Positions 1 to 64,000 of a stretch of DNA of 64,000 nucleotides are shown here, one piece after another (positions within the stretch are counted from its first letter, which is position 1; each line of letters starts with the position of its first letter). Source of the stretch: Bacillus sp. J37 (GTDB taxonomy: Bacteria; Bacillota; Bacilli; Bacillales; Bacillaceae); the NCBI RefSeq assembly GCF_000518865.1, contig NZ_JAEK01000006.1, positions 224-64,223 on the forward strand. The letters are read 5' to 3'. The position numbers and the translations under genes were made by a program. The notes below the pieces were generated by a model. It was not told the DNA's origin. It did no database searches and saw only the letters and a list, made by a program, of their open reading frames with translations.

Positions 1-131
1 TGTTCACATTGATTGATTAGAATTTGTTTGAATTCCTCAGTATATGTAATTCCTTTACTACTAATTGTTTTTACATACTGATTCTTAGAAAGTATTTTAA
101 TTTCTTTTTCAGTAAATAACTTTTTACTCAT
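1..131 (-). CDS. IS3-type transposase OrfA (HTH), N-terminal part, runs off left edge
   Basis: The reverse strand reads MSKKLFTEKEIKILSKNQYV and continues KTISSKGITYTEEFKQ to the window edge. This resembles the start of helix-turn-helix OrfA proteins of IS3-family transposases in Bacillaceae, which carry the same 'SKNPYVK...ITYT(E/D)EFK' block. The ATG at 131 has a good ribosome binding site (GGAGAA, 8 bases upstream). Only 43 codons are inside the window, so intactness cannot be judged. The call rests on remembered family resemblance of a short stretch. Confidence 0.55.
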   Translation of the reverse strand, partial: MSKKLFTEKEIKILSKNQYVKTISSKGITYTEEFKQILINQCE

Positions 132-173
132 AACTTGTTCTCCTATCCCCGTTTCATTCATTGTACACAAAAA

Positions 174-218
174 CCCTGTAGAGTAGGCTTTTTTTACGTG
201 TCTACTCTACAGGGTACA
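174..218 (-). terminator. 13-bp hairpin; terminator of relP operon and/or left end of the IS
   Basis: CCCTGTAGAGTAG (174-186) and CTACTCTACAGGG (202-214) form a perfect 13-bp stem with a 15-base loop. Read leftward it is followed by TTTTT, so it can terminate transcription coming from the relP gene. It also lies directly upstream of the OrfA gene, and the reverse strand begins TGTACCC at 218, as IS3-family ends often begin with TG. A hairpin inside an IS end that shields the transposase from outside transcription is an equally good reading. Confidence 0.6.
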
Positions 219-246
219 TTTTAGGAAGGGTGACGGTTTTTTATTA

Positions 247-990
247 CTATTTTTCCGAAATGAAAGACTCAATCAATGCTAAAGGTAGCTGAAATTGATT
301 TTTATCAATTGTAATAACAGAGTCTAGTTCTTCCTGCTCAGCTGCCGTTTCTTTATAAGCATTAATCTCCCGGTTTAGACGTTCCATTTTTTGATCAAGC
401 TGTGTCGCAACGGTCGCGGCATCCTTAAGTTCTTGGCGTAACCTTTTAGGAATTTCTTTATTATATTTATAATAGATTTTATGTTCTAAACTTGCCCAAA
501 AGTCCATCGCAATGGTACGAATTTGTACCTCTACACTTACTAATTCCTCACGATCTGACATGAAAATAGGGATTTCCAAAATCATGTGGAGACTTTGATA
601 TCCATTAGGCTTTGGATTTTTGATGTAATCTTTATATTCAACAACACGAATATCTTTTTGGTTTGCAAGCAGCTTGCTCACTTCATAAATGTCTGAAATA
701 AATGAAACGTTAATTCTAATTCCTGCAATGTCTCTAATATTTTCCTTAATAGAATCTAAAGACAAAGGACATTCTTTTTTTATTACTTTTTTAAAGATAC
801 TTTCGGGTGATTTTAAGCGGGATTTTACATGCTCAATTGGATTATAGTCATGTATATATGTGAATTCATCCTTCAGAATATTAATTTTCGTATTTATTTC
901 ATCTAAAGCAAATTGATAGGCCATCATAAATCGTGTTAATTCTATTTTCACTTTTTTTAGGTCTTGCAGATTAAATTGTTCTGTACTCAT
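247..990 (-). CDS. relP: Small alarmone synthetase, RelP/YwaC type ((p)ppGpp synthetase)
   Basis: A single-domain GTP pyrophosphokinase of 247 residues that would transfer pyrophosphate from ATP to GTP/GDP in the cytoplasm. The RelA/SpoT synthetase core is clear: HDYNPIEHVKSRLKSPESI, RDIAGIRI, KPNGYQSLH and VEVQIRTIAMDFWASLEHK, very close to B. subtilis YwaC (SAS2). No hydrolase HD domain is present. The C-terminal tail is about 35 residues longer than the ~210-residue family norm. The ATG at 990 is chosen because GAGAGG lies just upstream and it avoids overlap with the tetR gene, which precedes it by 31 bases on the same strand; the two are probably co-transcribed. Placing an alarmone synthetase behind a TetR gene suggests control by a small-molecule or membrane-stress signal. 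Confidence 0.88.
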   Translation of the reverse strand: MSTEQFNLQDLKKVKIELTRFMMAYQFALDEINTKINILKDEFTYIHDYNPIEHVKSRLKSPESIFKKVIKKECPLSLDSIKENIRDIAGIRINVSFISDIYEVSKLLANQKDIRVVEYKDYIKNPKPNGYQSLHMILEIPIFMSDREELVSVEVQIRTIAMDFWASLEHKIYYKYNKEIPKRLRQELKDAATVATQLDQKMERLNREINAYKETAAEQEELDSVITIDKNQFQLPLALIESFISEK

Positions 991-1021
991 TATTTTACCT
1001 CTCTCGATGTAGTAGGTGATA

Positions 1022-1639
1022 TTATTTATTCTCTTCATTCACACTTAATTTAAAAACGGTATCTACTTTATTATACCTTAGAATCTCCAGTAATTGTTCC
1101 GCAAGATAGGTGGAGCTATATTTAAACCCATCTTTAATCCATTCGGTGATCATACCTAATATGGCATAGGAGTGATAAGTAACCTGCAGTTCGCGGTTCA
1201 CTTTAGAATCCGGTAGCAGAGCTTGTAAATCTTGAAGAGCCAAATCTTTTAACACGTCACAAACTTGAGTTTGAAATCCGGAAAGAACATTTGATTTTAA
1301 CATTAAGCTATAAAAGTCTTTATTCTTTTCTACGTGTTCAAAAATTTTTATAGAAGCAACCGTTAAGTTTTCTATTTCGAAGGTTTCTCTGTCTTTATAT
1401 GGCTCGCGAAATGAGTATGTTAAATCCTCTATCACATCTTCCATAATATCATCAAGTAAATCCTCTTTATATTGGTAATGTTTATAAAAAGTCCCTCTAT
1501 TTAAATCTGCACCCTCTACAATGTCTTTAATTGTAATTTCCTTTAATGCCTTTTGTTGCATAAGTAATAGTAATGATTTTTTTAAAGCTTGTTGAGATTT
1601 TAGGATCCTCCGATCTACAGAGCTGTTTTTGTTATACAT
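1022..1639 (-). CDS. TetR/AcrR-family transcriptional regulator
   Basis: 205-residue TetR-type repressor. Residues ~10-60 form the N-terminal HTH (LKKSLLLLMQQKALKEITIKDIVEGADLNRGTFYKHYQYKEDLL); the remainder looks like the DhaS/TetR_C_8 type of ligand domain. The second in-frame ATG (1639) is preferred over the one 15 bases earlier because GGAGG then sits 8 bases upstream. It is transcribed away from the short-chain dehydrogenase gene at 1832 and towards relP. Two palindromes in the 192-base divergent region are candidate operators, so it probably controls itself, relP and the dehydrogenase. The ligand is unknown. Confidence 0.85.
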   Translation of the reverse strand: MYNKNSSVDRRILKSQQALKKSLLLLMQQKALKEITIKDIVEGADLNRGTFYKHYQYKEDLLDDIMEDVIEDLTYSFREPYKDRETFEIENLTVASIKIFEHVEKNKDFYSLMLKSNVLSGFQTQVCDVLKDLALQDLQALLPDSKVNRELQVTYHSYAILGMITEWIKDGFKYSSTYLAEQLLEILRYNKVDTVFKLSVNEENK

Positions 1640-1732
1640 ACATATTGCCTCCAATTGTTCAATTTAACATCAATAGTAGACAAATGAAAAGGGATGTGTT
1701 GGATAACAAACAATCCGGGGGTTATTTGCTGA

Positions 1733-1796
1733 TTGAATGCTTAATGCATTCATCTTACTATAAAAGAGGAGAGATAATAAACAAATGTTGTTTATT
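1733..1796 (+). promoter_or_regulatory. Promoter with two palindromic candidate TetR operators
   Basis: A sigma-A-like promoter for the dehydrogenase is TTGAAT (1733-1738), 17 bases, TACTAT (1756-1761). Lying on its -35 and spacer is the palindrome TGAATGC-TTAAT-GCATTCA (1734-1752, 7-bp arms). A second palindrome with 9-bp arms and a 3-base centre, AATAAACAA-ATG-TTGTTTATT (1776-1796), lies just downstream. Either placement suits repression by the divergent TetR protein; which one it binds is inference. Confidence 0.55.
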
Positions 1797-1831
1797 TGAT
1801 ATGAAAACGATGACAATGAGGAGGAAATAAT

Positions 1832-2590
1832 ATGAAACTTCAAAACAAAGTAACGGTAGTCACTGGAGCAGCCTCTGGTATGGGGAAGGAAATCGCTGTA
1901 TTATACGCAAAAGAGGGAGCTAAAGTAATCGTTTCAGATATTAATGATCAAGCAGCAAACGCAACTGTTGATGAGATAAAATCAGCAGGAGGAGAAGCAA
2001 TTGCTGTATCGGCAAATGTGGCAAAAGAAGAGGATATTCAAAACCTGATTGATACAACTGTACAAACATATGGTACTGTATATGTTCTTGTCAACAATGC
2101 AGGCATCATGGATAACTTTGAGCCTGCTGGTGATATTGATGATGAAAAATGGGAAAGAGTTTTTGCTATTAATACGAATAGTGTTATGAGAAGTACGCGT
2201 AAAGTTTTGCCAATCTTTTTAGAGAAGCAAAAGGGAGTTATTATTAATATTGCCTCAGCAGGGGGATTAAACGGGGCACGCGCTGGAGCTGCCTATACTG
2301 CATCTAAACATGCTGTTGTTGGATTTACCAAAAACACTGGATATATGTATGCAGGACAAGGTATTCGTTGTAATGCAATTGCTCCTGGTGGAGTTGAAAC
2401 AAATATTTCAGCATCAATGACTGCAGTTAATCAATTTGGGATGGGACGTATTCAACCAGGATTAGGGATAAATCCCAGAGTAGGAAAACCTGAGGAAATC
2501 GCAAAGGTTGCTTTATTCTTGGCAACGGAAGATTCAAGTTTTGTTAATGGTACAGTGATAACAGCGGATGCTGGCTGGACTGCATACTAA
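1832..2590 (+). CDS. Short-chain dehydrogenase/reductase (SDR)
   Basis: 252-residue classical SDR, NAD(P)-dependent oxidoreductase of unknown substrate. It shows the nucleotide-binding TGAASGMG motif near residue 12, NNAG near residue 88, and the catalytic Ser plus YTASK (Tyr/Lys) in the middle of the chain. The C-terminus GTVITADAGWTAY is typical of the glucose-1-dehydrogenase/3-oxoacyl reductase-like group. A strong GAGGAGG site precedes the ATG. It is a single-gene unit closed by a terminator and is divergent from the tetR-relP unit, suggesting that the TetR protein responds to a compound this enzyme handles. Confidence 0.9.
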   Translation: MKLQNKVTVVTGAASGMGKEIAVLYAKEGAKVIVSDINDQAANATVDEIKSAGGEAIAVSANVAKEEDIQNLIDTTVQTYGTVYVLVNNAGIMDNFEPAGDIDDEKWERVFAINTNSVMRSTRKVLPIFLEKQKGVIINIASAGGLNGARAGAAYTASKHAVVGFTKNTGYMYAGQGIRCNAIAPGGVETNISASMTAVNQFGMGRIQPGLGINPRVGKPEEIAKVALFLATEDSSFVNGTVITADAGWTAY

Positions 2591-2627
2591 CTAACAGAAA
2601 AACTTTAGTAAATAAAACCCGCTAATT

Positions 2628-2676
2628 AAAAGTGTAGAAGGTCCATATTTTGAATACGGACCTTCTACACTTTTTG
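2628..2676 (+). terminator. Rho-independent terminator after the SDR gene
   Basis: A 17-bp perfect stem, left arm 2628-2644 and right arm 2658-2674, with a 13-base loop and a T run continuing from the right arm. Confidence 0.9.
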
Positions 2677-2773
2677 TTTACTCAGCGATAAAATCATTAA
2701 ACACAAGCTATTATTATACAAATGATACAATGCCCCAGCGGTATGATGAAATCGTTCTTTCATAAATTATGTG

Positions 2774-2817
2774 AAAAAATCCCTTCTAACACGTAGGTGT
2801 TTTGTAAACAGAAGGGA
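2774..2817 (-). terminator. Terminator of the AI-2E-type gene
   Basis: Arms TCCCTTCT (2780-2787) and AGAAGGGA (2810-2817). Read leftward the stem is followed by six T, ten bases beyond the stop of the gene that ends at 2828. Confidence 0.75.
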
Positions 2818-2827
2818 CGCAGTCCTA

Positions 2828-3865
2828 TTATATTTTGTTCAGCTTACCTATTTTAATAAATCCTGCTTGATATAAAGCTTGCAAGATAATAATGAGCGCA
2901 GGACCAATGATCAACCCTATAAATCCTATTAATTCAAAGCCGATATACATACTTATCAAAGCTGAAAGTGCACTGATTCCTATGCTTGCTCCAAGGATTT
3001 TAGGCTCTATCACTCTCCGGACAATCGTAATAACGACGAAAAGGATAATTAATCCGATTCCGAGATGTGTGCTGCCAAACACAAAGTTGTAGATTGCCCA
3101 AGGAACCAGGAAGGAACCTGCCCCTAATATAGGAAGAATATCAACTAAAACAACGCAAAGTGATAAAACAAGTGCATACTCTACTTTTAAGATAAGTAGC
3201 CCTACAAAAGACAAAATAAATGTAATGAAACAGAAGATGATTTGTGCCTTAAAAAAGCCGATAAATGCTTTTAACAATTGACTAACAACCAAATCGATTT
3301 TTTCTCTAGTCGAATCAGAAAAAATACTTAGCACTCTGATCTTAATTTTTGGTAGGTCAAGGCAAAATAGAAACATGGCTACTAAATAAATAATCGTGTG
3401 TACTAAAATTAATGGAATAGAGGCAATAAAATCAAACAGGTTCTTCGTAATGGAAGTAGCTAAACCTAAAACAAAGTCTTTAAGTGATTCTATCCCTTGC
3501 TGAATGGTTGAAAGATATTCATTAGGGATTTGGATATAATATCCCTGGAAGTGCTTGAATAACTCTTGTGCTTCATCTGCGAAAAGATAATAGTAATCCG
3601 GAAAGTTTTTCGTCACATCCAACAATTGCACGACTAGTGTTGTTATGATCCAGTAGCCGCTTAATCCAAAAATTAAAAGAAACAGGATAAAAACAATTGT
3701 TACACTTAGCTGCCGTTTTATTTTTAATGAACGCATTCCAACCTGTACAGCAGGTTCTAATAATATAGCTGTTAACAATGCTAAAATAATGGGAATACAG
3801 TATGGAATCAAAAATATGATGATACCTATCGTTACGGTAAGAAAAATTATTTTTTTATATGACAT
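2828..3865 (-). CDS. AI-2E family transporter, YtvI-like integral membrane protein
   Basis: 345-residue multi-pass membrane protein. Several hydrophobic segments are visible (residues ~5-35, ~60-85, ~145-175, then four or five more in the C-terminal half), with the pattern of the AI-2E/UPF0118 family (PF01594), including the late PILGAGSFLVPWAIY block. Within Bacillaceae it most resembles the sporulation protein YtvI. The ATG at 3865 is chosen over a TTG four codons earlier because GAGGTG is placed just upstream of the ATG. Family members carry varied functions (AI-2 export, Na+/H+ exchange, sporulation), so transport substrate is not inferred. It stands alone between terminators. Confidence 0.8.
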   Translation of the reverse strand: MSYKKIIFLTVTIGIIIFLIPYCIPIILALLTAILLEPAVQVGMRSLKIKRQLSVTIVFILFLLIFGLSGYWIITTLVVQLLDVTKNFPDYYYLFADEAQELFKHFQGYYIQIPNEYLSTIQQGIESLKDFVLGLATSITKNLFDFIASIPLILVHTIIYLVAMFLFCLDLPKIKIRVLSIFSDSTREKIDLVVSQLLKAFIGFFKAQIIFCFITFILSFVGLLILKVEYALVLSLCVVLVDILPILGAGSFLVPWAIYNFVFGSTHLGIGLIILFVVITIVRRVIEPKILGASIGISALSALISMYIGFELIGFIGLIIGPALIIILQALYQAGFIKIGKLNKI

Positions 3866-4166
3866 TGGGCACCTCAAAATTGTGAAAAATCAAACATATT
3901 ATATCTTTATTATATACTGTGGAGCCAATTTCTCCTATATGTTAATATGAATAAAATAAATTATATTATTCTACCAAAAGGAAAAGGCGGACTATAAGTC
4001 ATTATACCATGTTGTTGACTAATTAATGATATTGTTTACATGCCCGAATACAGTTGATAAAAAATATTTGGGAAAATTAGACTAACAGCAAGACCTTTAC
4101 TTTATGATGAAAATCTAATAGAATAATTGAATGACTTTGATTTGAAATTGAACAAGAGGTGAAATA
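3866..4166. other. Divergent intergenic region before the LTA synthase gene
   Basis: About 300 AT-rich bases between divergent genes. TTGACT at 4015 and TTGATA at 4054 resemble -35 boxes but I see no convincing -10 at the right distance for either. No ORF or repeat was recognised. Confidence 0.5.
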
Positions 4167-6170
4167 ATGAGGAAGTTTTTTAATAACATCCAAAATAATT
4201 ATATGAGCCTTTTCTTTTTAGCTGTTTTATTATTATGGATAAAAACATATTTCGTTCAACATAATGAATTTAATTTAGGCTTAGAAAATGGCTTACAAGA
4301 GTTTCTATTATTTTTCAATCCATTAGGATCAGCACTATTGTTCCTTGGGTTATCTTTATTATCAAGAAAAAGAAAATTGTTATGGCTAATTGTGTTTGAC
4401 TTTTTAATGAGCTTTTTATTGTTTGCGAATGTTGTGTACTACAGATTCTTTAGTGATTTTATTACACTGCCAACATTGACTCAAACGCAAAACTTTGGGG
4501 ATGTTAGTACTAGTGTGACTTCACTATTGCATTCAACAGATTTCTTAATTTTCTTAGATCCGATTATTATACTTGTGTTAGGAATTTTATTCCGACGTCA
4601 ATACAAACAAGTACCAGTTATGAAGCTAAGAAAAGTAGGGGCTGTTCTATTAGCAGCAATTCTTATTATGAGCATTAACCTTGGACTTGCTGAAAAAGAT
4701 CGTCCACAGCTTTTAACAAGAACATTTGACCGAAACTATATCGTAAAATATTTGGGTATGTACAATTATACGATTTATGATGCTGTTCAAAGCACAAGAG
4801 CATCTGCTAAACGTGCAATGGCAGATAGTAATGATATTACAGAAGTGCTAAACTATACTCGTTCTAATTATGCAAGCCCAAATCCTGAATATTTTGGTGC
4901 TGCAAAAGGAATGAATGTTGTTTATCTTCACTTAGAATCGATTCAGAATTTTATTATCGATTATAAGTTAAATGGAGAGGAAGTAACACCGTTTTTGAAT
5001 TCTTTAACAAAGGATTCTAACACATTGTATTTCGATAACTTTTTCCATCAAACAGCACAAGGAAAAACAGCTGATGCTGAATTTATGTTAGAAAACTCGT
5101 TGTTTGGGCTTCCGCAAGGATCTGCTTTCTCAACAAAAGGCTTAAATACGTATCAATCAGCACCGGCTATTTTAGGTCAAGAAGGATACACGTCAGCAGT
5201 ATTCCATGGTAATAAAGGTTCCTTCTGGAATCGTGACGAAATATATAAATCATTTGGATATGATTATTTCTTTGATTCTAGTTATTATGATTTAAATCCG
5301 GAAGATCTTGCTGAATACGGGTTAATGGATAAGCCGTTCTTCCAGCAGTCAGAACCATTACTTGAAACATTACCACAGCCGTTTTATACAAAATTTATTA
5401 CAGTAACAAACCATTACCCGTATAAAATGAATCAGGAATTAGCAACAATTGAACCTCATACAACCGGAGATATGTCTGTTGATAATTACTTCCAGACAGC
5501 ACGTTATGCTGATGAGGCATTAAAAGAATTCTTTGATTATCTAAAAGAATCCGGTTTAGATAAAAATACAATTGTTGTTATGTATGGTGACCATTACGGT
5601 ATTTCAGAAAATCATAATAAAGCAATGTCTAAAGTTCTAGGTAAAGAAGTAGGACAATTTGAAAGTACAGGCCTTCAAAGAGTTCCATTATTCATTCATG
5701 CACCTGGTCTTGAAGGCGGAACAATGCACCAATATGGCGGTCAAATTGATCTTCTACCAACTTTATTGCATTTACTAGGTGTTGATACAAAACAGTATGT
5801 GCAATTTGGAACAGATTTATTATCTGAAGAACATGATGAACTGGTCCCATTTAGAAACGGAGACTTTGTCAGTCCGGAAGTAGTGTCCACTGGTGGTAAA
5901 TACTTTGATTCAGCGACTGGAGCTGAAATAGAAGCAACTGAAGAAGTGCTTAAACAAAAGGAAATTGCTGAAATGAAATTAAGTTACTCTGACAAGCTTG
6001 TTGAAGGAGATCTTTTACGTTTCTACACACCACAAGATTTCACTCCTGTAGATCGTTCAAAGTATGATTACAGTGAAATGAAATCAATTATTGAAAAGAA
6101 TAATACTGAGACAAAAGCTGAAAATGCAGAAGCTCAAATTGAAAAAGAAAATGCAACTGTAACTGAATAG
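4167..6170 (+). CDS. ltaS: Lipoteichoic acid synthase family protein (polyglycerol-phosphate synthase)
   Basis: 667-residue membrane enzyme that polymerises glycerol phosphate from phosphatidylglycerol on the outer face of the membrane. Five hydrophobic segments occupy residues 1-185, followed by an extracellular sulfatase-fold domain. The nucleophile motif GKTADAEF places the catalytic Thr at 301, matching the GKTSDSEF Thr of staphylococcal LtaS. Other metal-site blocks are NHYPY and YGDHYGIS. RASAKRA near residue 212 resembles the signal-peptidase site at which LtaS proteins are released. The C-terminal 50 residues are charged and low in complexity. Bacillus species carry several paralogues (LtaS, YfnI, YqgS, YvgJ), and I cannot tell which one this is. 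The ATG has GAGGTG upstream. Confidence 0.9.
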   Translation: MRKFFNNIQNNYMSLFFLAVLLLWIKTYFVQHNEFNLGLENGLQEFLLFFNPLGSALLFLGLSLLSRKRKLLWLIVFDFLMSFLLFANVVYYRFFSDFITLPTLTQTQNFGDVSTSVTSLLHSTDFLIFLDPIIILVLGILFRRQYKQVPVMKLRKVGAVLLAAILIMSINLGLAEKDRPQLLTRTFDRNYIVKYLGMYNYTIYDAVQSTRASAKRAMADSNDITEVLNYTRSNYASPNPEYFGAAKGMNVVYLHLESIQNFIIDYKLNGEEVTPFLNSLTKDSNTLYFDNFFHQTAQGKTADAEFMLENSLFGLPQGSAFSTKGLNTYQSAPAILGQEGYTSAVFHGNKGSFWNRDEIYKSFGYDYFFDSSYYDLNPEDLAEYGLMDKPFFQQSEPLLETLPQPFYTKFITVTNHYPYKMNQELATIEPHTTGDMSVDNYFQTARYADEALKEFFDYLKESGLDKNTIVVMYGDHYGISENHNKAMSKVLGKEVGQFESTGLQRVPLFIHAPGLEGGTMHQYGGQIDLLPTLLHLLGVDTKQYVQFGTDLLSEEHDELVPFRNGDFVSPEVVSTGGKYFDSATGAEIEATEEVLKQKEIAEMKLSYSDKLVEGDLLRFYTPQDFTPVDRSKYDYSEMKSIIEKNNTETKAENAEAQIEKENATVTE

Positions 6171-6177
6171 TTAAATG

Positions 6178-6213
6178 AAAGCTGCTGAGTTTATGAACTC
6201 AGCAGCTTTTTTT
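6178..6213 (+). terminator. Rho-independent terminator after ltaS
   Basis: A 14-bp perfect stem (6178-6191 with 6196-6209), four-base loop TATG, followed by a T run. Confidence 0.92.
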
Positions 6214-6496
6214 GTTTTTGTAGATGGGTTAAGGAGAGTGAAGTACAAAAGGGAGGGATTTTTTTGAGGGTAAAGTTGTTCATAAGGGGCAATGAAAGAC
6301 AAAAGCACTCCCTAGGTCAGCAAAAAGCGTCAATAATTCTAATAAATCATTTTTGAAATCCTCCAATAAAACTCAGGGATCTAACTAAAATAAAAACAAA
6401 ACAAAAAAAACAAATAAAAACGGGTGATATTTTGTGGGTTTAGTAGTATAATCAATAAAAAAGATGGCTCCAAAAATGAATGGAGGGAATTAGGAA
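6214..6496 (+). promoter_or_regulatory. Intergenic region with lutABC promoter
   Basis: No ORF or repeat recognised in the first 200 bases. A sigma-A-like promoter is seen near the end: GTGATA (6424-6429), 17 bases, TATAAT (6447-6452), about 45 bases before the lutA start. No cre box and no clear operator palindrome were found here. Confidence 0.6.
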
Positions 6497-7219
6497 ATGA
6501 AAGTATCCTTATTTATTACATGTTTAGCAGATGTGTTTTATTCCAATGTTGGAAAACACACTGTGGAGCTTTTAGAAAAGCTTGGTTGTGAAGTTGATTT
6601 TCCAGAACAGCAAACCTGCTGTGGACAACCTGCTTTTAATAGCGGCTATCATAAAGAAACAAAAGAAGTGGCAAAACACATGATTCGTACGTTTGAGAAT
6701 TCAGATTATGTTGTAGGTCCTTCCGGTTCATGTGTAGCGATGCTACGTGAATACGGTCAATTATTCGAAAATGAGCCGGTATGGAAAGAAAAAGCTAAAG
6801 GATTAGCAAAAAAATCATTTGAATTAACTCAGTTTATTGTCGAAGTACTAAAAGTAGAAAACGTGAATGCTAGTTTACCGGCTTGTGCAACTTATCATAA
6901 ATCCTGTCACATGACACGCTTACTAGGTGTAAAGGACGCACCCGGGAAGCTATTAGGCAATGTTGATGGTTTAGAGGTGAAACCGCTTCCGAATAGTCAT
7001 GATTGCTGTGGATTTGGTGGAACTTTTTCAGTCAAAATGGTTCCGATCTCAGAGCAAATGGTAGATGAAAAGGTAAGACATATAGAAGAAACAGGTGCAG
7101 ACGTATTAATTGGCGCTGATTGCGGCTGCTTAATGAATATTGGTGGAAGAATTAACCGAAAAGGAAAGCCAATTAAAGTCATGCATATAGCAGAAGTATT
7201 GAACAGCGAGGTGAAGTGA
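6497..7219 (+). CDS. lutA: L-lactate oxidation complex subunit LutA
   Basis: 240-residue (Fe-S)-binding protein with two cysteine-rich CCG domains: [11 protein letters not shown] near residue 42 and [12 protein letters not shown] near residue 175, each with the upstream CxxC/H partner. Such domains bind an unusual Fe-S cluster in heterodisulfide-reductase-like and GlpC-like proteins. In B. subtilis LutA, LutB and LutC together oxidise L-lactate to pyruvate. Length and motif order match the family. lutB begins one base after the lutA stop. GGAGGG precedes the ATG. Confidence 0.95.
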
Positions 7220-7220
7220 A

Positions 7221-8645
7221 ATGGCGATGAAAATAAGTGATGAAAAGTTTTTTGATCGTGTTGATAAAGGTGTAAACAATTCCTTTATGCGCAATGCTGT
7301 TGCATCCGCCCAAGAGAGAATGCAGGGAAGACGCCAGTTGGCAACAGAAGAGCTGGGCAATTGGGAAGAATGGCGCAAGCTTGGAGAAGAGATTAGATCA
7401 CACACTCTTCAAAATCTTGACTACTATTTGGAACAGTTAAGTGAAAATGTGCAAAAGAGCGGGGGGCATGTATTTTTTGCTTCAACAAAGGAAGAGGCAA
7501 ATGAGTACATCACAAAAGTAGCAAAAGAAAAACAAGCAAAGAAAGTCGTAAAATCAAAATCAATGGTTACAGAAGAAATTCACTTAAATAGCGCACTCGA
7601 AAAAGCGGGCTGTGAAGTAATAGAAACGGATCTGGGTGAATATATTCTTCAGCTCGATGATCATGATCCGCCATCACATATCGTTGTTCCGGCTCTTCAT
7701 AAAAACAAAGAACAAATTCGTGATACGTTCAAAGAAAAACGGGGCTATGATAAGTCGGAAATTCCTGAGGAGCTTGCTCTTTTTGCAAGAGAACAATTAA
7801 GGCAAGAATTCTTAAGGGCAGATCTTGGAATTACAGGATGTAATTTTGCTGTTGCGGAATCTGGTTCTATTAGTCTAGTCACAAATGAAGGAAATGCCGG
7901 ACTTGTAACCGCTTTACCGAAAACGCAAATTACAGTCATGGGTATGGAGAGGATCGTTCCAACATGGGAAGAGCTGGATATAATGGTGAGTCTACTGTGC
8001 AGAAGCTCTGTTGGACAAAAATTAACCAGCTATATTACAGGATTAACTGGACCAAAAGACAAGGGTGACGTTGATGGACCTGAAGAATTCCATCTGGTTA
8101 TTGTTGACAACGGACGTTCAAATATACTGGGAACTGAATTTCAAAGTGCCCTTCATTGTATTCGATGTGCAGCTTGTGTTAATGTATGTCCAGTTTACCG
8201 ACATGTTGGTGGACATTCTTATGGCTCAATTTATGCAGGACCAATTGGTGCGGTGTTATCACCGTTGCTTGGAGGTTATGAAGATTATAAGGAACTACCT
8301 TATGCATCATCATTATGTGCAGCATGTACAGATGTCTGCCCAGTAAAAATACCTCTTCATGAACTTTTAATTGAGCATCGAAGAAAAATTGTTGAAGATG
8401 AAAAGAAATCGCCATTCGGTGAAAAGCTTGCGATGAAGGGGTTTCAACTTGCAGCAAGTTCACCAAGCCTATATAAAACAGGGACAAAATCAGCTTCAAC
8501 TGTCATGGCACCATTTACAAAAGAAAGCAGCATTCAAAAAGGACCAGGTCCTATGAAACCATGGACAGATGTACGTGATTTCCCGGCACCAAGTAAAGAG
8601 AGATTTAGAGACTGGTATAAAAAGAGAGAAAAAGGAGGGGAATAA
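7221..8645 (+). CDS. lutB: L-lactate oxidation Fe-S protein LutB
   Basis: 474-residue iron-sulfur electron-transfer subunit. An N-terminal LUD (DUF162) domain covers roughly residues 70-290, with the [20 protein letters not shown] block. It is followed by two 4Fe-4S ferredoxin-type clusters, [16 protein letters not shown] and [13 protein letters not shown], near residues 314-385. The tail contains the short LUTB C-terminal segment with the FRDWYKKR ending. Translation is coupled to lutA (1-base gap, GAGGTG upstream). Only four bases separate it from the lutC start. Confidence 0.95.
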
Positions 8646-8649
8646 AAAG

Positions 8650-9369
8650 ATGGCAGCAGGACAAATCATAAATCGCGACTCTTTTCTCAATACAGTAGCT
8701 GAAAAATTAGGAAGAGATAGAGTGAAAACCGTCACAAAACCACAATGGACGACAACCCCTCAATATGATGTATTAAAAGATGCAACACCGGATGAATTGG
8801 CCGAGGTTCTGAAAAAACATTGTGAGGTTATTCATACCCAATTTATTGAGACGAATTCTGAGCAACTTTCCCAAAAAATATGGGAAGTGTTCTCGCAATA
8901 CGAAGTCAGAAGTGTTGTGACATGGAAGGATGAACGTCACCAACAGTTTGGATTAGATAAAGATCTATTGGATAAGCTCCCTGAAGAGAATATTGAAGTC
9001 CATATTTGGAATCCGGCTCTTAAAGAGAAAAACTTAGAAGCGGCAGAAAAAGCAGATGTGGGGATTACTTTTAGTGATATGACTCTAGCAGAATCTGGAA
9101 CAGTTGTGTTATTCAGCAGTGAAAACAAAGGGAGATCCGTTAGCTTATTACCAAAAACCTATATTGCGATTGTTCCTAAAAGTACACTTGTGCCTAGAAT
9201 GACACAAGCTACTGCTTTCATTAACAAACAAGTCCAAGAAGGCGAAAAGATTGCTTCCTGTATTGATTTTATTACAGGACCAAGTAATAGCGCTGATATT
9301 GAATTGAACCTCATTGTAGGGGTTCACGGTCCAATAAAAGCAACGTATATTCTTGTGGAAGATAAATAA
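8650..9369 (+). CDS. lutC: L-lactate oxidation complex subunit LutC
   Basis: 239-residue LUD-domain protein, third member of the LutABC complex. The ESGTVVLFSSENKGRSVSLLP and TGPSNSADIELNLIVGVHGP motifs are typical. The ATG at 8650 is chosen because AAGGAGGGG lies 9 bases upstream and the length then matches B. subtilis LutC (~240); the open frame extends 27 codons further upstream inside lutB and is not expected to be used. No terminator is visible after it, and the rhamnose operon begins 108 bases later. Confidence 0.94.
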   Translation: MAAGQIINRDSFLNTVAEKLGRDRVKTVTKPQWTTTPQYDVLKDATPDELAEVLKKHCEVIHTQFIETNSEQLSQKIWEVFSQYEVRSVVTWKDERHQQFGLDKDLLDKLPEENIEVHIWNPALKEKNLEAAEKADVGITFSDMTLAESGTVVLFSSENKGRSVSLLPKTYIAIVPKSTLVPRMTQATAFINKQVQEGEKIASCIDFITGPSNSADIELNLIVGVHGPIKATYILVEDK

Positions 9370-9422
9370 ATTCAAAAATAAACAAAAAACATATTCAAAA
9401 GTAAACAAACATGATATATAAT
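9370..9422 (+). promoter_or_regulatory. rhaEW promoter with tandem direct repeats (candidate RhaR operator)
   Basis: Two 17-base direct repeats, ATTCAAAAATAAACAAA (9370-9386) and ATTCAAAAGTAAACAAA (9393-9409), start 23 bases apart, about two helical turns. The second covers the -35 box TTCAAA (9394-9399), which sits 17 bases from a perfect -10 TATAAT (9417-9422). DeoR-family repressors often bind direct repeats, and the rhaR gene lies in this cluster, so RhaR is the likely ligand. The binding is inferred. Confidence 0.65.
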
Positions 9423-9477
9423 AAAAAACAGATAATCAAATGAAAACAGACATAAATAAAATAGAGGAGGAAACGAA

Positions 9478-11547
9478 ATGGTACAAAGTTTATGGAATAA
9501 AGAAAAAGGTGCTTCATTATCTAAAGGTGTGGAAGAGCTGGTATATCGTTCTAACCTAATCGGGTCAGATCGTGCTGTTTGTAACTGGGGCGGTGGAAAC
9601 ACGTCAATGAAAACAATTGAGAAAGACTTCCGTGGCCGTGACATAGAGGTGATGTACGTTAAGGGTAGCGGTTCTGATTTAGCAACGATGAAGGCGCACA
9701 ATTTCACAGGCTTACGAATGGAGGATATTCGTCCATTAATCGAACGTGACGAAATGTCTGATGAAGAAATGGTTGCTTACCTTGCACACTGCATGATTGA
9801 TAGCAAACACCCACGTGCATCAATCGAAACTCTATTACATGCATTCTTACCATTCAAGCATGTTGACCATACACATCCGGATGCAATCATTGGTCTTTGC
9901 TGTGCAGACAATGGTCGCCAAATTGCTGAAGAAATCTACGGAGATCGTTTTGTCTGGGTACCATATGTACGCCCGGGATTCACACTTTCAAAAATGATCG
10001 CAGAAGGTGTTAAAAACAATCCAAACGCAGAATTAGTATTAATGGAAAAACACGGTCTTGTTGTTTGGGGGGAAACAGCTGAAGAAAGCTATGAAAAAAC
10101 AATTTCTGTTATTAATGAAGCAGAACAATATGTTCAGTCAAAATTAGTTGAAGAAAATGTATTTGGCGGACAAAAATACGAACCACTTGCTGAAGAAGAT
10201 CGCAAAAACGCTTTAGCACAAGTTATGCCAGTGATTCGCGGTGCAGTTAGCGAAGAAAAGAAAATGCTATTAACATATGATGATGCGGAAGATGTGCTGC
10301 AATTTGTAAACAGCCAAAATGCTCCAGAATTATCACAAGTAGGTGCAGCTTGTCCTGATCACTTAGTTCATACAAAAATGACACCTTTATTCATTGACTG
10401 GAACCCACAATCAGAAGATGTAGCTAGTTTAGTAGAAAAAGTAAAAGCTGGAATCGAAAGCTTTAAAGAAGAGTACAAAGCTTACTTCGAACGAAACAAA
10501 AACGAAGGTGACCAAATTTCTGAAACTGCTCCGCGTGTTATTTTAATTCCTGGTATCGGAATGGTGAACACTGGTAAAAACATAGCAATGGCTAACGTTA
10601 GTGGTGCTTTATACCACCGTGCAATCGCGGTTATGAAACGTTCTACAACTCTAGGAAAATTTGTTTCTTTAAATGAAAATGAATCATTCAATGTAGAATA
10701 TTGGCCATTAGAGCTTTATAAATTATCTCTAGCTCCTGCAGAAGCTGAGTTCTCAAGACAAGTAGCCTTTGTAACAGGTGGAGCTGGTGGAATCGGCAGC
10801 GAAACATGCCGTCAATTCGTAGCAGAAGGAGCACATGTAGTAATTGCTGACCTAAACTTAGAAGGTGCTGAAAAGGTAGCAGCAGAAATCAACGAGAAAT
10901 ATGGAGAGGGCCGTGCATTCGCAGTAAAAATGGATGTAACAAGTGAAGAAGCTGTTCAAAAAGCATTTAAACAAACTGCTCTAACTTACGGTGGCGTTGA
11001 TATTATCATAAACAATGCAGGTTTGGCAACTTCCAGCCCATTTGATGAAACATCTTTAAAAGAGTGGAACCTAAACATGAACGTTCTTGGCACAGGTTAT
11101 TTCCTAGTTGCCCGTGAAGCGTTTAAACAAATGAAATCACAAGGTACTGGTGGAAACATGGTATTCATCGGTTCGAAAAACTCTGTTTATGCTGGTAAAA
11201 ATGCAGCAGCATACAGCTCAGTTAAAGCAATGGAAACACACCTTGCAAGATGTATTGCAGCAGAAGGTGGAGAATTCGGAATCCGTGTAAACTCAGTTCT
11301 TCCAGATGCAGTGCTTCAAGGTTCAGCAATTTGGGGATCAAGCTGGAGAGAAGAGCGTGCAGCAGCATACGGAATTCACCCAGACCAATTAGAAGATCAC
11401 TATCGTAAACGTACTACATTACTAGTAAATATCTATCCAAAAGATATTGCACAATCTATTCTATTCTTTGCATCATCTAAATCAGATCGTACTACAGGGT
11501 GTATGTTAACTGTAGATGGTGGAGTTCCAGCAGCGTTTACCAGATAA
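9478..11547 (+). CDS. rhaEW: Bifunctional rhamnulose-1-phosphate aldolase / lactaldehyde dehydrogenase (RhaEW)
   Basis: 689-residue two-domain fusion. Residues ~1-340 are a class II aldolase that would split L-rhamnulose-1-phosphate into DHAP and L-lactaldehyde; NWGGGNTSMK binds the phosphate, and HAFLPFKHVDHTHPDAI supplies zinc ligands. Residues ~430-689 are an SDR domain (VTGGAGGIGSE, NNAG, YSSVK) that would oxidise lactaldehyde to L-lactate. Order and length match B. subtilis YuxG/RhaEW. GAGGAGG precedes the ATG. It stands first in the rhamnose cluster and directly downstream of lutABC, whose products would consume the L-lactate formed. Confidence 0.95.
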   Translation: MVQSLWNKEKGASLSKGVEELVYRSNLIGSDRAVCNWGGGNTSMKTIEKDFRGRDIEVMYVKGSGSDLATMKAHNFTGLRMEDIRPLIERDEMSDEEMVAYLAHCMIDSKHPRASIETLLHAFLPFKHVDHTHPDAIIGLCCADNGRQIAEEIYGDRFVWVPYVRPGFTLSKMIAEGVKNNPNAELVLMEKHGLVVWGETAEESYEKTISVINEAEQYVQSKLVEENVFGGQKYEPLAEEDRKNALAQVMPVIRGAVSEEKKMLLTYDDAEDVLQFVNSQNAPELSQVGAACPDHLVHTKMTPLFIDWNPQSEDVASLVEKVKAGIESFKEEYKAYFERNKNEGDQISETAPRVILIPGIGMVNTGKNIAMANVSGALYHRAIAVMKRSTTLGKFVSLNENESFNVEYWPLELYKLSLAPAEAEFSRQVAFVTGGAGGIGSETCRQFVAEGAHVVIADLNLEGAEKVAAEINEKYGEGRAFAVKMDVTSEEAVQKAFKQTALTYGGVDIIINNAGLATSSPFDETSLKEWNLNMNVLGTGYFLVAREAFKQMKSQGTGGNMVFIGSKNSVYAGKNAAAYSSVKAMETHLARCIAAEGGEFGIRVNSVLPDAVLQGSAIWGSSWREERAAAYGIHPDQLEDHYRKRTTLLVNIYPKDIAQSILFFASSKSDRTTGCMLTVDGGVPAAFTR

Positions 11548-11552
11548 TAAAG

Positions 11553-11600
11553 AATAAACAAGGTGTAACAGAATAAAGTTTCTATTACACCTTGTTTATT
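11553..11600 (+). terminator. Probable terminator after rhaEW
   Basis: A 16-bp perfect stem, 11553-11568 with 11585-11600. The arm itself ends TTGTTTATT, but only a weak T tract follows, so termination may be partial. Confidence 0.6.
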
Positions 11601-11608
11601 ATACTAAT

Positions 11609-11693
11609 AGAAAGCATAAGAAATAATTGATCATAGAATAAGAAAAGCCAAGACTTCCCGTATTAGGACCTGGAAATAAACCAAGTTTTTGTC
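11609..11693. repeat. Degenerate copy of post-terminator hairpin repeat (family C)
   Basis: This segment aligns with the copies at 50994, 52295 and 52638. Matching blocks are AGAAAG at the start, GATCAT...ATAAGAAAA, AAG.CTT, GGACcTGG..ATAA and AAGTTTTT. It is more diverged than the others. It begins 9 bases after the rhaEW terminator stem, the same placement as other copies. Confidence 0.5.
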
Positions 11694-11850
11694 CCGATTA
11701 TTTTGAAAGCGCATTAGTATAAAACACGGTGCGTTTACACTTACACTCTTGTATAATAAAATATCTAGAGCCTACAAGCATAAGAGCTGTCTCTTTTAGC
11801 ACGTAAGCTCAGACCTCATTATAAAAAGAAGTAACAGGAGGTATTGATCA
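11694..11850 (+). promoter_or_regulatory. Leader of rhaR with a -10 box
   Basis: TATAAT at 11752-11757 is a good -10; no matching -35 is present at 16-18 bases, and TTTACA at 11734 is too close. TGAAAGCGCATTAG at 11704 resembles a cre half-site but matches only 11 of 14 positions. The remaining bases before the AGGAGG site hold nothing I recognise. Confidence 0.4.
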
Positions 11851-12618
11851 ATGCTTGTAGCAGAAAGACATAAAAAAATCGTAGAAGTTGTAAATGAGAA
11901 GTTAAGTGTTCGTGTAACTGAGTTGAGTAAGATTTTCCAGGTAACGGAAGAAACAATTCGTCGTGATTTAGAAAAACTGGAAAAAGAAAACTTGTTACGC
12001 CGTAGTCATGGTGGAGCTGTTAGTATAAAAGACGAGCAAACTGAAGTATCGTATGCTGAACGGGAAATCACAAATGCTTCAGAAAAAAGATCCATTGCAA
12101 TTGAAGCAGTGAAACTTATTCAGCCAGGTGATCAAATCGTACTTGATGCGAGTACAACAGCATGGTATATGGCAAAAGAAATGCCTGATCTGCCCTTAAC
12201 TGTTTTGACAAATTCAATCAAGGTAGCGATAGAGCTTAGTAAAAAAGAACAGGTAAAAGTGATCTCAACTGGTGGCATGCTCCAACCGAAGTCTCTATCC
12301 TATGTCGGTCCATTAGCCGAAAGGTCACTTAATATGTACCATGTGAACAAAGCCTTCTTATCATGTAAAGGGGTACATGTGGACGCTGGTTTAAGCGATT
12401 CAAATGAATGGCAGGCATTATTAAAAAGACAAATGATTTCGATTGCAGACAAAACAATTCTGATGGCTGATTCTACAAAATTTGGTGTAAGAACATTTGC
12501 TCAAATTACGGACATTCAGCGAATTGGTTATGTCATTACAGATGATCACATTGATGAATCATTTTGCAGAGCACTGGAAGAAAAAGGTGTACGAGTAAAA
12601 ACCGTCGAGATAAAGTGA
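11851..12618 (+). CDS. rhaR: DeoR-family regulator of rhamnose catabolism
   Basis: 255-residue DeoR-type repressor. Residues 1-58 carry the HTH signature (RHKKIVEVVNEKLSVRVTELSKIFQVTEETIRRDLEKLEKENLLRRSHGGAV). The rest is the sugar-phosphate-isomerase-like sensor domain (DASTTAWYMAKEMP, VLTNSIKVAIELSK, STGGMLQPKSLSYVGP, DKTILMADSTKFGVR) that binds phosphorylated intermediates. In B. subtilis the equivalent protein between rhaEW and rhaB represses the rhamnose operon, and synteny supports the same role here. AGGAGG precedes the ATG. Confidence 0.9.
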   Translation: MLVAERHKKIVEVVNEKLSVRVTELSKIFQVTEETIRRDLEKLEKENLLRRSHGGAVSIKDEQTEVSYAEREITNASEKRSIAIEAVKLIQPGDQIVLDASTTAWYMAKEMPDLPLTVLTNSIKVAIELSKKEQVKVISTGGMLQPKSLSYVGPLAERSLNMYHVNKAFLSCKGVHVDAGLSDSNEWQALLKRQMISIADKTILMADSTKFGVRTFAQITDIQRIGYVITDDHIDESFCRALEEKGVRVKTVEIK

Positions 12619-12719
12619 GTCTTCGGTCAAAAGATTACTCCTATTTGAAAATAGGAAAACTGGATAAAACGGGGTAGTGGAAGCTATTCCGTTTTTTGCT
12701 AGAAAAAAGAGGGATCAAA

Positions 12720-13685
12720 ATGAGTGCGAATCTTTTACATGAACTATTGCAACTAAATGATGAGGAAAAATTAATGCTTCAGCAAAAAAAGGAAGTTCAA
12801 AAGGAGCTTTATACTAGCCAGGAACCCTTCATTGTTGAAGGTGAGAGATTTTTAAATCAAAATAAAATGATCATGGTGCGAAAACACACCAGATTTGTTC
12901 ACTTTCCGAAGCATAGGCACAATTATATAGAAGTGAATTATGTTTTTAGTGGTTCTCTTACCCAAACCGTTGGAAATGAACGAATGGAATTAAAAAAGGG
13001 AGATCTTTTATTTCTTAATCAACATATAGAGCATGAACTTGAAGCGTGCAATGAAGAAGATATTATTATTAACTTTATTATTAAGCCCGAATTCTTTACA
13101 TTTATTTTTTCTTACTTAACGACGGAAAATTTGATCTCAAACTTTTTAATTAGCAGCCTATTCGACCAAACAAAACAAGGTCAATTTTTATATTTTGCTG
13201 TATCAGAAATTGACAGTGTTCAAGAGCTTATTGGAAAAATCATCGTGGAAATTATGAATCCGTCAATGCTATCAGAATCAACGATAAAATTATATATGGG
13301 TTTGCTGATGGTAGAGCTTATAAAGAATTCGGATAAGGTCCGATACAATCAGGATCTGAATAAGCACTATATTATTGTGGAGTCCCTAAAATATATTGAA
13401 GAACATTTTCGACATGCTTCTTTATACGAATTGGCAGAAAAACTAAATCAACCTCATTACACCTTAAGTAAAGAAATTAAAAAGGCAACAACCTATACAT
13501 TTAAAGAGCTTGTCCAAGCAAAAAGATTGACCATTGCAAGAGATCTGTTGGAGAATACTTCACTATCTATTTCTGCTATTGTTGAAGAGGTAGGATATGA
13601 AAATATAAGTTATTTTTATCGTGTTTTTAAAAGCAAATATGGATATACACCAAAGAAATTTCGAGATCAACTTTCTAACAATTAG
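12720..13685 (+). CDS. AraC-family regulator with cupin sensor domain
   Basis: 321-residue AraC-type activator. The N-terminal cupin region (residues ~45-120: FVHFPKHRHNYIEVNYVFSGSLTQTV...KKGDLLFLNQHIEHELE) is a sugar-sensing arm; the C-terminal ~100 residues hold two HTH motifs ending in EEVGYENISYFYRVFKSKYGYTPKKFR. The ATG at 12720 follows AGAGGG by six bases; the frame extends eight codons upstream without a site. It lies between rhaR and rhaB, a place where B. subtilis has no such gene, so rhamnose metabolism here seems to have a second, positive regulator. Its own terminator follows. Confidence 0.88.
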   Translation: MSANLLHELLQLNDEEKLMLQQKKEVQKELYTSQEPFIVEGERFLNQNKMIMVRKHTRFVHFPKHRHNYIEVNYVFSGSLTQTVGNERMELKKGDLLFLNQHIEHELEACNEEDIIINFIIKPEFFTFIFSYLTTENLISNFLISSLFDQTKQGQFLYFAVSEIDSVQELIGKIIVEIMNPSMLSESTIKLYMGLLMVELIKNSDKVRYNQDLNKHYIIVESLKYIEEHFRHASLYELAEKLNQPHYTLSKEIKKATTYTFKELVQAKRLTIARDLLENTSLSISAIVEEVGYENISYFYRVFKSKYGYTPKKFRDQLSNN

Positions 13686-13727
13686 TCATGTCATTACTAG
13701 AAATAGTAGGTGATATGACTTTTTTTA
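13684..13727 (+). terminator. Terminator after the AraC gene
   Basis: Imperfect 16-17-bp stem (13684-13699 with 13704-13720), GAAA loop, followed by seven T. It separates rhaB-rhaA from the regulator genes. Confidence 0.85.
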
Positions 13728-13815
13728 CACCATTTTTTACTTGGCAAATAAGGACAATAAAATAATGAATTAAGATATAGGAACTTCCAGGGATATCAAC
13801 TAAAATAAATATAGA

Positions 13816-13829
13816 AGCAAGCGTTTTCA
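13816..13829 (+). promoter_or_regulatory. cre box before rhaB
   Basis: AGCAAGCGTTTTCA matches 12 of 14 positions of the CcpA consensus TGWAANCGNTNWCA, 17 bases before the rhaB start. TTGGCA at 13741 may be the -35 of the promoter, but no good -10 at 17 bases was found. The site would act as a roadblock in the leader. Confidence 0.6.
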
Positions 13830-13845
13830 GGGAAGAGGTGTCAAA

Positions 13846-15261
13846 ATGAGTAGATATAGCTTAGCTGTAGATATTGGTGCTTCAAGTGGAAGGTTAATAC
13901 TTGGGCATTTAGCTAATGGAAAATTAAACTTAAATGAGATTCATCGTTTTGAAAATAAGATAGTGAAGAAAAATGAACATTTTTGCTGGGATATTGAGGC
14001 CCTATTCCAAGAAATCAAAACAGGTATAAAAAAATGCAATGAACTAGGGATCAAGCCGGATAGCATTGGAATTGATACATGGGCAGTTGATTATGTCTTA
14101 CTTGACGAGCATGACAACCTCTTAACAGATGCAGTTGCATACAGGGATCCAAGAACAGACGGAATGATGGAAGAGGTCTTTAAAATCATTCCAAAGGAAA
14201 AATTATACTTTGAAACCGGGATCCAATTTCAAAAATTTAATACGATTTATCAATTGTTTGCGTTAAAGCAAACATCACCTGAAGTTTTACAAAAAGCAAA
14301 GTCATTCCTAATGATTCCTGAGTATTTTAGTTTTTTATTAACAGGAAAAAAGGCGAATGAGTATACAAATGCAACCTCTACCCAGCTTGTGAATGCATTT
14401 ACAAAAAATTGGGATCATGAGCTTCTAGAAAAGCTTGGAATTAACAAACAGATGTTTCACGAGATATTACCACCTAAAACAGTGTTAGGGACACTTTCAA
14501 AAGAGCTTGTTGAAGAGTTTGGTTTTGATATGAAAGTCGTATTACCGGCAACACATGATACGGGATCAGCTGTAATCTCTGTACCGGAAGTAGAGGACTC
14601 AGTTTATATCAGCTCCGGTACATGGTCGCTAATTGGTGTTGAAAACCGCTTTCCAATTTGTGTTCCGCAAGCGCTTAAATATAATTTCACAAATGAAGGC
14701 GGGATCGATTATCGATACCGTTTTCTTAAAAACATTATGGGCCTTTGGATGATTCAAGAAGTAAAGCGCAACTATCATGACCAATACTCTTTTGCAGAAT
14801 TAGTAAAGCTGGCTGAAAATGAAAAACAGTTCAAGTCGATTGTTAATGTGGATGATGACCGTTTCCTAAAGCCTGACAATATGATTGACGAAATCCAAAA
14901 ATACTGTCAGGAAACAAATCAGCCAATTCCGCAAACACCAGGTCAAATGGCAAAATGTGTGTATGATAGTTTAGCAGAGAGCTATAAACTGGCCATAAAT
15001 GAAATAGAAGAGATTTTTGAGAAAAAGTTTCCGAGAATAAATGTAATCGGTGGCGGATGCCAAAATGAAATGCTTAACCAAATGATTGCAAATGTTACGA
15101 ACAAAGAGGTTTGTGCAGGACCAATTGAAGCAACAGCTATTGGAAATATTGTGACACAATTTATGGCATTAGGTGAGATTCATACAATTCAAGAAGCAAG
15201 AACGACAATTAAAGATTCATTTGAAGTGAAAACATACAAACAACATTTCGTGAGAGGATGA
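13846..15261 (+). CDS. rhaB: L-rhamnulokinase
   Basis: 471-residue FGGY-family kinase that phosphorylates L-rhamnulose to the 1-phosphate using ATP. The N-terminal phosphate loop [15 protein letters not shown] (residues ~5-19), [13 protein letters not shown] (~75), the [13 protein letters not shown] block and [15 protein letters not shown] near the C-terminus are rhamnulokinase-type. Length matches RhaB. It is followed by rhaA with the rhaB stop lying six bases before the preferred rhaA start. AGAGGTG precedes the ATG. Confidence 0.95.
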
Positions 15262-15266
15262 TTAAG

Positions 15267-16520
15267 ATGTCAGTAAGAGAAAGCTATGAATTAGCCAAGA
15301 AGGAATATGCAAAATGGGGTATTAATGTAGATGAAGTGCTTGAGCAATTAAAACAAGTACCTATCTCAATCCACTGCTGGCAAGGTGATGATGTTGGCGG
15401 ATTTGAAGTAAATAAAGGTGAATTATCCGGAGGTATTGATGTAACAGGAAATTACCCGGGTAAAGCAAGAACACCTGAAGAGTTAAGAAGTGACCTGGAA
15501 AAAGCGCTATCATTAATTCCGGGAAAGCACCGTGTAAATCTTCATGCGATTTACGCTGAAACAAATGGAGAAGTAGTAGAGCGTGACCAACTAGAACCGA
15601 AACACTTTGAGAACTGGGTTAACTGGGCAAAAGAACAAGGGCTTGGACTTGATTTTAACCCAACATTATTTTCACATGAAAAATCTGCTGATGGCTTAAC
15701 ACTATCACATCCAGACAAAGAAATTCGTGAATTTTGGATCAACCATTGCATTGCCAGCCGTAAAATCGCTGAATACTTCGGAAAAGAGTTAGGCACACCT
15801 GCATTAACAAATGTTTGGATCCCTGATGGTTACAAAGATGTACCAAGTGACCGTTTAACCCCAAGAGTACGTCTAAAAGAGTCATTAGATCAAATCTTTG
15901 AAATAGAAATTGATGAACAATATAATATCGATGCAGTAGAAAGTAAATTATTTGGAATTGGTTCAGAAGCATATGTTGTTGGCTCCCATGAATTTTACAT
16001 GGGCTATGCGTTAAAAAATAACAAGCTTTGCTTATTGGATACCGGACATTATCACCCAACAGAAATGGTATCCAACAAAATTTCTTCTATGCTTCTATAC
16101 AGCGACAAACTGGCATTACACGTATCACGTCCAGTACGATGGGACAGTGATCACGTTGTCACACTTGATGACGAGTTAAAAGAAATTGCTCTTGAAATCG
16201 TTCGTAACGATGCATTAGATAAAGTGATGATCGGTCTTGATTTCTTTGATGCAAGTATCAACCGTGTTGCAGCATGGACAATTGGCACACGTAATATGAT
16301 TAAATCATTACTTCATGCAATGCTTGTACCAAACGACCACTTAAAACAACTTCAAGAAGAAGGAAACTTCACAGAAAGACTAGCATTAATGGAAGAATTC
16401 AAAACATATCCATTCGGTGCGATTTGGGATTACTATTGTGAGCAAAATGGTGTTCCTGTAAAGGAAACTTGGTTAGAAGATGTTAAGAAGTATGAGAATG
16501 AAGTACTTTCTAAGAGATAA
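15267..16520 (+). CDS. rhaA: L-rhamnose isomerase
   Basis: 417-residue metal-dependent isomerase converting L-rhamnose to L-rhamnulose. [45 protein letters not shown] and [18 protein letters not shown] carry the conserved metal and substrate residues. The ATG at 15267 lies nine bases after GAGAGG; the in-frame ATG three codons earlier abuts that site directly and is less likely. B. subtilis has a mutarotase gene (rhaM) before rhaA; it is absent here, and no separate copy was seen in the window. Confidence 0.95.
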
Positions 16521-16536
16521 ACGTTCTTAAATTTGA

Positions 16537-16746
16537 TGGTGGATATTCGCATATAATGTCTGTACCGCTCGCGTAGCTATAGGACTTATTACTCTTATCA
16601 TGCCAACAATGTTAACGGTTCTAGGGTTTAAAATATCAGGCTTCATTATGAGTTGATTCTTCATAATTGCTGCTATAATTGGTTTTGTAATGGCTCCTGA
16701 AACAAAGCCTCTAAAACAAATTGAACAAGAACGTTATAGTGCTTAA
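16537..16746 (+). pseudogene. Remnant of an MFS sugar transporter C-terminus
   Basis: Read in one frame the segment gives WWIFAYNVCTARVAIG, then IMPTMLTVLGFKISGFIMS, an in-frame TGA, then FFIIAAIIGFVMAPETKPLK and QIEQERYSA before TAA. This is the end of a 12-TM sugar-porter-like MFS protein: the FAYTPE-YPT-R-A loop and the terminal MAPETK-L-QIE motif are recognisable. It lacks the rest of the gene, has the loop shortened, and carries a stop inside the last helix. The position directly behind rhaA suggests it was the rhamnose or lactate permease of this cluster. Confidence 0.75.
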
Positions 16747-16755
16747 CATCTATAT

Positions 16756-16790
16756 ACTGATGATACTTAATATGTATCATCAGTTTTTTT
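16756..16790 (+). terminator. Terminator behind the MFS remnant
   Basis: ACTGATGATAC (16756-16766) and GTATCATCAGT (16774-16784) form a perfect 11-bp stem with a 7-base loop, followed by TTTTTT. It would end the rhaB-rhaA transcript. Confidence 0.9.
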
Positions 16791-16905
16791 GTATTTAACT
16801 ATAACTTAATACTCTATCATTTTATTCATTTTTCTAATAATATTAAAACCCTACCAAGAAAAAGAATGTTAAGATAATAAAAGGTTTCATTTAAGGGGGG
16901 ATTTT

Positions 16906-17715
16906 ATGTGTCACCATGTCATAAAACGTAATAATGTGAAAATCGAAGGTTCAGGTGAAAAAACAATCATTTTTGCGCCTGGCTTTGGGTGTGATCAGAC
17001 AGTCTGGCAAGATGTTAAGGATGCTTTTTTGGACGATTATAAAGTGATTTTATTTGATTATGTAGGAATAGGAAAATCTGATATAGAGTCATATGACCCG
17101 GGAAAATATCATACATTATCAGGATACGTTCAGGATTTACTGGATATTTGTTCGGCTTTAGATTTGGAAAAAGCTATTTTTGTTGGTCATTCTGTTAGTA
17201 GTATGATTGGAATGTTGGCATCAATTAAAAAACCAGCCTATTTTTCTACCCTTATTATGATCGGACCGTCTCCATGCTACCTGAACGATCCTCCATCTTA
17301 TTACAGAGGTTTTGAAAAAGACGATTTGTTGGGGTTGCTGGACATGATGGAAAAAAACTATATAGGATGGGCAAGTATGTTTGCTTCAACTCTTGTAAAT
17401 GATCCGAATCGGCATTCATTGTCAAAGGATCTTGAAGACCGTTTTTGCTCTACAGATCCGGTCATTGCCCGTCAATTTGCTGAAGCAACCTTTTTTGCTG
17501 ATAATCGGGGAGACTTGTCTAAAGTAACTGTTCCTTCCTTAATTATGCAATGTTCAAATGATATCATTGCACCAGATGAGGTCGGAGAATACCTTTTAAA
17601 TCAACTACCAAATAGTGAATTAAAGCGGTTAATTGCAACCGGACATTGTCCACATATGAGTCATCCTGAAGAAACGATACAAGTCATTCGACAATATCTT
17701 AGGAGTTTTCTGTAA
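16906..17715 (+). CDS. rsbQ: RsbQ, alpha/beta hydrolase of the energy-stress pathway
   Basis: 269-residue alpha/beta hydrolase. The nucleophile elbow GHSVSS puts Ser at residue 96 and the [11 protein letters not shown] motif puts His at 247, the same numbering as B. subtilis RsbQ. RsbQ is needed for RsbP to activate sigma-B under energy stress, probably by supplying or processing a small hydrophobic ligand. The gene is directly upstream of rsbP (29-base gap), as in B. subtilis. It looks intact although its partner carries a frameshift. AAGGGGGG precedes the ATG. Confidence 0.93.
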
Positions 17716-17744
17716 CTGATACTACTAATGTTAAGGAGAAAAGA

Positions 17745-18952
17745 ATGGATGAACAGTTGAACTGCGCACCGTGTGGATTTTTATCATTATCCGAAGATAG
17801 CGTAATTCGATCAGTTAATCAAACTCTATGTGAGTTACTCGATCTTTCTTCCGATGTGATAATAGGACAGCATATACATTCAATTTTACCTAAATCAGGT
17901 CGTGTTTTTTATGAACTTTATTTCGTGCCACTTGTTCAAATTGGAAAAAGAGTAGAGGAATTGTATATCTCTTTAGAAGCGAAAAATGGGAAAGAAATTC
18001 CTGTACTTATAAATGCTAATAAAAGGGTACACAATAACCAAAATGTAATAGATTGTATAGTAGTTCCTATTAAAATAAGAGATGAATATGAAAATGTCTT
18101 ACTTAATACAAAAAGGAATTAGAAAAAGCTCTCCTGGATAAACAGAAAGCAGTTTCTGAATTAAAAACTGCATTAAAGACAGTGGAAGAAAAACAACAAG
18201 AATTACTTGAATTACATGAGCAAAATCAAACATTTAAAATCGAAACAAAAAGAGAATTAGAGCTTGCTAGAAAAATACAAAAAACAGCATTAACAGATCG
18301 AATTTTCAATGAATGTATACATATAGAATCTCATTATAAAGCATCACATGAATTATCTGGAGACATTTATGGTATTTATCAAATTGATAAATACCGGTAT
18401 GGAGTGATTATTCTGGATGTTATGGGACACGGTATTTCATCAGCATTAATTACCATGTCACTCCAGTCATTGTTTCAGAGATTGATCCCTAAAGATGGGA
18501 ATCCTCAAACGGTTGTGAAAGAATTGGATCAATATCTACACAATCTCTTTCAAAATAGTGAACAATCCATGTATTATTGTACAGTTATTTATCTAATGAT
18601 TGATACAGCAGCACAGAAGATTGACTTTATCAATGGCGGTCACCCACCCGCATTTTTACAGGATACAACAGGAATAAAAGAACTCCAGTCATCTTTTCCT
18701 CCTATTGGGACATTCGAGGGAATAGAATTTAAAACAACAACACTTCCCTATGAAAAAGGAAGCAGATTGCTACTCTATACAGATGGTGTAACAGATCCCT
18801 TTGGGTTTAATCATTTAAAACCTTTGCTTATGGACAATAAAAGTATTCCCCTGGTGAGTTTAAAAAAGAAAATTATTCAGTCTCTAGAAAGTACAGAATT
18901 TGCTTACCATGAAAGTGATGATCAGTGTTTTTTAGTAATAGATTTGTTGTAA
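17745..18952 (+). pseudogene. rsbP: rsbP, PP2C phosphatase, interrupted by a one-base frameshift
   Basis: Codons 17745-18122 encode a PAS domain (CGFLSLSEDSVIRSVNQTLCELL...IPVLINANKRV) and stop at TAG after LLNTKRN. In the next frame the sequence continues KKELEKALLDKQKAVSELKT, a coiled-coil linker, into a PP2C/SpoIIE-like phosphatase (ELSGDIYGIYQI, ILDVMGHGISSALIT, INGGHPPAFL, YTDGVTDPFG). Joining the frames at the A5 run 18110-18114, as if one A were missing, gives 402 residues, almost exactly B. subtilis RsbP (403). RsbP dephosphorylates RsbV to activate sigma-B. Possible explanations are a real mutation, phase variation or -1 slippage at the A run, or a sequencing error. No start with a good ribosome site precedes the second part. 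Confidence 0.85.
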
Positions 18953-19342
18953 AAACACCAGCGAAAAAAGGAATATGTTTATGACATTTTAAGTGTTTGA
19001 AAGTTTAAAGCATCATCATTTATAATACCTTTATCACATGTATAGGAAGTGTTCTAATAAAGGAAGAGCAACTCCATTATCACTACCTTTGTTCTCTGGA
19101 TGATATAAAGAAAACATAAGCCAATTCGGTGGAAAACCCGCTACAGATGAGGGCCAAATCATTCCTGGGTAATGAGTCAGATTGAAATTAAGTTTGATAA
19201 AAGTAAAGTATGTTTAGAAGGAAAAACCACTGTAAGTGAGAATACAGTGGTTTTTTCATTTTCTGTCGAACTACTATATCTCATCGATTAAGTAGATTAG
19301 ACATCAAGAAAGTAAAAAAAACATCAATAACAGTCAATATAA
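18953..19342. other. Intergenic region after rsbP, with a terminator
   Basis: A rho-independent terminator lies at 19223-19257 (AAAACCACTGTA / TACAGTGGTTTT, 8-base loop, T run), some 270 bases after the rsbP stop. The bases between hold no ORF or repeat that I recognise; this may be a decayed gene or a long 3' end. Confidence 0.7.
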
Positions 19343-19388
19343 TTGTATCGAAAATGAAAGTGAATATGGAATAATGTAAACGCTACCA
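19343..19388 (+). promoter_or_regulatory. Promoter and cre box for the GH59 gene
   Basis: TTGTAT (19343-19348), 16 bases, TATGGA (19365-19370). The cre box TGTAAACGCTACCA (19375-19388) matches 13 of 14 consensus positions and covers the expected start point, a typical position for CcpA repression. Confidence 0.6.
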
Positions 19389-19741
19389 AAATAAAAGGAT
19401 CAAAATGACTTATTAGCATAACATTCTTTATATCTACTTATATTTACTACTTAAAAAACTTCCTCAAACAATATACGTTTTAAATAAGCATTAACTTCAT
19501 AATAGATAGCTTGATATGTAACTTTCAAATATTCGTTGACCAATCCTAAAGTATGCCCTTAAAGGGGGTGAGGAAATTTGTATTAAGAAGGAAAAGAATG
19601 GAGGTGGTTTCACAAAAGAGAGCAGGCATATATAGTTCATTTATTAAAATGTTGATTTTGATTTACAAGAATAGTAAATATGCAAAAAGTGAAACTTATT
19701 GTTTTTACTTTTTAACATACAGAAAGGAAAGATGTTAAAAA
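19389..19741 (+). other. Long 5' leader of the GH59 gene
   Basis: About 350 AT-rich bases between the proposed transcription start and the ATG. A short frame, MEVVSQKRAGIYSSFIKMLI onward (46 codons, 19598-19738), has GGAAAAG upstream and ends just before the GH59 start, but has no recognisable homology. No riboswitch fold or terminator was identified. Confidence 0.4.
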
Positions 19742-22700
19742 ATGGTCAGGAAAAGAACTAAACTTAAAAAAATAGTCGGTACTTTAACGATAGCTTCACT
19801 GCTAATAGGTTCCATCATTTCTAGTAACCCAAAAGTATCCAGCGCTGAAGTAACCACAAAAACAATTACAATCGATGGAAAAGATGTCGATGAATATAAC
19901 AGATTTAAGGGTTTTGGTACAGTAACAGCCAATAATACATCACGTTTGATGCTGGATTATAAAGAAGAGCATCCCAAAAAATACTGGGAAATGATGAATC
20001 TCCTGTTTAATAAGGATACAGGAGCGGGTTTATCACATGTCAAAGTGGAGTTAGGTGCGGATGTGAATTCATCTTCAGGAACTGAGCCTGCAACGATGAG
20101 GTATGCAGATGAGCCGGCAAACGTATTAAGAGGAGCGGGATTTCAATTTGCAGCTGATGCAAAATCTATCAACCCTGATATTACCACGGAAATATTGCGT
20201 TGGGGTGAGCCTAGATTTACATGGAATGGTGCAGCAGAAAAAGAATATGAAGACCGGTACCAATGGTACAAAAAGACAATTGATGCAGTGTTTCATGAAT
20301 ATGGATTCCACTTGGATTATATAGGAATCTCACAAAATGAAAGAGCACAAAATAATGGTAGAAATGAAGTTGACTGGCTTAAATATTTTACGACAAAAAT
20401 AAAAGAAGAACCAAACTATGAAACAGACTATAAAGCTATTAAACTTGTTGCAGCTGACGGGTATCGTGATACAAAAACGATTAGTCGAACTCTTCTTGAT
20501 CATGCAGATTTAATAGATGAGATTGATGTTATTAGTTCTCACTATGGGTTAACTGGTTCTAATGAGCTTACTGAATTACAAAACAAGTTAATTGATGAAG
20601 GGAAGAAGCCAAAAGAGGTTTGGGTTTCAGAAGGAATCGCTCCGATGATTAATGCACGTTATCGTGAAAATATGGAGCCGAATTACAATGGGCTTGGTGG
20701 AAAAGCAGGAATTATTGATGTAACATCACGAATCATTTCAGTATATTCATGGACAGGAGCACAAAATAATCCGCTGAATGCTGTTTCTTTTGATTTTCAG
20801 CCATCAGTTGCAGCGTTTTATGAAGGGTCTGCATACAACCCAAAACACTTAATTAGTGCTTATGATCCATGGTCAGGCTTTTATGAAGTAGATGGTGGGG
20901 TACAAGGAGTTCGCCATGTCATGAACTTTGTCGGATATGATGATCACTTAACACCTGAAAATGAGCGCTGGATGTATGTGAAGGATGCAACATTTAGTGA
21001 TGGGAACTTCTTTGATGGAGGGGTTGATGTTGACACAAGTACTCATAACTACCTTACGTTAAAAGACCCGCAATCAGATGATTATACGACTGTTTTTGCA
21101 AACAATACAAAGGAAACCCGTAAATATAAAATCAAGGCGAAAAATTTAAGTGGCAAAGAACATGCACCAATTTATGTTTGGGAAACTCGGGGACCTGATA
21201 AAGGCCAAGCATATGATGCGAATTGGTTTAAGAACATCAATGTTATTAAACCTCAAAAAGGTGAATACGTGATTGAAGTGAAACCATATTCAATCGTGAC
21301 AATTTCCACATTGGATAAGGAATCTAAAGTAGATGATTTTGAATATGAATCAAGTCCTGCTGATTTATCAAAAGACAAGATAATGTCACTCCCATATAAG
21401 GATGATTTTGAATATAAACAATATCCGGATGATAAAAAAGGAAGAGACTATGTTGAAAGAAGAGGAGGTACTCCACGTTATACAACAGATCAAATCGGGG
21501 CATTTGAAGTTGTTAAAAAAGCAACGAAACCTGTCACAAGTGGAAGTGCAAAACGGACAGATCTAAAAATACCAGATGCAAAAGCACATGGAAATATGCT
21601 GCAGCAGAAAATGACTCCTGACATTATCGGAGCAGATTGGGCAGTTTGGGGTGGAACTGATGGATCAGCTGCTAGCAGTAACCCGCATACAACAATAGGT
21701 GATCACCGCTGGGTCAATTACAAAGCTTCTTACGACTTTTTATTAGATACACATACACCGGAAGTAGAAGGAAGAAGTAACTATGCTTTAATTGGCGTAC
21801 GTCAAGTGAAAGCAGGTGGGTCAGATTCTTATGCACCGTACAATGCACGTATATATAGTGATGGAAAATATGAGATCCTTAAACTAGGCAAGGTTGTTGA
21901 GAGTGGACAGATTGAAAAATTCAATAACAAAGTTTGGCATAATTTAGGGTTTGAAGCAAAAGAAAATGTATTTACTCTTTACCTGGATGGAAAGAAAATT
22001 GCTGCATATACAGATGAAGATTCGACTGTAATGGCAGGCAGAGTCGTTTTAGGTTCTGGATACTATGAAACTCTTATTGATAATTTGCGAGTAGATCCTA
22101 TTAAAGGATACACTTATGAGTCTGAAAAGTTTGACAGTGCGCAAGGGAAGAAATTTGAAACGGAAGAAGAAGCTCTAAACCATAACGATGAATTAAATCC
22201 AATCGGGTATGTTGGAAAATGGAATTATACACAAGCGGGTTATGCGCACTTTAACCGTACGCAGATGACAGCAGCAACAGATATTCCTGTTTGGAACGGC
22301 GTGACGATAGGGCATGGTGATTCAACAACAACGAAAGGTACGTTGAATAAAGTTTACTATACCGGCAATTGGTCTTCCAACAGTTCTAATGCTTGGACCT
22401 CTGATGGTTCCTTGGAAATTACATTTAAAGGAACAGAAATAAGGTTATATGGTATAACAAATCCTTCAAATGGAACAGCTGATATTTATTTGGATGGAAA
22501 ATTAGTCGGTGAAGCGAATTATGTAAATAATAGTGAAATTCATCAGGAAGTGTGGTCCTCAGAAATACTTGAAGATACAGAACATACTCTTAAAGTAGTA
22601 GCAAAAGAAAAGTATCTTAGCTTTAGTAAGGTCGAAATTGAAACAAACGATCCAGTCTTGTCAGTCCAAAAATTAGTGCCAAATGATATCGTGAAAATTT

Positions 22701-23539
22701 CTGATGAATCACTTATAGGTACTGAAGAGAATACCGTTTATGCGTTTAGAAAAAATAATTCTTGGGGATCAAATAATACAAATGCTTGGGCGAATTTTAA
22801 TGATGATCCATATCTTCTCATTAACTTTTATGGATCAGGAATTGATTACCTATCCGGAACAGGTGATAAGAGCCTTTATAATTTTGAACTTGATGGTGTG
22901 GATATGGGGAATTTTGCAGTAGATTCGAGCACTGGTGTAAGATACTCCGTAAGAGGTCTTGAAGAAAAAGCCCATACGTTAAAGGTTTCATTAAAAGATA
23001 ATGAACCGAAAGAAACGTACATGGATTATCGAGGAGTAAATATTTACAGTACACCAAAAGTGGAGAGCCCAACTAGCAGTATGATCTTTGATTTTAAAGG
23101 TTCAGGCTTCAATTTATTCGGAGCAACACCTGATGCAGTCATTGATGTGTATGTAGATGATCAATTAATTGATGAGAATGTGAGAATTTTCTCCAGGGGA
23201 GATAGACAAACATCCTATCAAATACGAGGGTTTAAAGATAAGAAGCACACGGCTAAAGTCGTTGTAAAAGGTGGTACATTTGTTTTGGATGGTATAGATA
23301 TAATAAATGGAAAAAACAAAGTTGAGGTTAATAAAGATAAACTGCAGTTGATATATGAAGAACATGTAGATAAAGAACAGAAAAACTATACAAAGGAAAG
23401 CTGGAAAATTTTCCATAAAGCATTCATGAACGCAAAAAAAGTTCTGAATAATCCGCAGGTAACGACAGATCAAGTAGCAGAATCAAGGTTTATGCTCATA
23501 GAAGCAGTTGAAGGATTAATTGAAAAAATAAACGAGTAA
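19742..23539 (+). CDS. Secreted GH59-like (galactocerebrosidase family) glycosidase, multidomain
   Basis: 1265 residues with an N-terminal signal peptide (basic VRKRTKLKK, hydrophobic core, KVSSA-E cleavage site near 35). Residues ~55-560 match family GH59: RLMLDYKEEHPKKYWEMMNL and SHVKVELGADVNSSSGTEP parallel mammalian galactocerebrosidase closely. IGISQNER puts the acid/base at Glu200 and VWVSEG the nucleophile at Glu297. Residues ~560-790 resemble the GALC laminin-G/lectin domain. Three beta-sandwich-like repeats follow (~860-960, ~985-1090, ~1100-1190, each with a GTEIRLYG/GSGFNLFG-type strand), then a FIVAR-like helical end (~1200-1260). There is no LPXTG anchor. The predicted activity is exo-beta-galactosidase on extracellular glycan; the substrate is unproved. 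The ribosome site is weak and distant. Confidence 0.82.
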   Translation: MVRKRTKLKKIVGTLTIASLLIGSIISSNPKVSSAEVTTKTITIDGKDVDEYNRFKGFGTVTANNTSRLMLDYKEEHPKKYWEMMNLLFNKDTGAGLSHVKVELGADVNSSSGTEPATMRYADEPANVLRGAGFQFAADAKSINPDITTEILRWGEPRFTWNGAAEKEYEDRYQWYKKTIDAVFHEYGFHLDYIGISQNERAQNNGRNEVDWLKYFTTKIKEEPNYETDYKAIKLVAADGYRDTKTISRTLLDHADLIDEIDVISSHYGLTGSNELTELQNKLIDEGKKPKEVWVSEGIAPMINARYRENMEPNYNGLGGKAGIIDVTSRIISVYSWTGAQNNPLNAVSFDFQPSVAAFYEGSAYNPKHLISAYDPWSGFYEVDGGVQGVRHVMNFVGYDDHLTPENERWMYVKDATFSDGNFFDGGVDVDTSTHNYLTLKDPQSDDYTTVFANNTKETRKYKIKAKNLSGKEHAPIYVWETRGPDKGQAYDANWFKNINVIKPQKGEYVIEVKPYSIVTISTLDKESKVDDFEYESSPADLSKDKIMSLPYKDDFEYKQYPDDKKGRDYVERRGGTPRYTTDQIGAFEVVKKATKPVTSGSAKRTDLKIPDAKAHGNMLQQKMTPDIIGADWAVWGGTDGSAASSNPHTTIGDHRWVNYKASYDFLLDTHTPEVEGRSNYALIGVRQVKAGGSDSYAPYNARIYSDGKYEILKLGKVVESGQIEKFNNKVWHNLGFEAKENVFTLYLDGKKIAAYTDEDSTVMAGRVVLGSGYYETLIDNLRVDPIKGYTYESEKFDSAQGKKFETEEEALNHNDELNPIGYVGKWNYTQAGYAHFNRTQMTAATDIPVWNGVTIGHGDSTTTKGTLNKVYYTGNWSSNSSNAWTSDGSLEITFKGTEIRLYGITNPSNGTADIYLDGKLVGEANYVNNSEIHQEVWSSEILEDTEHTLKVVAKEKYLSFSKVEIETNDPVLSVQKLVPNDIVKISDESLIGTEENTVYAFRKNNSWGSNNTNAWANFNDDPYLLINFYGSGIDYLSGTGDKSLYNFELDGVDMGNFAVDSSTGVRYSVRGLEEKAHTLKVSLKDNEPKETYMDYRGVNIYSTPKVESPTSSMIFDFKGSGFNLFGATPDAVIDVYVDDQLIDENVRIFSRGDRQTSYQIRGFKDKKHTAKVVVKGGTFVLDGIDIINGKNKVEVNKDKLQLIYEEHVDKEQKNYTKESWKIFHKAFMNAKKVLNNPQVTTDQVAESRFMLIEAVEGLIEKINE

Positions 23540-23614
23540 AGCTGAGAAGTTCATACTGCTTCATAGTTTTATGGCCCAATTATTTATAAAGGTGCTGACG
23601 ATATCACTTTTGAG

Positions 23615-23642
23615 ACCTGGGTTATGTTTAACCCGGGTTTTG
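23615..23642 (+). terminator. Terminator after the GH59 gene
   Basis: Ten-base arms ACCTGGGTTA (23615-23624) and TAACCCGGGT (23629-23638) with one G-T pair, followed by TTTG. The short T tract makes it moderate. Confidence 0.6.
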
Positions 23643-23798
23643 TTAGTATGGGATGTCTAAGTGAAGAAAGCTGTTGTACCTGTAAGTTCGATTCGTAAAA
23701 GTAAAAATAATACTAAAATGAGTAAAAAAATTGATACTCAAAAAAGCGGACACAATTTAATATAAAGGTATTATTGCACCAATGAGGAGGGGAAAAGA

Positions 23799-24422
23799 AT
23801 GGAAACATCCGGTTGGACAGGGGGCATTTACAGAATTTGTGATTGGATTAGTAAACTTGCTTATGTAAATCTATTATGGATGTTCTTTACATTAGCCGGT
23901 CTTATATTATTTGGAATAGCACCTTCAACGGTAGCTTTATTTACAATAATACGTAAATGGATGATGGGAGAGCATAACATTTCAATCTTTTCTTCGTTTT
24001 GGGATGTCTATAAACGAGAGTTCAAAAAGGCAAATATTCTTTTGGGGTCATTATTAGTTGTCATAGCTTTTATGTATATTGATTTAGTATTGATTCAGGC
24101 AATGCAAGGATTACTGCATTATATTTTCTTAACATGTTTTGTAATAATGTCTATTATTTTAACGATTATCTTCCTATATATATTTCCTGTATATGTACAT
24201 TTTGAGGGCTCAATCCTTCATTATTATAAGTCTTCTATTTTATTAGGAACCTCTTTTCCATTACGTACTTTCATGATGGTTCTCGCCGTCGGAACTGGTC
24301 TGTTCATTAGTTTACTCTTTCCTGGTGTTGCTTTTCTTTTTTTAGGTAGTGGAATAGCTTTTGCACTCACGTACTTTTCTTACTCGATCTTTCCAAAAAT
24401 GAGTCCTGGTGTGGATGTTTAA
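23799..24422 (+). CDS. YesL-like (DUF624) integral membrane protein
   Basis: 207 residues with about five hydrophobic segments. The opening GIYRICDWISKLAYVNLLWMFFTLAGLILFGIAPSTVALFTIIRKWMMGE is the signature of DUF624/YesL proteins. In Bacillus these genes regularly sit beside YesM/YesN-type two-component systems and carbohydrate ABC transporters, as here, but their biochemical role is not known. GAGGAGGGG precedes the ATG, and a terminator follows, so it may be a separate unit from the importer genes. Confidence 0.85.
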   Translation: METSGWTGGIYRICDWISKLAYVNLLWMFFTLAGLILFGIAPSTVALFTIIRKWMMGEHNISIFSSFWDVYKREFKKANILLGSLLVVIAFMYIDLVLIQAMQGLLHYIFLTCFVIMSIILTIIFLYIFPVYVHFEGSILHYYKSSILLGTSFPLRTFMMVLAVGTGLFISLLFPGVAFLFLGSGIAFALTYFSYSIFPKMSPGVDV

Positions 24423-24446
24423 AAAGAATAGTTGAATTTTTATTAA

Positions 24447-24483
24447 AGACACCCTATTAACCTAATGGTCTTGGGTGTTTTTT
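24447..24483 (+). terminator. Terminator after the YesL-like gene
   Basis: ACACCC (24449-24454) and GGGTGT (24473-24478) with partial further pairing inside, followed by TTTTTTG. Confidence 0.6.
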
Positions 24484-24502
24484 GTTGTTTTCTAAATTTT
24501 AA

Positions 24503-24581
24503 GGCAAACCCAAAGAAGTAAAAAATGTTGTAACTTTCATCAAAATACCGTTAAGGTTTGCCATGATGTTTTTTCTATAAT
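24503..24581 (+). promoter_or_regulatory. ABC importer promoter region with a spaced inverted repeat
   Basis: GGCAAACC (24503-24510) recurs inverted as GGTTTGCC (24555-24562), 44 bases apart. A -10 TATAAT lies at 24576-24581 without a good -35 at the normal distance. The paired half-sites just upstream suggest an activator or looping repressor site; the YesN-type regulator at 31109 is a candidate. Confidence 0.4.
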
Positions 24582-24611
24582 AAATACATATTAAAAGAGA
24601 GGTGATACCTA

Positions 24612-25550
24612 ATGGACTCGAAAGCAGAAATTAACACATCCTCAAAAGTACTAACAAGGAGAAAAAAAGGATCAACTGAAAAGACCGAAAGTCTAGCAGG
24701 TTTTTTATTTGTATCTCCAATGCTGATTGGTGTTTCTATATTAGTATTACTACCAATCTTCGCTACATTTATACTAAGTTTCTCAGATTGGAAGTTTATC
24801 CAAAGTATGGATCAGATGAAGTGGGTAGGTTTTGAAAACTTCAAAGAATTGATGGGAGATAAGGTGTTCCTGAAATCATTATTAAATAACGGGATCTTCT
24901 TATTTACAGTGCCGATTTGTATGGCTATTTCTTTACTCTTAGCTGTTGTTATTGATAAAAGCGTTTACATGAAAAGTTACTTCAAAGTTGCGTTTTTTAT
25001 GCCTTACATTTCAAGTGTCGTGGCAATTGCGGTTGTTTGGCAAGTTTTATTTCACCCTTCCTCAGGACCGATTAATCAGACGCTTATGTCATTAGGGATT
25101 GAAAATCCTCCTCTGTGGATAGCGGATCCAAAATTTGCGTTACTATCTGTCATGATTATTCAAATATGGATTTCCGTAGGTTTTAACTTAATTATCTATA
25201 TTGCCGGTCTACAATCAATTCCACTGGAATTATATGAAGCAGCAGAGATGGACGGGGCGAGTTCCTGGGTGAAATTTCGTCATATAACATTCCCGATGGT
25301 CTCCCCAACATCGTTTTTCTTACTAATCACGGGAATCATTTCAACATTTAAAGTGTTTGATTTGATCGCTGTTTTAACAAAAGGTGGTCCTTTGCACTCA
25401 ACTAGTATGCTAGTTTGGCATTTGTATGATACAGCATTTGTTAATTTGGATATTGGTTATTCATCTGCAATGGCCGTTATTTTATTCTTTATTGTTTTTT
25501 TAATCACGATATTCCAATGGGTTGGACAAAAGAAATGGGTTAATTATTAA
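24612..25550 (+). CDS. Sugar ABC transporter permease, MalF/UgpA type
   Basis: 312 residues, six predicted TM helices. The EAA loop that contacts the ATPase is visible as YEAAEMDGASSWVKFRHITFPMVSPTSFF near residue 212. This is one of the two permeases of a CUT1-class oligosaccharide importer; the ATP-binding subunit is not encoded in the window, and such systems in Bacillus often share MsmX. It starts after a free-standing promoter and is followed by the second permease 13 bases later. Neighbouring GH88, lyase-like and DUF2264 genes suggest acidic oligosaccharide import. Confidence 0.92.
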   Translation: MDSKAEINTSSKVLTRRKKGSTEKTESLAGFLFVSPMLIGVSILVLLPIFATFILSFSDWKFIQSMDQMKWVGFENFKELMGDKVFLKSLLNNGIFLFTVPICMAISLLLAVVIDKSVYMKSYFKVAFFMPYISSVVAIAVVWQVLFHPSSGPINQTLMSLGIENPPLWIADPKFALLSVMIIQIWISVGFNLIIYIAGLQSIPLELYEAAEMDGASSWVKFRHITFPMVSPTSFFLLITGIISTFKVFDLIAVLTKGGPLHSTSMLVWHLYDTAFVNLDIGYSSAMAVILFFIVFLITIFQWVGQKKWVNY

Positions 25551-25563
25551 GGGGGGGAACTCT

Positions 25564-26397
25564 GTGACTAAGCAATTAAATACTCAAAAACTCATTATGA
25601 CAATTGTTGTTTTCCTGATCAGTATTTTGTTTTTATTGCCTTTTGTATGGATGCTATCAACTTCATTTAAAATAGAAGCAGATGTATTTAAATTTCCTAT
25701 TGAGTGGATACCTGAAAGATGGAACGGGTTTAAAAACTATCAACAAGTTTGGTTTGGAGACTTTCCATTTTATATCTATTATTGGAACTCAATCAAGGTT
25801 GCGGTGTTGACAACATTGGTTTCATGCACAGTTTCTGCTTTAGCTGCTTATGGTTTTTCAAAAGTTAATTTTCCTGCAGGGAAATGGTTATTTATCATCG
25901 TTCTGGCAACATACATGGTACCGCCACAAGCAAGTTTAGTTCCACAGTTTATTTTATATCGGAATATTGGATTATTTGATAGTCATTTAGGGTTGATTCT
26001 ATTGGGAAGCTTTAGTGTTTTAGGAACATTTATGCTCAGGCAGTTTTTTATGGGCATTCATAATGAATACATTGATGCTGCAAAAATTGATGGTGCAGGA
26101 CATTGGAGAATCTTTTGGTCTATCGCATTGCCGATTGTACGTCCGGCTGTTGCAACATATGCCATCTTAAGATTTATTTGGACTTGGAACGATTATCAAA
26201 ATCCATTAATTTTCTTACGTACAGACGCACTTTATACCATTCAATTAGCTATGCAAAAGTTTACAACGATTAACGGAGAATTTTATTCATTAATAATGGC
26301 TGCTGCTGTATCCGCCATTCTACCATTGTTAATTGTGTTTATTATTGGTCAAAAACAAGTAATTGAAGGAATTGCACTAGGTGGAGTAAAAGGGTAA
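25564..26397 (+). CDS. Sugar ABC transporter permease, MalG/UgpE type
   Basis: 277 residues, six TM helices, with the EAA-type loop YIDAAKIDGAGHWRIFWSIALPIVRPAVATYAI. The GTG at 25564 is taken as start because a run of seven G lies six bases upstream; the frame extends 14 codons further into the previous gene without a site. It pairs with the permease just upstream. It is separated by 138 bases, including a possible weak promoter, from the binding-protein gene. Confidence 0.92.
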   Translation: MTKQLNTQKLIMTIVVFLISILFLLPFVWMLSTSFKIEADVFKFPIEWIPERWNGFKNYQQVWFGDFPFYIYYWNSIKVAVLTTLVSCTVSALAAYGFSKVNFPAGKWLFIIVLATYMVPPQASLVPQFILYRNIGLFDSHLGLILLGSFSVLGTFMLRQFFMGIHNEYIDAAKIDGAGHWRIFWSIALPIVRPAVATYAILRFIWTWNDYQNPLIFLRTDALYTIQLAMQKFTTINGEFYSLIMAAAVSAILPLLIVFIIGQKQVIEGIALGGVKG

Positions 26398-26488
26398 TAG
26401 TAGATTACTACTATGAAAGTCAAATAATTTCCGAGAAGGGTAAAATTATTTTTATAACTATGATAATCGCCTTTGCTAAAATGTGTTG

Positions 26489-26502
26489 TGTAAGGGTTTA
26501 CA
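26489..26502 (+). promoter_or_regulatory. Possible weak cre-like box before the binding-protein gene
   Basis: TGTAAGGGTTTACA matches 13 of 14 positions of the cre consensus, but the mismatch removes the central C of the nearly invariant CG. It lies 34 bases before the gene start. Tentative. Confidence 0.3.
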
Positions 26503-26535
26503 ATAAAGTAAGCTAATTAAAGGGGGAAATATAGT

Positions 26536-27897
26536 ATGAAAAGGAAGTTTTGGTCAACATTAGCAGCTTCTACTATGTTAATTGGAGTGCTGGCAGGTTG
26601 TTCAGCAGGTGGTGGAGAAAGTACCTCCGGGACAGAAACTGATAGTAAGGGATCTGACGAAGCGGTAACGATTAAATTCCATACACATGGAAATGAAACA
26701 AGCTATAACTGGGAAAAAACCATCGCAGCATTTGAAGAAGAATTTCCTAAAATTAATGTAGATCTCGTTATCCTGAGTGAAAAGGGTGATACACAGGAAG
26801 CAACGCAGAAGTTAGATTTAGCTGCTGCATCTGGCGAGCAATTAGATGTCTTAATGTTTAGTGATCCAGCTAGTTATGCCCAAAGGGTAGCGTTAGGAAT
26901 GGTTGCGCCAATTGATGAATATATCGAAAAAGAAGGATACGAGTTAAATGAAGAATATAAAGTAGATACAAAGATTAATGATAGCTATTACGCACTTCCA
27001 GGTAAGTTTAATCCGTGGTATGTATTATTAAACAAAAATCATTTAGATGAAGCAGGACTTGAAGTACCGGCTGATTGGACATGGGATGAGTATATGGAAT
27101 ATGCGAAAAAGCTTACAAAAGACGATCATTATGGAACCTATTTTCATGGTCCTCAAGGTGGAGGCTGGATGGAGTTTATGAAATTAGCTCTTGCTAGTGA
27201 AGAAGATAATACAGAATTTGTAAAAGCTGATGGCACATCTAATTTCGACAGCCCGCTATTTAAAAAGACTTTGGAAATGAGAGAACAAATGGAGAAGGTA
27301 GATAAGTCGGCAACACCATATACAGATATCATTTCACAGAAGCTTCATTACCGTAATCAATTCTTTGGTCAAGATGCAAGTATGGTGTTAATTGGCAGCT
27401 GGATGAACACTGAGCTTGGCGGTACGGATCAGTTCCCATTAGACTTTAATGTAGCAGTAGCTCCTTATCCAAAAAATGAAGAGGGAGATACTGGTGGATT
27501 TTCCCCGGTTACAACGGACTTTATGTCTGTAGCTGCTAATTCTGAACATAAGGAAGAAGCATATACATTTATTCGTTGGTATACAACTGAGGGGCAAGTG
27601 GTTCAAGGGAAAAATGTTCCTTCCTGGAATGGTGTAAGTGAAGAAGACTTAGATTCTATTATTGACGGCATTCTGGCAGGTACGGCAACACCAGAAAAAG
27701 TAGATAAAGAATCGTTAGTGAATGTATTAAAAGGGGCAAAATCATCTAAGATTATTCCACCTGTACCATATCAAGCAGAGCTGTACAAAGTTGTGAATGA
27801 AGAGTACGAAAAGTTGATATTAGGTGATCAAGATATTGATGCAACGATAAAAGCAACTCAAGAAAGAGCACAAGAAATTATCGATAATAATAAATAA
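26536..27897 (+). CDS. Sugar ABC transporter substrate-binding lipoprotein
   Basis: 453 residues. The signal peptide ends in the lipobox LAGC (Cys22), so the protein would be anchored outside the membrane by a lipid-modified cysteine. The rest is a type 1 extracellular solute-binding protein (PF01547-like) with FNPWYVLLNKNHLDEAGLEVPADWTWDEYMEYAKKL and the TDFMSVAANSEHKEEAYTFIRWY block. It is encoded after its two permeases. The ligand is probably an oligosaccharide released outside; no residue in the sequence identifies it. Confidence 0.93.
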   Translation: MKRKFWSTLAASTMLIGVLAGCSAGGGESTSGTETDSKGSDEAVTIKFHTHGNETSYNWEKTIAAFEEEFPKINVDLVILSEKGDTQEATQKLDLAAASGEQLDVLMFSDPASYAQRVALGMVAPIDEYIEKEGYELNEEYKVDTKINDSYYALPGKFNPWYVLLNKNHLDEAGLEVPADWTWDEYMEYAKKLTKDDHYGTYFHGPQGGGWMEFMKLALASEEDNTEFVKADGTSNFDSPLFKKTLEMREQMEKVDKSATPYTDIISQKLHYRNQFFGQDASMVLIGSWMNTELGGTDQFPLDFNVAVAPYPKNEEGDTGGFSPVTTDFMSVAANSEHKEEAYTFIRWYTTEGQVVQGKNVPSWNGVSEEDLDSIIDGILAGTATPEKVDKESLVNVLKGAKSSKIIPPVPYQAELYKVVNEEYEKLILGDQDIDATIKATQERAQEIIDNNK

Positions 27898-27932
27898 TCA
27901 TTTAAAATATTTTAGGTTCGGGCGTAAATGTC

Positions 27933-27959
27933 ATTTTCTCACCATAGAGTGGAGAAAAT
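27933..27959 (+). other. Hairpin between binding-protein gene and GH88 gene
   Basis: ATTTTCTCAC (27933-27942) can pair with GTGGAGAAAAT (27949-27959), allowing one bulged base, with a 6-base loop. No T tract follows. It probably protects the abundant binding-protein mRNA or reduces read-through. Confidence 0.45.
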
Positions 27960-28024
27960 TGGATGCAGCAAAAGCTGGCGCCCCTTCTTTTAATTACTAA
28001 CAAAAAATAAAGAAAGGTGATCAT

Positions 28025-29152
28025 ATGTCTACTAATATAGCTTGGGTTGAGGAAGCTTGGCAAAAAGTCAATTCTAAAGTGGAAAGAACGAGTGTAAGAA
28101 TTGGGGCAAACTTTCCGCATGCAAGTGTAAAAGGAAATTATCATTTAGAATCTCCATCATGGTGGACGGCAGGATTTTGGCCGGGGCTTTTATGGCTATT
28201 GTATCGTGACACAAAAAATAATTCATTTAAGGAAATAGCTGAAAAATGTGAAGAAAAGCTCGATCATGTTATCACAGATTACTATAAATTAGATCATGAT
28301 ATGGGATTCATGTGGACACTAACAAGTGTTGCAAGATATAAACTATTAAATGATCAAGACTCCAAAAGACGTGCATTGTTAGTGGCAAACTTATTAATGG
28401 GAAGATTTAATGCATCAGGAAACTATATTAGAGCTTGGAATCCATGGCACGAAGGTGAGGATAATGCAGGGTGGGCCATTATCGATTGTTTAATGAATCT
28501 GCCATTATTGTTTTGGGCGACAGAAATAACAGGAGATCCAAGATATAGTATTGTTGCGAAAAAACATGGGGAAACCGTATTAGAACATTTCATACGAAAA
28601 GATGGATCAGTGTATCATATTATTCGATTTGACCCAGAGACAGGTGAAAGAGTTGAGGCGATCGGCGGTCAAGGGTTTGCTCCTGAATCAGCGTGGTCCC
28701 GCGGAGCATCATGGGCTGTTTACGGGCTTTCTCTTCTTTATAAATATACAAAAGAGGATAAATATCTACAGGCAGCCAAAAATGTTTCACACTTCTTTCT
28801 TGCAAACCTGCCTGAAGATTATGTACCACATTGGGATTTTAGACTTCCGGAGAACATAACAAAGCATCGGGATTCATCTGCAGGCGCAATCGCAGCATGC
28901 GGACTATTGTTATTATCTCAACAGGTAAGTGAGACAGAATCTAAAATATACAAAGAATCCGGCATAAAAATGATTAAGTCTTTATATGAGAATTACGGAG
29001 CTTGGGGCACTTTAGAAGAGGATGGGCTAATTCTTGAGGGTACGAGTCATTATCCGGAAGGTAAGAACATAGATGTACCCCTCATTTACGGGGATTATTT
29101 CTTTGTTGAAGGTCTTGCGGTATTAAAAGGAAATAGACAACTATTCTGGTAA
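28025..29152 (+). CDS. GH88 unsaturated glucuronyl hydrolase
   Basis: 375-residue cytoplasmic (alpha/alpha)6 enzyme without signal peptide. It closely follows the family GH88 enzyme of Bacillus sp. GL1: WWTAGFWPGLLWLLY, LDHDMGFMWTL, DNAGWAIIDCLMNLPLLFWA, SRGASWAVYGLSLLY and RDSSAGAIAACGLL all align. Asp92 and Asp154 correspond to the two catalytic aspartates. It would remove the 4,5-unsaturated uronic acid left at the non-reducing end by a polysaccharide lyase, by hydration of the double bond. The product would feed KduI/KduD encoded at 54.4-56.2 kb. AAAGGTG precedes the ATG. Confidence 0.92.
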   Translation: MSTNIAWVEEAWQKVNSKVERTSVRIGANFPHASVKGNYHLESPSWWTAGFWPGLLWLLYRDTKNNSFKEIAEKCEEKLDHVITDYYKLDHDMGFMWTLTSVARYKLLNDQDSKRRALLVANLLMGRFNASGNYIRAWNPWHEGEDNAGWAIIDCLMNLPLLFWATEITGDPRYSIVAKKHGETVLEHFIRKDGSVYHIIRFDPETGERVEAIGGQGFAPESAWSRGASWAVYGLSLLYKYTKEDKYLQAAKNVSHFFLANLPEDYVPHWDFRLPENITKHRDSSAGAIAACGLLLLSQQVSETESKIYKESGIKMIKSLYENYGAWGTLEEDGLILEGTSHYPEGKNIDVPLIYGDYFFVEGLAVLKGNRQLFW

Positions 29153-29294
29153 GTTATTAAAAAACAAGACAGTGTTTTTACTACTAATTACAGACATTCA
29201 AATAATGACAATATTCAATAACTAGTTGATAAGATATATGCAAAGGTTGAGGGCGTTTTCTACTGTCTTATCCTTTTATTGGAGGAGGAATTTT

Positions 29295-31109
29295 GTGTGG
29301 AATACGATACTTCAAAAGCTGACAACCAATTCTTTTCGTAATAAAGTTATTATCACATCTGTGATCTGTCTTGTTATTCCTGCCATTATTACCCTTTTTA
29401 TTACCAGCTATTTAACTAAGGATGCAATGAAAGAACAGGCAATGTCAAATGCTAATAGGGAATTGAAATTAGCAGGAGAATATGTCAATAAGTTTTTTGA
29501 AGATATGTTATACGCCGTAAATTATGTACAGTTGGATTCCGAGATAAGTTCAATATTAAAGAAAAATGCTAAAAATGATAAACAGCTAATAGATCAGGAA
29601 GAAGAATATGAAAGTTACTTAGAAAATCGAAAAGTCTCGATGTTAATCGAAAATATTACCTTACTTGGTGAGAAGTCATATGTGACGATTCTTCTGAAAA
29701 ATGGTGAGCACTACACAAATTATCCTGTTAGTGACTATGACCCGAAGAAACTTTTTGAAGAGCCTTGGTTCAAAGATTTAGATCGTGTTTTTGGTTATGA
29801 ATCGATCTGGATAGGAAGTCAACCGACTGTGTTTAAATCAGAACAAGCGACAAATCCCTATCAAATCTCAGTTGCCAGACCGTTAAGAGATGCTAGTTTG
29901 AAAATTTACGGGTATGTGGTTGTGACAATTATGGAAGAGAAAGTGAAACAGGCATTTGAAAGTTTGCCTGGGAAAGAAGAAATGATGTTGGTTGATTCTT
30001 CCTATAACATTTTATCTCATATTAATAATGAAAAGATTGGAACAACATTTGCTTATAAAGATGAAGTCCAAAATCCAGATTTTACTAATATTATAGAAAC
30101 TTCTGATGAGAATTACCTTTATGCCAGTCATCCTATTTCTTATACAGGTTGGACACTGGTATCTGTAAATCCATACAAACAAGCAATCTTTAAAATAAAT
30201 TCAATCTTTCATAAAGTCTTTATTGGGCAATTTATCTCTTTTGTGATCTTTTTTCTATTATTAACGTATGTATTACAAACGATGACAAAGCCGCTCGTCC
30301 AATTGGGGAAAGTGGCCACAACCGTTCAAAAGGGAGATTTAAACGTTCGCTCAAATATTCAAAGTAAAGATGAAATTGGTCAACTGTCTAACTCATTTGA
30401 TCAAATGCTGGATCGAATCAACGAGATGATTAGGGAAATAACAGAAACTCAAGATAGAAAGCGTAAAGCAGAACTGTCTATGCTGCAGGCACAGATTAAC
30501 CCACACTTTTTATTCAACGTTCTAAACTCTATTCGAATGAAGGTTATGAGAAAAGGTGATTATGAGAGTGCTGAAATGATTAGTTCTTTATCGAAATTAT
30601 TACGAATGACGATTGATAAAGACAAAGGGATGATTACTTTTAAAGAAGAAATAGACATCGTAACAGATTACGTTCAATTAATGAACATGCGTCAAAGGGA
30701 AAAGGTGGAGTTTGAAGTCAACGTTACTGATGCTGCTTATTTAGAATCAATTCCACGCTTTATCTTACAACCTATTATTGAAAATTCCATCATTCATGGA
30801 TTAAACCAAAGTGCCGGTAAAATTAAGCTTGAAGCTTTTGTAGGAAGAAATGATTTTTATATTATGATTGAAGACAATGGGGTAGGAATGGATGAAGCCA
30901 CATTAACGAATTTTCGAAACAGATTCATGAATAACTCAGAGTTAGTTCATGTTCAGAATAAAAGCGGTTTTTCAAGTATTGGGATTGCCAATGTGTTCGA
31001 GAGGATGTGTATGACATTTGGAGATACTTTTCAAATGGAAGTTAGAAGTGAAGAGGGTAAGGGGACAAAAATAACAATGTCTGTTTTTAAAGGGAGGCTG
31101 AAGAGCTAA
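29295..31109 (+). CDS. Sensor histidine kinase, YesM type
   Basis: 604 residues. One TM helix near the N-terminus and one near residue 320 enclose an extracellular dCache-like sensor; a HAMP domain follows (PLVQLGKVATTVQKGDLNVRS), then a His_kinase domain (LQAQINPHFLFNVLNSIRMK, with the phospho-accepting His) and an HATPase with IIENSIIHGL and DNGVGMD. The GTG at 29295 has GGAGGAGG upstream and is preferred over an ATG 23 codons earlier without a site. The response regulator gene overlaps by one base. YesM-type kinases sense extracellular glycan or an associated transporter. Confidence 0.92.
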   Translation: MWNTILQKLTTNSFRNKVIITSVICLVIPAIITLFITSYLTKDAMKEQAMSNANRELKLAGEYVNKFFEDMLYAVNYVQLDSEISSILKKNAKNDKQLIDQEEEYESYLENRKVSMLIENITLLGEKSYVTILLKNGEHYTNYPVSDYDPKKLFEEPWFKDLDRVFGYESIWIGSQPTVFKSEQATNPYQISVARPLRDASLKIYGYVVVTIMEEKVKQAFESLPGKEEMMLVDSSYNILSHINNEKIGTTFAYKDEVQNPDFTNIIETSDENYLYASHPISYTGWTLVSVNPYKQAIFKINSIFHKVFIGQFISFVIFFLLLTYVLQTMTKPLVQLGKVATTVQKGDLNVRSNIQSKDEIGQLSNSFDQMLDRINEMIREITETQDRKRKAELSMLQAQINPHFLFNVLNSIRMKVMRKGDYESAEMISSLSKLLRMTIDKDKGMITFKEEIDIVTDYVQLMNMRQREKVEFEVNVTDAAYLESIPRFILQPIIENSIIHGLNQSAGKIKLEAFVGRNDFYIMIEDNGVGMDEATLTNFRNRFMNNSELVHVQNKSGFSSIGIANVFERMCMTFGDTFQMEVRSEEGKGTKITMSVFKGRLKS

Positions 31110-32716
31110 TGTATAAGGTAATGCTGGTAGATGATGATTATCCTGTTTTGGAATTATTATCAGAGATCATAAATTGGGATCAACTAGGCTTAAATCTTCA
31201 AAGCATTCATGAGAATGGGGCTAGTGCACTTACCTATGCGTTAAATGAAATGCCGGATATTTTACTAACAGACATTGGAATGCCTAAAATGAACGGAATA
31301 GAATTAACAAAACAATTAAAGGGAATAAATCCCAATCTACAAGTTTGTATGCTGACATGCCACAATGAGTTTGAATATGCTCATCAATCTTTAAAGCTGA
31401 ATGTACAGGATTATTTATTAAAAGATACGTTAGATCCGAAAGACTTAGACGAAGTACTGCTAAAATTAAAGAAAAATGTAGAAAAAGAAAATCAACAAAA
31501 AATAAAAGAATTCAAGTTAGAGAGTATTGTTGAAAGAAACAGAGAGTCAATGAAACGGGAGTTTTTACGGAAAACCCTCTATCAACATACCTACGAAAAT
31601 GTGGGATGGTATGATGAAGCTTTCTCTTTTGGCTTGGATGTAAAAGGAAGATCATATATTCCAGTTTTATGTTTTATCCAGGATTATCGATCAGCAAAAG
31701 AATGTTATCTTTCCGAAGATACCTTAACATTTTCGATTCAAAATGTCATAAGTGAAGTTTTACAGGATGAAGAAGGTTCAGCCCATTTTTCATTAGAAAA
31801 AAAGGAATCTTTTTTATTTTTTCCCTATAGCTCAACATTAAAATCAGACAGTTATGGAAAAGCAACCAGATGTCTTGAAAAAATTCAGAGGAATGTCTTT
31901 CATACGTTGAAAATATCTCTTTCCTTTTTAGTGGGAGACCCATTAGATAGCTATATGTCTTTTAAACATTCACTACAAACTTTGATTGATAGTACAAATC
32001 AACGCTTTTATATAGAAAATTGTACGATTGAAAAAAAGAGAGCAGAGACGAAAACATCGGATAGCTTATTTGAATGGTATGATAAGGCATCGAACGAAAT
32101 TAGACAGCTTATTATAAAAAAGGATACCGCAGAAGTAACGCCGCTTATCACAAAATGGATGGACATTTTCAAGGAAAAACAGTATTCATCCGAAATGGTG
32201 AAAGACTGGGTATTAAAGCTGCTGTTAGATCTAAAAGTTAAACTAAAGGCTTTACAATTTTTCGGTACAAATACGTCAAATGAAGTTTTACATGAAGAAA
32301 TAATAGCGATTGATTCCTTAATAGAACTAAGAAAATGGCTCATTCAATATTTTGAAATGCTTTTAAAGGCGGTAAACGAGTCAACGACAAAATCGAGACG
32401 TAAAGAAGTGATCGATGCTTGTAAGTATGTTGAAATAAATTTGGAAAAGAAAATCACCCTTGATGAAGTAGCAAATGTTCTTTATTTAAATTCGAGTTAT
32501 TTTAGCAGACTTTTTAAGAAGGAAGTTGGAGAAACCTTTGTAGAATATGTCACAAAAGCTAAGATGAACAGAGCAAAAGAATTACTTGAACAAACGGTTG
32601 ATTCGGTAGGGAAAATTTGTGAAAGACTCGGATATGATAATCAAAGTTACTTTATTAAAGTGTTTAAAAACTATGCTGGTGTTACACCGATTGAGTATAG
32701 GGGTGAGAGGAAATAA
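31109..32716 (+). CDS. Response regulator, YesN type (receiver + AraC HTH)
   Basis: 535 residues. The receiver domain (1-120) contains the acidic pocket LVDDD and the phosphorylated Asp in LLTDIGMPKMNG. A long ~290-residue linker follows, then two AraC-type HTH motifs at the end (ITLDEVANVLYLNSSYFSRLFKKEVGETF ... CERLGYDNQSYFIKVFKNYAGVTPIEY). The start codon overlaps the stop of the kinase gene (TAATG). It probably activates the surrounding importer and hydrolase genes. Confidence 0.93.
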   Translation: MYKVMLVDDDYPVLELLSEIINWDQLGLNLQSIHENGASALTYALNEMPDILLTDIGMPKMNGIELTKQLKGINPNLQVCMLTCHNEFEYAHQSLKLNVQDYLLKDTLDPKDLDEVLLKLKKNVEKENQQKIKEFKLESIVERNRESMKREFLRKTLYQHTYENVGWYDEAFSFGLDVKGRSYIPVLCFIQDYRSAKECYLSEDTLTFSIQNVISEVLQDEEGSAHFSLEKKESFLFFPYSSTLKSDSYGKATRCLEKIQRNVFHTLKISLSFLVGDPLDSYMSFKHSLQTLIDSTNQRFYIENCTIEKKRAETKTSDSLFEWYDKASNEIRQLIIKKDTAEVTPLITKWMDIFKEKQYSSEMVKDWVLKLLLDLKVKLKALQFFGTNTSNEVLHEEIIAIDSLIELRKWLIQYFEMLLKAVNESTTKSRRKEVIDACKYVEINLEKKITLDEVANVLYLNSSYFSRLFKKEVGETFVEYVTKAKMNRAKELLEQTVDSVGKICERLGYDNQSYFIKVFKNYAGVTPIEYRGERK

Positions 32717-32728
32717 CAACAGTGCTTT

Positions 32729-32742
32729 TGTAAGCGTTTAAG
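32729..32742 (+). promoter_or_regulatory. cre box before the DUF2264 gene
   Basis: TGTAAGCGTTTAAG matches 12 of 14 cre positions including the central CG, 55 bases before the next start codon. It suggests that the DUF2264 and heparinase-like genes are also repressed by glucose. Confidence 0.5.
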
Positions 32743-32796
32743 ATAAAAATATATCTATTTCTATTCTTATGCAATGAAGAAAGGAGCCATTTTCAA

Positions 32797-34644
32797 ATGC
32801 TAACCTATTTGGATTCTATTAAAACCAATCCACTCAAAACCAGAGAAGATGTTGAAGAGGCATTAAGACAAATTTGTAATCCATTAAAGCCCTTCTATAG
32901 TAAAGGCTGTGCGCGTATAAAATTAGGTAACACAGGTGCTGCTTACTCTGATTCTACTTCAGAGATGGAGGGATTCTCCAGACTTTTATGGGGCTTGGCA
33001 CCCTTTTTTGCAGGTACAGATGTCGAGTATGACCTGTGGGAGGTGCATCTACAAGGATTAAAAAATGGAACAGATCCTAATCATGAGGAATACTGGGGAG
33101 AGATTAAGCATTTTGATCAACGAATTGTTGAGATGGCTTCATTTGGTCTTGCTTTATTACTTATTCCAGACAAGATATGGGAACCTCTTACTCTACAAGA
33201 AAGAGAGAATGTAAGTGCTTGGTTATCTCAGGTTAATCAATGTCATGCACATGATTGCAATTGGCTTTTTTTCGCTGTTCTGGTTAACTTAGGATTAAAA
33301 AATGTTGGAGAGCCGTATGATCGAGAAAAAATAGCAGTGAACTTAGAGAGAATTGATCAATTTTATTTATCTAATGGATGGTATGCAGATGGTATAAATG
33401 GACATTCAGATTATTATGTACCATTTGCATTTCATTATTATGGATTAATCTATGCCAAGGGTATGGAAAAAGAAGATCCGATTAGGTCACAGAAGTATAA
33501 GGCTCGAGCAGAGGAATTTGCAAAAGACTTTATCGCATGGTTTTCATCAGATGGCTCCGCGATTCCTTACGGTCGAAGCTTGACATATAGATTTGCTAGC
33601 ATCTCATTTTGGGGTGCGGCTGTATATGCAGGCATAGAGCCATTTTCGATAGGTGTCATGAAAGGGATTATTCTGAGAAATTTAAGATGGTGGTGTAAAC
33701 AACCTATTTTCAATGATTCGGGTATTTTGACGATCGGATACTCTTATCCAAACTTAGTTATGGGAGAAAACTATAATTCACCAGGTTCTCCTTATTGGTC
33801 ATTAAAAGCATTTTTACCGTTGGCGCTAGATAAGGAGCACCCGTTCTGGAAGGCGGAAGAGGAACCACTCCCTACCATTGGTGAGAAACTCGTTCAGAAA
33901 GAACCTCATCTCATTATATGCCGCAATGAAGCCGGTGATCATGCTCTAGCTTTTAACTCAGGTCATGTATCAACAAATGAACATACACATACATCAGCAA
34001 AATATGAGAAATTTGTCTATTCAACAGCTTTTGGATTTAGTGTTCCCCGAGCAGAGTGGGGTCTTTCACAGGGGGCATTTGATTCAATGTTAGCCTTAAG
34101 TGAAGGAGATAATCTTTATCGAGTAAAAAGAAATAGTGAAGAATTTACGATAGAGAATGATTATATCTATTCCAAATGGAAGCCTTGGAATGATGTAGAA
34201 GTCAAGACATGGCTAGTTCCGGGTACACCTTGGCATATTAGAATTCACCGCATTGAGACTGGTAGATTGCTTGATACAGCTGATGGGGGCTTTGCATTAG
34301 GGATTGAAGATAAGAAACTGGAACCACGGATGGAAATTCTAAAGAAAGATCAAGAATGTATGGTCAATACATTATGGGGAACAAGTGGAGTGAAGAGCCT
34401 ATATGGGGAAGGTAAAGCAACATTCATTTATCCGAACTCCAATACAAACATACTACATTCCCGTACGGTTATCCCGACAATTCAAAAGAGAATTACCCCG
34501 GGAATCAGCTTTTTAGTTAGTGCAGTCTATGGTGACCCCGGCAATAAGGAACAGTGTTGGGAAAATGCTCCAGAGGTAGAGGTTACAGAAGATCAAATGA
34601 AGATTCGTCTTAGTAATCATGACCCAATTACAATAACAATATAA
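32797..34644 (+). CDS. DUF2264 protein, candidate beta-glucuronidase-type hydrolase
   Basis: 615 residues without signal peptide, matching DUF2264 (PF10022): EGFSRLLWGLAPFF, FDQRIVEMASFGLALLL, CNWLFFAVLVNLGL, WYADGINGHSDYYVPFAFHYYGLIYA, GRSLTYRFASISFWGA and FNSGHVSTNEHTHTSAKYEKFVYST. The first ~360 residues look like an (alpha/alpha)6 barrel and the remainder like a beta-sandwich. From memory, proteins of this type are linked to CAZy family GH154, which contains beta-glucuronidases acting on arabinogalactan; that assignment needs a database check. Cytoplasmic location suggests action on imported oligosaccharides. GAAAGGAG precedes the ATG; the heparinase-like gene follows 104 bases later. Confidence 0.75.
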   Translation: MLTYLDSIKTNPLKTREDVEEALRQICNPLKPFYSKGCARIKLGNTGAAYSDSTSEMEGFSRLLWGLAPFFAGTDVEYDLWEVHLQGLKNGTDPNHEEYWGEIKHFDQRIVEMASFGLALLLIPDKIWEPLTLQERENVSAWLSQVNQCHAHDCNWLFFAVLVNLGLKNVGEPYDREKIAVNLERIDQFYLSNGWYADGINGHSDYYVPFAFHYYGLIYAKGMEKEDPIRSQKYKARAEEFAKDFIAWFSSDGSAIPYGRSLTYRFASISFWGAAVYAGIEPFSIGVMKGIILRNLRWWCKQPIFNDSGILTIGYSYPNLVMGENYNSPGSPYWSLKAFLPLALDKEHPFWKAEEEPLPTIGEKLVQKEPHLIICRNEAGDHALAFNSGHVSTNEHTHTSAKYEKFVYSTAFGFSVPRAEWGLSQGAFDSMLALSEGDNLYRVKRNSEEFTIENDYIYSKWKPWNDVEVKTWLVPGTPWHIRIHRIETGRLLDTADGGFALGIEDKKLEPRMEILKKDQECMVNTLWGTSGVKSLYGEGKATFIYPNSNTNILHSRTVIPTIQKRITPGISFLVSAVYGDPGNKEQCWENAPEVEVTEDQMKIRLSNHDPITITI

Positions 34645-34748
34645 AACAGTTGAAGAATCGAAAGAATGAGAGAAAAAGTTTCTGGATGAAGCTCCTTCAT
34701 TTTTTCGATTTTTTTCAAAGTTTCTTATAGACCTAATGTGAGGGGTGA

Positions 34749-36575
34749 ATGACATTGTTTATTGAATTTGAAAAGACGTTGAAGCCGAATTCCCTGATTC
34801 CTTTTTTCTCATCAAAAAGAGAGCAGGCAAACTGGTTTGAGAGCATAAAGGGAAAATCATCCTATATGCCACTAATTACCGAAATAAGAGAAGAGGCAGA
34901 TAGGCTACTGCAAAATTCCATGAAAGACCTAACATTTGAAGAATTTACGATCTTTAGAGAAACGGGCTCAAGACTTGAATATGAAAAAAGCTATTTTGCC
35001 AAGAGAAGACGCCTTAATACGTTTGCGATCATGACTTTATTAGAACCAACTGTTTCTGCTTATTTGCGGGAATTACACGAGACAATTTGGTCGATATGTA
35101 ATGAATACAGCTGGTGTTTACCAGCACACTTGAAGAATAGTCCTGAGATGAAAACAGAAGATGAAAAGGATTTTCTACAAACAATACAGGATCCCCATTA
35201 TACCATTGATCTTTTTGCAGCTGAGACAGCCTTTACACTTAGTGAAATAAACAATTTAATGAACCATGTTCTGGATCCGCTTATTCAAAAGAGAATGAAA
35301 CAGGAAGTATACCGGAGAGCCCTACTACCGTTTCAACATCACTCATTCCATTGGGAGACATCCACACATAACTGGGCAGCGGTTTGTGCAGGCTCAATTG
35401 GTGCAGCTGCTTTGTATGTTGTGGATGATGAACATATGCTCACCTCTATAGTAGAGAGAGTTGTTCAGGCAATGACCTATTATTTAAAGGGTTTTAATGA
35501 AGATGGAGCCTGTATGGAGGGATATGGATACTGGCAATATGGCTTTGGTTACTATGTTTATTTTGCCGACTTACTTAAGAAAAAAACCTCTGGAGCAATT
35601 GATTTATTTCAGGTAGATAAAGTCGAGCAAATTGCTGCTTTTCAGCAAAAATGTTTTATCTATAAAAATAAGGTCGTGAATTTCTCTGATTCAACAGAAA
35701 CAGGATCTGTCTTTTTAGGCTTAAGTCATTATGTAAACGATGTTTTTCCGAAGCTTGAAGTCCCTGAAACAGAGCTTCGTGCAGCATATACTGATGATCA
35801 TTGCAGCCGATGGGCACCGGCATTTAGAAATTTCATTTGGTTTGATGAGAATAAAGCGGGAAAACCTTGGGGGAATGCAACATACTACTTGAAAGATTCA
35901 CAGTGGCTCATTTCAAGACATACTGATTACGTTTTTGCGTGCAAAGGCGGTCATAATGATGAGCCGCATAATCATAATGATATTGGTCATTTTATTTTAC
36001 AAGCTAAAGGAGAAACGTTTTTAAAGGACTTAGGAAGCGGAATGTATTGTGAGGGATACTTTAATCAAGAACGGTATTCATTTTTATGTAATGGCTCACA
36101 AGGCCACTCCGTTCCAATCATCAATCATCAATATCAGTCAGCAGGAGCAGCTAGGCATGCTTCTATTATTGCTTTTATCACTAGTGAAGAAGAAGATGTG
36201 TTCGAGATGGATCTTGCAGGAGCTTATGAAGTTGGAAACCTAGAAAAGTTAGAAAGAAAATTCATATGGAAAAAGAAGCATATACCTGAAATGATTTTGT
36301 CTGATACATATTATTGTACAGAAAAACCAACTTCAATCGTCGAACGATTTATTACACCAGTTTTAAAGATTACAGAAGAGTCTACTGGTGTTGGGTTGGT
36401 GGGTACTGAAAAGATAAAGATACTTTTTGACAGAGAGAAATTGGATTTGAGTATACAAAAAAATCATTTTTTAAATCACTTTGGTGAAAAGGAAGAGTTT
36501 TATCAATTAGATTTTGCTGTTAAAGAACTAAGGGAAGTTACTCGTGTGGATTTTCGGTTTGTATTTGGGGAATGA
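34749..36575 (+). CDS. Heparinase II/III-like protein, candidate uronate lyase
   Basis: 608 residues, no signal peptide. The N-terminal alpha-helical part shows NEYSWCLPAHL, THNWAAVCAGSIGAAALYV and NEDGACMEGYGYWQYGFGYYVYFADLL; the C-terminal beta part has KGGHNDEPHNHNDIGHFIL and YFNQERYSFLCNGSQGHSVPIIN. These belong to the heparinase II/III-like superfamily (PF07940 and relatives), which uses Tyr/His/Asn to beta-eliminate at a uronic acid. A lyase is what the GH88 gene upstream requires. Rhamnose-glucuronate lyases (PL27) have, as I recall, a comparable fold, but family membership cannot be decided here. GAGGGGTGA precedes the ATG. Confidence 0.75.
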   Translation: MTLFIEFEKTLKPNSLIPFFSSKREQANWFESIKGKSSYMPLITEIREEADRLLQNSMKDLTFEEFTIFRETGSRLEYEKSYFAKRRRLNTFAIMTLLEPTVSAYLRELHETIWSICNEYSWCLPAHLKNSPEMKTEDEKDFLQTIQDPHYTIDLFAAETAFTLSEINNLMNHVLDPLIQKRMKQEVYRRALLPFQHHSFHWETSTHNWAAVCAGSIGAAALYVVDDEHMLTSIVERVVQAMTYYLKGFNEDGACMEGYGYWQYGFGYYVYFADLLKKKTSGAIDLFQVDKVEQIAAFQQKCFIYKNKVVNFSDSTETGSVFLGLSHYVNDVFPKLEVPETELRAAYTDDHCSRWAPAFRNFIWFDENKAGKPWGNATYYLKDSQWLISRHTDYVFACKGGHNDEPHNHNDIGHFILQAKGETFLKDLGSGMYCEGYFNQERYSFLCNGSQGHSVPIINHQYQSAGAARHASIIAFITSEEEDVFEMDLAGAYEVGNLEKLERKFIWKKKHIPEMILSDTYYCTEKPTSIVERFITPVLKITEESTGVGLVGTEKIKILFDREKLDLSIQKNHFLNHFGEKEEFYQLDFAVKELREVTRVDFRFVFGE

Positions 36576-36921
36576 ATGGTTCAAAGTCTCCTTAAATGTT
36601 TTCCTGCTTAATTTAATGGAATATTTCACACGTCCATTTACGATTAAGATAAAAATGTTGCTCTTTCTGAGAGCTCCATTTTAGAATTGATTTATCAAAG
36701 AATACCGAAAGAAGAGTACTAGAGCAATAAACCTTAGAAATGAAGCATTAAGCTAGTTATTTTGAAAAAGCTATATTTTAAAATTGCGCCTGCTTTTACA
36801 ATACTAGTATTATTTTGATACTAGTATTGTTTTCGTCATAAAGATATAAAGGGATATTGGTTAATAAAATAGAAAAAGAATAAAGCATAAATGTCCAATA
36901 GGAGATTTTTAAAAGTCCAAG
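36576..36921. terminator. Intergenic region with operon terminator
   Basis: The terminator is CAATACTAGTAT (36799-36810) and ATACTAGTATTG (36818-36829), a perfect 12-bp stem with a 7-base loop followed by TTTT. The 220 bases between the stop and this hairpin contain nothing I recognise. Confidence 0.8.
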
Positions 36922-36976
36922 TTGGTTTTTGTCGAAATTTGTTTTATAATAACACTTGAATTTGTAAACGCTTACA
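36922..36976 (+). promoter_or_regulatory. Promoter with perfect cre box
   Basis: TTGGTT (36922-36927), 17 bases, TATAAT (36945-36950), then TGTAAACGCTTACA (36963-36976), which matches all 14 positions of the cre consensus at about +6 to +19. No large gene follows; the next frame with a good ribosome site is the 45-codon ORF at 37158. The leader in between is ~180 bases. Confidence 0.7.
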
Positions 36977-37157
36977 ATTATAATGATAATAGGTTGGACG
37001 GCATGCGTGGCTGTCAAAGTATCTAGCGTAGGTGGGGCTGGTACGAAGAACGGTTTTCGAGAAGGTTATAAATTTTTCTATGTTCCGTACATTTTTTGAA
37101 ATTTAGTTTATCTTTATCTATAAAAGAATAATAGAGTTAAATAAGGAGGGATACATA

Positions 37158-37295
37158 ATGTGTAGAGAAAACAAATTAACATTCTCCGACTTTGTTATTA
37201 AAGATCGGTTTGAATTAAACTCTTATCTTTCATATTTATTCCATCAAGTTAAAAATAATGCGGATCAGTCTAAAGATAAAAAGGTAAAACACTAA
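37158..37295 (+). CDS. Small protein of unknown function under cre control
   Basis: 45 codons beginning MCRENKLTFSDFVIKDRFEL, ending in a lysine-rich tail (SKDKKVKH). AAGGAGGG lies six bases before the ATG, one of the best sites in this part of the window, and an own promoter, cre box and terminator surround the unit. I recognise no family. There is no TM segment and no signal peptide; it looks soluble and charged. The transcript could also act as a regulatory RNA. Confidence 0.55.
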   Translation: MCRENKLTFSDFVIKDRFELNSYLSYLFHQVKNNADQSKDKKVKH

Positions 37296-37345
37296 ATCAA
37301 TAAAGTAAATTGAAGGGATAAATAGTTATGATTAAGAAAATAGTA

Positions 37346-37390
37346 AGGCGACCTTGTTATTCGTTTTGGATGAATAAGGTCGCCTATTGT
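37346..37390 (+). terminator. Terminator after the small ORF
   Basis: AGGCGACCTT...ATTC (37346-37362) pairs with GAATAAGGTCGCCT (37372-37385) with a 3-base bulge; ATTGTTTGTT follows. Confidence 0.7.
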
Positions 37391-37534
37391 TTGTTATAAA
37401 ACCTTTGTTTTGACCCAGTAGTATATACTTATATACTCCTGTTCATTGATGCTTTAAACATCGGCATTCACCGGGCGTTCGGAAAGCATTCTCTCCCAAG
37501 TTTAATTTTGGGTTTCCCACTTTTTTGTAGACAA

Positions 37535-38770
37535 TCAAACAGACTCAGTATTATTCTGTTTATACTTCTTCGGTGTCACACCAACATATTTCTTAAACAC
37601 CTTAGTAAAATAACTTTGATCATGAAAGTTTAATATAGTCGAAATTTTCAATAACGAATAGTCAGTAAATGTTATCAATGATTTGGCCTCATCAACTTTA
37701 GTTCGATGGATATATTCAGCGATAGAAATACCTACTTCTTTTTTAAAAAGAGCTGATAAATAATTAGGATGCATCTCTATAAGGTTAGCCAAGGTTGTTA
37801 GGGTTAAATCTTCGTATAGGTGTGTGTAAATATAATTTATGCAAATATTAATGGGTTTTGAGTATCTTTGATGTTTATGTTTTCTTACTCGATCAGCAAA
37901 ATCACTTAAGGCTTGTTCCATAAACAGATCTACTGATTTCATATTTGTTAAATCCTCAAGGTTTTGAATATATAAGTCGCTGAGTGTATAGGCAATTTCA
38001 TGCTGAAGACCGCCCTCCATAGCAGCTCGTGTTGCCAGTGTAATAGCGGAAATTGCTAAGTTTTTACTGCTGCGTAACTGACTTTTCTTCGATAATACGC
38101 CCAACTCTCCTTTGTCAGGGCTTAGTTTGAATACTTTTAGAAATTCATCCTTTCTACCCTCTTTAATGTATTGAAATAGCCTTTTTTCATAGATGAAATC
38201 ATGATGAAATGACACATTTTCGCGTTTTTGTGAAATGGTTGTCAAAGGATCCTCGATTTGTACGATGTGCTCACCCGCTTCAATATTTTTTAACATGATA
38301 TTGGCGGGATCCAGTGTTTTTTGATAGAGCATATAATACATCTGCATACTGATGTTGATAAACTTTAAATTGGATGTTCGGGGCAGTAATTCATAATAAT
38401 GGACGAGTTTTTCAACAAGTCCTTTTTGAACAGGCATGTCATTTACCAAAGCTGCCAGTCTTTCATTTGAAAGCTCAGAAGGAAGAGCGGGACCGACAAT
38501 GATCATGCCTTTATATTGATTAAGATTACGCACTTGAATGATAAAATAATGTTCATAATATTCCGATTTGACCAATAGTGGGAATGGATAGTGCTCGTGA
38601 TTTAATTGGAATTGTTTCAGAAGATCTTGTGTTGATGTGTAAAAAGGATTTTTAATAGTTTGAGAAGCAAACTCAAACTCTAAATGATTATGTTCATTTA
38701 GAAAAATAACCGGAATATGAAAAGATTCATATATCAATTTGCAAATGTAATTTACATCCTGAAGCTTCAT
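37535..38770 (-). CDS. AraC-family regulator divergent from the GH3 gene
   Basis: 411 residues. The C-terminal ~100 residues carry the two AraC HTH motifs (LTLTTLANLIEMHPNYLSALFKKEVGISIAEYI ... ISTILNFHDQSYFTKVFKKYVGVTPKKYK). The long N-terminal part resembles the PAS/GAF-like sensor of YSIRK-targeted AraC proteins, but the match is loose. The ATG at 38770 lies seven bases after GAGGGG; the upstream in-frame ATG at 38785 has no site. It probably controls the divergently transcribed beta-glucosidase gene 173 bases away. Confidence 0.87.
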   Translation of the reverse strand: MKLQDVNYICKLIYESFHIPVIFLNEHNHLEFEFASQTIKNPFYTSTQDLLKQFQLNHEHYPFPLLVKSEYYEHYFIIQVRNLNQYKGMIIVGPALPSELSNERLAALVNDMPVQKGLVEKLVHYYELLPRTSNLKFINISMQMYYMLYQKTLDPANIMLKNIEAGEHIVQIEDPLTTISQKRENVSFHHDFIYEKRLFQYIKEGRKDEFLKVFKLSPDKGELGVLSKKSQLRSSKNLAISAITLATRAAMEGGLQHEIAYTLSDLYIQNLEDLTNMKSVDLFMEQALSDFADRVRKHKHQRYSKPINICINYIYTHLYEDLTLTTLANLIEMHPNYLSALFKKEVGISIAEYIHRTKVDEAKSLITFTDYSLLKISTILNFHDQSYFTKVFKKYVGVTPKKYKQNNTESV

Positions 38771-38881
38771 AAGCTGACCCCTCATTTAATTAATATCTAA
38801 AATCATATCATAAAGATGAATAGATGTTAAAAAAAAGCTAAAAAAACTAATATATTACCAAAATTGATATGAGTGATTGTA

Positions 38882-38917
38882 TATAATAGTCATATAGTTT
38901 ATTAGAAAGCGTTTTCT
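38882..38917 (+). promoter_or_regulatory. -10 box and cre box before the GH3 gene
   Basis: TATAAT at 38882-38887, without a good -35 at 17 bases (TTGATA at 38864 is only 12 away), which suits an activator-dependent promoter. AGAAAGCGTTTTCT (38904-38917) is a perfect 14-base palindrome matching 12 of 14 cre positions, in the leader. Confidence 0.6.
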
Positions 38918-38943
38918 ACCTTGATACTTATGGAGGGATTATA

Positions 38944-41244
38944 TTGACAAAAGATATTAAAGCACTTATTTCACAAATGACATTAGAAGAAAAAGCTGGT
39001 CTATGTTCTGGAAAAGACTTCTGGAATTTAAAGGGGATTGAAAGACTAGGCATCCCATCTATCATGGTCACAGACGGTCCACACGGTTTACGTAAACAAA
39101 AAATGGGTGCTGACCACTTAGGGTTATTTGATAGTGTACCTGCTACTTGTTTTCCATCTGCAGCAGGAATGGCGAGCTCATGGGATCGCCATTTGATTCA
39201 TAAAGTTGGAATAGCTTTAGGGGAAGAATGTCAGGCAGAGGATGTTGCAGTTCTTCTTGGACCAGGTGCCAATATTAAACGTTCTCCTTTATGTGGACGT
39301 AACTTTGAGTACTTTTCAGAAGATCCGTATCTTTCATCTGAAATGGCAGCTAATCATATTAAAGGTGTGCAAAGCCAAGGTGTTGGAACGTCCTTAAAAC
39401 ACTTTGCAGCGAATAACCAGGAGCACCGCAGAATGTCAACAGATGCAATTGTGGATGAAAGAACATTCCGTGAAATTTATCTAGCTAGCTTTGAAGGGGC
39501 GGTGAAGCAATCGCAGCCATGGACCGTTATGTGTTCTTACAATAAAGTAAATGGAGAATTTGCGTCTGAAAACAACTATCTATTAAACGATATCTTAAAA
39601 GAAGAGTGGGGTTTTGAAGGCTTTGTTGTTTCTGATTGGGGAGCAGTTAATGAACGTGACGTAGCTCTAGCAAATGGTCTTGAACTTGAAATGCCGGCTT
39701 CAAAAGGAATCGGAGAGAATAAAGTGATCGAAGCGGTTCAAAATGGTACATTATCGGTAGAAAAACTGGATGCAGCTGTAGAACGTATTTTGCGCATTAT
39801 TTTTAAAGCTATTGAAGAAAAGAAAGAAAATGCAACATATGATCAAGAAGCACACCATCAACTTGCAAGAGAAACAGCGAGAGAAAGTATGGTGCTGTTA
39901 AAGAATGAAAACAATATCCTCCCACTTAAAAAAGAAGGCAGTTTTGCTGTAATTGGTGAATTTGCCAAAGCTCCAAGATACCAAGGTGGCGGAAGCTCTC
40001 ATATTATACCGACAAAGCTTGAAAATATTGTGGAGGAAATCGAAAAGTCTGCTGGCTCAGAAGCAAACGTAACGTATGCTCAAGGATACTATCGTGACCA
40101 AGATACAATTGATGAAGCATTAATTGAAGAAGCAAAAGAAGTAGCTTCACAAGCAGATACGGTTATTTTGTTTGCAGGTTTACCGGATCGATATGAATCT
40201 GAGGGGTATGATCGTGTACACCTGCACATCCCTGAAAACCAAAAGCTTCTAATAGAAGCGGTTGCTGAAGTGAACCCAAATATCGTTGTTGTTCTAAGTA
40301 ATGGTGCACCAATTGAAATGCCTTGGTTAGACAAAGTAAAAGGATTGCTTGAGGGGTATCTTGGAGGTCAAGCTCTTGGCGGAGCGATTGCAGACATTTT
40401 ATTCGGTGATGCAAATCCGAGCGGAAAACTTGCAGAGACATTCCCTAAACAATTAAGTGACAATCCTTCTTACTTGTTCTTCCCGGGTGAAGGAGACAAA
40501 GTAGAGTACCGCGAAGGAATTTTCGTCGGCTATCGCTATTACGATACAAAACATGTGGAACCTTTATTCCCATTTGGCTATGGTTTAAGCTATACATCGT
40601 TTGAATACAGCAATCTGCGTGTAAGTGCCAATAAAATCAATGATTCAGAAACACTAAGTGTGACTGTTGATGTAAAAAATACAGGAGCTGTTACAGGAAA
40701 AGAAGTTGTTCAGCTTTATGTGAAAGACGTGGAAAGCAGTGTAAGCAGACCTCAGAAGGAATTAAAAGGTTTTGAAAAAGTTGAACTTCAACCAGGTGAA
40801 GTTAAAGAAATTACCTTTACTTTAGATAAACGTTCATTCGCATACTATAATACAGAAATAAAAGATTGGCATGTAGAAAGTGGAGAATTCGAATTATTAG
40901 TAGGGAAAAGCTCAAAAGAAGTTGTTCTAACAGAAAAAGTGACAGTTGAATCGATGACAGACATTCCGTTGCTGGTTCATCGTAATACAACAGTTGGTGA
41001 CTTACTTGCTAATCCTAAAGTAGCTCCACTAGCTAAAGAACTATTAGGAAAAGCACAGGAAGGAAGCCCATTCGCTGCAGCATCTGAGGAGGAAGGTGAA
41101 TTCTCAGAGATGATGGAAGCAATGATGAAGTATATGCCATTACGAGCTTTATCTAATTTTAGCGATGGAAACTTAACGGAAGAAAAACTGCAAGATATGA
41201 TTCAACAATTAAATGATGTACAAAAAAATACAGTTGTGAATTAA
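38944..41244 (+). CDS. GH3 beta-glucosidase
   Basis: 766 residues, intracellular (no signal peptide), starting at a TTG that lies eight bases after GGAGGG. The N-terminal (beta/alpha)8 domain ends with [10 protein letters not shown], placing the nucleophile at Asp231; [12 protein letters not shown], the second alpha/beta sandwich with [15 protein letters not shown], and a fibronectin-III-like domain ([21 protein letters not shown]) follow in the usual order. The last ~80 residues are an acidic extension with [17 protein letters not shown], seen in many Firmicute GH3 proteins. It would cleave terminal beta-linked glucose (or related) from oligosaccharides. Control by the divergent AraC protein and CcpA is suggested. 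Confidence 0.93.
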
Positions 41245-41504
41245 TTTAAGGTGGATTGGCTCAAGTCATATGAGTCAATCCATTATTTGATTTCCGGGAA
41301 GTTGAACAATTGGCTTATTACCAATGCAAAAGCTTCATCTTTTATAAAAAAGGTGGAGCTTTTTTGTCCTTTAAGAAAGTTATCAATATTAAAGAATTAA
41401 ATCATAAGAAAAGACATCGACTTCTGCCATTCTTGGCGGTAAGTTGTGTTTTCTAATTATCCATCTCCAACTTCTCGGGTGTGTTTAATTACGTATACCC
41501 TTCT
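41245..41504 (+). terminator. Intergenic region with two hairpins after the GH3 gene
   Basis: The first hairpin, GGATTGGCTCA (41253-41263) with TGAGTCAATCC (41271-41281), has one mismatch and no strong T run. The second, 41328-41343 with 41348-41363, is an imperfect 16-bp stem with 4-base loop followed by TTTG and is the better terminator. No ORF is seen. Confidence 0.7.
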
Positions 41505-41530
41505 GTTATAACCTATGCATTTGTTGCAAT
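41505..41530 (+). promoter_or_regulatory. LysR-type box upstream of first CHR pair
   Basis: GTTATA plus two bases plus CTATGCATTTGTTGCAAT. The last 18 bases recur unchanged at 43903-43920 before the second CHR pair. It has partial dyad symmetry (TGCA...TGCA) and lies 100 bases before the CHR start, so it is a likely binding site for the LysR protein encoded at 42910. Confidence 0.65.
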
Positions 41531-41629
41531 TTACCATCGTCATCCTTCGTGATATCTTAATAATAGATTAATTGAAATGAAGAAAGTGAATAATTCATTT
41601 TGTTAAATAATGAGGAAGGAGGGATAGTA

Positions 41630-42262
41630 GTGAAGGGAGAATGGGAAAAAGTTTTTCAACTTTTTTGGTCTTTTTTCAAAATAGGACCTGTAACATTTGG
41701 TGGCGGTTATGCAATGATTCCTTTAATAGAAAAAGAAGTTGTTCAAAAAAAACATTGGGTCAAAAGTGAGGACTTAACAGATGTTTTTGCTATTGCAGGG
41801 ACAATACCGGGAGCAATAGCAGTAAACGCTGCTACCTTTATCGGGCACCGAATTGCCGGCATAAGGGGAGCAGTTGCTGCAACAATAGGAACTCTTCTTC
41901 CAACCTTTATGATCGTGCTTGTGCTTTGTGGAGTACTTTCAACCTTTCAGAATAATCCATATGTCGAATCAGCATTTTTTGGTATTCGAGCTGCGACTGT
42001 CGCTTTAATTGTATATGCCGGGATAAAAATAGCGAGGACATCACTTTTGGATAAGGCCACATTTACTTTGGCAGTTACTATGATAGTGGCAATGTTGATG
42101 TTTCACTGGCATCCAATTTTCGTTATCTTTTTAGGAGCATTTTTAGGGATTCTCATTGTCAGGATTAAAGAAAAATTAGGTATACTAGTAAAGTTTGAAA
42201 AAAATGAAGAGGAAGAGAGTGGGAATAACAAAGAATCGTTAAAGCAACAGGTAGGAATGTAG
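41630..42262 (+). CDS. Chromate transporter (CHR) family, short form, first pair
   Basis: 210-residue membrane protein of the CHR family (PF02417). The motif GPVTFGGGYAMIPLIEKEVV near the N-terminus is the family hallmark, followed by IAGTIPGAIAVNAATFIGHRIAG and five or six hydrophobic segments. Short CHR proteins work as pairs of opposite membrane topology, and the partner begins 11 bases downstream. The GTG at 41630 is used because AAGGAGGG lies six bases upstream; the frame opens earlier at a TTG. Exports chromate in characterised members; sulfate or another anion is possible. Confidence 0.9.
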   Translation: MKGEWEKVFQLFWSFFKIGPVTFGGGYAMIPLIEKEVVQKKHWVKSEDLTDVFAIAGTIPGAIAVNAATFIGHRIAGIRGAVAATIGTLLPTFMIVLVLCGVLSTFQNNPYVESAFFGIRAATVALIVYAGIKIARTSLLDKATFTLAVTMIVAMLMFHWHPIFVIFLGAFLGILIVRIKEKLGILVKFEKNEEEESGNNKESLKQQVGM

Positions 42263-42273
42263 GAGGTAGTAGT

Positions 42274-42810
42274 ATGCTGTTACAATTATTTATTCTGTTT
42301 TTTATGATTGGGACTGTATCATTTGGTGGCGGATATGCAATGCTTCCCGTGATAGAAAGAGAGGTTACGGGTAAGGGATGGATCACGACAACTGATTTTA
42401 CAGAAGCAGTTGCCTTGGCAGGTATGACCCCGGGATCAATTGCTTCTAATAGTGCAACGATCGTAGGGTATAAAGTTGCCGGAATACCAGGCGCCATTAT
42501 CTCATCTATTGCCATGAGTTTGCCATCTTTAATTCTCATGTTAGTCATTGCTTTATTTTTCTATAAATTACATTCGAATAAACTTGTGAAATCTGCTTTT
42601 TATGGTTTGCGCCCAATAGTGACGAGTCTAATCATGTATGCTGCGATTAAATTAGCTCTTTCAAATGGTGTGATCTCTACCTCAATTTCATGGGATATGA
42701 TAAGTCTCTTATCCATTTTCGGTATCTCTTTAATTTCTCTATTATATTTCCGAGTTCACCCGGTGATCGTGATTTTATGTGCTGGTGTTATTGGTACGCT
42801 TATTCATTAA
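42274..42810 (+). CDS. Chromate transporter (CHR) family, short form, second of first pair
   Basis: 178 residues; VSFGGGYAMLPVIEREVTGKGW and VALAGMTPGSIASNSATIVGYKVAG repeat the CHR motifs of the preceding gene. It lacks the charged C-terminal tail of its partner. AGGAGG precedes the ATG, and it overlaps no other gene. It is followed by the convergent lysR gene. Confidence 0.9.
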   Translation: MLLQLFILFFMIGTVSFGGGYAMLPVIEREVTGKGWITTTDFTEAVALAGMTPGSIASNSATIVGYKVAGIPGAIISSIAMSLPSLILMLVIALFFYKLHSNKLVKSAFYGLRPIVTSLIMYAAIKLALSNGVISTSISWDMISLLSIFGISLISLLYFRVHPVIVILCAGVIGTLIH

Positions 42811-42909
42811 GTTTAAAAGGGATCATTAGATTCTTAAATAAAGAAAGCTCAATTCCCTTTTTCTGAGGAATTAAGCTTAATTGTTTCGTTAAAATTAAAC
42901 ATGATCTTT

Positions 42910-43800
42910 CTAGTGGTGCTTGTCCTGAATAAACTGAACAAACTTTGTAACCCCATCTCTATTGAATCTTTGCGGCTTTTTAACTAGCCATAATCTGCGA
43001 TTAATATGTACACCTTCAATCTTCATTTCTTGCAAAACACCTTGCTCCAATTCCCGTGAAACGGTTAATCTTGGTAAAATACTTATTCCTAAACCTGCCT
43101 CAACAGCACTCTTAATTGCCTGTGTACTTCCGATTTCCATGTAACTTTCGATTTTATTTAAAATCCCGTGTTCGTTTAGTGCGTTTTCAACAATAAGTCG
43201 AGTGCCTGAAAGTGACTCACGCCAAATCATTCGTTCGTGGGCTAATTCCTCTATACTAATTTCTGATCGTTCCTTCCAAGGATGATCTGTTGGGAAAACG
43301 AGAATTAATTCATCATCAGCAAATTTCTCTACTATAAAGCTTTTATCCTCTACAATTCCTTCTACTAATGCAATATCAATAACATCATTCGATAAGTCTT
43401 CTAATACACTTGGCGTATTTCTTATTGTTAACGATACTTTTATATCAGGTGTTTGTTTTTTAAAACGACCAAGCAAGCTTGGCAATAAATACTCACCAAT
43501 TGTTAACGATGCCCCAACTCTAAGGCTTGAATTATATTCTCCTGTTGCCTGTAGAATCACTTCCTTCGAACGATTAAAATCGTCTACTATCGCTTTGGCA
43601 AAGGGATAAAGCATTTTTCCGGTTGTGGTAACAGTTAATTTGCCTTCAGTCCGATCAAATAGTAAGGTGCCATAGAAGTTCTCCAATTGGCGAATTTGTC
43701 TTGTAACAGCAGGTTGTGAAACATAGCTTAGTCTGGCTGCTTGACTAATACTACCTTCATCAACGACTAAACAAAACATCTTAAGGTTTTCTATGTTCAA
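42910..43800 (-). CDS. LysR-family regulator (CysL/YwfK-like)
   Basis: 296 residues. Residues 1-60 contain the winged HTH (LKMFCLVVDEGSISQAARLSYVSQPAVTRQIRQLENFYGTLLFDR); the rest is the periplasmic-binding-protein-like effector domain. It starts at TTG with AGGAGGG six bases upstream. The sequence resembles the CysL/CbbR group that senses sulfur or carbon metabolites. Encoded between two CHR pairs, both of which have the same 18-base box upstream, it likely regulates both. Confidence 0.88.
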   Translation of the reverse strand: MNIENLKMFCLVVDEGSISQAARLSYVSQPAVTRQIRQLENFYGTLLFDRTEGKLTVTTTGKMLYPFAKAIVDDFNRSKEVILQATGEYNSSLRVGASLTIGEYLLPSLLGRFKKQTPDIKVSLTIRNTPSVLEDLSNDVIDIALVEGIVEDKSFIVEKFADDELILVFPTDHPWKERSEISIEELAHERMIWRESLSGTRLIVENALNEHGILNKIESYMEIGSTQAIKSAVEAGLGISILPRLTVSRELEQGVLQEMKIEGVHINRRLWLVKKPQRFNRDGVTKFVQFIQDKHH

Positions 43801-43894
43801 GAAAACTCCCTCCTAGTCCCAATTAGAAAATAATTGTTAATTCTATCATACCTCAGGTGGTGAATTAAGAAAATTAACTTAACTATAACAATCC

Positions 43895-43920
43895 GTTATA
43901 TGCTATGCATTTGTTGCAAT
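43895..43920 (+). promoter_or_regulatory. LysR-type box upstream of second CHR pair
   Basis: GTTATA plus two bases plus CTATGCATTTGTTGCAAT; 24 of 26 positions agree with 41505-41530. It lies between the divergent lysR gene and the second CHR pair, so it can serve both. Confidence 0.65.
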
Positions 43921-44039
43921 ATGCCTGCTCGTAAAAGCATGATATCGTAGAGATAAGAACAAAACATATAAATATATTGATGAATATTCCAATAATAATT
44001 CTTGAAAAAATAGTAATAGAAACTTGGAAGGAGAAAAGT

Positions 44040-44669
44040 ATGAAGGATGAAACAAAAAAATTATTTCAGCTCTTTTGGACGTTCTTAAAAATTGGTCCAG
44101 TCACCTTTGGCGGTGGTTATGCCATGATCCCACTTATCGAAAGAGAAGTTGTAGATAAGAAGAAATGGGTCAGTCATGAAGATGTTGCAGATGTCTTTGC
44201 CATTGCGGAATCGATTCCGGGTGCAATCGCGATAAATTCCTCAACATTTATCGGGTATCGAATAGGCGGGATAAAAGGAGCGATTGCCGCATTACTTGGC
44301 GTTTTTTTACCAACCTTTCTAATCGTCGTCATCCTAAGTATTGTATTTTTACAAGTTCAGAATAACCCGAAAATTGAAGCGGCATTTCAGGCGATTCGCG
44401 CTTCTATTGTTGCTTTAATCGTATATGCAGGTTATATGATCGGCAAAACAGCAATCATAGATAAAACTACTTTTGTTATATCATTTGGTTCCATGGCTGT
44501 TCTGTTTTTCTTTCATTTACATCCGGTTTTAATTATTTTCTCAGGTATTATTCTCGGCATTGTTCTTGTTAAAATAAAACGGAAGTTAGGTTATTCAGTT
44601 GATGGGAAAAAAGAAAAAAGCTCACCGAAAACACAGCAACTAGAATGGTTTATGGGGGATGGAATTTAA
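44040..44669 (+). CDS. Chromate transporter (CHR) family, short form, second pair first gene
   Basis: 209 residues; GPVTFGGGYAMIPLIEREVVDKKKWV and FAIAESIPGAIAINSSTFIGYRIGG. It is a close paralogue of the 41630 gene. The ATG at 44040 has GGAAGGAG upstream; the frame opens 21 codons earlier at ATGs without a site. The tail is charged (KRKLGYSVDGKKEKSSPK). The partner gene follows one base after its stop. Confidence 0.9.
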   Translation: MKDETKKLFQLFWTFLKIGPVTFGGGYAMIPLIEREVVDKKKWVSHEDVADVFAIAESIPGAIAINSSTFIGYRIGGIKGAIAALLGVFLPTFLIVVILSIVFLQVQNNPKIEAAFQAIRASIVALIVYAGYMIGKTAIIDKTTFVISFGSMAVLFFFHLHPVLIIFSGIILGIVLVKIKRKLGYSVDGKKEKSSPKTQQLEWFMGDGI

Positions 44670-44670
44670 G

Positions 44671-45210
44671 ATGATACTGTTAGAACTATTCTGGACATTT
44701 CTATTAATTGGATTTGTTTCGTTTGGTGGAGGATATGCCATGATCCCTGTCATCGAGCTGGAGGTAATAAATAAGGGCTGGATGACGACTCAACAGTTTA
44801 CGGATGTTATTGCAATTGCAGGGATGTCACCAGGACCAATCGCAACAAACAGTGCTATTTTTGTAGGGTACCAGGTTCAAGGAATCACAGGTGCTATTGC
44901 AGCAGGGTTAGGCATGGTTATTCCGTCACTACTACTTGTTATTATCATTGCAACATTCTTCTATAAAATTAGTAAAAATAAGCATGTTGAATCCGCTTTT
45001 TATGGCTTACGTCCAATTATTACAGGATTAATTGGCTATGCAGCCATTAAATTTGCTATAAGCAATAACTTAGTTGGATCACTCTCTTGGCACTCAGTTA
45101 GTTTATTGCTTATTTTTGCCCTATCACTTTTCTCATTAATAAAACTTCGTATTCACCCTGCCTTAGTTATTATTATGTCAGGAGTTGTAGGAGCTGCAAT
45201 ATATTCATAA
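44671..45210 (+). CDS. Chromate transporter (CHR) family, short form, second pair second gene
   Basis: 179 residues; VSFGGGYAMIPVIELEVINKGW and IAIAGMSPGPIATNSAIFVGYQVQG. It is a paralogue of the 42274 gene. The ATG at 44671 fits the start of that paralogue (MILLELFW vs MLLQLFIL) and has GGGGGATGG upstream; an ATG four codons earlier overlaps the previous gene. A terminator follows. Confidence 0.9.
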   Translation: MILLELFWTFLLIGFVSFGGGYAMIPVIELEVINKGWMTTQQFTDVIAIAGMSPGPIATNSAIFVGYQVQGITGAIAAGLGMVIPSLLLVIIIATFFYKISKNKHVESAFYGLRPIITGLIGYAAIKFAISNNLVGSLSWHSVSLLLIFALSLFSLIKLRIHPALVIIMSGVVGAAIYS

Positions 45211-45246
45211 AAAGAAGTTTAATCTTAGAATTAGACTTCTTTTTTA
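45211..45246 (+). terminator. Terminator after the second CHR pair
   Basis: AAGAAGTTTAATC and AATTAGACTTCTT pair imperfectly around a short loop, followed by TTTTT. Confidence 0.8.
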
Positions 45247-45316
45247 TTTGGCTATTTTATTAAAGGTTATATTCGCAAATATGTTAGTAGTAGTGAAACC
45301 GTTTTAAACCATAAAT

Positions 45317-45443
45317 GGAGCGGTAGACACTCGAATCCTGCGGGAAGTGAGGAAAGGCCGAGACCCCACAGGAGAAGCCGAGGAGGCTTGGCTTCCTCCC
45401 CGGTGCATGGAGTGTCTGAAGTGCAATGGAACGAACTAATTCT
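45317..45443. repeat. Interspersed palindromic repeat, family A, copy 1
   Basis: GC-rich block in an AT-rich spacer: AGCGGTAGACACTCGA ... CCCCACAGGAGAAGCCGAGG ... GCTTCCTCCCC ... GAGTGTCT ... AATGGAACGAACTAAT. The ends (AGACACTC / GAGTGTCT) and the centre (GAGGAGGC / GCTTCCTC) form nested stems. A second copy is at 54138. Similar elements occur between genes throughout many Bacillaceae genomes. Confidence 0.8.
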
Positions 45444-45681
45444 CATGTTTTCCTATATTAAAAAATAACAACATATACAAAAAACAGTCTTTCCTTTAAA
45501 AAAATTAAAACAGCAAGAATCATTCTTTTGTATAGGTCTGAATACACATATTTTGTTAAATAAAAATGCGCTGAAAGAGCTTTAACAACATAATTCATGA
45601 TATTTGACTTATGCACAGCAGGTAAACCTTTAGCTAAAATAATTCTAGAGTGCTAGTGTAGTGAAAGGGAGGATCACTTAT
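45444..45681. other. Spacer before the PH/FxLYD gene
   Basis: AT-rich; no ORF, hairpin or repeat recognised. The promoter of the next gene must lie here but no pair of boxes stands out. Confidence 0.4.
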
Positions 45682-46515
45682 TTGAAAAATATAGACTACA
45701 TAAGAGAAGAAATTAGAGAATTTTCCAAATCAAATGAATTTCTTTCATATCGTGAAGTAGATGAATTACAAAATGTTTTATATGAAGACGAAACAATACT
45801 AAATATTACAACAGGTGGCATTGACCGCTACAAAGGATTATTTTTGTTAACAGATGATCGTGCATTATTTATTTATCATAATGAAATTAATCAACCAAAA
45901 GTGTTAGAAGTACCTTATGAGAAATTAGAATATATTCATATGAAACAAGTAAATTATTTCGTTTCGATGGAATTGTTTTTTGCTGGGACGAAAATTGAAA
46001 TTTCTGATTTACCACCGGATGATGCAGACTCCTTTAAACAAGATTTAACATTTCAGGTTGATTTTTATGACAAATTGAAGAAAAATGGGGTCCCTCAAAA
46101 AAAGAAGTTCGGGCTTCTACATTTTCTCTTATTTATTGGGATTGCCGTGCTTACAGGTTATTTTGTCGGCCCACAATTTCATGTTGTAGAGGTGTATGAT
46201 GAAGTACTGACAGATGCATTGCCTATAGAGGAAGCAGAAGAATCATATCAGTTGGAATTCACAGAGATGGAGATTAACAAGGATGAGTATGAAACAACAG
46301 TACGTGGTATCATTAAAAATTTATCAGATAAGGAATATCGATATATTAGCATAGATATACAGTTTTATGATAAAAAGGGTTCGATTGTAGATAGTCAAAT
46401 TCAATCGATTTACGATTTAAAACCAGGAAAGTCGTGGAATATAGATAGTTATACGATAAGTGAGTATGCTGATACCTTTGAGGTTGTTGGTGTGTATGCT
46501 GAGGTGGCGGAGTAA
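45682..46515 (+). CDS. Membrane protein with PH-like and FxLYD-type domains
   Basis: 277 residues. Residues ~20-140 look like a bacterial PH domain (EDETILNITTGGIDRYKGLFLLTDDRALFIYH...VPYEKLEYIHMKQ). One TM helix follows (LLHFLLFIGIAVLTGYFVGP), then an extracellular ~85-residue domain of the FxLYD type (VRGIIKNLSDKEYRYISIDIQFYDKKGSIVDSQIQSIYDLKPGKSWNIDSY). The TTG at 45682 has GGGAGG nine bases upstream. Function unknown; similar proteins are thought to act at the cell surface. It has its own terminator and precedes the germination operon. Confidence 0.75.
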   Translation: MKNIDYIREEIREFSKSNEFLSYREVDELQNVLYEDETILNITTGGIDRYKGLFLLTDDRALFIYHNEINQPKVLEVPYEKLEYIHMKQVNYFVSMELFFAGTKIEISDLPPDDADSFKQDLTFQVDFYDKLKKNGVPQKKKFGLLHFLLFIGIAVLTGYFVGPQFHVVEVYDEVLTDALPIEEAEESYQLEFTEMEINKDEYETTVRGIIKNLSDKEYRYISIDIQFYDKKGSIVDSQIQSIYDLKPGKSWNIDSYTISEYADTFEVVGVYAEVAE

Positions 46516-46552
46516 GAATATAAAATGATTGTATATATAGTTAATATAAAAT

Positions 46553-46588
46553 AGTATTCGTCTATTATGAGGCGGATGCTTTTTTTGT
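46553..46588 (+). terminator. Terminator after the PH/FxLYD gene
   Basis: AGTATTCGTC and GGCGGATGCT pair with G-T pairs around an 8-base loop, followed by TTTTTT. Confidence 0.6.
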
Positions 46589-46751
46589 ACATAGTTTTGG
46601 TGTCTAAGCACAAGCGCCTCGTTCCTCAGGGATGAACAAGGTGACTGTGCTTTTTAAATTGAATACCTTTCGTCTTCATTCATACAAGGAATATTTTCAC
46701 ATAAAATGGAGAAATTATCATCATGAATCTTTGTATATAGGGGCGAACCAG

Positions 46752-48395
46752 ATGAAGTCACGGTTTCAATTATCAAGAAAAAAATGGGAAAACATTAAAT
46801 ACACTCAACAATTGCCCCATGACCAGCTTGAAGCCCAGAAAGATGAAGTGATTGATAAAAGCTTACAAGTGAATAGTAATTGGTTTAAACAAATTCTTGG
46901 AGATAATGATGACTTTGTCACCCGAAAGTTTATGATTTTTGGTTCATTTCCTGCTGCATTATTTTATCTATCGGATTTTGCAGATCAGCAATCACTGAAT
47001 CAAGATATATTAAAGCCATTAATGTCTGCACCAACACACCTAATAGGGAAAAATATTGATAGAGATACACTCCAAGACATATTGATGAACGAAGTGTTAT
47101 ATCATAGCAAAGTTGTTATAAATAATAAAAAAGTGGAGCTTGTACAAAGTATTCTTCAAGGCGAAACAATCATCATAATTGATGGGGTACAAAAAGCTTT
47201 TCAAATTGGGACAAGAAAAGTAGAAAAACGTGCGATTAATCAACCGGAAACGGAACAAGTTATATTGGGTCCGCGGGAAGGATTTATTGAGACACTGAGC
47301 ACCAATATCTCTTTACTCAGGTATCGCCTACAAACACCGGACTTTATTGTAAAAACACTTAATGTAGGTGAGATGACAAAGTCCAAGGTTGCTATATGCT
47401 TCGTAAGAGGTCTTGCGGGTGAAGAATTGATAAAGGAAGTAGAATATCGTTTGTCGAAAATTGACATTGATGGAATTTTGGATGTTGGTTATATTGAGCA
47501 GTTTATCGAGGATAATCATATGTCACCATTTCCACAGGTTCAATCCACAGAAAGACCTGATAAAACAGTTGGAGGGATTTTAGAAGGTCGTGTCGCAATC
47601 ATGGTAGATGGATCCCCGTTTGCCCTGCTTGTACCAGTTGTATTTAACCAGTTTTATCAAACAGCTGAAGATTACTCTTCCCGTTATTTAATGGGAAGTT
47701 TTGTTCGTATCGCCAGAATTCTGGCATTAGTGTTTTCACTAATCTTTCCATCTATATATGTTTCGTTCATTTCATTCAATCCAGAGTTACTTCCAACAGA
47801 ATTCGCAGTAGCAGTTGCAGGGGGACGTGCTGGTGTACCTTTTCCGGCTGTAATAGAGGTGTTGTTAATAGAAGTGGCGATGGAAGTTTTACGTGAAGCA
47901 ACCGTCCGGCTTCCAAAACAGGTTGGAGGAGCTTTATCAATTGTAGGAGTACTGGTTATTGGACAGGCAGCGGTTGAGGCCGGGATTGCCAGCCCGATTA
48001 CGGTTGTTGTGATTGCTATGACGACAATTGGATCATTTGCTACTCCGGCATATAGTGCGGCCTTTGCATTAAGAATGCTCCGCTTTCCAATCGTTATTTT
48101 GGCTGGGGTATTTGGCTTATATGGAGTTGTTGTTGGAGTTATCCTGATTTTTAATCATATGCTTTCACTTAAATCATTTGGTGTTCCGTATATGAGCCCT
48201 GTTTCACCTTTTAATATAGAAGGCATGAAAGATGTCGTGATTCGAGGGCCTTTATGGTGGATGCCAAAGCGTCCGGGATTTTTACACACTAAAAATGATA
48301 TACGAGTAAGGAAAAATTATAAGCAAAATAGTACTACTGATTCTGAAAAGGCCGGCAATCATCGCCGGAAGGGGGATGAAGATGGAACATCCTAG
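46752..48395 (+). CDS. Spore germinant receptor A subunit (GerA family)
   Basis: 547 residues. A large N-terminal soluble part (~1-290) is followed by about five TM segments, ending with a short cytoplasmic tail, as in GerAA/GerKA. Hallmarks are IIDGVQKAFQIGTRKVEKRAINQPETEQVILGPREGFIETLSTNISLLRYR, GRVAIMVDGSPFALLVPVVFNQFYQTAEDYSSRYLMGS and GRAGVPFPAVIEVLLIEVAMEVLREATVRLPK. The ATG at 46752 follows GGGGCGA by six bases; the frame extends 40 codons further upstream. It would sit in the inner spore membrane with the B and C subunits and respond to a nutrient germinant. Confidence 0.93.
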   Translation: MKSRFQLSRKKWENIKYTQQLPHDQLEAQKDEVIDKSLQVNSNWFKQILGDNDDFVTRKFMIFGSFPAALFYLSDFADQQSLNQDILKPLMSAPTHLIGKNIDRDTLQDILMNEVLYHSKVVINNKKVELVQSILQGETIIIIDGVQKAFQIGTRKVEKRAINQPETEQVILGPREGFIETLSTNISLLRYRLQTPDFIVKTLNVGEMTKSKVAICFVRGLAGEELIKEVEYRLSKIDIDGILDVGYIEQFIEDNHMSPFPQVQSTERPDKTVGGILEGRVAIMVDGSPFALLVPVVFNQFYQTAEDYSSRYLMGSFVRIARILALVFSLIFPSIYVSFISFNPELLPTEFAVAVAGGRAGVPFPAVIEVLLIEVAMEVLREATVRLPKQVGGALSIVGVLVIGQAAVEAGIASPITVVVIAMTTIGSFATPAYSAAFALRMLRFPIVILAGVFGLYGVVVGVILIFNHMLSLKSFGVPYMSPVSPFNIEGMKDVVIRGPLWWMPKRPGFLHTKNDIRVRKNYKQNSTTDSEKAGNHRRKGDEDGTS

Positions 48396-49500
48396 AGAAA
48401 TTACAACTGCTACCGCTTCAGGTGTATTGATAAGTACGATAATCGGAGTTGGAGTATTGCCGCTTCCATTATTTGCAGTACAAGCTAACAATACAGGTGC
48501 TCCTTTAGTTACTGTTATTGCCATCATTTTGGCCTTTATTGGATTAAGTGTTATTACCATTCTCGGTATGAGATACCCAAACCATTCCATTATTGGATAC
48601 AGTCAAAAAATCATTGGAAAGTGGCTTGGTCTGTTTTTAGGAATTTTATTCGTCTTGTTTTTTTCCATATTAACAGGTCTGGCATCTCGTGAATTCGGAT
48701 CTGTTGTTATTTCGGCCGTTTTAAAAGAAACCCCTTTAGAAGTTACAGTGTTTGTTATGTTAGTATTAGCTGCTTTTACAACTAGACATGATATGACCAC
48801 TTTTGCCTATATTCAATTATTTTACTTACCCTTTATCCTTGCACCTGCACTGATAATTGTGGTTTTATCGCTAAAGAATGGAAATATCCTTTATTTACAG
48901 CCAGTTTGGGGAAATGAGCCGGATATTCATTTGATAATTTCAGGGGTTTTTATTATTTCAGCATTATTTCAAGGCTCATTTGTTATGACAATCATCATTC
49001 CTTCAATGAAAAAAGCCAGAAAAGCAATGAAGGCAAGTATTTGGGCAATCATTATTTCAGGTGGTTTATATACCTTGATTGTGATTGCCACAGTAAGTGT
49101 ATTTGGTACAGAGGAGACGAGGAAGTTAATATGGCCTACACTTGAACTTTCAAGAACAACGTCATTACCGGGTAATATTCTGCAAAGACTTGATATTATA
49201 TTTTTAGCCATTTGGGTTGTCTCCGTCTTTACTACGTTATTAACGAGCTATAAATTAACAATTCATATGCTAAGTCAATTATTAGGATTAAGTGATCATA
49301 AGATGATGTCTTTCTTTATCTTACCGTTTTTCTTTTTACTTGCAATGATTCCTCAAAATGTTTTGCAGATGTATGAAATTATTAGAGTGGTAGGACAAAT
49401 TGGATTGATTTTAACTATCGGGATACCGGTTTTATTGTTACTCATAGATTCTGTAAAAAGAAAACGGAGAGCAAACAATGAACACATTTCTAAAGTTTAG
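48382..49500 (+). CDS. Spore germinant receptor B subunit (GerB family permease)
   Basis: 372 residues, about ten TM segments, amino-acid-permease-like (TIGR00912/PF03845). The N-terminus EITTATASGVLISTIIGVGVLPLPLFAVQ is typical. The ATG at 48382 has GGGGGATGAAG upstream and overlaps the A-subunit gene by 14 bases; the C-subunit gene starts 23 bases before its end. The B subunit is thought to bind the germinant. Confidence 0.93.
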   Translation: MEHPREITTATASGVLISTIIGVGVLPLPLFAVQANNTGAPLVTVIAIILAFIGLSVITILGMRYPNHSIIGYSQKIIGKWLGLFLGILFVLFFSILTGLASREFGSVVISAVLKETPLEVTVFVMLVLAAFTTRHDMTTFAYIQLFYLPFILAPALIIVVLSLKNGNILYLQPVWGNEPDIHLIISGVFIISALFQGSFVMTIIIPSMKKARKAMKASIWAIIISGGLYTLIVIATVSVFGTEETRKLIWPTLELSRTTSLPGNILQRLDIIFLAIWVVSVFTTLLTSYKLTIHMLSQLLGLSDHKMMSFFILPFFFLLAMIPQNVLQMYEIIRVVGQIGLILTIGIPVLLLLIDSVKRKRRANNEHISKV

Positions 49501-50707
49501 ATTTACAATAATCAAAGTTATAGGTCTTTTTATATCCGTTGTGGTTCTTTCCGGCTGTTGGGACAGTTTGGATATTGAGAAACGTGCCGTTATACTAGGG
49601 ATTGCTATTGATAAGACAACTGAGGAGCACGGTAAAGAGGAAGAAAATGTCTCACATCTTTCAAATTCATTTCCTCGTCCAGATAATGAAATGATAAAAA
49701 TAACTGCGCAAATTGCTGTTCCTGGTAAAATTCCTCTTGGACCTGAAAGTGGAGGGGGAGATTCAGATCCCGTTTGGATCCTCGAAGTTGTCGGACATAC
49801 GATGGATGATGCATTGGCAAATTTGGAACAGGAAATATCAGATGACATTTTTCTTGGGCATATAAGAATTATCATCATTAGTGAGGAATTGGCACGAGAT
49901 GGAGTAGAACGAATTAATGATTTTTTTCGGCGGAATTCAGAAATTAGAAGAACTGCATGGCTTGCTATATCAAAAGGAGAAGCTAGTCAATTTATGAAGA
50001 TAACCCCAACCTTTGAAAGGGTCCCTGGTTTATATTTATCTTCAATGTTTGAAAATGCAGTAGATCTAGGCAAATTTCCATCTGATTTTATTGGTGAGTT
50101 TTGGACGATCCTCTCAAGTAAAGGACAGGACTCATTTTTGCCCTATATTAGTATAAAAAAAGAAGAAAATGTTCAAATCAAAGGACTTGCATATTTTAGC
50201 GGTGATAAAATGGTAGGAATCAGTGATCCGCTTGAAATTGGTTTCTTTATGGCAGTATTAGGAAATGGAAAAGGTGGGTATGGAGTTTTTGTCCAGATCC
50301 CTGACACAGAAGACTATGTGATGGTGAGGATTTCCAGCAGAGTTGTTAAAATAGAAACCAAATTAAAAGATGATCAACCTGAAATTACAGTCAATATAAA
50401 TTATGAAGCAGAGATTGACGAAAAAGATGCACCTGAGTATGTAGAAATAGACAATTCAAAAATAATGAAGGAAATTGAAGAAGTTACATCAAGAAACACT
50501 GTTGAATCAATTCAAACATTCATAAAAAACACACAAGAGCAGGAATCTGACATTTTTGGGTTTGGTGAACATATTAGAGCAAAACATCCCCGGTTTTGGG
50601 ATACAAAAGTGAAAACACCTGAAAAATGGCATTCGTTTTATAGGGAATTAAATGTAACGGTAAACTGCACAACAAAAATCCGACGCATCGGGATGAAAGC
50701 AAAATAA
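49478..50707 (+). CDS. Spore germinant receptor C subunit (GerC family lipoprotein)
   Basis: 409 residues. The lipobox LSGC (Cys26) precedes WDSLDIEKRAVILGIAID, the characteristic opening of GerC proteins (TIGR02887); ILEVVGHTMDDALANLEQEISDDIFLGHIRIIIISEELARDG and the WHSFYRELNVTVNCTTKIRRIG ending also match. The start overlaps the B-subunit gene. Cys26 would be lipidated on the outer face of the spore inner membrane. Confidence 0.93.
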   Translation: MNTFLKFRFTIIKVIGLFISVVVLSGCWDSLDIEKRAVILGIAIDKTTEEHGKEEENVSHLSNSFPRPDNEMIKITAQIAVPGKIPLGPESGGGDSDPVWILEVVGHTMDDALANLEQEISDDIFLGHIRIIIISEELARDGVERINDFFRRNSEIRRTAWLAISKGEASQFMKITPTFERVPGLYLSSMFENAVDLGKFPSDFIGEFWTILSSKGQDSFLPYISIKKEENVQIKGLAYFSGDKMVGISDPLEIGFFMAVLGNGKGGYGVFVQIPDTEDYVMVRISSRVVKIETKLKDDQPEITVNINYEAEIDEKDAPEYVEIDNSKIMKEIEEVTSRNTVESIQTFIKNTQEQESDIFGFGEHIRAKHPRFWDTKVKTPEKWHSFYRELNVTVNCTTKIRRIGMKAK

Positions 50708-50737
50708 TATCTTCCATTAAATGAGGAGAGAGGAAAA

Positions 50738-50938
50738 TTGTACATCGGATACATGAATTACCTTATTGCAATTTTCATTATTACAGGTTGCTTAATTATG
50801 CGATATGACTACCCGTTTTATAAAAATAAAAAAATGAAAAAAGAAGAAAAAGTAACGAAATTTTTTGGACGAGGGAATATAGTTCTTGGTTTATTACTCT
50901 TTGCAGGTAATTGGGTCTATAATACTTGGTTTAAATAA
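50738..50938 (+). CDS. Small two-TM protein, probable germinant receptor D subunit
   Basis: 66 residues with two hydrophobic helices (YLIAIFIITGCLIM and IVLGLLLFAGNWVYNTW) joined by a lysine-rich loop. It starts at TTG with GAGAGGAAAA upstream, 30 bases behind the C-subunit gene and before the operon terminator. Small two-TM D proteins accompany several Bacillus ger operons and modulate receptor activity. The size and position fit; I cannot confirm sequence homology. Confidence 0.7.
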   Translation: MYIGYMNYLIAIFIITGCLIMRYDYPFYKNKKMKKEEKVTKFFGRGNIVLGLLLFAGNWVYNTWFK

Positions 50939-50947
50939 TTATAAAGG

Positions 50948-50988
50948 AAAAGTTCTTTATTTCACTCAAAGAAATAAGGGACTTTTTA
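50948..50988 (+). terminator. Terminator of the ger operon
   Basis: A 16-bp near-perfect stem (50948-50963 with 50971-50986), 7-base loop, T run. Confidence 0.9.
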
Positions 50989-50993
50989 TTTTT

Positions 50994-51088
50994 GTACGAT
51001 CAGAAAGTATATAAATTTTATGGATCATCGTATAAGAAAAACTAAGGCTTTCGCCATTGAGACTTCACGATAAGCCAAGTATTTCTGA
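50994..51088. repeat. Post-terminator hairpin repeat, family C
   Basis: GTACGATCAGAAAGTATATA ... ATAAGAAAAACTAAGGCTTT ... CGATAAGCCAAGTATTTCT. The two halves AGAAAAACT-AAGGCTTTCG and CGATAAGCC-AAGTATTTCT pair as a long imperfect stem. It starts six bases after the terminator of the ger operon. Further copies are at 52295, 52638 and, degenerate, 11609. Confidence 0.75.
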
Positions 51089-51352
51089 ATTTTCGCCTTC
51101 CCTTTATAGGAAATAAAGAGAGTATACAGGTATCAACATAACTTCCCATCGAAAAATAAAATAATTTGTAATTCCTTATATATTTCGACAACGTTTTTAG
51201 TTTTCAGCCTGTAAACTTATACTTACTGATAAGGAATTAAGGAGAAGAAATCAAGAAAAAATGTAGGACACTACAAATGATAAGAAGATGTAGTGAAATC
51301 TACTAGTCAATTGATCATCAAAAACTCGGGAAGTTACTAAGGAGGGATATGA
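51089..51352. other. Upstream region of the SigH-like gene
   Basis: AT-rich, no ORF recognised. The SigH-like promoter must lie here; no convincing -35/-10 pair was found. A short AAGGAGAAG at 51239 is not followed by a usable frame. Confidence 0.35.
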
Positions 51353-52000
51353 GTGAGTGTGAACACCGTAGTAGAGCCTGTTGAGCGTTATTCTTCTTTA
51401 GAAGACAGCATCTTAATCGAAATGTCTCATGAAGGAGATAGTGAATCACTTTCATTTTTAATAAGTAAATATCAACATTTGGTACGTTCAAAAGTGAAAT
51501 CATATTTTTTAATAGGTGCTGATAAGGAAGATCTTTTTCAAGAAGGAATGATCGGTTTATATAAAGCAATCCGTGATTTTAAACAAGAAAAAATGGCTTC
51601 TTTCTATGCTTTTGCTGAATTATGTATCACAAGGCAGATCATTACTGCTATTAAAACAGCTTCTCGTCAGAAACATAGCCCGCTAAATTCATCTATTTCT
51701 TTGGACAAGCCACTTATGAATGAAGAATCTTCTTATACTCTTATGGATGTCCTTTCCGGAGAGAATGTCACAAATCCGGAAGTATTTCTTATGAATAAAG
51801 AAAAGTTAAATGAAATTCAAACAAAGATTAATGAATTATTGAGTGATTTGGAACGAAGTGTCCTCTTACTCTATATGGAAGGTCATTCATATGCAGAAAT
51901 TTCTGAAGAACTAAACACACATGTAAAATCGATTGATAATGCTTTACAACGAATCAAAAGAAAGCTTGATAGACATATTGATTTTAGAAAAGTTGTTTAA
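51353..52000 (+). CDS. SigH-like (sigma-30 type) RNA polymerase sigma factor
   Basis: 215 residues. Region 2 (SESLSFLISKYQHLVRSKVKSYFLIGADKEDLFQEGMIGLYKAIRDFKQEKMASFYAFAELCITRQIITAIKTASRQKH) and region 4 (LSDLERSVLLLYMEGHSYAEISEELNTHVKSIDNALQRIKRKL) align closely with B. subtilis SigH, including LDKPLMNEESSYTLMDV in the linker. It starts at GTG with AGGAGGG upstream. sigH normally lies near rpmG-secE-nusG; those neighbours are absent here, so this is probably a second SigH-like factor. It is next to a germination operon, suggesting a sporulation link. Confidence 0.85.
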   Translation: MSVNTVVEPVERYSSLEDSILIEMSHEGDSESLSFLISKYQHLVRSKVKSYFLIGADKEDLFQEGMIGLYKAIRDFKQEKMASFYAFAELCITRQIITAIKTASRQKHSPLNSSISLDKPLMNEESSYTLMDVLSGENVTNPEVFLMNKEKLNEIQTKINELLSDLERSVLLLYMEGHSYAEISEELNTHVKSIDNALQRIKRKLDRHIDFRKVV

Positions 52001-52022
52001 TAGAAATTAAACAATCTATATC

Positions 52023-52068
52023 AAAAAAGCTTCAGTCCCATTAAAAAGGAGGGACTGAGGCTTTTTTA
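52023..52068 (+). terminator. Terminator after the SigH-like gene
   Basis: Long stem 52023-52039 with 52051-52067 (one mismatch), ending in TTTTTT. Confidence 0.9.
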
Positions 52069-52118
52069 TTGTTTACCAGGAAATGATAAAATTCTTGAAC
52101 TGTGGATAAGCGCTTTGA

Positions 52119-52294
52119 CATCCAGCTCCAGCGCCTAGCCCAGAAGCACAGGACGTGCAAGTGCAGTCATTGCGACAGGACGTCGCGTTATTGACTGCCT
52201 TTAGGGTCTAGCCACAAATGAATTGACGACAAAGAACGTTTTCTATTCATTTGTGGCTTATTTGCCTGAGGCTGATCAAGGCGCTTGTGCTTTT
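52119..52294. repeat. Interspersed structured repeat, family B, copy 1 (long form)
   Basis: Opens with CCAGCTCCAGCGCCTAGCC and closes with CAAGGCGCTTGTGCTTTT, which pair with each other in part. An inner 14-bp perfect hairpin lies at 52210-52223/52245-52258. About 60 extra bases (52141-52202) with GCACAGGACGTGC and GCGACAGGACGTCGC, two small hairpins with an ACAGGACGT core, are absent from the copy at 55248. Confidence 0.75.
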
Positions 52295-52383
52295 GTCAGA
52301 AAGTAATAGTAATTTTATGGATGGTCGTATAAGAAAAACTAAGGCTTTCGCCATTTGGACTTGGCGATAAGCTAAGTTTTTCT
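52295..52383. repeat. Post-terminator hairpin repeat, family C
   Basis: GTCAGAAAGTAATAG ... GTATAAGAAAAACTAAGGCT ... GGCGATAAGCTAAGTTTTTC. It abuts the family B repeat directly. It is the best-paired copy: AGAAAAACTaAGGCTTTCGCCA with TGGCGATAAGCTaAGTTTTTCT. Confidence 0.75.
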
Positions 52384-52484
52384 AAAGTTATTTTTATATA
52401 AAAAATCAAATTTGAGAATTATTAACATTGACGAAAGAACTAATTTTCTTTAAAATGTTTTCTTATATTAATATAATATATTTT

Positions 52485-52638
52485 CCTTGTATAAGTTTAG
52501 GGATATGGCCTAAACGTTTCTACCTAGCTACCTTAAATAGCATGACTACAAGGATTACATAAATCACAGGCGGTATGGCCTTTGTGTGTAATCTTTGTAT
52601 GTAAAAGCTTTGGGGGAGAAGACTCTAAAGCTTTTTTT
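52485..52638 (+). ncRNA. Guanine-type purine riboswitch and terminator
   Basis: Aptamer 52485-52553: P1 CCTTGTA/TACAAGG (52485-52491 with 52547-52553), P2 GTTTAGG/CCTAAAC around GATATGG, the junction GTTTCTACC and the P3 loop CCTTAAA. The specificity base before P1' is C (52546, in GACTACAAGG), which indicates guanine or hypoxanthine rather than adenine. The terminator is AAAAGCTTT (52603-52611) with AAAGCTTTT (52627-52635) and a T run. An intermediate hairpin (52548-52559 with 52587-52598) can use the P1' strand as alternative pairing. It would shut off the purine permease gene when purine is abundant. Confidence 0.9.
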
Positions 52639-52731
52639 ATACGATCAAAAGCATTAGATTTTATTGATTCTAGTATAAGAAAAACTAGTGCTTTCACCAT
52701 TATGAACCGGCAGTAAGCTTAGTATTTCTAA
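52639..52731. repeat. Post-terminator hairpin repeat, family C, inside a 5' UTR
   Basis: ATACGATCAAAAGCATTAG ... AGTATAAGAAAAACTAGTGC ... GGCAGTAAGCTTAGTATTTC. It begins at the T run of the riboswitch terminator and ends 20 bases before the permease ATG, so it is part of the permease mRNA leader. Confidence 0.7.
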
Positions 52732-52755
52732 TTTTGTAAAATTCAGGAGGTAAAG

Positions 52756-54051
52756 ATGAAACAGTTCTTTCATTTCTCAGATAGAGGAACAACGTATCGA
52801 CAAGAGATATTGGCTGGTATGACAACTTTCTTATCGATGGCATATATTTTAGTTGTAAATCCTATTGTGCTATCAGAAGCTGGTATAGACAAAGGGGCTG
52901 TATATACGGCCACTGCTGTCTCAGCTATAATTGGGACCTTATTAATTGGCCTCTTAGCAAATTATCCAATCGGGATTGCACCAAGTATGGGTCTTAATTC
53001 ATTTTTCACCTATTCAGTTGTAATTGGGATGGGAATTCCCTGGCAAACAGCATTAACGGGTGTATTTATTTCAGGTGTATTATTCGTCCTACTTAGTATT
53101 TTTAAGATTCGCGAAAAAATTATTGAAGTTATTCCACAAGATTTAAAATATGCGATCGGTAGTGGCATAGGCTTCTATATTGCGTTTATTGGCATGAAAA
53201 ATTCAGGCATTATTCAAGCAAATGAAGCAACATTTGTGTCACTCGGTAATATTCAATCTGGTCCAACATTATTGGCCATATTTGGTTTTATCGTGACCGT
53301 TATTTTCATGGTGAAAAACATCCGTGGCGGTATTTTTTATGGAATGGTTATGACGTCAATTATTGGAATGTTGTTCGGAATTATTGAAAAGCCAAGCGCG
53401 ATTGTTGGAGCTATTCCAAGCTTAGAACCTACTTTTGGAGTAGCGTTATTACAATTAGATCAAATTTTTTCAATGGAATTATTAGCTGTGGTGTTTACCT
53501 TTCTTTTCGTTGCATTTTTTGATACTGCGGGTACATTGATTGCTGTTGCAAATCAAGCAGGCATAGTAAAAGAAAATAAAATACCAAATGCAGGCCGTGC
53601 ACTTTTGGCAGATGCTTCAGCTTCTGTTGCAGGTTCTGTGTTAGGAACATCTACAACAGCTTCATTTATTGAATCATCAGCAGGTATCGCTGCTGGAGGA
53701 AGAACAGGGTTTTCATCAATTGTTATTTCAGGATTCTTTGCGATTGCTTTATTTTTCTCACCACTGCTTTCGGTTGTTACTTCAGAGGTAACTGCACCAG
53801 CTTTAATTATTGTTGGAGCTTTAATGGCAAGTGAGGTTCGTCATATAAGATGGGAAAAGCTCGAGATCGCCATACCAGCATTTGTGACAATCATTATGAT
53901 GCCTCTAACATATAGCGTAGCAACAGGAATCGGTCTTGGATTTATTATGTATCCAATTACGATGCTTGCATTAAAAAAACATAAAGAAATAAACCCGATT
54001 GTCTATGTACTAGCGCTCATTTTCATCGCTTATTTTGCGTTTGTTTTATAA
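52756..54051 (+). CDS. NCS2-family guanine/hypoxanthine permease
   Basis: 431 residues, 12-14 hydrophobic segments, of the AzgA/PbuG/PbuO branch (nucleobase:cation symporters). Markers are TYRQEILAGMTTFLSMAYILVVNP at the N-terminus, GIAPSMGLNSFFTY, FVAFFDTAGTLIAVANQAG and TTASFIESSAGIAAGGRTGFSS. The guanine-type riboswitch directly upstream supports a guanine or hypoxanthine substrate. CAGGAGG precedes the ATG. No terminator close to the stop; a family A repeat follows 87 bases later. Confidence 0.93.
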   Translation: MKQFFHFSDRGTTYRQEILAGMTTFLSMAYILVVNPIVLSEAGIDKGAVYTATAVSAIIGTLLIGLLANYPIGIAPSMGLNSFFTYSVVIGMGIPWQTALTGVFISGVLFVLLSIFKIREKIIEVIPQDLKYAIGSGIGFYIAFIGMKNSGIIQANEATFVSLGNIQSGPTLLAIFGFIVTVIFMVKNIRGGIFYGMVMTSIIGMLFGIIEKPSAIVGAIPSLEPTFGVALLQLDQIFSMELLAVVFTFLFVAFFDTAGTLIAVANQAGIVKENKIPNAGRALLADASASVAGSVLGTSTTASFIESSAGIAAGGRTGFSSIVISGFFAIALFFSPLLSVVTSEVTAPALIIVGALMASEVRHIRWEKLEIAIPAFVTIIMMPLTYSVATGIGLGFIMYPITMLALKKHKEINPIVYVLALIFIAYFAFVL

Positions 54052-54137
54052 CTGAATATACTCAAACGAACTTAAACGAACGGTCAATGATAGTTTATTA
54101 ATTATTGCTTTAAATATTAATGTAAATTGACAGTTTA

Positions 54138-54267
54138 TGAAGCGGAAGACACTTGATTCCTGTGGGAGGTAGAGGAAAGGCTGAGCCCCACAGGCGAAGC
54201 CGAAGGAGGCGCGCAAGCTTCCTCCCCGTTGAATCTTGTGTCTGGATCGTAATGGAACGAACTAATC
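54138..54267. repeat. Interspersed palindromic repeat, family A, copy 2
   Basis: AAGCGGAAGACACTTGATTC ... GCCCCACAGGCGAAGCCG ... AAGCTTCCTCCCC ... AATGGAACGAACTAAT; clearly the same element as 45317-45443, with changes at paired positions. An 80-codon open frame running through it is not considered a gene. Confidence 0.8.
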
Positions 54268-54325
54268 TTCAACTTAAGAGCATTAGTAAACAACAAGTTA
54301 TGCAAAATCGACTAAAAAATAAACC

Positions 54326-54368
54326 AAAAAAGATGACAAACGAAGAATTAACCGTTGTCATCTTTTTT
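54326..54368. terminator. Bidirectional-looking terminator before kduD
   Basis: AAAAAAGATGACAA (54326-54339) and TTGTCATCTTTTTT (54355-54368) form a perfect 14-bp stem with A- and T-runs on both sides. Confidence 0.85.
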
Positions 54369-54382
54369 ATTTGTGCTATAAT
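54355..54382 (+). promoter_or_regulatory. kduD promoter
   Basis: TTGTCA (54355-54360), 16 bases, TATAAT (54377-54382) with an extended -10 (TGCTATAAT). The -35 lies in the right arm of the preceding terminator. No cre box was seen before kduD. Confidence 0.65.
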
Positions 54383-54442
54383 CAAACTATACTGAACAAT
54401 ATCGAACATTTAAGTACGATAATAAACAGAGGAGGGGTAGAA

Positions 54443-55198
54443 ATGGAATCACTTTTTTCTCTAAAGGGAAAAGTTGCTTTATTAACCGGAGCAAGCCGTG
54501 GATTAGGGCAAGGCATGGCAGTTGGATTGGCAGAGGCAGGAGCAACTGTTATAGGTGCCGGAATGAGTGATATGTCGGAAACACGGAATAAAATTGAATC
54601 TATTGGCGGTACCTTTCATGATTTGAAAATTGACTTGTCTGAAGATCTAGCTGCCGGGAAACTAGTGTCTGAGGCGTTAGCGATTACAGATAGAATTGAT
54701 ATTTTAGTTAATAACGCTGGAATTATTAGAAGAGAAAATGCAGAGAACTTTTCTGATGATGATTGGTTTGAAGTGATTAAAGTCAACCAGCATTCTGTGT
54801 TTCAACTATGCAGAGAGGTTGGAGGGCATATGCTTGAACATGGTTCAGGCAGAATTATTAATGTGGCCTCAATGCTTTCATTCCAAGGTGGGTTAAGAGT
54901 GCCTGCTTATACGGCCAGCAAACATGCTGTTGCAGGGTTAACAAAATCACTTGCAAATGAGTGGTCGAGCAGAGGTGTTAATGTAAACGCTATCGCTCCT
55001 GGTTATATGGAGACAGATAACACATCTCAACTTAGAGCAAATAAAGAGCGAAATGAGTACATTACTTCCAGAATTCCACAGGGTCGTTGGGGAACTCCTG
55101 AAGATCTAAAAGGAGCTGTTATCTATTTAGCTTCGGATGCCTCCAGCTATGTAAATGGACATATTTTATGTGTTGATGGTGGTTGGATGAGCTCTTAA
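54443..55198 (+). CDS. kduD: 2-dehydro-3-deoxy-D-gluconate 5-dehydrogenase (KduD)
   Basis: 251-residue SDR enzyme reducing 2,5-diketo-3-deoxygluconate to 2-keto-3-deoxygluconate with NAD(P)H. Seen are TGASRGLGQGMAVGLAEAGA, NNAGIIRRENAENFSDDDWFEVIKVNQHSVFQLCREVG, the Ser region and YTASKHAVAGLTKSLANEW; the NNAGIIRR-FS-WD-V--VN pattern is specific to KduD. The ATG at 54443 has GAGGAGGGG upstream and gives the usual length; the frame opens 24 codons earlier. kduI lies downstream after a family B repeat. Confidence 0.93.
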   Translation: MESLFSLKGKVALLTGASRGLGQGMAVGLAEAGATVIGAGMSDMSETRNKIESIGGTFHDLKIDLSEDLAAGKLVSEALAITDRIDILVNNAGIIRRENAENFSDDDWFEVIKVNQHSVFQLCREVGGHMLEHGSGRIINVASMLSFQGGLRVPAYTASKHAVAGLTKSLANEWSSRGVNVNAIAPGYMETDNTSQLRANKERNEYITSRIPQGRWGTPEDLKGAVIYLASDASSYVNGHILCVDGGWMSS

Positions 55199-55247
55199 GT
55201 TATAGATTTCTACAGGTAAGTTAGTATAAATCTTGTACTTATTTTTG

Positions 55248-55366
55248 GTGTTCAGCTCCAGCGCCTAGCCCCTCTAGGGTCTAGTCATTTGGAATTGAAG
55301 GCAAAGAACGCCTTCTATTCCAAATCGCCTTATTTGCCCTAGGCTAACCAAGGCGCTTCCGCATTT
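55248..55366. repeat. Interspersed structured repeat, family B, copy 2 (short form)
   Basis: GTTCAGCTCCAGCGCCTAGC ... CAAGGCGCTTCCGCATTTC with an inner hairpin ATTTGGAAT (55287-55295) / ATTCCAAAT (55317-55325) around AAAGAACG. The arms differ in sequence from those of copy 1 at 52119 but keep full pairing. It lies between kduD and kduI. Confidence 0.75.
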
Positions 55367-55403
55367 CTTACATGAAAATCAAAAATCGAAAGGGGAAAGA
55401 AAA

Positions 55404-56234
55404 ATGGAAATTAGACATGCTACAAATCCAACAGATTTTAAAGGATATACAACAGAAAGATTGAGAAGTGATTTACTAATGGATTCACTTTTTGTTCAAG
55501 GTGAAATCAATATGACGTACTCTCATTATGATCGAGTTGTAACAGGGGGAGCAATTCCTACAACACAAGCTCTTAAACTAGAAGATCAGGAAACTCTCAA
55601 AACAGAATATTTCTTGGAGAGACGTGAAGTAGGGATTATTAACATCGGTGCTGAAGGTACTGTACTAGTTGATGGGCAAGCGTATACGTTAAATAAAAGA
55701 GACTGTTTATATGTTGGCCTAGGTAACAAAGAGGTTTTATTCGAAAGCACAAACTCTTCAGATCCAGCGAAGTTTTATATTGTGTCAACTCCTGCACATA
55801 AACAATATCCAACGAAAAAAGCTCCAATTGAAGATGCGGAACCAAATCATTTGGGATCTGATAGTGAATCAAATAAGCGTACGATTTATAAGTATATTCA
55901 TGCAGATGGTATACAAAGCTGTCAGTTAATGATGGGGATGACTCTATTAGAGCCGAACAATATGTGGAACACAATGCCTGCACATCTTCATGACCGCCGC
56001 ATGGAAGTATATTTGTATTTCGATATGGATGAGAACTCGAGAGTATTCCATTTCATGGGTGAGCCAAAAGAAACAAGACATTTAGTTGTAAAGAATGAAC
56101 AGGCTGTTTTATCACCGCCATGGTCAATTCACTCAGGTGTAGGAACTAGTAACTACACGTTTATCTGGGCAATGGCTGGTGAAAATTATACGTTTACAGA
56201 TATGGATGCTGTAGCGATGGAAGAATTAAAATAA
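55404..56234 (+). CDS. kduI: 5-dehydro-4-deoxy-D-glucuronate isomerase (KduI)
   Basis: 276-residue cupin-fold isomerase converting 5-keto-4-deoxyuronate (the open form of the unsaturated uronate released by GH88) to 2,5-diketo-3-deoxygluconate. The metal ligands are His194, His196 and Glu201 in AHLHDRRMEVYLYF and the His in PPWSIHSGVGTSNYTFIWAM, matching E. coli KduI (196, 198, 203, 245). The opening RHATNPTDFKGYTTERLR...GEINMTYSHYDRVVTGGA is also typical. GAAAGGGGAAAG precedes the ATG, and a terminator follows. Confidence 0.95.
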   Translation: MEIRHATNPTDFKGYTTERLRSDLLMDSLFVQGEINMTYSHYDRVVTGGAIPTTQALKLEDQETLKTEYFLERREVGIINIGAEGTVLVDGQAYTLNKRDCLYVGLGNKEVLFESTNSSDPAKFYIVSTPAHKQYPTKKAPIEDAEPNHLGSDSESNKRTIYKYIHADGIQSCQLMMGMTLLEPNNMWNTMPAHLHDRRMEVYLYFDMDENSRVFHFMGEPKETRHLVVKNEQAVLSPPWSIHSGVGTSNYTFIWAMAGENYTFTDMDAVAMEELK

Positions 56235-56250
56235 TTTTCGGGTAAGAATA

Positions 56251-56288
56251 GTGCGTTATCCTGAACAGGATAGTGCACTCTTTTTTGT
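56251..56288 (+). terminator. Terminator after kduI
   Basis: AGTGC..TATCCTG (56251-56264) and CAGGATA..GCACT (56267-56280), loop AA, followed by TTTTTT. A ~20-base piece like the start of repeat family C (ACAGAAAGTATATA) follows at 56290. Confidence 0.85.
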
Positions 56289-56338
56289 ACAACAGAAAGT
56301 ATATATTTATTAGTAAATCATAGGGGGGAGTGAATGGA

Positions 56339-57271
56339 TTGAATAAGTTTACATCACCAAAAGCACCATTGTTTCGTGATCCAATCTTCGATGGAGCTGC
56401 TGATCCGACTATTATATGGAATCATGACCAAAAAGAGTGGTGGATGATCTATACAAATAGAAGGGCAATTGTTCAGTGTGAGGGTGTATCATGGGTTCAC
56501 GGAACTGATTTAGGTATTGCGACCTCATCAGATGGAGGAAAATCATGGAACTATAGAGGGATTATAGAAGGTCTTGATTTTGAAAGAGGCAGAAACACGT
56601 TTTGGGCACCTGAAATTATCTATCATAATGGAACGTATCATATGTATGTTAGCTATATTCAAGGAGTACCGAATCAGTGGGAGGGGCATAAACGAGAAAT
56701 TATTCACTATACCAGTCGAAATTTATGGGATTGGAAATTAGAGTCTATATTAGAATTAAGCTCTGTTTTTGTTATTGATGCATGTGTACATGTTTTGCCG
56801 GATGGTCGTTTCAGAATGTGGTATAAAGATGAGGCAGATAATTCTTATACCTATGCAGCAGACAGTGAAGACTTGTATCAGTGGGAGGTTGTTGGTCCTG
56901 TTATTGCTGAATACCCACATGAAGGACCGAATGTATTTTATTTTCAAGAGTATTATTGGATGATTGTTGATAAGTGGTCTGGTCAAGCGGTTTATAAGTC
57001 AAATGATTGTGAGGACTGGGAGTACAATACAATGATCTTAGACGAACCTGGTGAAAGACCCGATGATTGGTCATTTGGGTATCACGCAGATGTACATGTT
57101 CAAGGAGATCAGGCATTTGTATTCTATTTCACCCATCCGGGAAGAAAAGAGGGTGTTCGGGCAGATCAGTATGAAGCAAAACGTTCATCTATCCAAGTTG
57201 CTAAGTTACAGGTGGAAAATGGTACGTTAAATTGTGACCGCAATGAGGCTTTTGAATTTGTTCTTTATTAA
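56339..57271 (+). CDS. GH43-like five-bladed beta-propeller glycoside hydrolase
   Basis: 310 residues, cytoplasmic. DPIFDGAADPTIIWNHDQKEWWMIYTNRRA, HGTDLGIATSSDGGKSW, FWAPEIIYHNGTYHMYVSYI and IDACVHVLPDGRFRMWYKDEAD show the repeated blades and acidic residues of the GH43/GH117 superfamily. The exact family and substrate are not clear; members act on arabinosides, xylosides, galactosides or anhydro-sugars. The TTG at 56339 lies eight bases after AGGGGGGAG; a GTG three codons earlier abuts that site. It lies between kduI and the ASRT-type gene, so the substrate is probably part of the same uronate-containing glycan. Confidence 0.75.
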   Translation: MNKFTSPKAPLFRDPIFDGAADPTIIWNHDQKEWWMIYTNRRAIVQCEGVSWVHGTDLGIATSSDGGKSWNYRGIIEGLDFERGRNTFWAPEIIYHNGTYHMYVSYIQGVPNQWEGHKREIIHYTSRNLWDWKLESILELSSVFVIDACVHVLPDGRFRMWYKDEADNSYTYAADSEDLYQWEVVGPVIAEYPHEGPNVFYFQEYYWMIVDKWSGQAVYKSNDCEDWEYNTMILDEPGERPDDWSFGYHADVHVQGDQAFVFYFTHPGRKEGVRADQYEAKRSSIQVAKLQVENGTLNCDRNEAFEFVLY

Positions 57272-57280
57272 TCTGTTAAC

Positions 57281-57347
57281 ATTCACTGTTTTTTAAACCA
57301 AATTGTCTGATAAGTATATATGTATTTCAGATTGTATTTTATATAAT
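57281..57347 (+). promoter_or_regulatory. Conserved 31-base activator-type motif with -10, before the ASRT gene
   Basis: The motif at 57281-57311 opens with ATTCACTGTTTTTT and ends TCTGAT; the motif at 61360-61390 agrees at 26 of 31 positions. A -10 TATAAT starts at 57342, 31 bases after the motif end, exactly the distance found at the other copy. The -35 region (TATGTA) is poor, as expected for an activated promoter. The YesN-type regulator at 59717 is the obvious candidate. Confidence 0.6.
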
Positions 57348-57476
57348 GAAGAGTAAATGACTGGACTACTTAATCTCTAGTTAGATAAAAATGTAAGGGT
57401 ATTCAATATAGATTCTTGATATTATAATAGATAAATATTATTGGGATAAATGATTCATTAATAAGGAGGCATTTAT

Positions 57477-57851
57477 ATGTACACTGGTAAAGGAGAAACA
57501 CATTGGATAATACCAGACGGGTATATTCCACCACTTAGTTCAGGGGAATTACTTAGTCACGAATCCATCTGTATTCTAAACTGTCATAATAAGGACGCTC
57601 AAGCTTTTATTACGATCTATTTTGAAGATCGTGATCCTTTGGAAAGGATTCCAATTGTTGTTCAAGGAAAAAGAAGTAATCATCTCCGAACATCATCTTT
57701 AGAATTAAATGGTGAGAAAATTCCGGCAGGTGTTCCATACTCTATTGAAATAGAAAGTGATCTTCCTATTATTGTTCAATATAGTCGCTTAGACTCGACA
57801 CAGCCTGGTCTTGCCTTAATGTCAACAATGGGATACCCGCTAAGAGCATAA
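57477..57851 (+). CDS. ASRT-family protein (Anabaena sensory rhodopsin transducer-like)
   Basis: 124 residues, soluble beta-sandwich. The pattern WIIPDGYIPPLSSGELLSHESICILNCHNKDAQAFITIYFEDRDPLE ... VVQGKRSNHLRTSSLELNGEKIPAGVPYSIEIESDLPIIVQYSRLDSTQPGLALMSTMGYPLRA follows the transducer of Anabaena sensory rhodopsin almost end to end. There is no rhodopsin gene here. Family analyses have proposed that ASRT-like domains bind small molecules such as sugars, and their genes often lie in sugar-catabolic clusters; this occurrence in a uronate locus fits. AAGGAGG precedes the ATG. Confidence 0.85.
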   Translation: MYTGKGETHWIIPDGYIPPLSSGELLSHESICILNCHNKDAQAFITIYFEDRDPLERIPIVVQGKRSNHLRTSSLELNGEKIPAGVPYSIEIESDLPIIVQYSRLDSTQPGLALMSTMGYPLRA

Positions 57852-57859
57852 AATGACAG

Positions 57860-57917
57860 GGAACCGTGCTGCTGCAGAAAGGTTCCTTCTTACTAATAGT
57901 AGTTGAAAGCGGTTACT
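57860..57917 (+). promoter_or_regulatory. Hairpin and cre box between the ASRT gene and the kinase gene
   Basis: GGAACC (57860-57865) / GGTTCC (57881-57886) is a short weak terminator-like hairpin. TGAAAGCGGTTACT (57904-57917) matches 13 of 14 cre positions, 41 bases before the kinase start. Confidence 0.55.
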
Positions 57918-57957
57918 TACAAACTTTGAAAAATAATCACATTGGGGTCTGTAGATA

Positions 57958-59724
57958 ATGAAAAACTTAAAGCTTTGTATTTTCAACAGATACAAGAACT
58001 TAAAAATTAAGTATAAACTAATTATCATTATTTCGACCATAATGGTGGTTTGTTTATCGTTTATTATCTTAGGCTTTCAATATGCTTTTAATAGCTATGA
58101 TGAACAAATTTATCGCAAGTCCTCACAAGTTCTAATCATGTCTTCTAACAGGATTGAAGACGAACTAAAAAACATTGAAGAAGTTTCCTATAGAGTACTG
58201 GCTGATAATAAAATTCAACAGGCATTAATTGAAGCTAAGAAAGAGCTTACTAACTACGATCAATATCAAATTGAAAAGGAAATTAGGGATACCCTGACAA
58301 GTTATATAGGATCTGAGGAGTATATTCAATCCATTCATCTGTTTGACACAAATGGAAAGGAATATCAGGCTGGTAAAATCACGGCATCTATTCTTTACGA
58401 AAATGCTGATCATCTTGAACAAAGAGCAAGAGAAGGGGACGGAAGAAATGTATGGGTTTCACTAAAAGATTCGCAAAATACAATCTTTTCTGCAAGACAG
58501 TTAAGATCTTATCAAAACCTAAGCCTTGATAATTTGGGAACATTGATTATTGAGGTGTCCTTAAATGACATCGTAAAGGAGCTTCCAAGGGAGTGGGGAG
58601 GACAGGAAGGACGTATAGCGATTTCAAATGGAGAAGACATCTTTTTTGCTGAAGAAACATCCATACAGATTGATAAATTAAATTTATCTGTAAGTGATAG
58701 ACAGGGGTATCAAATTCAAAAACTAGCTGAAAGAAATTACTTTGTCACATACTCAAATTCTACGTATGCCAATTGGACATATTGGAATGTGCTGCCTTTC
58801 GAAACAATGTTTGCAAAAGTTACGACAATTAAGTTTTTGGTCATTTTTTTATTTTTCGTTATTTTACTATCTTCCATCTACTTTTTCATTCGTTTTTCGA
58901 AAAGGATTACAGATCCAATTGAGAACTTGGTTTCAGCTATGAAAGTCGTACAAAATGGTGATTTTAAAGCTGTTGATACATTTAGGCTTACTGAAGAAAA
59001 AGATGAAATAGGGATTCTTCACAGAAATTTCTTTGTCATGATTGAAAGAATCAATGATTTAATCAATGAAAACTATGAAAAACAACTTCTTATAAAGGAT
59101 ACGGAATTTAAAGCATTGCAATCCCAAATCAATCCACATTTTCTCTATAATACACTCGAATCAATTAATTGGTTAGCGAAGATCAATAAACAAACCCAAA
59201 TATCAAAAATGGTTGAATCACTGGGCTTTCTGCTAAGAAATGCAATTAGCTTAAAGGATGATGTGATAACCGTTCAAGAAGAAATCGAAATGGTTCAGCA
59301 TTATATTACTATTCAAAAATTCAGATTTGAAGAGCGTCTGGATTTTTCACTTGCGATCAATGAAAATGTCAAAGGCTGTCTTATACCAAAACTGATTATC
59401 CAACCGCTAGTAGAAAATGCAATTAATTATGCACTTGAAATGATGTTGGAGCCATGCCAAATAAAAGTTTCTGCATATAAAGAAGGGAAAGATCTATACC
59501 TTGCTGTTGAGGATAATGGACAGGGGATGGATATGGCACAACTTGAACAAGTGCGAAGGGGAGAATTTAAGACAAGAGGAAATGGGATTGGCCTTAGTAA
59601 CATAGATTCTAGAATAAAATTTGTCTTCGGGTCAAAATATGGATTACAAATTGATAGCGAGTTAAACATTGGAACAAAGGTGCTCATTATCATTCCATAT
59701 CAAACGAGGTGGAGTTATGTATAA
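57958..59724 (+). CDS. Sensor histidine kinase, YesM type, second copy
   Basis: 588 residues. TM helices at ~20-42 and ~285-310 flank an extracellular dCache-like sensor; a HAMP (RITDPIENLVSAMKVVQNGDFKAV), the His-box FKALQSQINPHFLYNTLESINWLAK and HATPase motifs (LVENAINYALE, VEDNGQGMD, GNGIGLSNIDSRIKFVFG) follow. The ribosome site before the ATG is weak. The response-regulator gene overlaps its end by eight bases. It is a paralogue of the kinase at 29295 and serves the second importer. Confidence 0.92.
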   Translation: MKNLKLCIFNRYKNLKIKYKLIIIISTIMVVCLSFIILGFQYAFNSYDEQIYRKSSQVLIMSSNRIEDELKNIEEVSYRVLADNKIQQALIEAKKELTNYDQYQIEKEIRDTLTSYIGSEEYIQSIHLFDTNGKEYQAGKITASILYENADHLEQRAREGDGRNVWVSLKDSQNTIFSARQLRSYQNLSLDNLGTLIIEVSLNDIVKELPREWGGQEGRIAISNGEDIFFAEETSIQIDKLNLSVSDRQGYQIQKLAERNYFVTYSNSTYANWTYWNVLPFETMFAKVTTIKFLVIFLFFVILLSSIYFFIRFSKRITDPIENLVSAMKVVQNGDFKAVDTFRLTEEKDEIGILHRNFFVMIERINDLINENYEKQLLIKDTEFKALQSQINPHFLYNTLESINWLAKINKQTQISKMVESLGFLLRNAISLKDDVITVQEEIEMVQHYITIQKFRFEERLDFSLAINENVKGCLIPKLIIQPLVENAINYALEMMLEPCQIKVSAYKEGKDLYLAVEDNGQGMDMAQLEQVRRGEFKTRGNGIGLSNIDSRIKFVFGSKYGLQIDSELNIGTKVLIIIPYQTRWSYV

Positions 59725-61255
59725 AGTTTTACTAGTTGATGACGAAAGAATTATTTTAGAAGGTATTTCAAGTATCATAGACTGGGAAGAAATTGGTACT
59801 GAATTAATTGGTACCGCGCGTAACGGCCTTGAGGCCTACGATTTTATTGTGAGAGAAAAGCCGGATATTGTTATTTGTGACATTAAAATGCCTGGTATGA
59901 CCGGATTGGAATTAGTAGCAAGAGTGTCCAAAGAATTTCCTGAAGTGAAATTTATCATTTTGTCCGGATTTAACGAGTTTGAGTATGCGAAGCGAGCAAT
60001 GGAGCATGGGGTAAAGCATTATTTACTAAAGCCTTGTAATGAAAAGAGTATTGTTGAAGCACTAACAAGTATCATAAATGATCTATCAACAGATGCAAAG
60101 AAAGAGCAGTCTCTCTTTGATATGAAGAGCCGCCTGGATCAGATCCAACCATATATGAAAAAGCAGTTACTCAAGGAATTCATTACAACCAAGCTTGATA
60201 ATAATCAAGGTATTCAATTTTATGAAAAGCTTTTAAGAGTCAATTTTCATGATGAGTTTATAAGGCTTATTATTTTCCGTATTGAAGGAGAATACCATTA
60301 CGAGCATATGTTTGTCATTGAAAATCTTGGAGAAGATCTATTTTCTGAATCCGTCTTATCAACAAATATCGGCGAATATGCATTATTTCTTGTCGATGAA
60401 CAGGATTTTTCAATTCTTCAAGATCGAATTGAACGATTACGCAATCATTTCTTTAACATATACGAAATGGATATGACTGTTGCGATAAGTGAGATGGATT
60501 GTATTACTAATGTTAGAAAACTATATTTAGAGGCATTAGAATGTTTACATCACCGGTTCTATTTAGGAGAAGGAAGCATTATAACGAAAAATGATATCCA
60601 GCAGGATACGAAATTAACAGACTATGAATATGATGGACAAAGCTTGTGTCTATTTATAAAATCCGGGAATATCGAAAAGGTTGAAAATGAAATCGTACAA
60701 TTTTTTCAAGAGTTGGCAAGTAAAAGACTATCTATTGGGTTAGCAAGATCATATGTTATGCAGTTGTTTTTAGTCATGATCCAACATACTGACTCTAAAA
60801 GGATCCAATCTTATACAGGGAAAATGTCTTCATTGCTGGAAATGGACACAATTCAACAAATGAAAGAATCCTTTCTTATGACAGCAATTGACATTACCCA
60901 ACATTATTATGAGAAACATAAGTCCAATCATTCCGAAGTTATTCAGAAGATGATGGACCTTGTGGAGAAAAACCTGGCAAATACAGATTTATCTCTAAAA
61001 TGGGTTGCTAATAAGGTGTATATGAATGCTGACTATTTAGGTAAACTTTTTAAACAGGAAACAGGTGAAAAGTTTTCCAGTTTTGTAACACAGCAACGGA
61101 TAAATAAAGCCATGGAACAGATTGAATTAATGGATGATATTAAAGTATTTGCTATAGCTGAAAGTATAGGGTTTGGAGATAACCCCCAATATTTTAGTCA
61201 GGTATTCAAGAAATTTACAGGTTATTCTCCATCTGAATATAAGAAAGTCAATTGA
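59717..61255 (+). CDS. Response regulator, YesN type, second copy
   Basis: 512 residues: receiver (YKVLLVDDERIILEGISSIIDWEEIG, phospho-Asp in VICDIKMPGMTGLELV, Lys in YLLKPCNE), long linker, and AraC HTH pair (LSLKWVANKVYMNADYLGKLFKQETGEKFSSFV ... AESIGFGDNPQYFSQVFKKFTGYSPSEYK). The ATG at 59717 lies after GAGGTGGAG within the end of the kinase gene. It is a candidate for binding the 31-base motifs before the ASRT gene and the binding-protein gene. Confidence 0.93.
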   Translation: MYKVLLVDDERIILEGISSIIDWEEIGTELIGTARNGLEAYDFIVREKPDIVICDIKMPGMTGLELVARVSKEFPEVKFIILSGFNEFEYAKRAMEHGVKHYLLKPCNEKSIVEALTSIINDLSTDAKKEQSLFDMKSRLDQIQPYMKKQLLKEFITTKLDNNQGIQFYEKLLRVNFHDEFIRLIIFRIEGEYHYEHMFVIENLGEDLFSESVLSTNIGEYALFLVDEQDFSILQDRIERLRNHFFNIYEMDMTVAISEMDCITNVRKLYLEALECLHHRFYLGEGSIITKNDIQQDTKLTDYEYDGQSLCLFIKSGNIEKVENEIVQFFQELASKRLSIGLARSYVMQLFLVMIQHTDSKRIQSYTGKMSSLLEMDTIQQMKESFLMTAIDITQHYYEKHKSNHSEVIQKMMDLVEKNLANTDLSLKWVANKVYMNADYLGKLFKQETGEKFSSFVTQQRINKAMEQIELMDDIKVFAIAESIGFGDNPQYFSQVFKKFTGYSPSEYKKVN

Positions 61256-61260
61256 TGATA

Positions 61261-61300
61261 AAAGCTCACAATCTATTGAACTAGATTGTGGGCTTTATTT
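61261..61300 (+). terminator. Terminator after the second two-component system
   Basis: AAAGCTCACAATCTA (61261-61275) pairs with TAGATTGTGGGCTTT (61282-61296), with one G-T pair and a 6-base loop, followed by ATTTG. Confidence 0.8.
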
Positions 61301-61359
61301 GTAGGAGATAGTACCTGTAATAGATAGTAAGTCCAAGTAGTTTAAAAATAGTTGTCAGA

Positions 61360-61446
61360 ATTCACTGTTTTTTGAACAGAGTTATCTGATTTTTGCATTT
61401 CAAAAGACCTATAAACCTAATAAAATAAGGGTTGTAAGCGGTAACA
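61360..61446 (+). promoter_or_regulatory. Conserved motif, -10 and perfect cre box before the second importer
   Basis: The 31-base motif occupies 61360-61390 (ATTCACTGTTTTTT at its start). -10 TAAAAT starts at 61421, 31 bases after the motif end. TGTAAGCGGTAACA (61433-61446) matches all 14 cre positions and covers the expected start point. This gives activation by a specific regulator plus glucose repression. Confidence 0.65.
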
Positions 61447-61468
61447 GTAAATAAGAGGGGGAAGAGAA

Positions 61469-62776
61469 ATGAAGAAATGGTTGTTTTGGTTATTAGCAGT
61501 TGTTATGGTATTTTCTTTGGCAGCCTGTAGTGGAGGAAGTAATACTTCTTCAGGTGAATCTACTTCAGATTCAGGCGGTGGAAGCGGAGATGAAGAAATT
61601 AAACTTCGTATTGCATGGTGGGGATCTGAACCACGTCATGATTACACATTAGAAATAATCGAAATGTATGAAAAAGAAAATCCAGGTGTAAAGATTCAAG
61701 CTGAATATGCTAGCTGGGATGATTACTGGAAGAAGTTAGCACCACAGGCTTCTGCACAACAACTTCCTGATATTATTCAAATGGACCTTTCCTATTTTTC
61801 ACAGTATGCAGAAAATGGTCAATTAGCTGATTTAACTCCATATGTTGGAAATCAAATTGATACAACAAATTACACTGAAAATTATATTAACGGTGGAAAA
61901 ATTGGTGATAAATTATATGGCTTTAACTTAGGAGTAAACGTTGTTGGTCTTCACTATGATGAAGCACTTTTAAAGAAAATCGGTGTTGATTCGTTACCTG
62001 AAGATTGGACATGGGATGATTATATGGAAATCGCGGCAAAAGCGAAAGATGCCGGTCTCTTTATGGACACAGGTATGAAAGCAGATGTTTTCTTTAACTA
62101 CTACTTAAGAACACAAGGAAAGTCTTTATATAGCAAGGATGGTACTGCTTTAGGATATGAGGATGACCAAATGTTTATTGATTTCTTCAGTATGACATCA
62201 CAATTAGTAAAAGATGGTGCTGTCCCAACACCTGATTATCTGGCTCAATTGAAGGGTCTGGAGGACGATCCGGTTGTAAAAGAAAAAGCAGTTGGAATTT
62301 GGCAATGGTCTAACCAATTCGTTGGTATTCAGCAGGTAGCTAATCGTCCGTTGAAAATTCACAACATGCCGGGACCTAACACAAGTGATGGTTTGTATTT
62401 AAAACCTAGTATGTTCTGGTCTGTTGCCGAGAATTCAAAACATAAAGAGGAAGCAGCGAAGTTCATTGACTTCTTCGTAAATAATGTCGAAGCAAACAAA
62501 TTAAATTTAGGAGATCGCGGAATCCCTGGCTCTTCTGTTATTAAGGAAGAACTGAAGCCTGTGTTAACACCAGAACAAGTCCAAGTATTTGATAGTGTCG
62601 AATGGGCTGAACAAAACAGTTCTGAATTTGATGGTCCGGATCCGATCGGTGCAGGCCAAGTTATTGAGCTTTTAGATAGCCTATCAGAACAAATGAATTA
62701 TGGTCAAATGAAGGTTGAAGATGCTGCTAAACAATTTAGACAACAAGCAGAAAGCATATTATCTCAAAATAAATAG
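61469..62776 (+). CDS. Sugar ABC transporter substrate-binding lipoprotein, second system
   Basis: 435 residues with lipobox LAAC (Cys20) and a Ser/Gly-rich linker. The binding-protein body includes LRIAWWGSEPRHDYTLEIIEMYEKENPGVKIQAEYASWDDYWKKLAPQASAQQLPDIIQMD and FYSVAENSKHKEEAAKFIDFF-type C-terminal blocks of family 1 solute-binding proteins. Such proteins in kdu/yes-type loci bind uronate-containing di- or oligosaccharides. GAGGGGG precedes the ATG. The two permeases follow. Confidence 0.93.
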   Translation: MKKWLFWLLAVVMVFSLAACSGGSNTSSGESTSDSGGGSGDEEIKLRIAWWGSEPRHDYTLEIIEMYEKENPGVKIQAEYASWDDYWKKLAPQASAQQLPDIIQMDLSYFSQYAENGQLADLTPYVGNQIDTTNYTENYINGGKIGDKLYGFNLGVNVVGLHYDEALLKKIGVDSLPEDWTWDDYMEIAAKAKDAGLFMDTGMKADVFFNYYLRTQGKSLYSKDGTALGYEDDQMFIDFFSMTSQLVKDGAVPTPDYLAQLKGLEDDPVVKEKAVGIWQWSNQFVGIQQVANRPLKIHNMPGPNTSDGLYLKPSMFWSVAENSKHKEEAAKFIDFFVNNVEANKLNLGDRGIPGSSVIKEELKPVLTPEQVQVFDSVEWAEQNSSEFDGPDPIGAGQVIELLDSLSEQMNYGQMKVEDAAKQFRQQAESILSQNK

Positions 62777-62787
62777 TGATTAAAACA

Positions 62788-62819
62788 CTAGTAGCTGGTC
62801 ATTATAGATCAGCTACTAG
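62788..62819 (+). other. Hairpin between binding-protein and permease genes
   Basis: CTAGTAGCTGGTC (62788-62800) and GATCAGCTACTAG (62807-62819) pair with one G-T pair around a 6-base loop. No T run follows. It probably stabilises the upstream mRNA or limits read-through so that more binding protein than permease is made. Confidence 0.65.
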
Positions 62820-62862
62820 ACTTTAAAATATCATCACTATTTGGGAGAAAGGAAATGATCGT

Positions 62863-63762
62863 ATGAGTGCTCGCGCCCTTAAACAAAATATGAAAGGCTA
62901 CGCATTTATTAGTCCCTTTATCATTGGGTTTCTAGCGTTTACGTTTATCCCAATTGTTGCCTCATTATACTTTTCATTCACACAATATAACCTATTCGCT
63001 TCTCCAACATGGATTGGTCTTGAAAACTATAAAAAAATGTTTACTGAAGATCCAAGGTACTGGCAATCTCTCAAAGTTACCCTTATCTATGTTTTTGCCG
63101 GAGTTCCATTACGTTTAGGATTTGCTTTATTAATCGCCATGGTACTTAACACAGCATCAAGAGCTGTAGGGTTATACCGGACGCTATTTTATCTGCCTTC
63201 TTTAATAGGAGGTAGTGTTGCCGTTGCTATTATGTGGCGTAATATTTTCGGTGATGAAGGAATTATCAACCTGTTGCTGGCATTCTTCAGTATTCCGGAT
63301 GTTCGCTGGTTTGGTGACCCAACAGCAGCACTTTGGATGCTTATCTGTTTATCTGTATGGCAATTTGGTTCATCGATGTTAATTTTCTTAGCTGGATTAA
63401 AAGGTATACCAATGACTTATTATGAAGCGGCAAGTGTTGACGGAGCGAACTTTTGGCAAAAATTCACGAAAATTACACTTCCGATGTTAAGCCCGGTTAT
63501 TTTATTTAATACAATTATGCAAACCATTGCAGCATTTATGACATTTGTTCCAGCTTTCATTATTTCGAAGGGAACGGGTGGTCCTTTAGATGGAACCCTT
63601 CTTTACTCACTCTATCTATTCATTCAAGGATTTGAATTCTTTAATATGGGCTATGCGTCAGCGATGGCATGGATCATGCTTATTATTGTAGGAATTCTTA
63701 CAGCGATTATCTTTGCTACATCGAAGTTTTGGGTTCACTATGAATCGGAAGGAGGGAAATAA
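62863..63762 (+). CDS. Sugar ABC transporter permease, MalF type, second system
   Basis: 299 residues, six TM segments. The ATPase-contact loop is YYEAASVDGANFWQKFTKITLPMLSPVILFN. GYAFISPFIIGFLAFTFIPIVASLYFSFTQYNLF is a typical first helix of CUT1 permeases. GAAAGGAAATGA precedes the ATG. The partner permease begins two bases after its stop. Confidence 0.93.
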   Translation: MSARALKQNMKGYAFISPFIIGFLAFTFIPIVASLYFSFTQYNLFASPTWIGLENYKKMFTEDPRYWQSLKVTLIYVFAGVPLRLGFALLIAMVLNTASRAVGLYRTLFYLPSLIGGSVAVAIMWRNIFGDEGIINLLLAFFSIPDVRWFGDPTAALWMLICLSVWQFGSSMLIFLAGLKGIPMTYYEAASVDGANFWQKFTKITLPMLSPVILFNTIMQTIAAFMTFVPAFIISKGTGGPLDGTLLYSLYLFIQGFEFFNMGYASAMAWIMLIIVGILTAIIFATSKFWVHYESEGGK

Positions 63763-63764
63763 GG

Positions 63765-64000
63765 ATGCAAACAAATACAGAAATCAATACGGCTTCTAAG
63801 CGCTTTGAAATGACGAAAGCAAAAAAGCCGAAGTGGTGGATTTATCACATTCTTGTAGGCGGGTTTGCGATTCTTATGCTGTACCCTGTTATATGGCTGT
63901 TAATGAGCTCCTTTAAGCCAAGTGACACGATCTTTGTAACAGCGCAATCACTTATTCCGGATCCATTTATTCTTTCAAATTTTGCTCAAGGCTGGGAAGG
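63765..64000 (+). CDS. Sugar ABC transporter permease, MalG type, N-terminal part, runs off right edge
   Basis: The ATG at 63765 has GGAGGG upstream. The visible 78 codons give a charged start (MQTNTEINTASKRFEMTKAK), one TM helix (YHILVGGFAILMLYPVIWLLMSSFKPSD) and the family-typical LIPDPFILSNFAQGW. The WLLMSSFKPSDTIF block is the normal beginning of MalG/UgpE-type permeases. The gene is cut by the window edge. Confidence 0.9.
   Translation, partial: MQTNTEINTASKRFEMTKAKKPKWWIYHILVGGFAILMLYPVIWLLMSSFKPSDTIFVTAQSLIPDPFILSNFAQGWE

Follow-up and report, generated by a model that had tools for sequence, protein, structure and literature searches.

The window analysed here is a 64,000-nucleotide stretch of the Bacillus sp. 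J37 genome, within which positions 19742-36575 form a conserved Bacillales unit encoding the following features.

19742-23539, + strand: secreted GH59-family enzyme of 1265 aa (Pfam GH59, 248.6 bits; N-terminal signal peptide by reading)
23799-24422, + strand: DUF624 (YesL-like) membrane protein (Pfam DUF624, 98 bits)
24612-25550, + strand: ABC sugar permease 1 (Pfam BPD_transp_1)
25522-26397, + strand: ABC sugar permease 2 (Pfam BPD_transp_1)
26536-27897, + strand: solute-binding protein of the importer (Pfam SBP_bac_1)
28025-29152, + strand: GH88 unsaturated glucuronyl hydrolase (PDB 1vd5, E 1.2e-72; Pfam GH88, 41.2 bits)
29226-31109, + strand: YesM-type histidine kinase (Pfam)
31109-32716, + strand: YesN-type regulator (Pfam)
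32797-34644, + strand: DUF2264/GH154 protein with a DUF2264_C domain, predicted beta-D-glucuronate dehydratase (Pfam, 444.1 bits for DUF2264; PDB 8oi4/9o4u/9nwf)
34749-36575, + strand: predicted PL33_2-type lyase (PDB PL33 structures, E 4e-32; AF2 model)

Promoter-like (70 versus 74.3) and terminator-like (10 versus 9.1) sites in the 19-38 kb region showed no excess over shuffled sequences, so the operon structure is deduced from the common strand and the gaps between genes, which range from -29 to 259 bases. None of the NCBIfam models matched the GH88, the DUF2264 protein or the lyase. The cassette is flanked in the window by the following genes.

9478-16520, + strand: rhamnose catabolism block, rhaEW-DeoR-AraC-rhaB-rhaA
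9478-11547, + strand: rhaEW (TIGR02632)
13846-15261, + strand: rhaB (Pfam/NCBIfam search)
15258-16520, + strand: rhaA (Pfam/NCBIfam search)
38944-41244: GH3 (Pfam)
41600-42810: chromate transporters
46632-50707: GerABC germination operon
52756-54051: xanthine/uracil-type permease
54371-55198, + strand: kduD (NCBIfam equivalog)
55404-56234, + strand: kduI (NCBIfam equivalog)
57958-63762, + strand: YesM/YesN, solute-binding protein (61469) and permease (by reading), the start of an RG-I cluster that continues beyond the window

The genes named in a first-pass annotation of this DNA were recovered by Pfam, NCBIfam and PDB sequence searches, including both YesM/YesN pairs (by Pfam), apart from the GH43-like protein at 56330, a weak call that stood barely above the Pfam cut-off (33.8 versus 32.2 bits) and had no NCBIfam match. 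Of its two importers, Pfam confirmed the first entirely and the second in its solute-binding protein, while the second permease (62863-63762) had no Pfam match at E 1e-10 and is named by reading only. The 54-64 kb part of the window is interrupted by the window edge, and beyond the edge lies an ordinary RG-I/pectin (galacturonate) cluster, in which PL11, a GH88/GH105-family hydrolase, GH42, an esterase, YesMN and an importer stand together as a yes-type RG-I set. The second locus, from 57958 onward, is an RG-I cluster and a separate system from 19742-36575.

The lyase (34749-36575), which has a heparinase fold and gave no Pfam or NCBIfam match, is similar to characterised PL33 enzymes in a PDB sequence search (E 4e-32 to 8r73 across residues 49-493), and the solved structures closest to it are those of hyaluronan and chondroitin lyases. 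Residues R103, H154, N238, W239, Y291, H444, Y470 and F475 of BtPL33, which have catalytic, subsite and tunnel-loop roles (PMC11848413), are all conserved in it and do not vary across 15 aligned sequences, the catalytic N238, Y291 and H444 and the +1-subsite R103 and H154 among them. The valine that replaces W242 in PL33 subfamily 2 is present as V212 and is likewise invariant in the 15 sequences; the platform residue L174 matches a leucine when the lyase is aligned to 8r73 but not when it is aligned to BtPL33, and the position of the platform residue W224 falls inside an unaligned insert. The AF2 model (pLDDT 87.5) shows an (alpha/alpha)6 toroid plus a beta-sheet, and its ten best Foldseek hits are all PL33 (TM 0.78-0.83). 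By reading, the lyase carries no signal peptide and looks cytoplasmic, and its predicted reaction is a beta-elimination that takes the O4 substituent off GlcA. The characterised PL33 enzymes encountered in the literature act on GAGs, gellan or, as a side activity, glucuronan; PL33_2 includes a gellan lyase, and three PL33_2-type or other members were inactive on the substrate panel of that study (PMC11848413). Some genomes have, in the position of a missing PL33, a family of proteins, termed c11, that matched nothing in Pfam or in PDB sequence searches. Comparison of its profile with that of PL33 gave nothing (0.8% probability), and, the model being poor (pLDDT 62.5), the similarity that Foldseek reports to PL33, PL35 and PL17 is a hint only.

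The first-pass annotation missed the role of the DUF2264 protein (32797-34644), which is related to glucuronate dehydratases. GH154 has been described as a family of such dehydratases that work in tandem with GH88 on terminal GlcA, and mutation of ten residues abolished the activity of its chondroitin-pathway member BcGDH; the same paper reports that BcGDH lacks hydrolase activity and that the family has no active site resembling that of a hydrolase, and describes BT3677 as having dehydratase activity and, unlike BcGDH, a second domain, while citing it as an exo-beta-1,6-glucuronidase (PMC12269599). The protein in the window keeps nine of the ten residues (E74, R78, N177, W178, F181, Y229, R285, Y289 and Y354), the tenth, N176, aligning to Asp or Cys and, by reading, to Thr in 8oi4. 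It also carries an extra C-terminal domain (Pfam), and is predicted to be a beta-D-glucuronate dehydratase. Assignment of the lyase and the DUF2264 protein to families with unrelated substrates had been put forward as a finding that would speak against the first-pass interpretation; this did not prove to be the case, since judged by family both proteins act on GlcA.

The secreted enzyme at 19742 combines GH59 lectin-type and CE2_N-like domains and matches galactocerebrosidase in the PDB at E 1.4e-16; the two catalytic glutamates, in the NER and SE motifs, are aligned. GH59 is known as galactosylceramidase, and no arabinogalactan activity of the family was found in print. In a survey of 299 genomes of the order (21 PL33-positive, hereafter PL33+, and 278 others), strong GH59 matches occurred in 11 of the 21 versus 2 of the 278 (p 7e-13, the genomes being related and p values hence too small), and in 9 of the 11 GH59 and PL33 lay on the same contig within about 14 kb. 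Matches below 100 bits were left out of this count, the next best after 252 bits being 69.7; many of the excluded weak ORFs are about 445 aa long and may be GH30. The catalytic part of a GH43_24-like exo-beta-1,3-galactanase was found in 7 of 21 PL33+ genomes versus 0 of 278, two of the seven matches (G087 and G180) running across in-frame stops; two of these proteins were compared with the PDB and match exo-beta-1,3-galactanases. Matches covering only the C-terminal part of the query were dropped (G019, G034, G097, G294 and further matches in G000). Of the 21 PL33+ genomes, 8 carry GH30 galactanase-like genes, compared with 0 of 59 selected controls; three PL33 loci include a GH30 resembling endo-beta-1,6-galactanase. 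Six of the 21 lack both strong GH59 and GH43_24, and in the window's genome GH59 is local and the GH43_24- and GH30-like genes are on other contigs. The most complete arrangement is that of G059, where GH154-PL33-YesNM-importer-GH59-GH43-GH30 lie on a single strand and the GH30 matches a solved endo-beta-1,6-galactanase at 3.4e-42, such that families that cleave galactan and families that release GlcA share one locus; in G239, PL33 stands with GH43_24 and GH30, without GH154 or GH88.

Gene neighbourhoods of the lyase were compared at 80 loci, the best of 551 candidates (10 kb flanks, at least 200 bits); GH88 was present in 63, GH154 in 45, a solute-binding protein in 51 and a beta-galactosidase-type gene (GH2 LacZ, GH42 or GH35) in 15, the last by clustering with three representatives checked by Pfam. 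The stretches from the 20 other PL33+ genomes contain GH88 in 4, GH154 in 15 and GH59 in 10, much lower frequencies than at the 80 nearest loci. A chondroitinase-B-like gene and GH97 were found near three Paenibacillus lyase loci (Pfam run on one). Since GH10 xylanase is likewise enriched (15 of 21 PL33+ versus 35 of 278 other genomes, three genomes below the cut-off left out), co-occurrence partly reflects lifestyle; the links with PL33 are weaker yet still present when the comparison is restricted to GH10+ genomes.

The GH88 protein (28025) lacks a signal peptide by reading and is probably cytoplasmic, and, by reading, its catalytic aspartate motifs look present. Its closest PDB match, 1vd5, comes from a gellan-degrading Bacillus. 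A GH88-family gene above the Pfam cut-off was found in 8 of 21 PL33+ genomes and in none of the other 13, and 9 of the 16 that have GH154 at the PL33 locus lack any, although the Pfam model is weak on this clade (about 40 bits for the GH88 of the window) and divergent genes may have been missed. In most PL33+ genomes, the common exit step would thus either fail or use another enzyme, and the role of GH88 as a general exit is weakened.

Because PL33 is linked with GH59, the GH43_24-like exo-beta-1,3-galactanase and GH30, type II arabinogalactan is favoured as the substrate. What the data establish are the genes and the families they belong to, the conservation of catalytic residues, the fold of the lyase and the cross-genome linkage; this substrate, every activity and the regulation of the cassette are inferred, and we consider the chances about even that 19742-36575 serves to degrade acidic side chains of type II arabinogalactan by a scheme in which PL33 and GH154 feed GH88. 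The secreted GH59 enzyme, of a beta-galactosidase-type family, would release fragments of beta-galactan outside the cell, and the ABC importer would take up GlcA-tipped galacto-oligosaccharides. Inside the cell, the PL33-type lyase would eliminate the sugar on O4 of capped GlcA (most commonly Rha), and the GH154 protein would eliminate water from bare terminal GlcA, both yielding a 4,5-unsaturated uronyl end that the adjoining GH88 would remove in the window's genome. The 4-deoxy-5-ketouronate released would pass to KduI/KduD, rhamnose to RhaA/B/EW and galactose to the Leloir route, with YesM/YesN sensing the substrate. The first-pass guess of Rha-GlcA-Gal units of arabinogalactan attacked by a lyase and then GH88 is supported in part by evidence beyond the sequence itself, the linkage of the lyase cassette with GH59 and, in other genomes, with GH43_24-like and GH30 genes; the chain does not hold in all relatives.

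The same annotation had proposed a single split system, in which both loci, together with the rha, kdu, GH3 and GH43 genes, act on one polysaccharide. RhaA is single-copy and one full kduI exists in the genome, such that both routes could need them; RhaA is also found in 16 of 21 PL33+ versus 18 of 278 other genomes, and in the window's genome, G063 and G019 a distance of 18-40 kb on the same contig separates rhaA and the lyase. GH10 being enriched as well, the RhaA enrichment was rejected as proof and kept as support only after restriction to GH10+ genomes (15 of 15 PL33+ versus 9 of 35 others). Against a single system, the second locus was identified as an RG-I cluster of its own, with which kduD and kduI sit, and unrelated genes intervene between the two parts (chromate transporters, GerABC and the xanthine/uracil-type permease). 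Nor is there support for placing the rha, kdu, GH3 and GH43 genes, or the second YesMN and importer, with the lyase cassette: among the best 80 of 551 loci, rhaA/rhaB occur in 2, kduI in 3 and GH3 in 1, the GH43 from 56 kb is found in 0, and rha and kdu are in 0 of the 20 stretches from other PL33+ genomes. The GH3, whose best NCBIfam model is an exo-alpha-1,6-L-arabinopyranosidase (900.7 bits, below its cut-off of 1300), was set aside as cassette evidence for these reasons. The union of both loci was accordingly rejected and strikes us as very improbable, whereas the rha block and kduI/kduD are possibly a trunk common to both routes, outside the conserved cassette.

Other substrates and another role for GH154 also have to be weighed. 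Degradation of gellan or another Rha/GlcA/Glc exopolysaccharide would suit the gellan lyase within PL33_2 and the resemblance of the GH88 to 1vd5, but gellan is not known to contain galactose, whereas the cassette is accompanied by genes resembling galactosidases and galactanases, and a lyase without a signal peptide would meet imported oligosaccharides only; we regard this substrate as highly unlikely. Somewhat less remote, though still unlikely, is a GAG or a GAG-like bacterial capsule (chondroitin, hyaluronan or heparosan), as for PL35/GH88/GH154 of Bacteroides caccae: the combination of a lyase of this superfamily with GH88 and GH154 follows the logic of BcPUL25 (PMC12269599), and both the solved relatives of the lyase and the chondroitinase-B-like genes point the same way. 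However, no use on GAGs is known for GH59 or for genes resembling exo-beta-1,3-galactanase and GH30 galactanase, no hexosaminidase catalytic domain was detected in the 20 genes run against Pfam out of the 743 without a match around the 80 loci, and the extra C-terminal domain of the GH154 protein recalls the second domain of BT3677 rather than BcGDH. Finally, on the same arabinogalactan, the two-domain GH154 protein might itself be a hydrolase releasing GlcA or unsaturated uronate, making GH88 optional, as the nine GH154-bearing genomes without GH88 and the first report on BT3677 would allow; the dehydratase residues kept in the window's protein, the published findings on BcGDH and BT3677 and the possibly missed GH88 genes make this improbable.

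Beyond the arabinogalactan assignment, it is conceivable, though we lean against it, that this PL33 clade left GAGs to become a cytoplasmic Rha-(1,4)-GlcA lyase for plant arabinogalactan, with the GH154 dehydratase dealing with bare GlcA in parallel to its action on capped GlcA, that its GH59 cleaves galactan, that a novel unsaturated-uronyl hydrolase serves the genomes with PL33 and GH154 but without GH88, and that c11 is a new lyase family. Most of what is known of how arabinogalactan is degraded comes from Bacteroides, bifidobacteria and fungi. In the literature searched, no paper presents GH154, GH59, PL33 and GH88 as parts of one system, work under other names being missed by such a search; three of the four names together led to one strain description. 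If the arabinogalactan reading is correct, a defined operon of this kind in a Gram-positive organism, pairing a PL33 lyase with a dehydratase, would extend the substrate range known for two enzyme families. Bacterial GH59 would gain a function, enzymes to trim gum arabic would become available, and the idea recently put forward that GH154 members are dehydratases would be tested on a plant glycan.

The second locus resembles the yes/yte RG-I cluster of Bacillus in its PL11, GH88/GH105-family hydrolase, GH42, GDSL esterase and YesM/YesN; with no difference of weight, it looks an ordinary member. The lyase of the cassette shares sequence, catalytic residues, fold and the PL33_2-type valine with the PL33 family, but known members act on GAGs or gellan (PMC11848413), whereas its clade is linked to galactan enzymes and it looks cytoplasmic. 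With the chondroitin pathway of Bacteroides caccae BcPUL25 (PL35 + GH88 + GH154; PMC12269599), the cassette has in common a toroid-fold lyase and a GH154 dehydratase, predicted here, that provide unsaturated ends for one GH88. Unlike BcPUL25, it has a PL33-like lyase instead of PL35, galactan-type enzymes where BcPUL25 has a GalNAc-ase, an additional C-terminal domain on its GH154, and an ABC importer with YesMN. The arabinogalactan set of Bacteroides thetaiotaomicron has GH105 and GH43_24. It also comprises a PL27 Rha-GlcA lyase, a GH145 alpha-rhamnosidase and the GH154 BT3677 (PMC8377490 and PMC12269599). Both systems have GH154, a lyase that in the window is expected to act on 4-O-Rha-GlcA, an unsaturated-uronyl hydrolase and, here in related genomes, exo-beta-1,3-galactanase-like genes. 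The window differs in having a PL33-like lyase in place of PL27, GH88 where the Bacteroides set has GH105, and GH59 as the secreted enzyme at the locus.

The window (bases 224-64223) lies on a contig of 193,357 bases, the genome totals 5.3 Mb, and the host is probably a Metabacillus, because the closest named match of its lyase (34749-36575; 92% identical) comes from Metabacillus halosaccharovorans. The genes listed in the first-pass annotation were all recovered by search, save the permease at 62863, which was named by reading only, and their names stood overall except for two: the DUF2264 protein (32797-34644) is of the GH154 type, with glucuronate dehydratases among its nearest solved relatives in a PDB search, and the heparinase-like protein proves to be related to PL33. 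Eight lyase residues aligned to BtPL33 (R103→R75, H154→H127, N238→N208, W239→W209, Y291→Y261, H444→H407, Y470→Y433, F475→F438) are invariant across a 15-sequence alignment, and the lyase has Val at the BtPL33 W242 position, as an excerpt of PMC11848413 describes for PL33_2. For two other platform residues the alignments gave no clear picture: L174 pairs with a Leu against 8r73 but not against BtPL33, and W224 sits in an insert that does not align. The best structural matches of the lyase model are PL33 enzymes (TM 0.78-0.83). According to PMC11848413 (excerpt), an open -1 subsite may let in alpha-linked sugars; such a site would fit an alpha-Rha substrate. In the GH154 protein, nine of the ten residues tested in the Bacteroides caccae dehydratase BcGDH are kept in the alignment; that this protein is itself a hydrolase seems improbable. 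For this genome we propose, with confidence about evenly balanced, that the ABC importer would bring in GlcA-tipped galacto-oligosaccharides, that PL33 would carry out an elimination on O4-capped GlcA and GH154, in parallel, one on bare GlcA, and that GH88 (28025-29152) would be the exit step of both branches.

The genes of the first locus (19742-36575) are conserved as a unit. In the neighbourhoods of the best 80 lyase candidates out of 551 confirmed ones, which come from Bacillaceae, Paenibacillus, Cohnella and relatives (10 kb flanks, some contigs ending sooner; at least 200 bits), GH88 was found in 63, GH154 in 45, either in 66 and both in 42, along with the solute-binding protein (51/80), the permeases (48/80 and 50/80), YesM (47/80) and YesN (48/80). 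Counts were 13/80 for GH59, 3/80 each for kduI and kduD, 2/80 for rhaA, 1/80 for GH3 and 0/80 for the 56 kb GH43; the GH59 figure may be an underestimate, since GH59 here ends 11 kb from the lyase, outside the flank. The closest relative has a sulfatase gene (L058:14618-16156) some 2.8 kb downstream from its lyase and ahead of the AraC and GH3 genes; the window has no ORF of at least 100 aa from the lyase to the AraC gene. In three Paenibacillus loci, which may serve a different substrate, PL33/GH88 are followed downstream by a GH97 gene and one resembling chondroitinase B, identified by Pfam in L089 (16929-21194) and by clustering in L090 and L111. A protein of about 550 aa, c11, is encoded no more than 10 kb from PL33 in five of these best 80 loci; among 299 genomes it occurs in one (G208), where it adjoins GH59 and PL33 is absent:

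L084:14960-16669, c11 gene
L071:19350-21002, minus strand, c11 gene
L103:1039-2721, c11 gene
L120:6066-7706, c11 gene
L126:11867-13528, c11 gene
G208:C7:46674-48317 (L148, L142), c11 gene

No match to c11 was found in Pfam, PDB sequences or PHROGs; its model, of poor quality, resembles toroid lyases, and c11 is possibly a new lyase family.

Across 299 genomes of the order, the lyase is present in 21 (E 1e-20) and a strong GH59 (>250 bits) in 13, of which 11 carry PL33; the two genes share a contig within ~14 kb in nine of these 11 and lie on separate contigs in G164 and G170. In the 20 other PL33-bearing genomes, the lyase surroundings (stretches of 8-40 kb; 200 bits) held GH154 in 15, permease in 12, solute-binding protein and YesN in 11 each, YesM in 10, GH59 in 10 (two on a different contig), GH88 in four, GH43_24 and GH30 in two each, and neither rhaA nor kduI. 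The cassette can exist without PL33, since importer, YesMN, GH154 and GH88 adjoin GH59 in both GH59-bearing genomes lacking the lyase, G232 (L141, L143) and G208 (L142, L144); G232, ordered GH59-DUF624-importer-YesMN-GH154-GH88, is the dehydratase branch by itself. A plant-feeding lifestyle explains part of the co-occurrence, whose p values ignore kinship among genomes, because the GH10 xylanase, a control unrelated to arabinogalactan, is also commoner with PL33 (15/21 vs 35/278). Within GH10-bearing genomes, those with and without PL33 had GH59 in 7/15 vs 2/35, GH43_24 in 6/15 vs 0/35 and RhaA in 15/15 vs 9/35. This confound does not touch the physical link between GH59 and the cassette.

One finding speaks against a simple scheme and somewhat lowers confidence in the proposal: a GH88-family gene (GH88 or GH105) over the Pfam cut-off is present in 8/21 PL33-bearing genomes, vs 11/34 GH10-bearing genomes without PL33. 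The Pfam model gives this GH88 clade just ~32-51 bits and may miss some genes, but on these counts a shared exit through GH88 applies to this genome and to those nearer to it rather than to the whole PL33 set. Such a gene is absent from 9 of the 16 genomes with GH154 at the PL33 locus:

G049, G075, G123, G160, G186: PL33 and GH154 at one locus, no GH88-family gene over cut-off
G196, G222, G271, G279: the same

Regarding the substrate, a large secreted GH43 occurs in five of the best 80 of 551 lyase loci, each without GH59 in the stretch, and the one compared matches the PDB exo-beta-1,3-galactanases 6eug (E 2e-76), 3vsf, 7bys and 5flw; 6eug and 6euf we take to be GH43_24 enzymes of B. thetaiotaomicron. 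A GH43_24-like catalytic part is found in 7/299 genomes, leaving out four that match the C-terminal part only, and all seven carry PL33 (in-frame stops interrupt the G087 and G180 matches, and the G059 match has 39% identity); the copy in this genome is on contig 48 (E 2e-87 to 6eug). In G059, a GH30 matching the solved endo-beta-1,6-galactanase 24td (E 3.4e-42) belongs to a row of genes that also includes GH59, a GH43, the importer, YesNM, PL33 and GH154. G239 and G164 have comparable GH30 genes close to PL33, the one in G164 being an ORF of 219 residues. Such GH30 matches occurred in 8/21 PL33-bearing vs 0/59 other genomes among 80 chosen, four of the eight being weak (E 1e-21 to 2e-27) and perhaps of other GH30 types. 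Beta-galactosidase-type neighbours appear by clustering in 15 of the best 80 of 551 loci; two loci, L070 and L072, also hold genes that on reading alone resemble galK/galT. Because beta-1,3- and beta-1,6-galactan enzymes occur with GlcA enzymes, the gene content points to type II arabinogalactan, in which GlcA is beta-1,6-linked and often alpha-1,4-Rha-capped, as in gum arabic (PMC8377490, excerpt). Six of the 21 PL33-bearing genomes have neither GH59 nor GH43_24. A glycosaminoglycan substrate for the cassette is unlikely, and a gellan-like one less likely still.

The proposal that both loci form one split system fails as stated, because the second locus is a rhamnogalacturonan-I/galacturonate cluster with kduD/kduI beside it, and a permease gene and the following stand between the loci:

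41600-42810, paired chromate transporters
46632-50707, GerABC-type germination operon

Past the window end, YesM/YesN and the importer are followed by another solute-binding protein (by reading) and then, by Pfam, a GH88/GH105-family hydrolase, GDSL esterase, GH42, PL11 rhamnogalacturonan lyase, UxaC, and mannitol-dehydrogenase-family (UxaB-like) and altronate-dehydratase-family (UxaA-like) proteins. KduI and RhaA may nevertheless be common to both routes, since RhaA is single-copy and KduI has one full copy genome-wide (a second match is only 26% identical over 101 residues); a single joint system has a small probability. The rhamnose block of G063 (L147:8011-15013), ~40 kb from its lyase, keeps the window's order rhaEW-DeoR-AraC-rhaB-rhaA. 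A further cluster outside the window (L139:52-9773; contig 91, 95-105 kb) holds a GH42-like gene, two permease sets and a GH30 without a signal peptide, by reading.

Every family here is already known, and what appears new is their combination with a PL33 lyase for arabinogalactan in Bacillales, of which a full-text search of one paper collection found no description. PMC12269599 describes BT3677, which it cites as an exo-beta-1,6-glucuronidase, as having dehydratase activity and a second domain; the GH154 protein likewise has a second domain, DUF2264_C.
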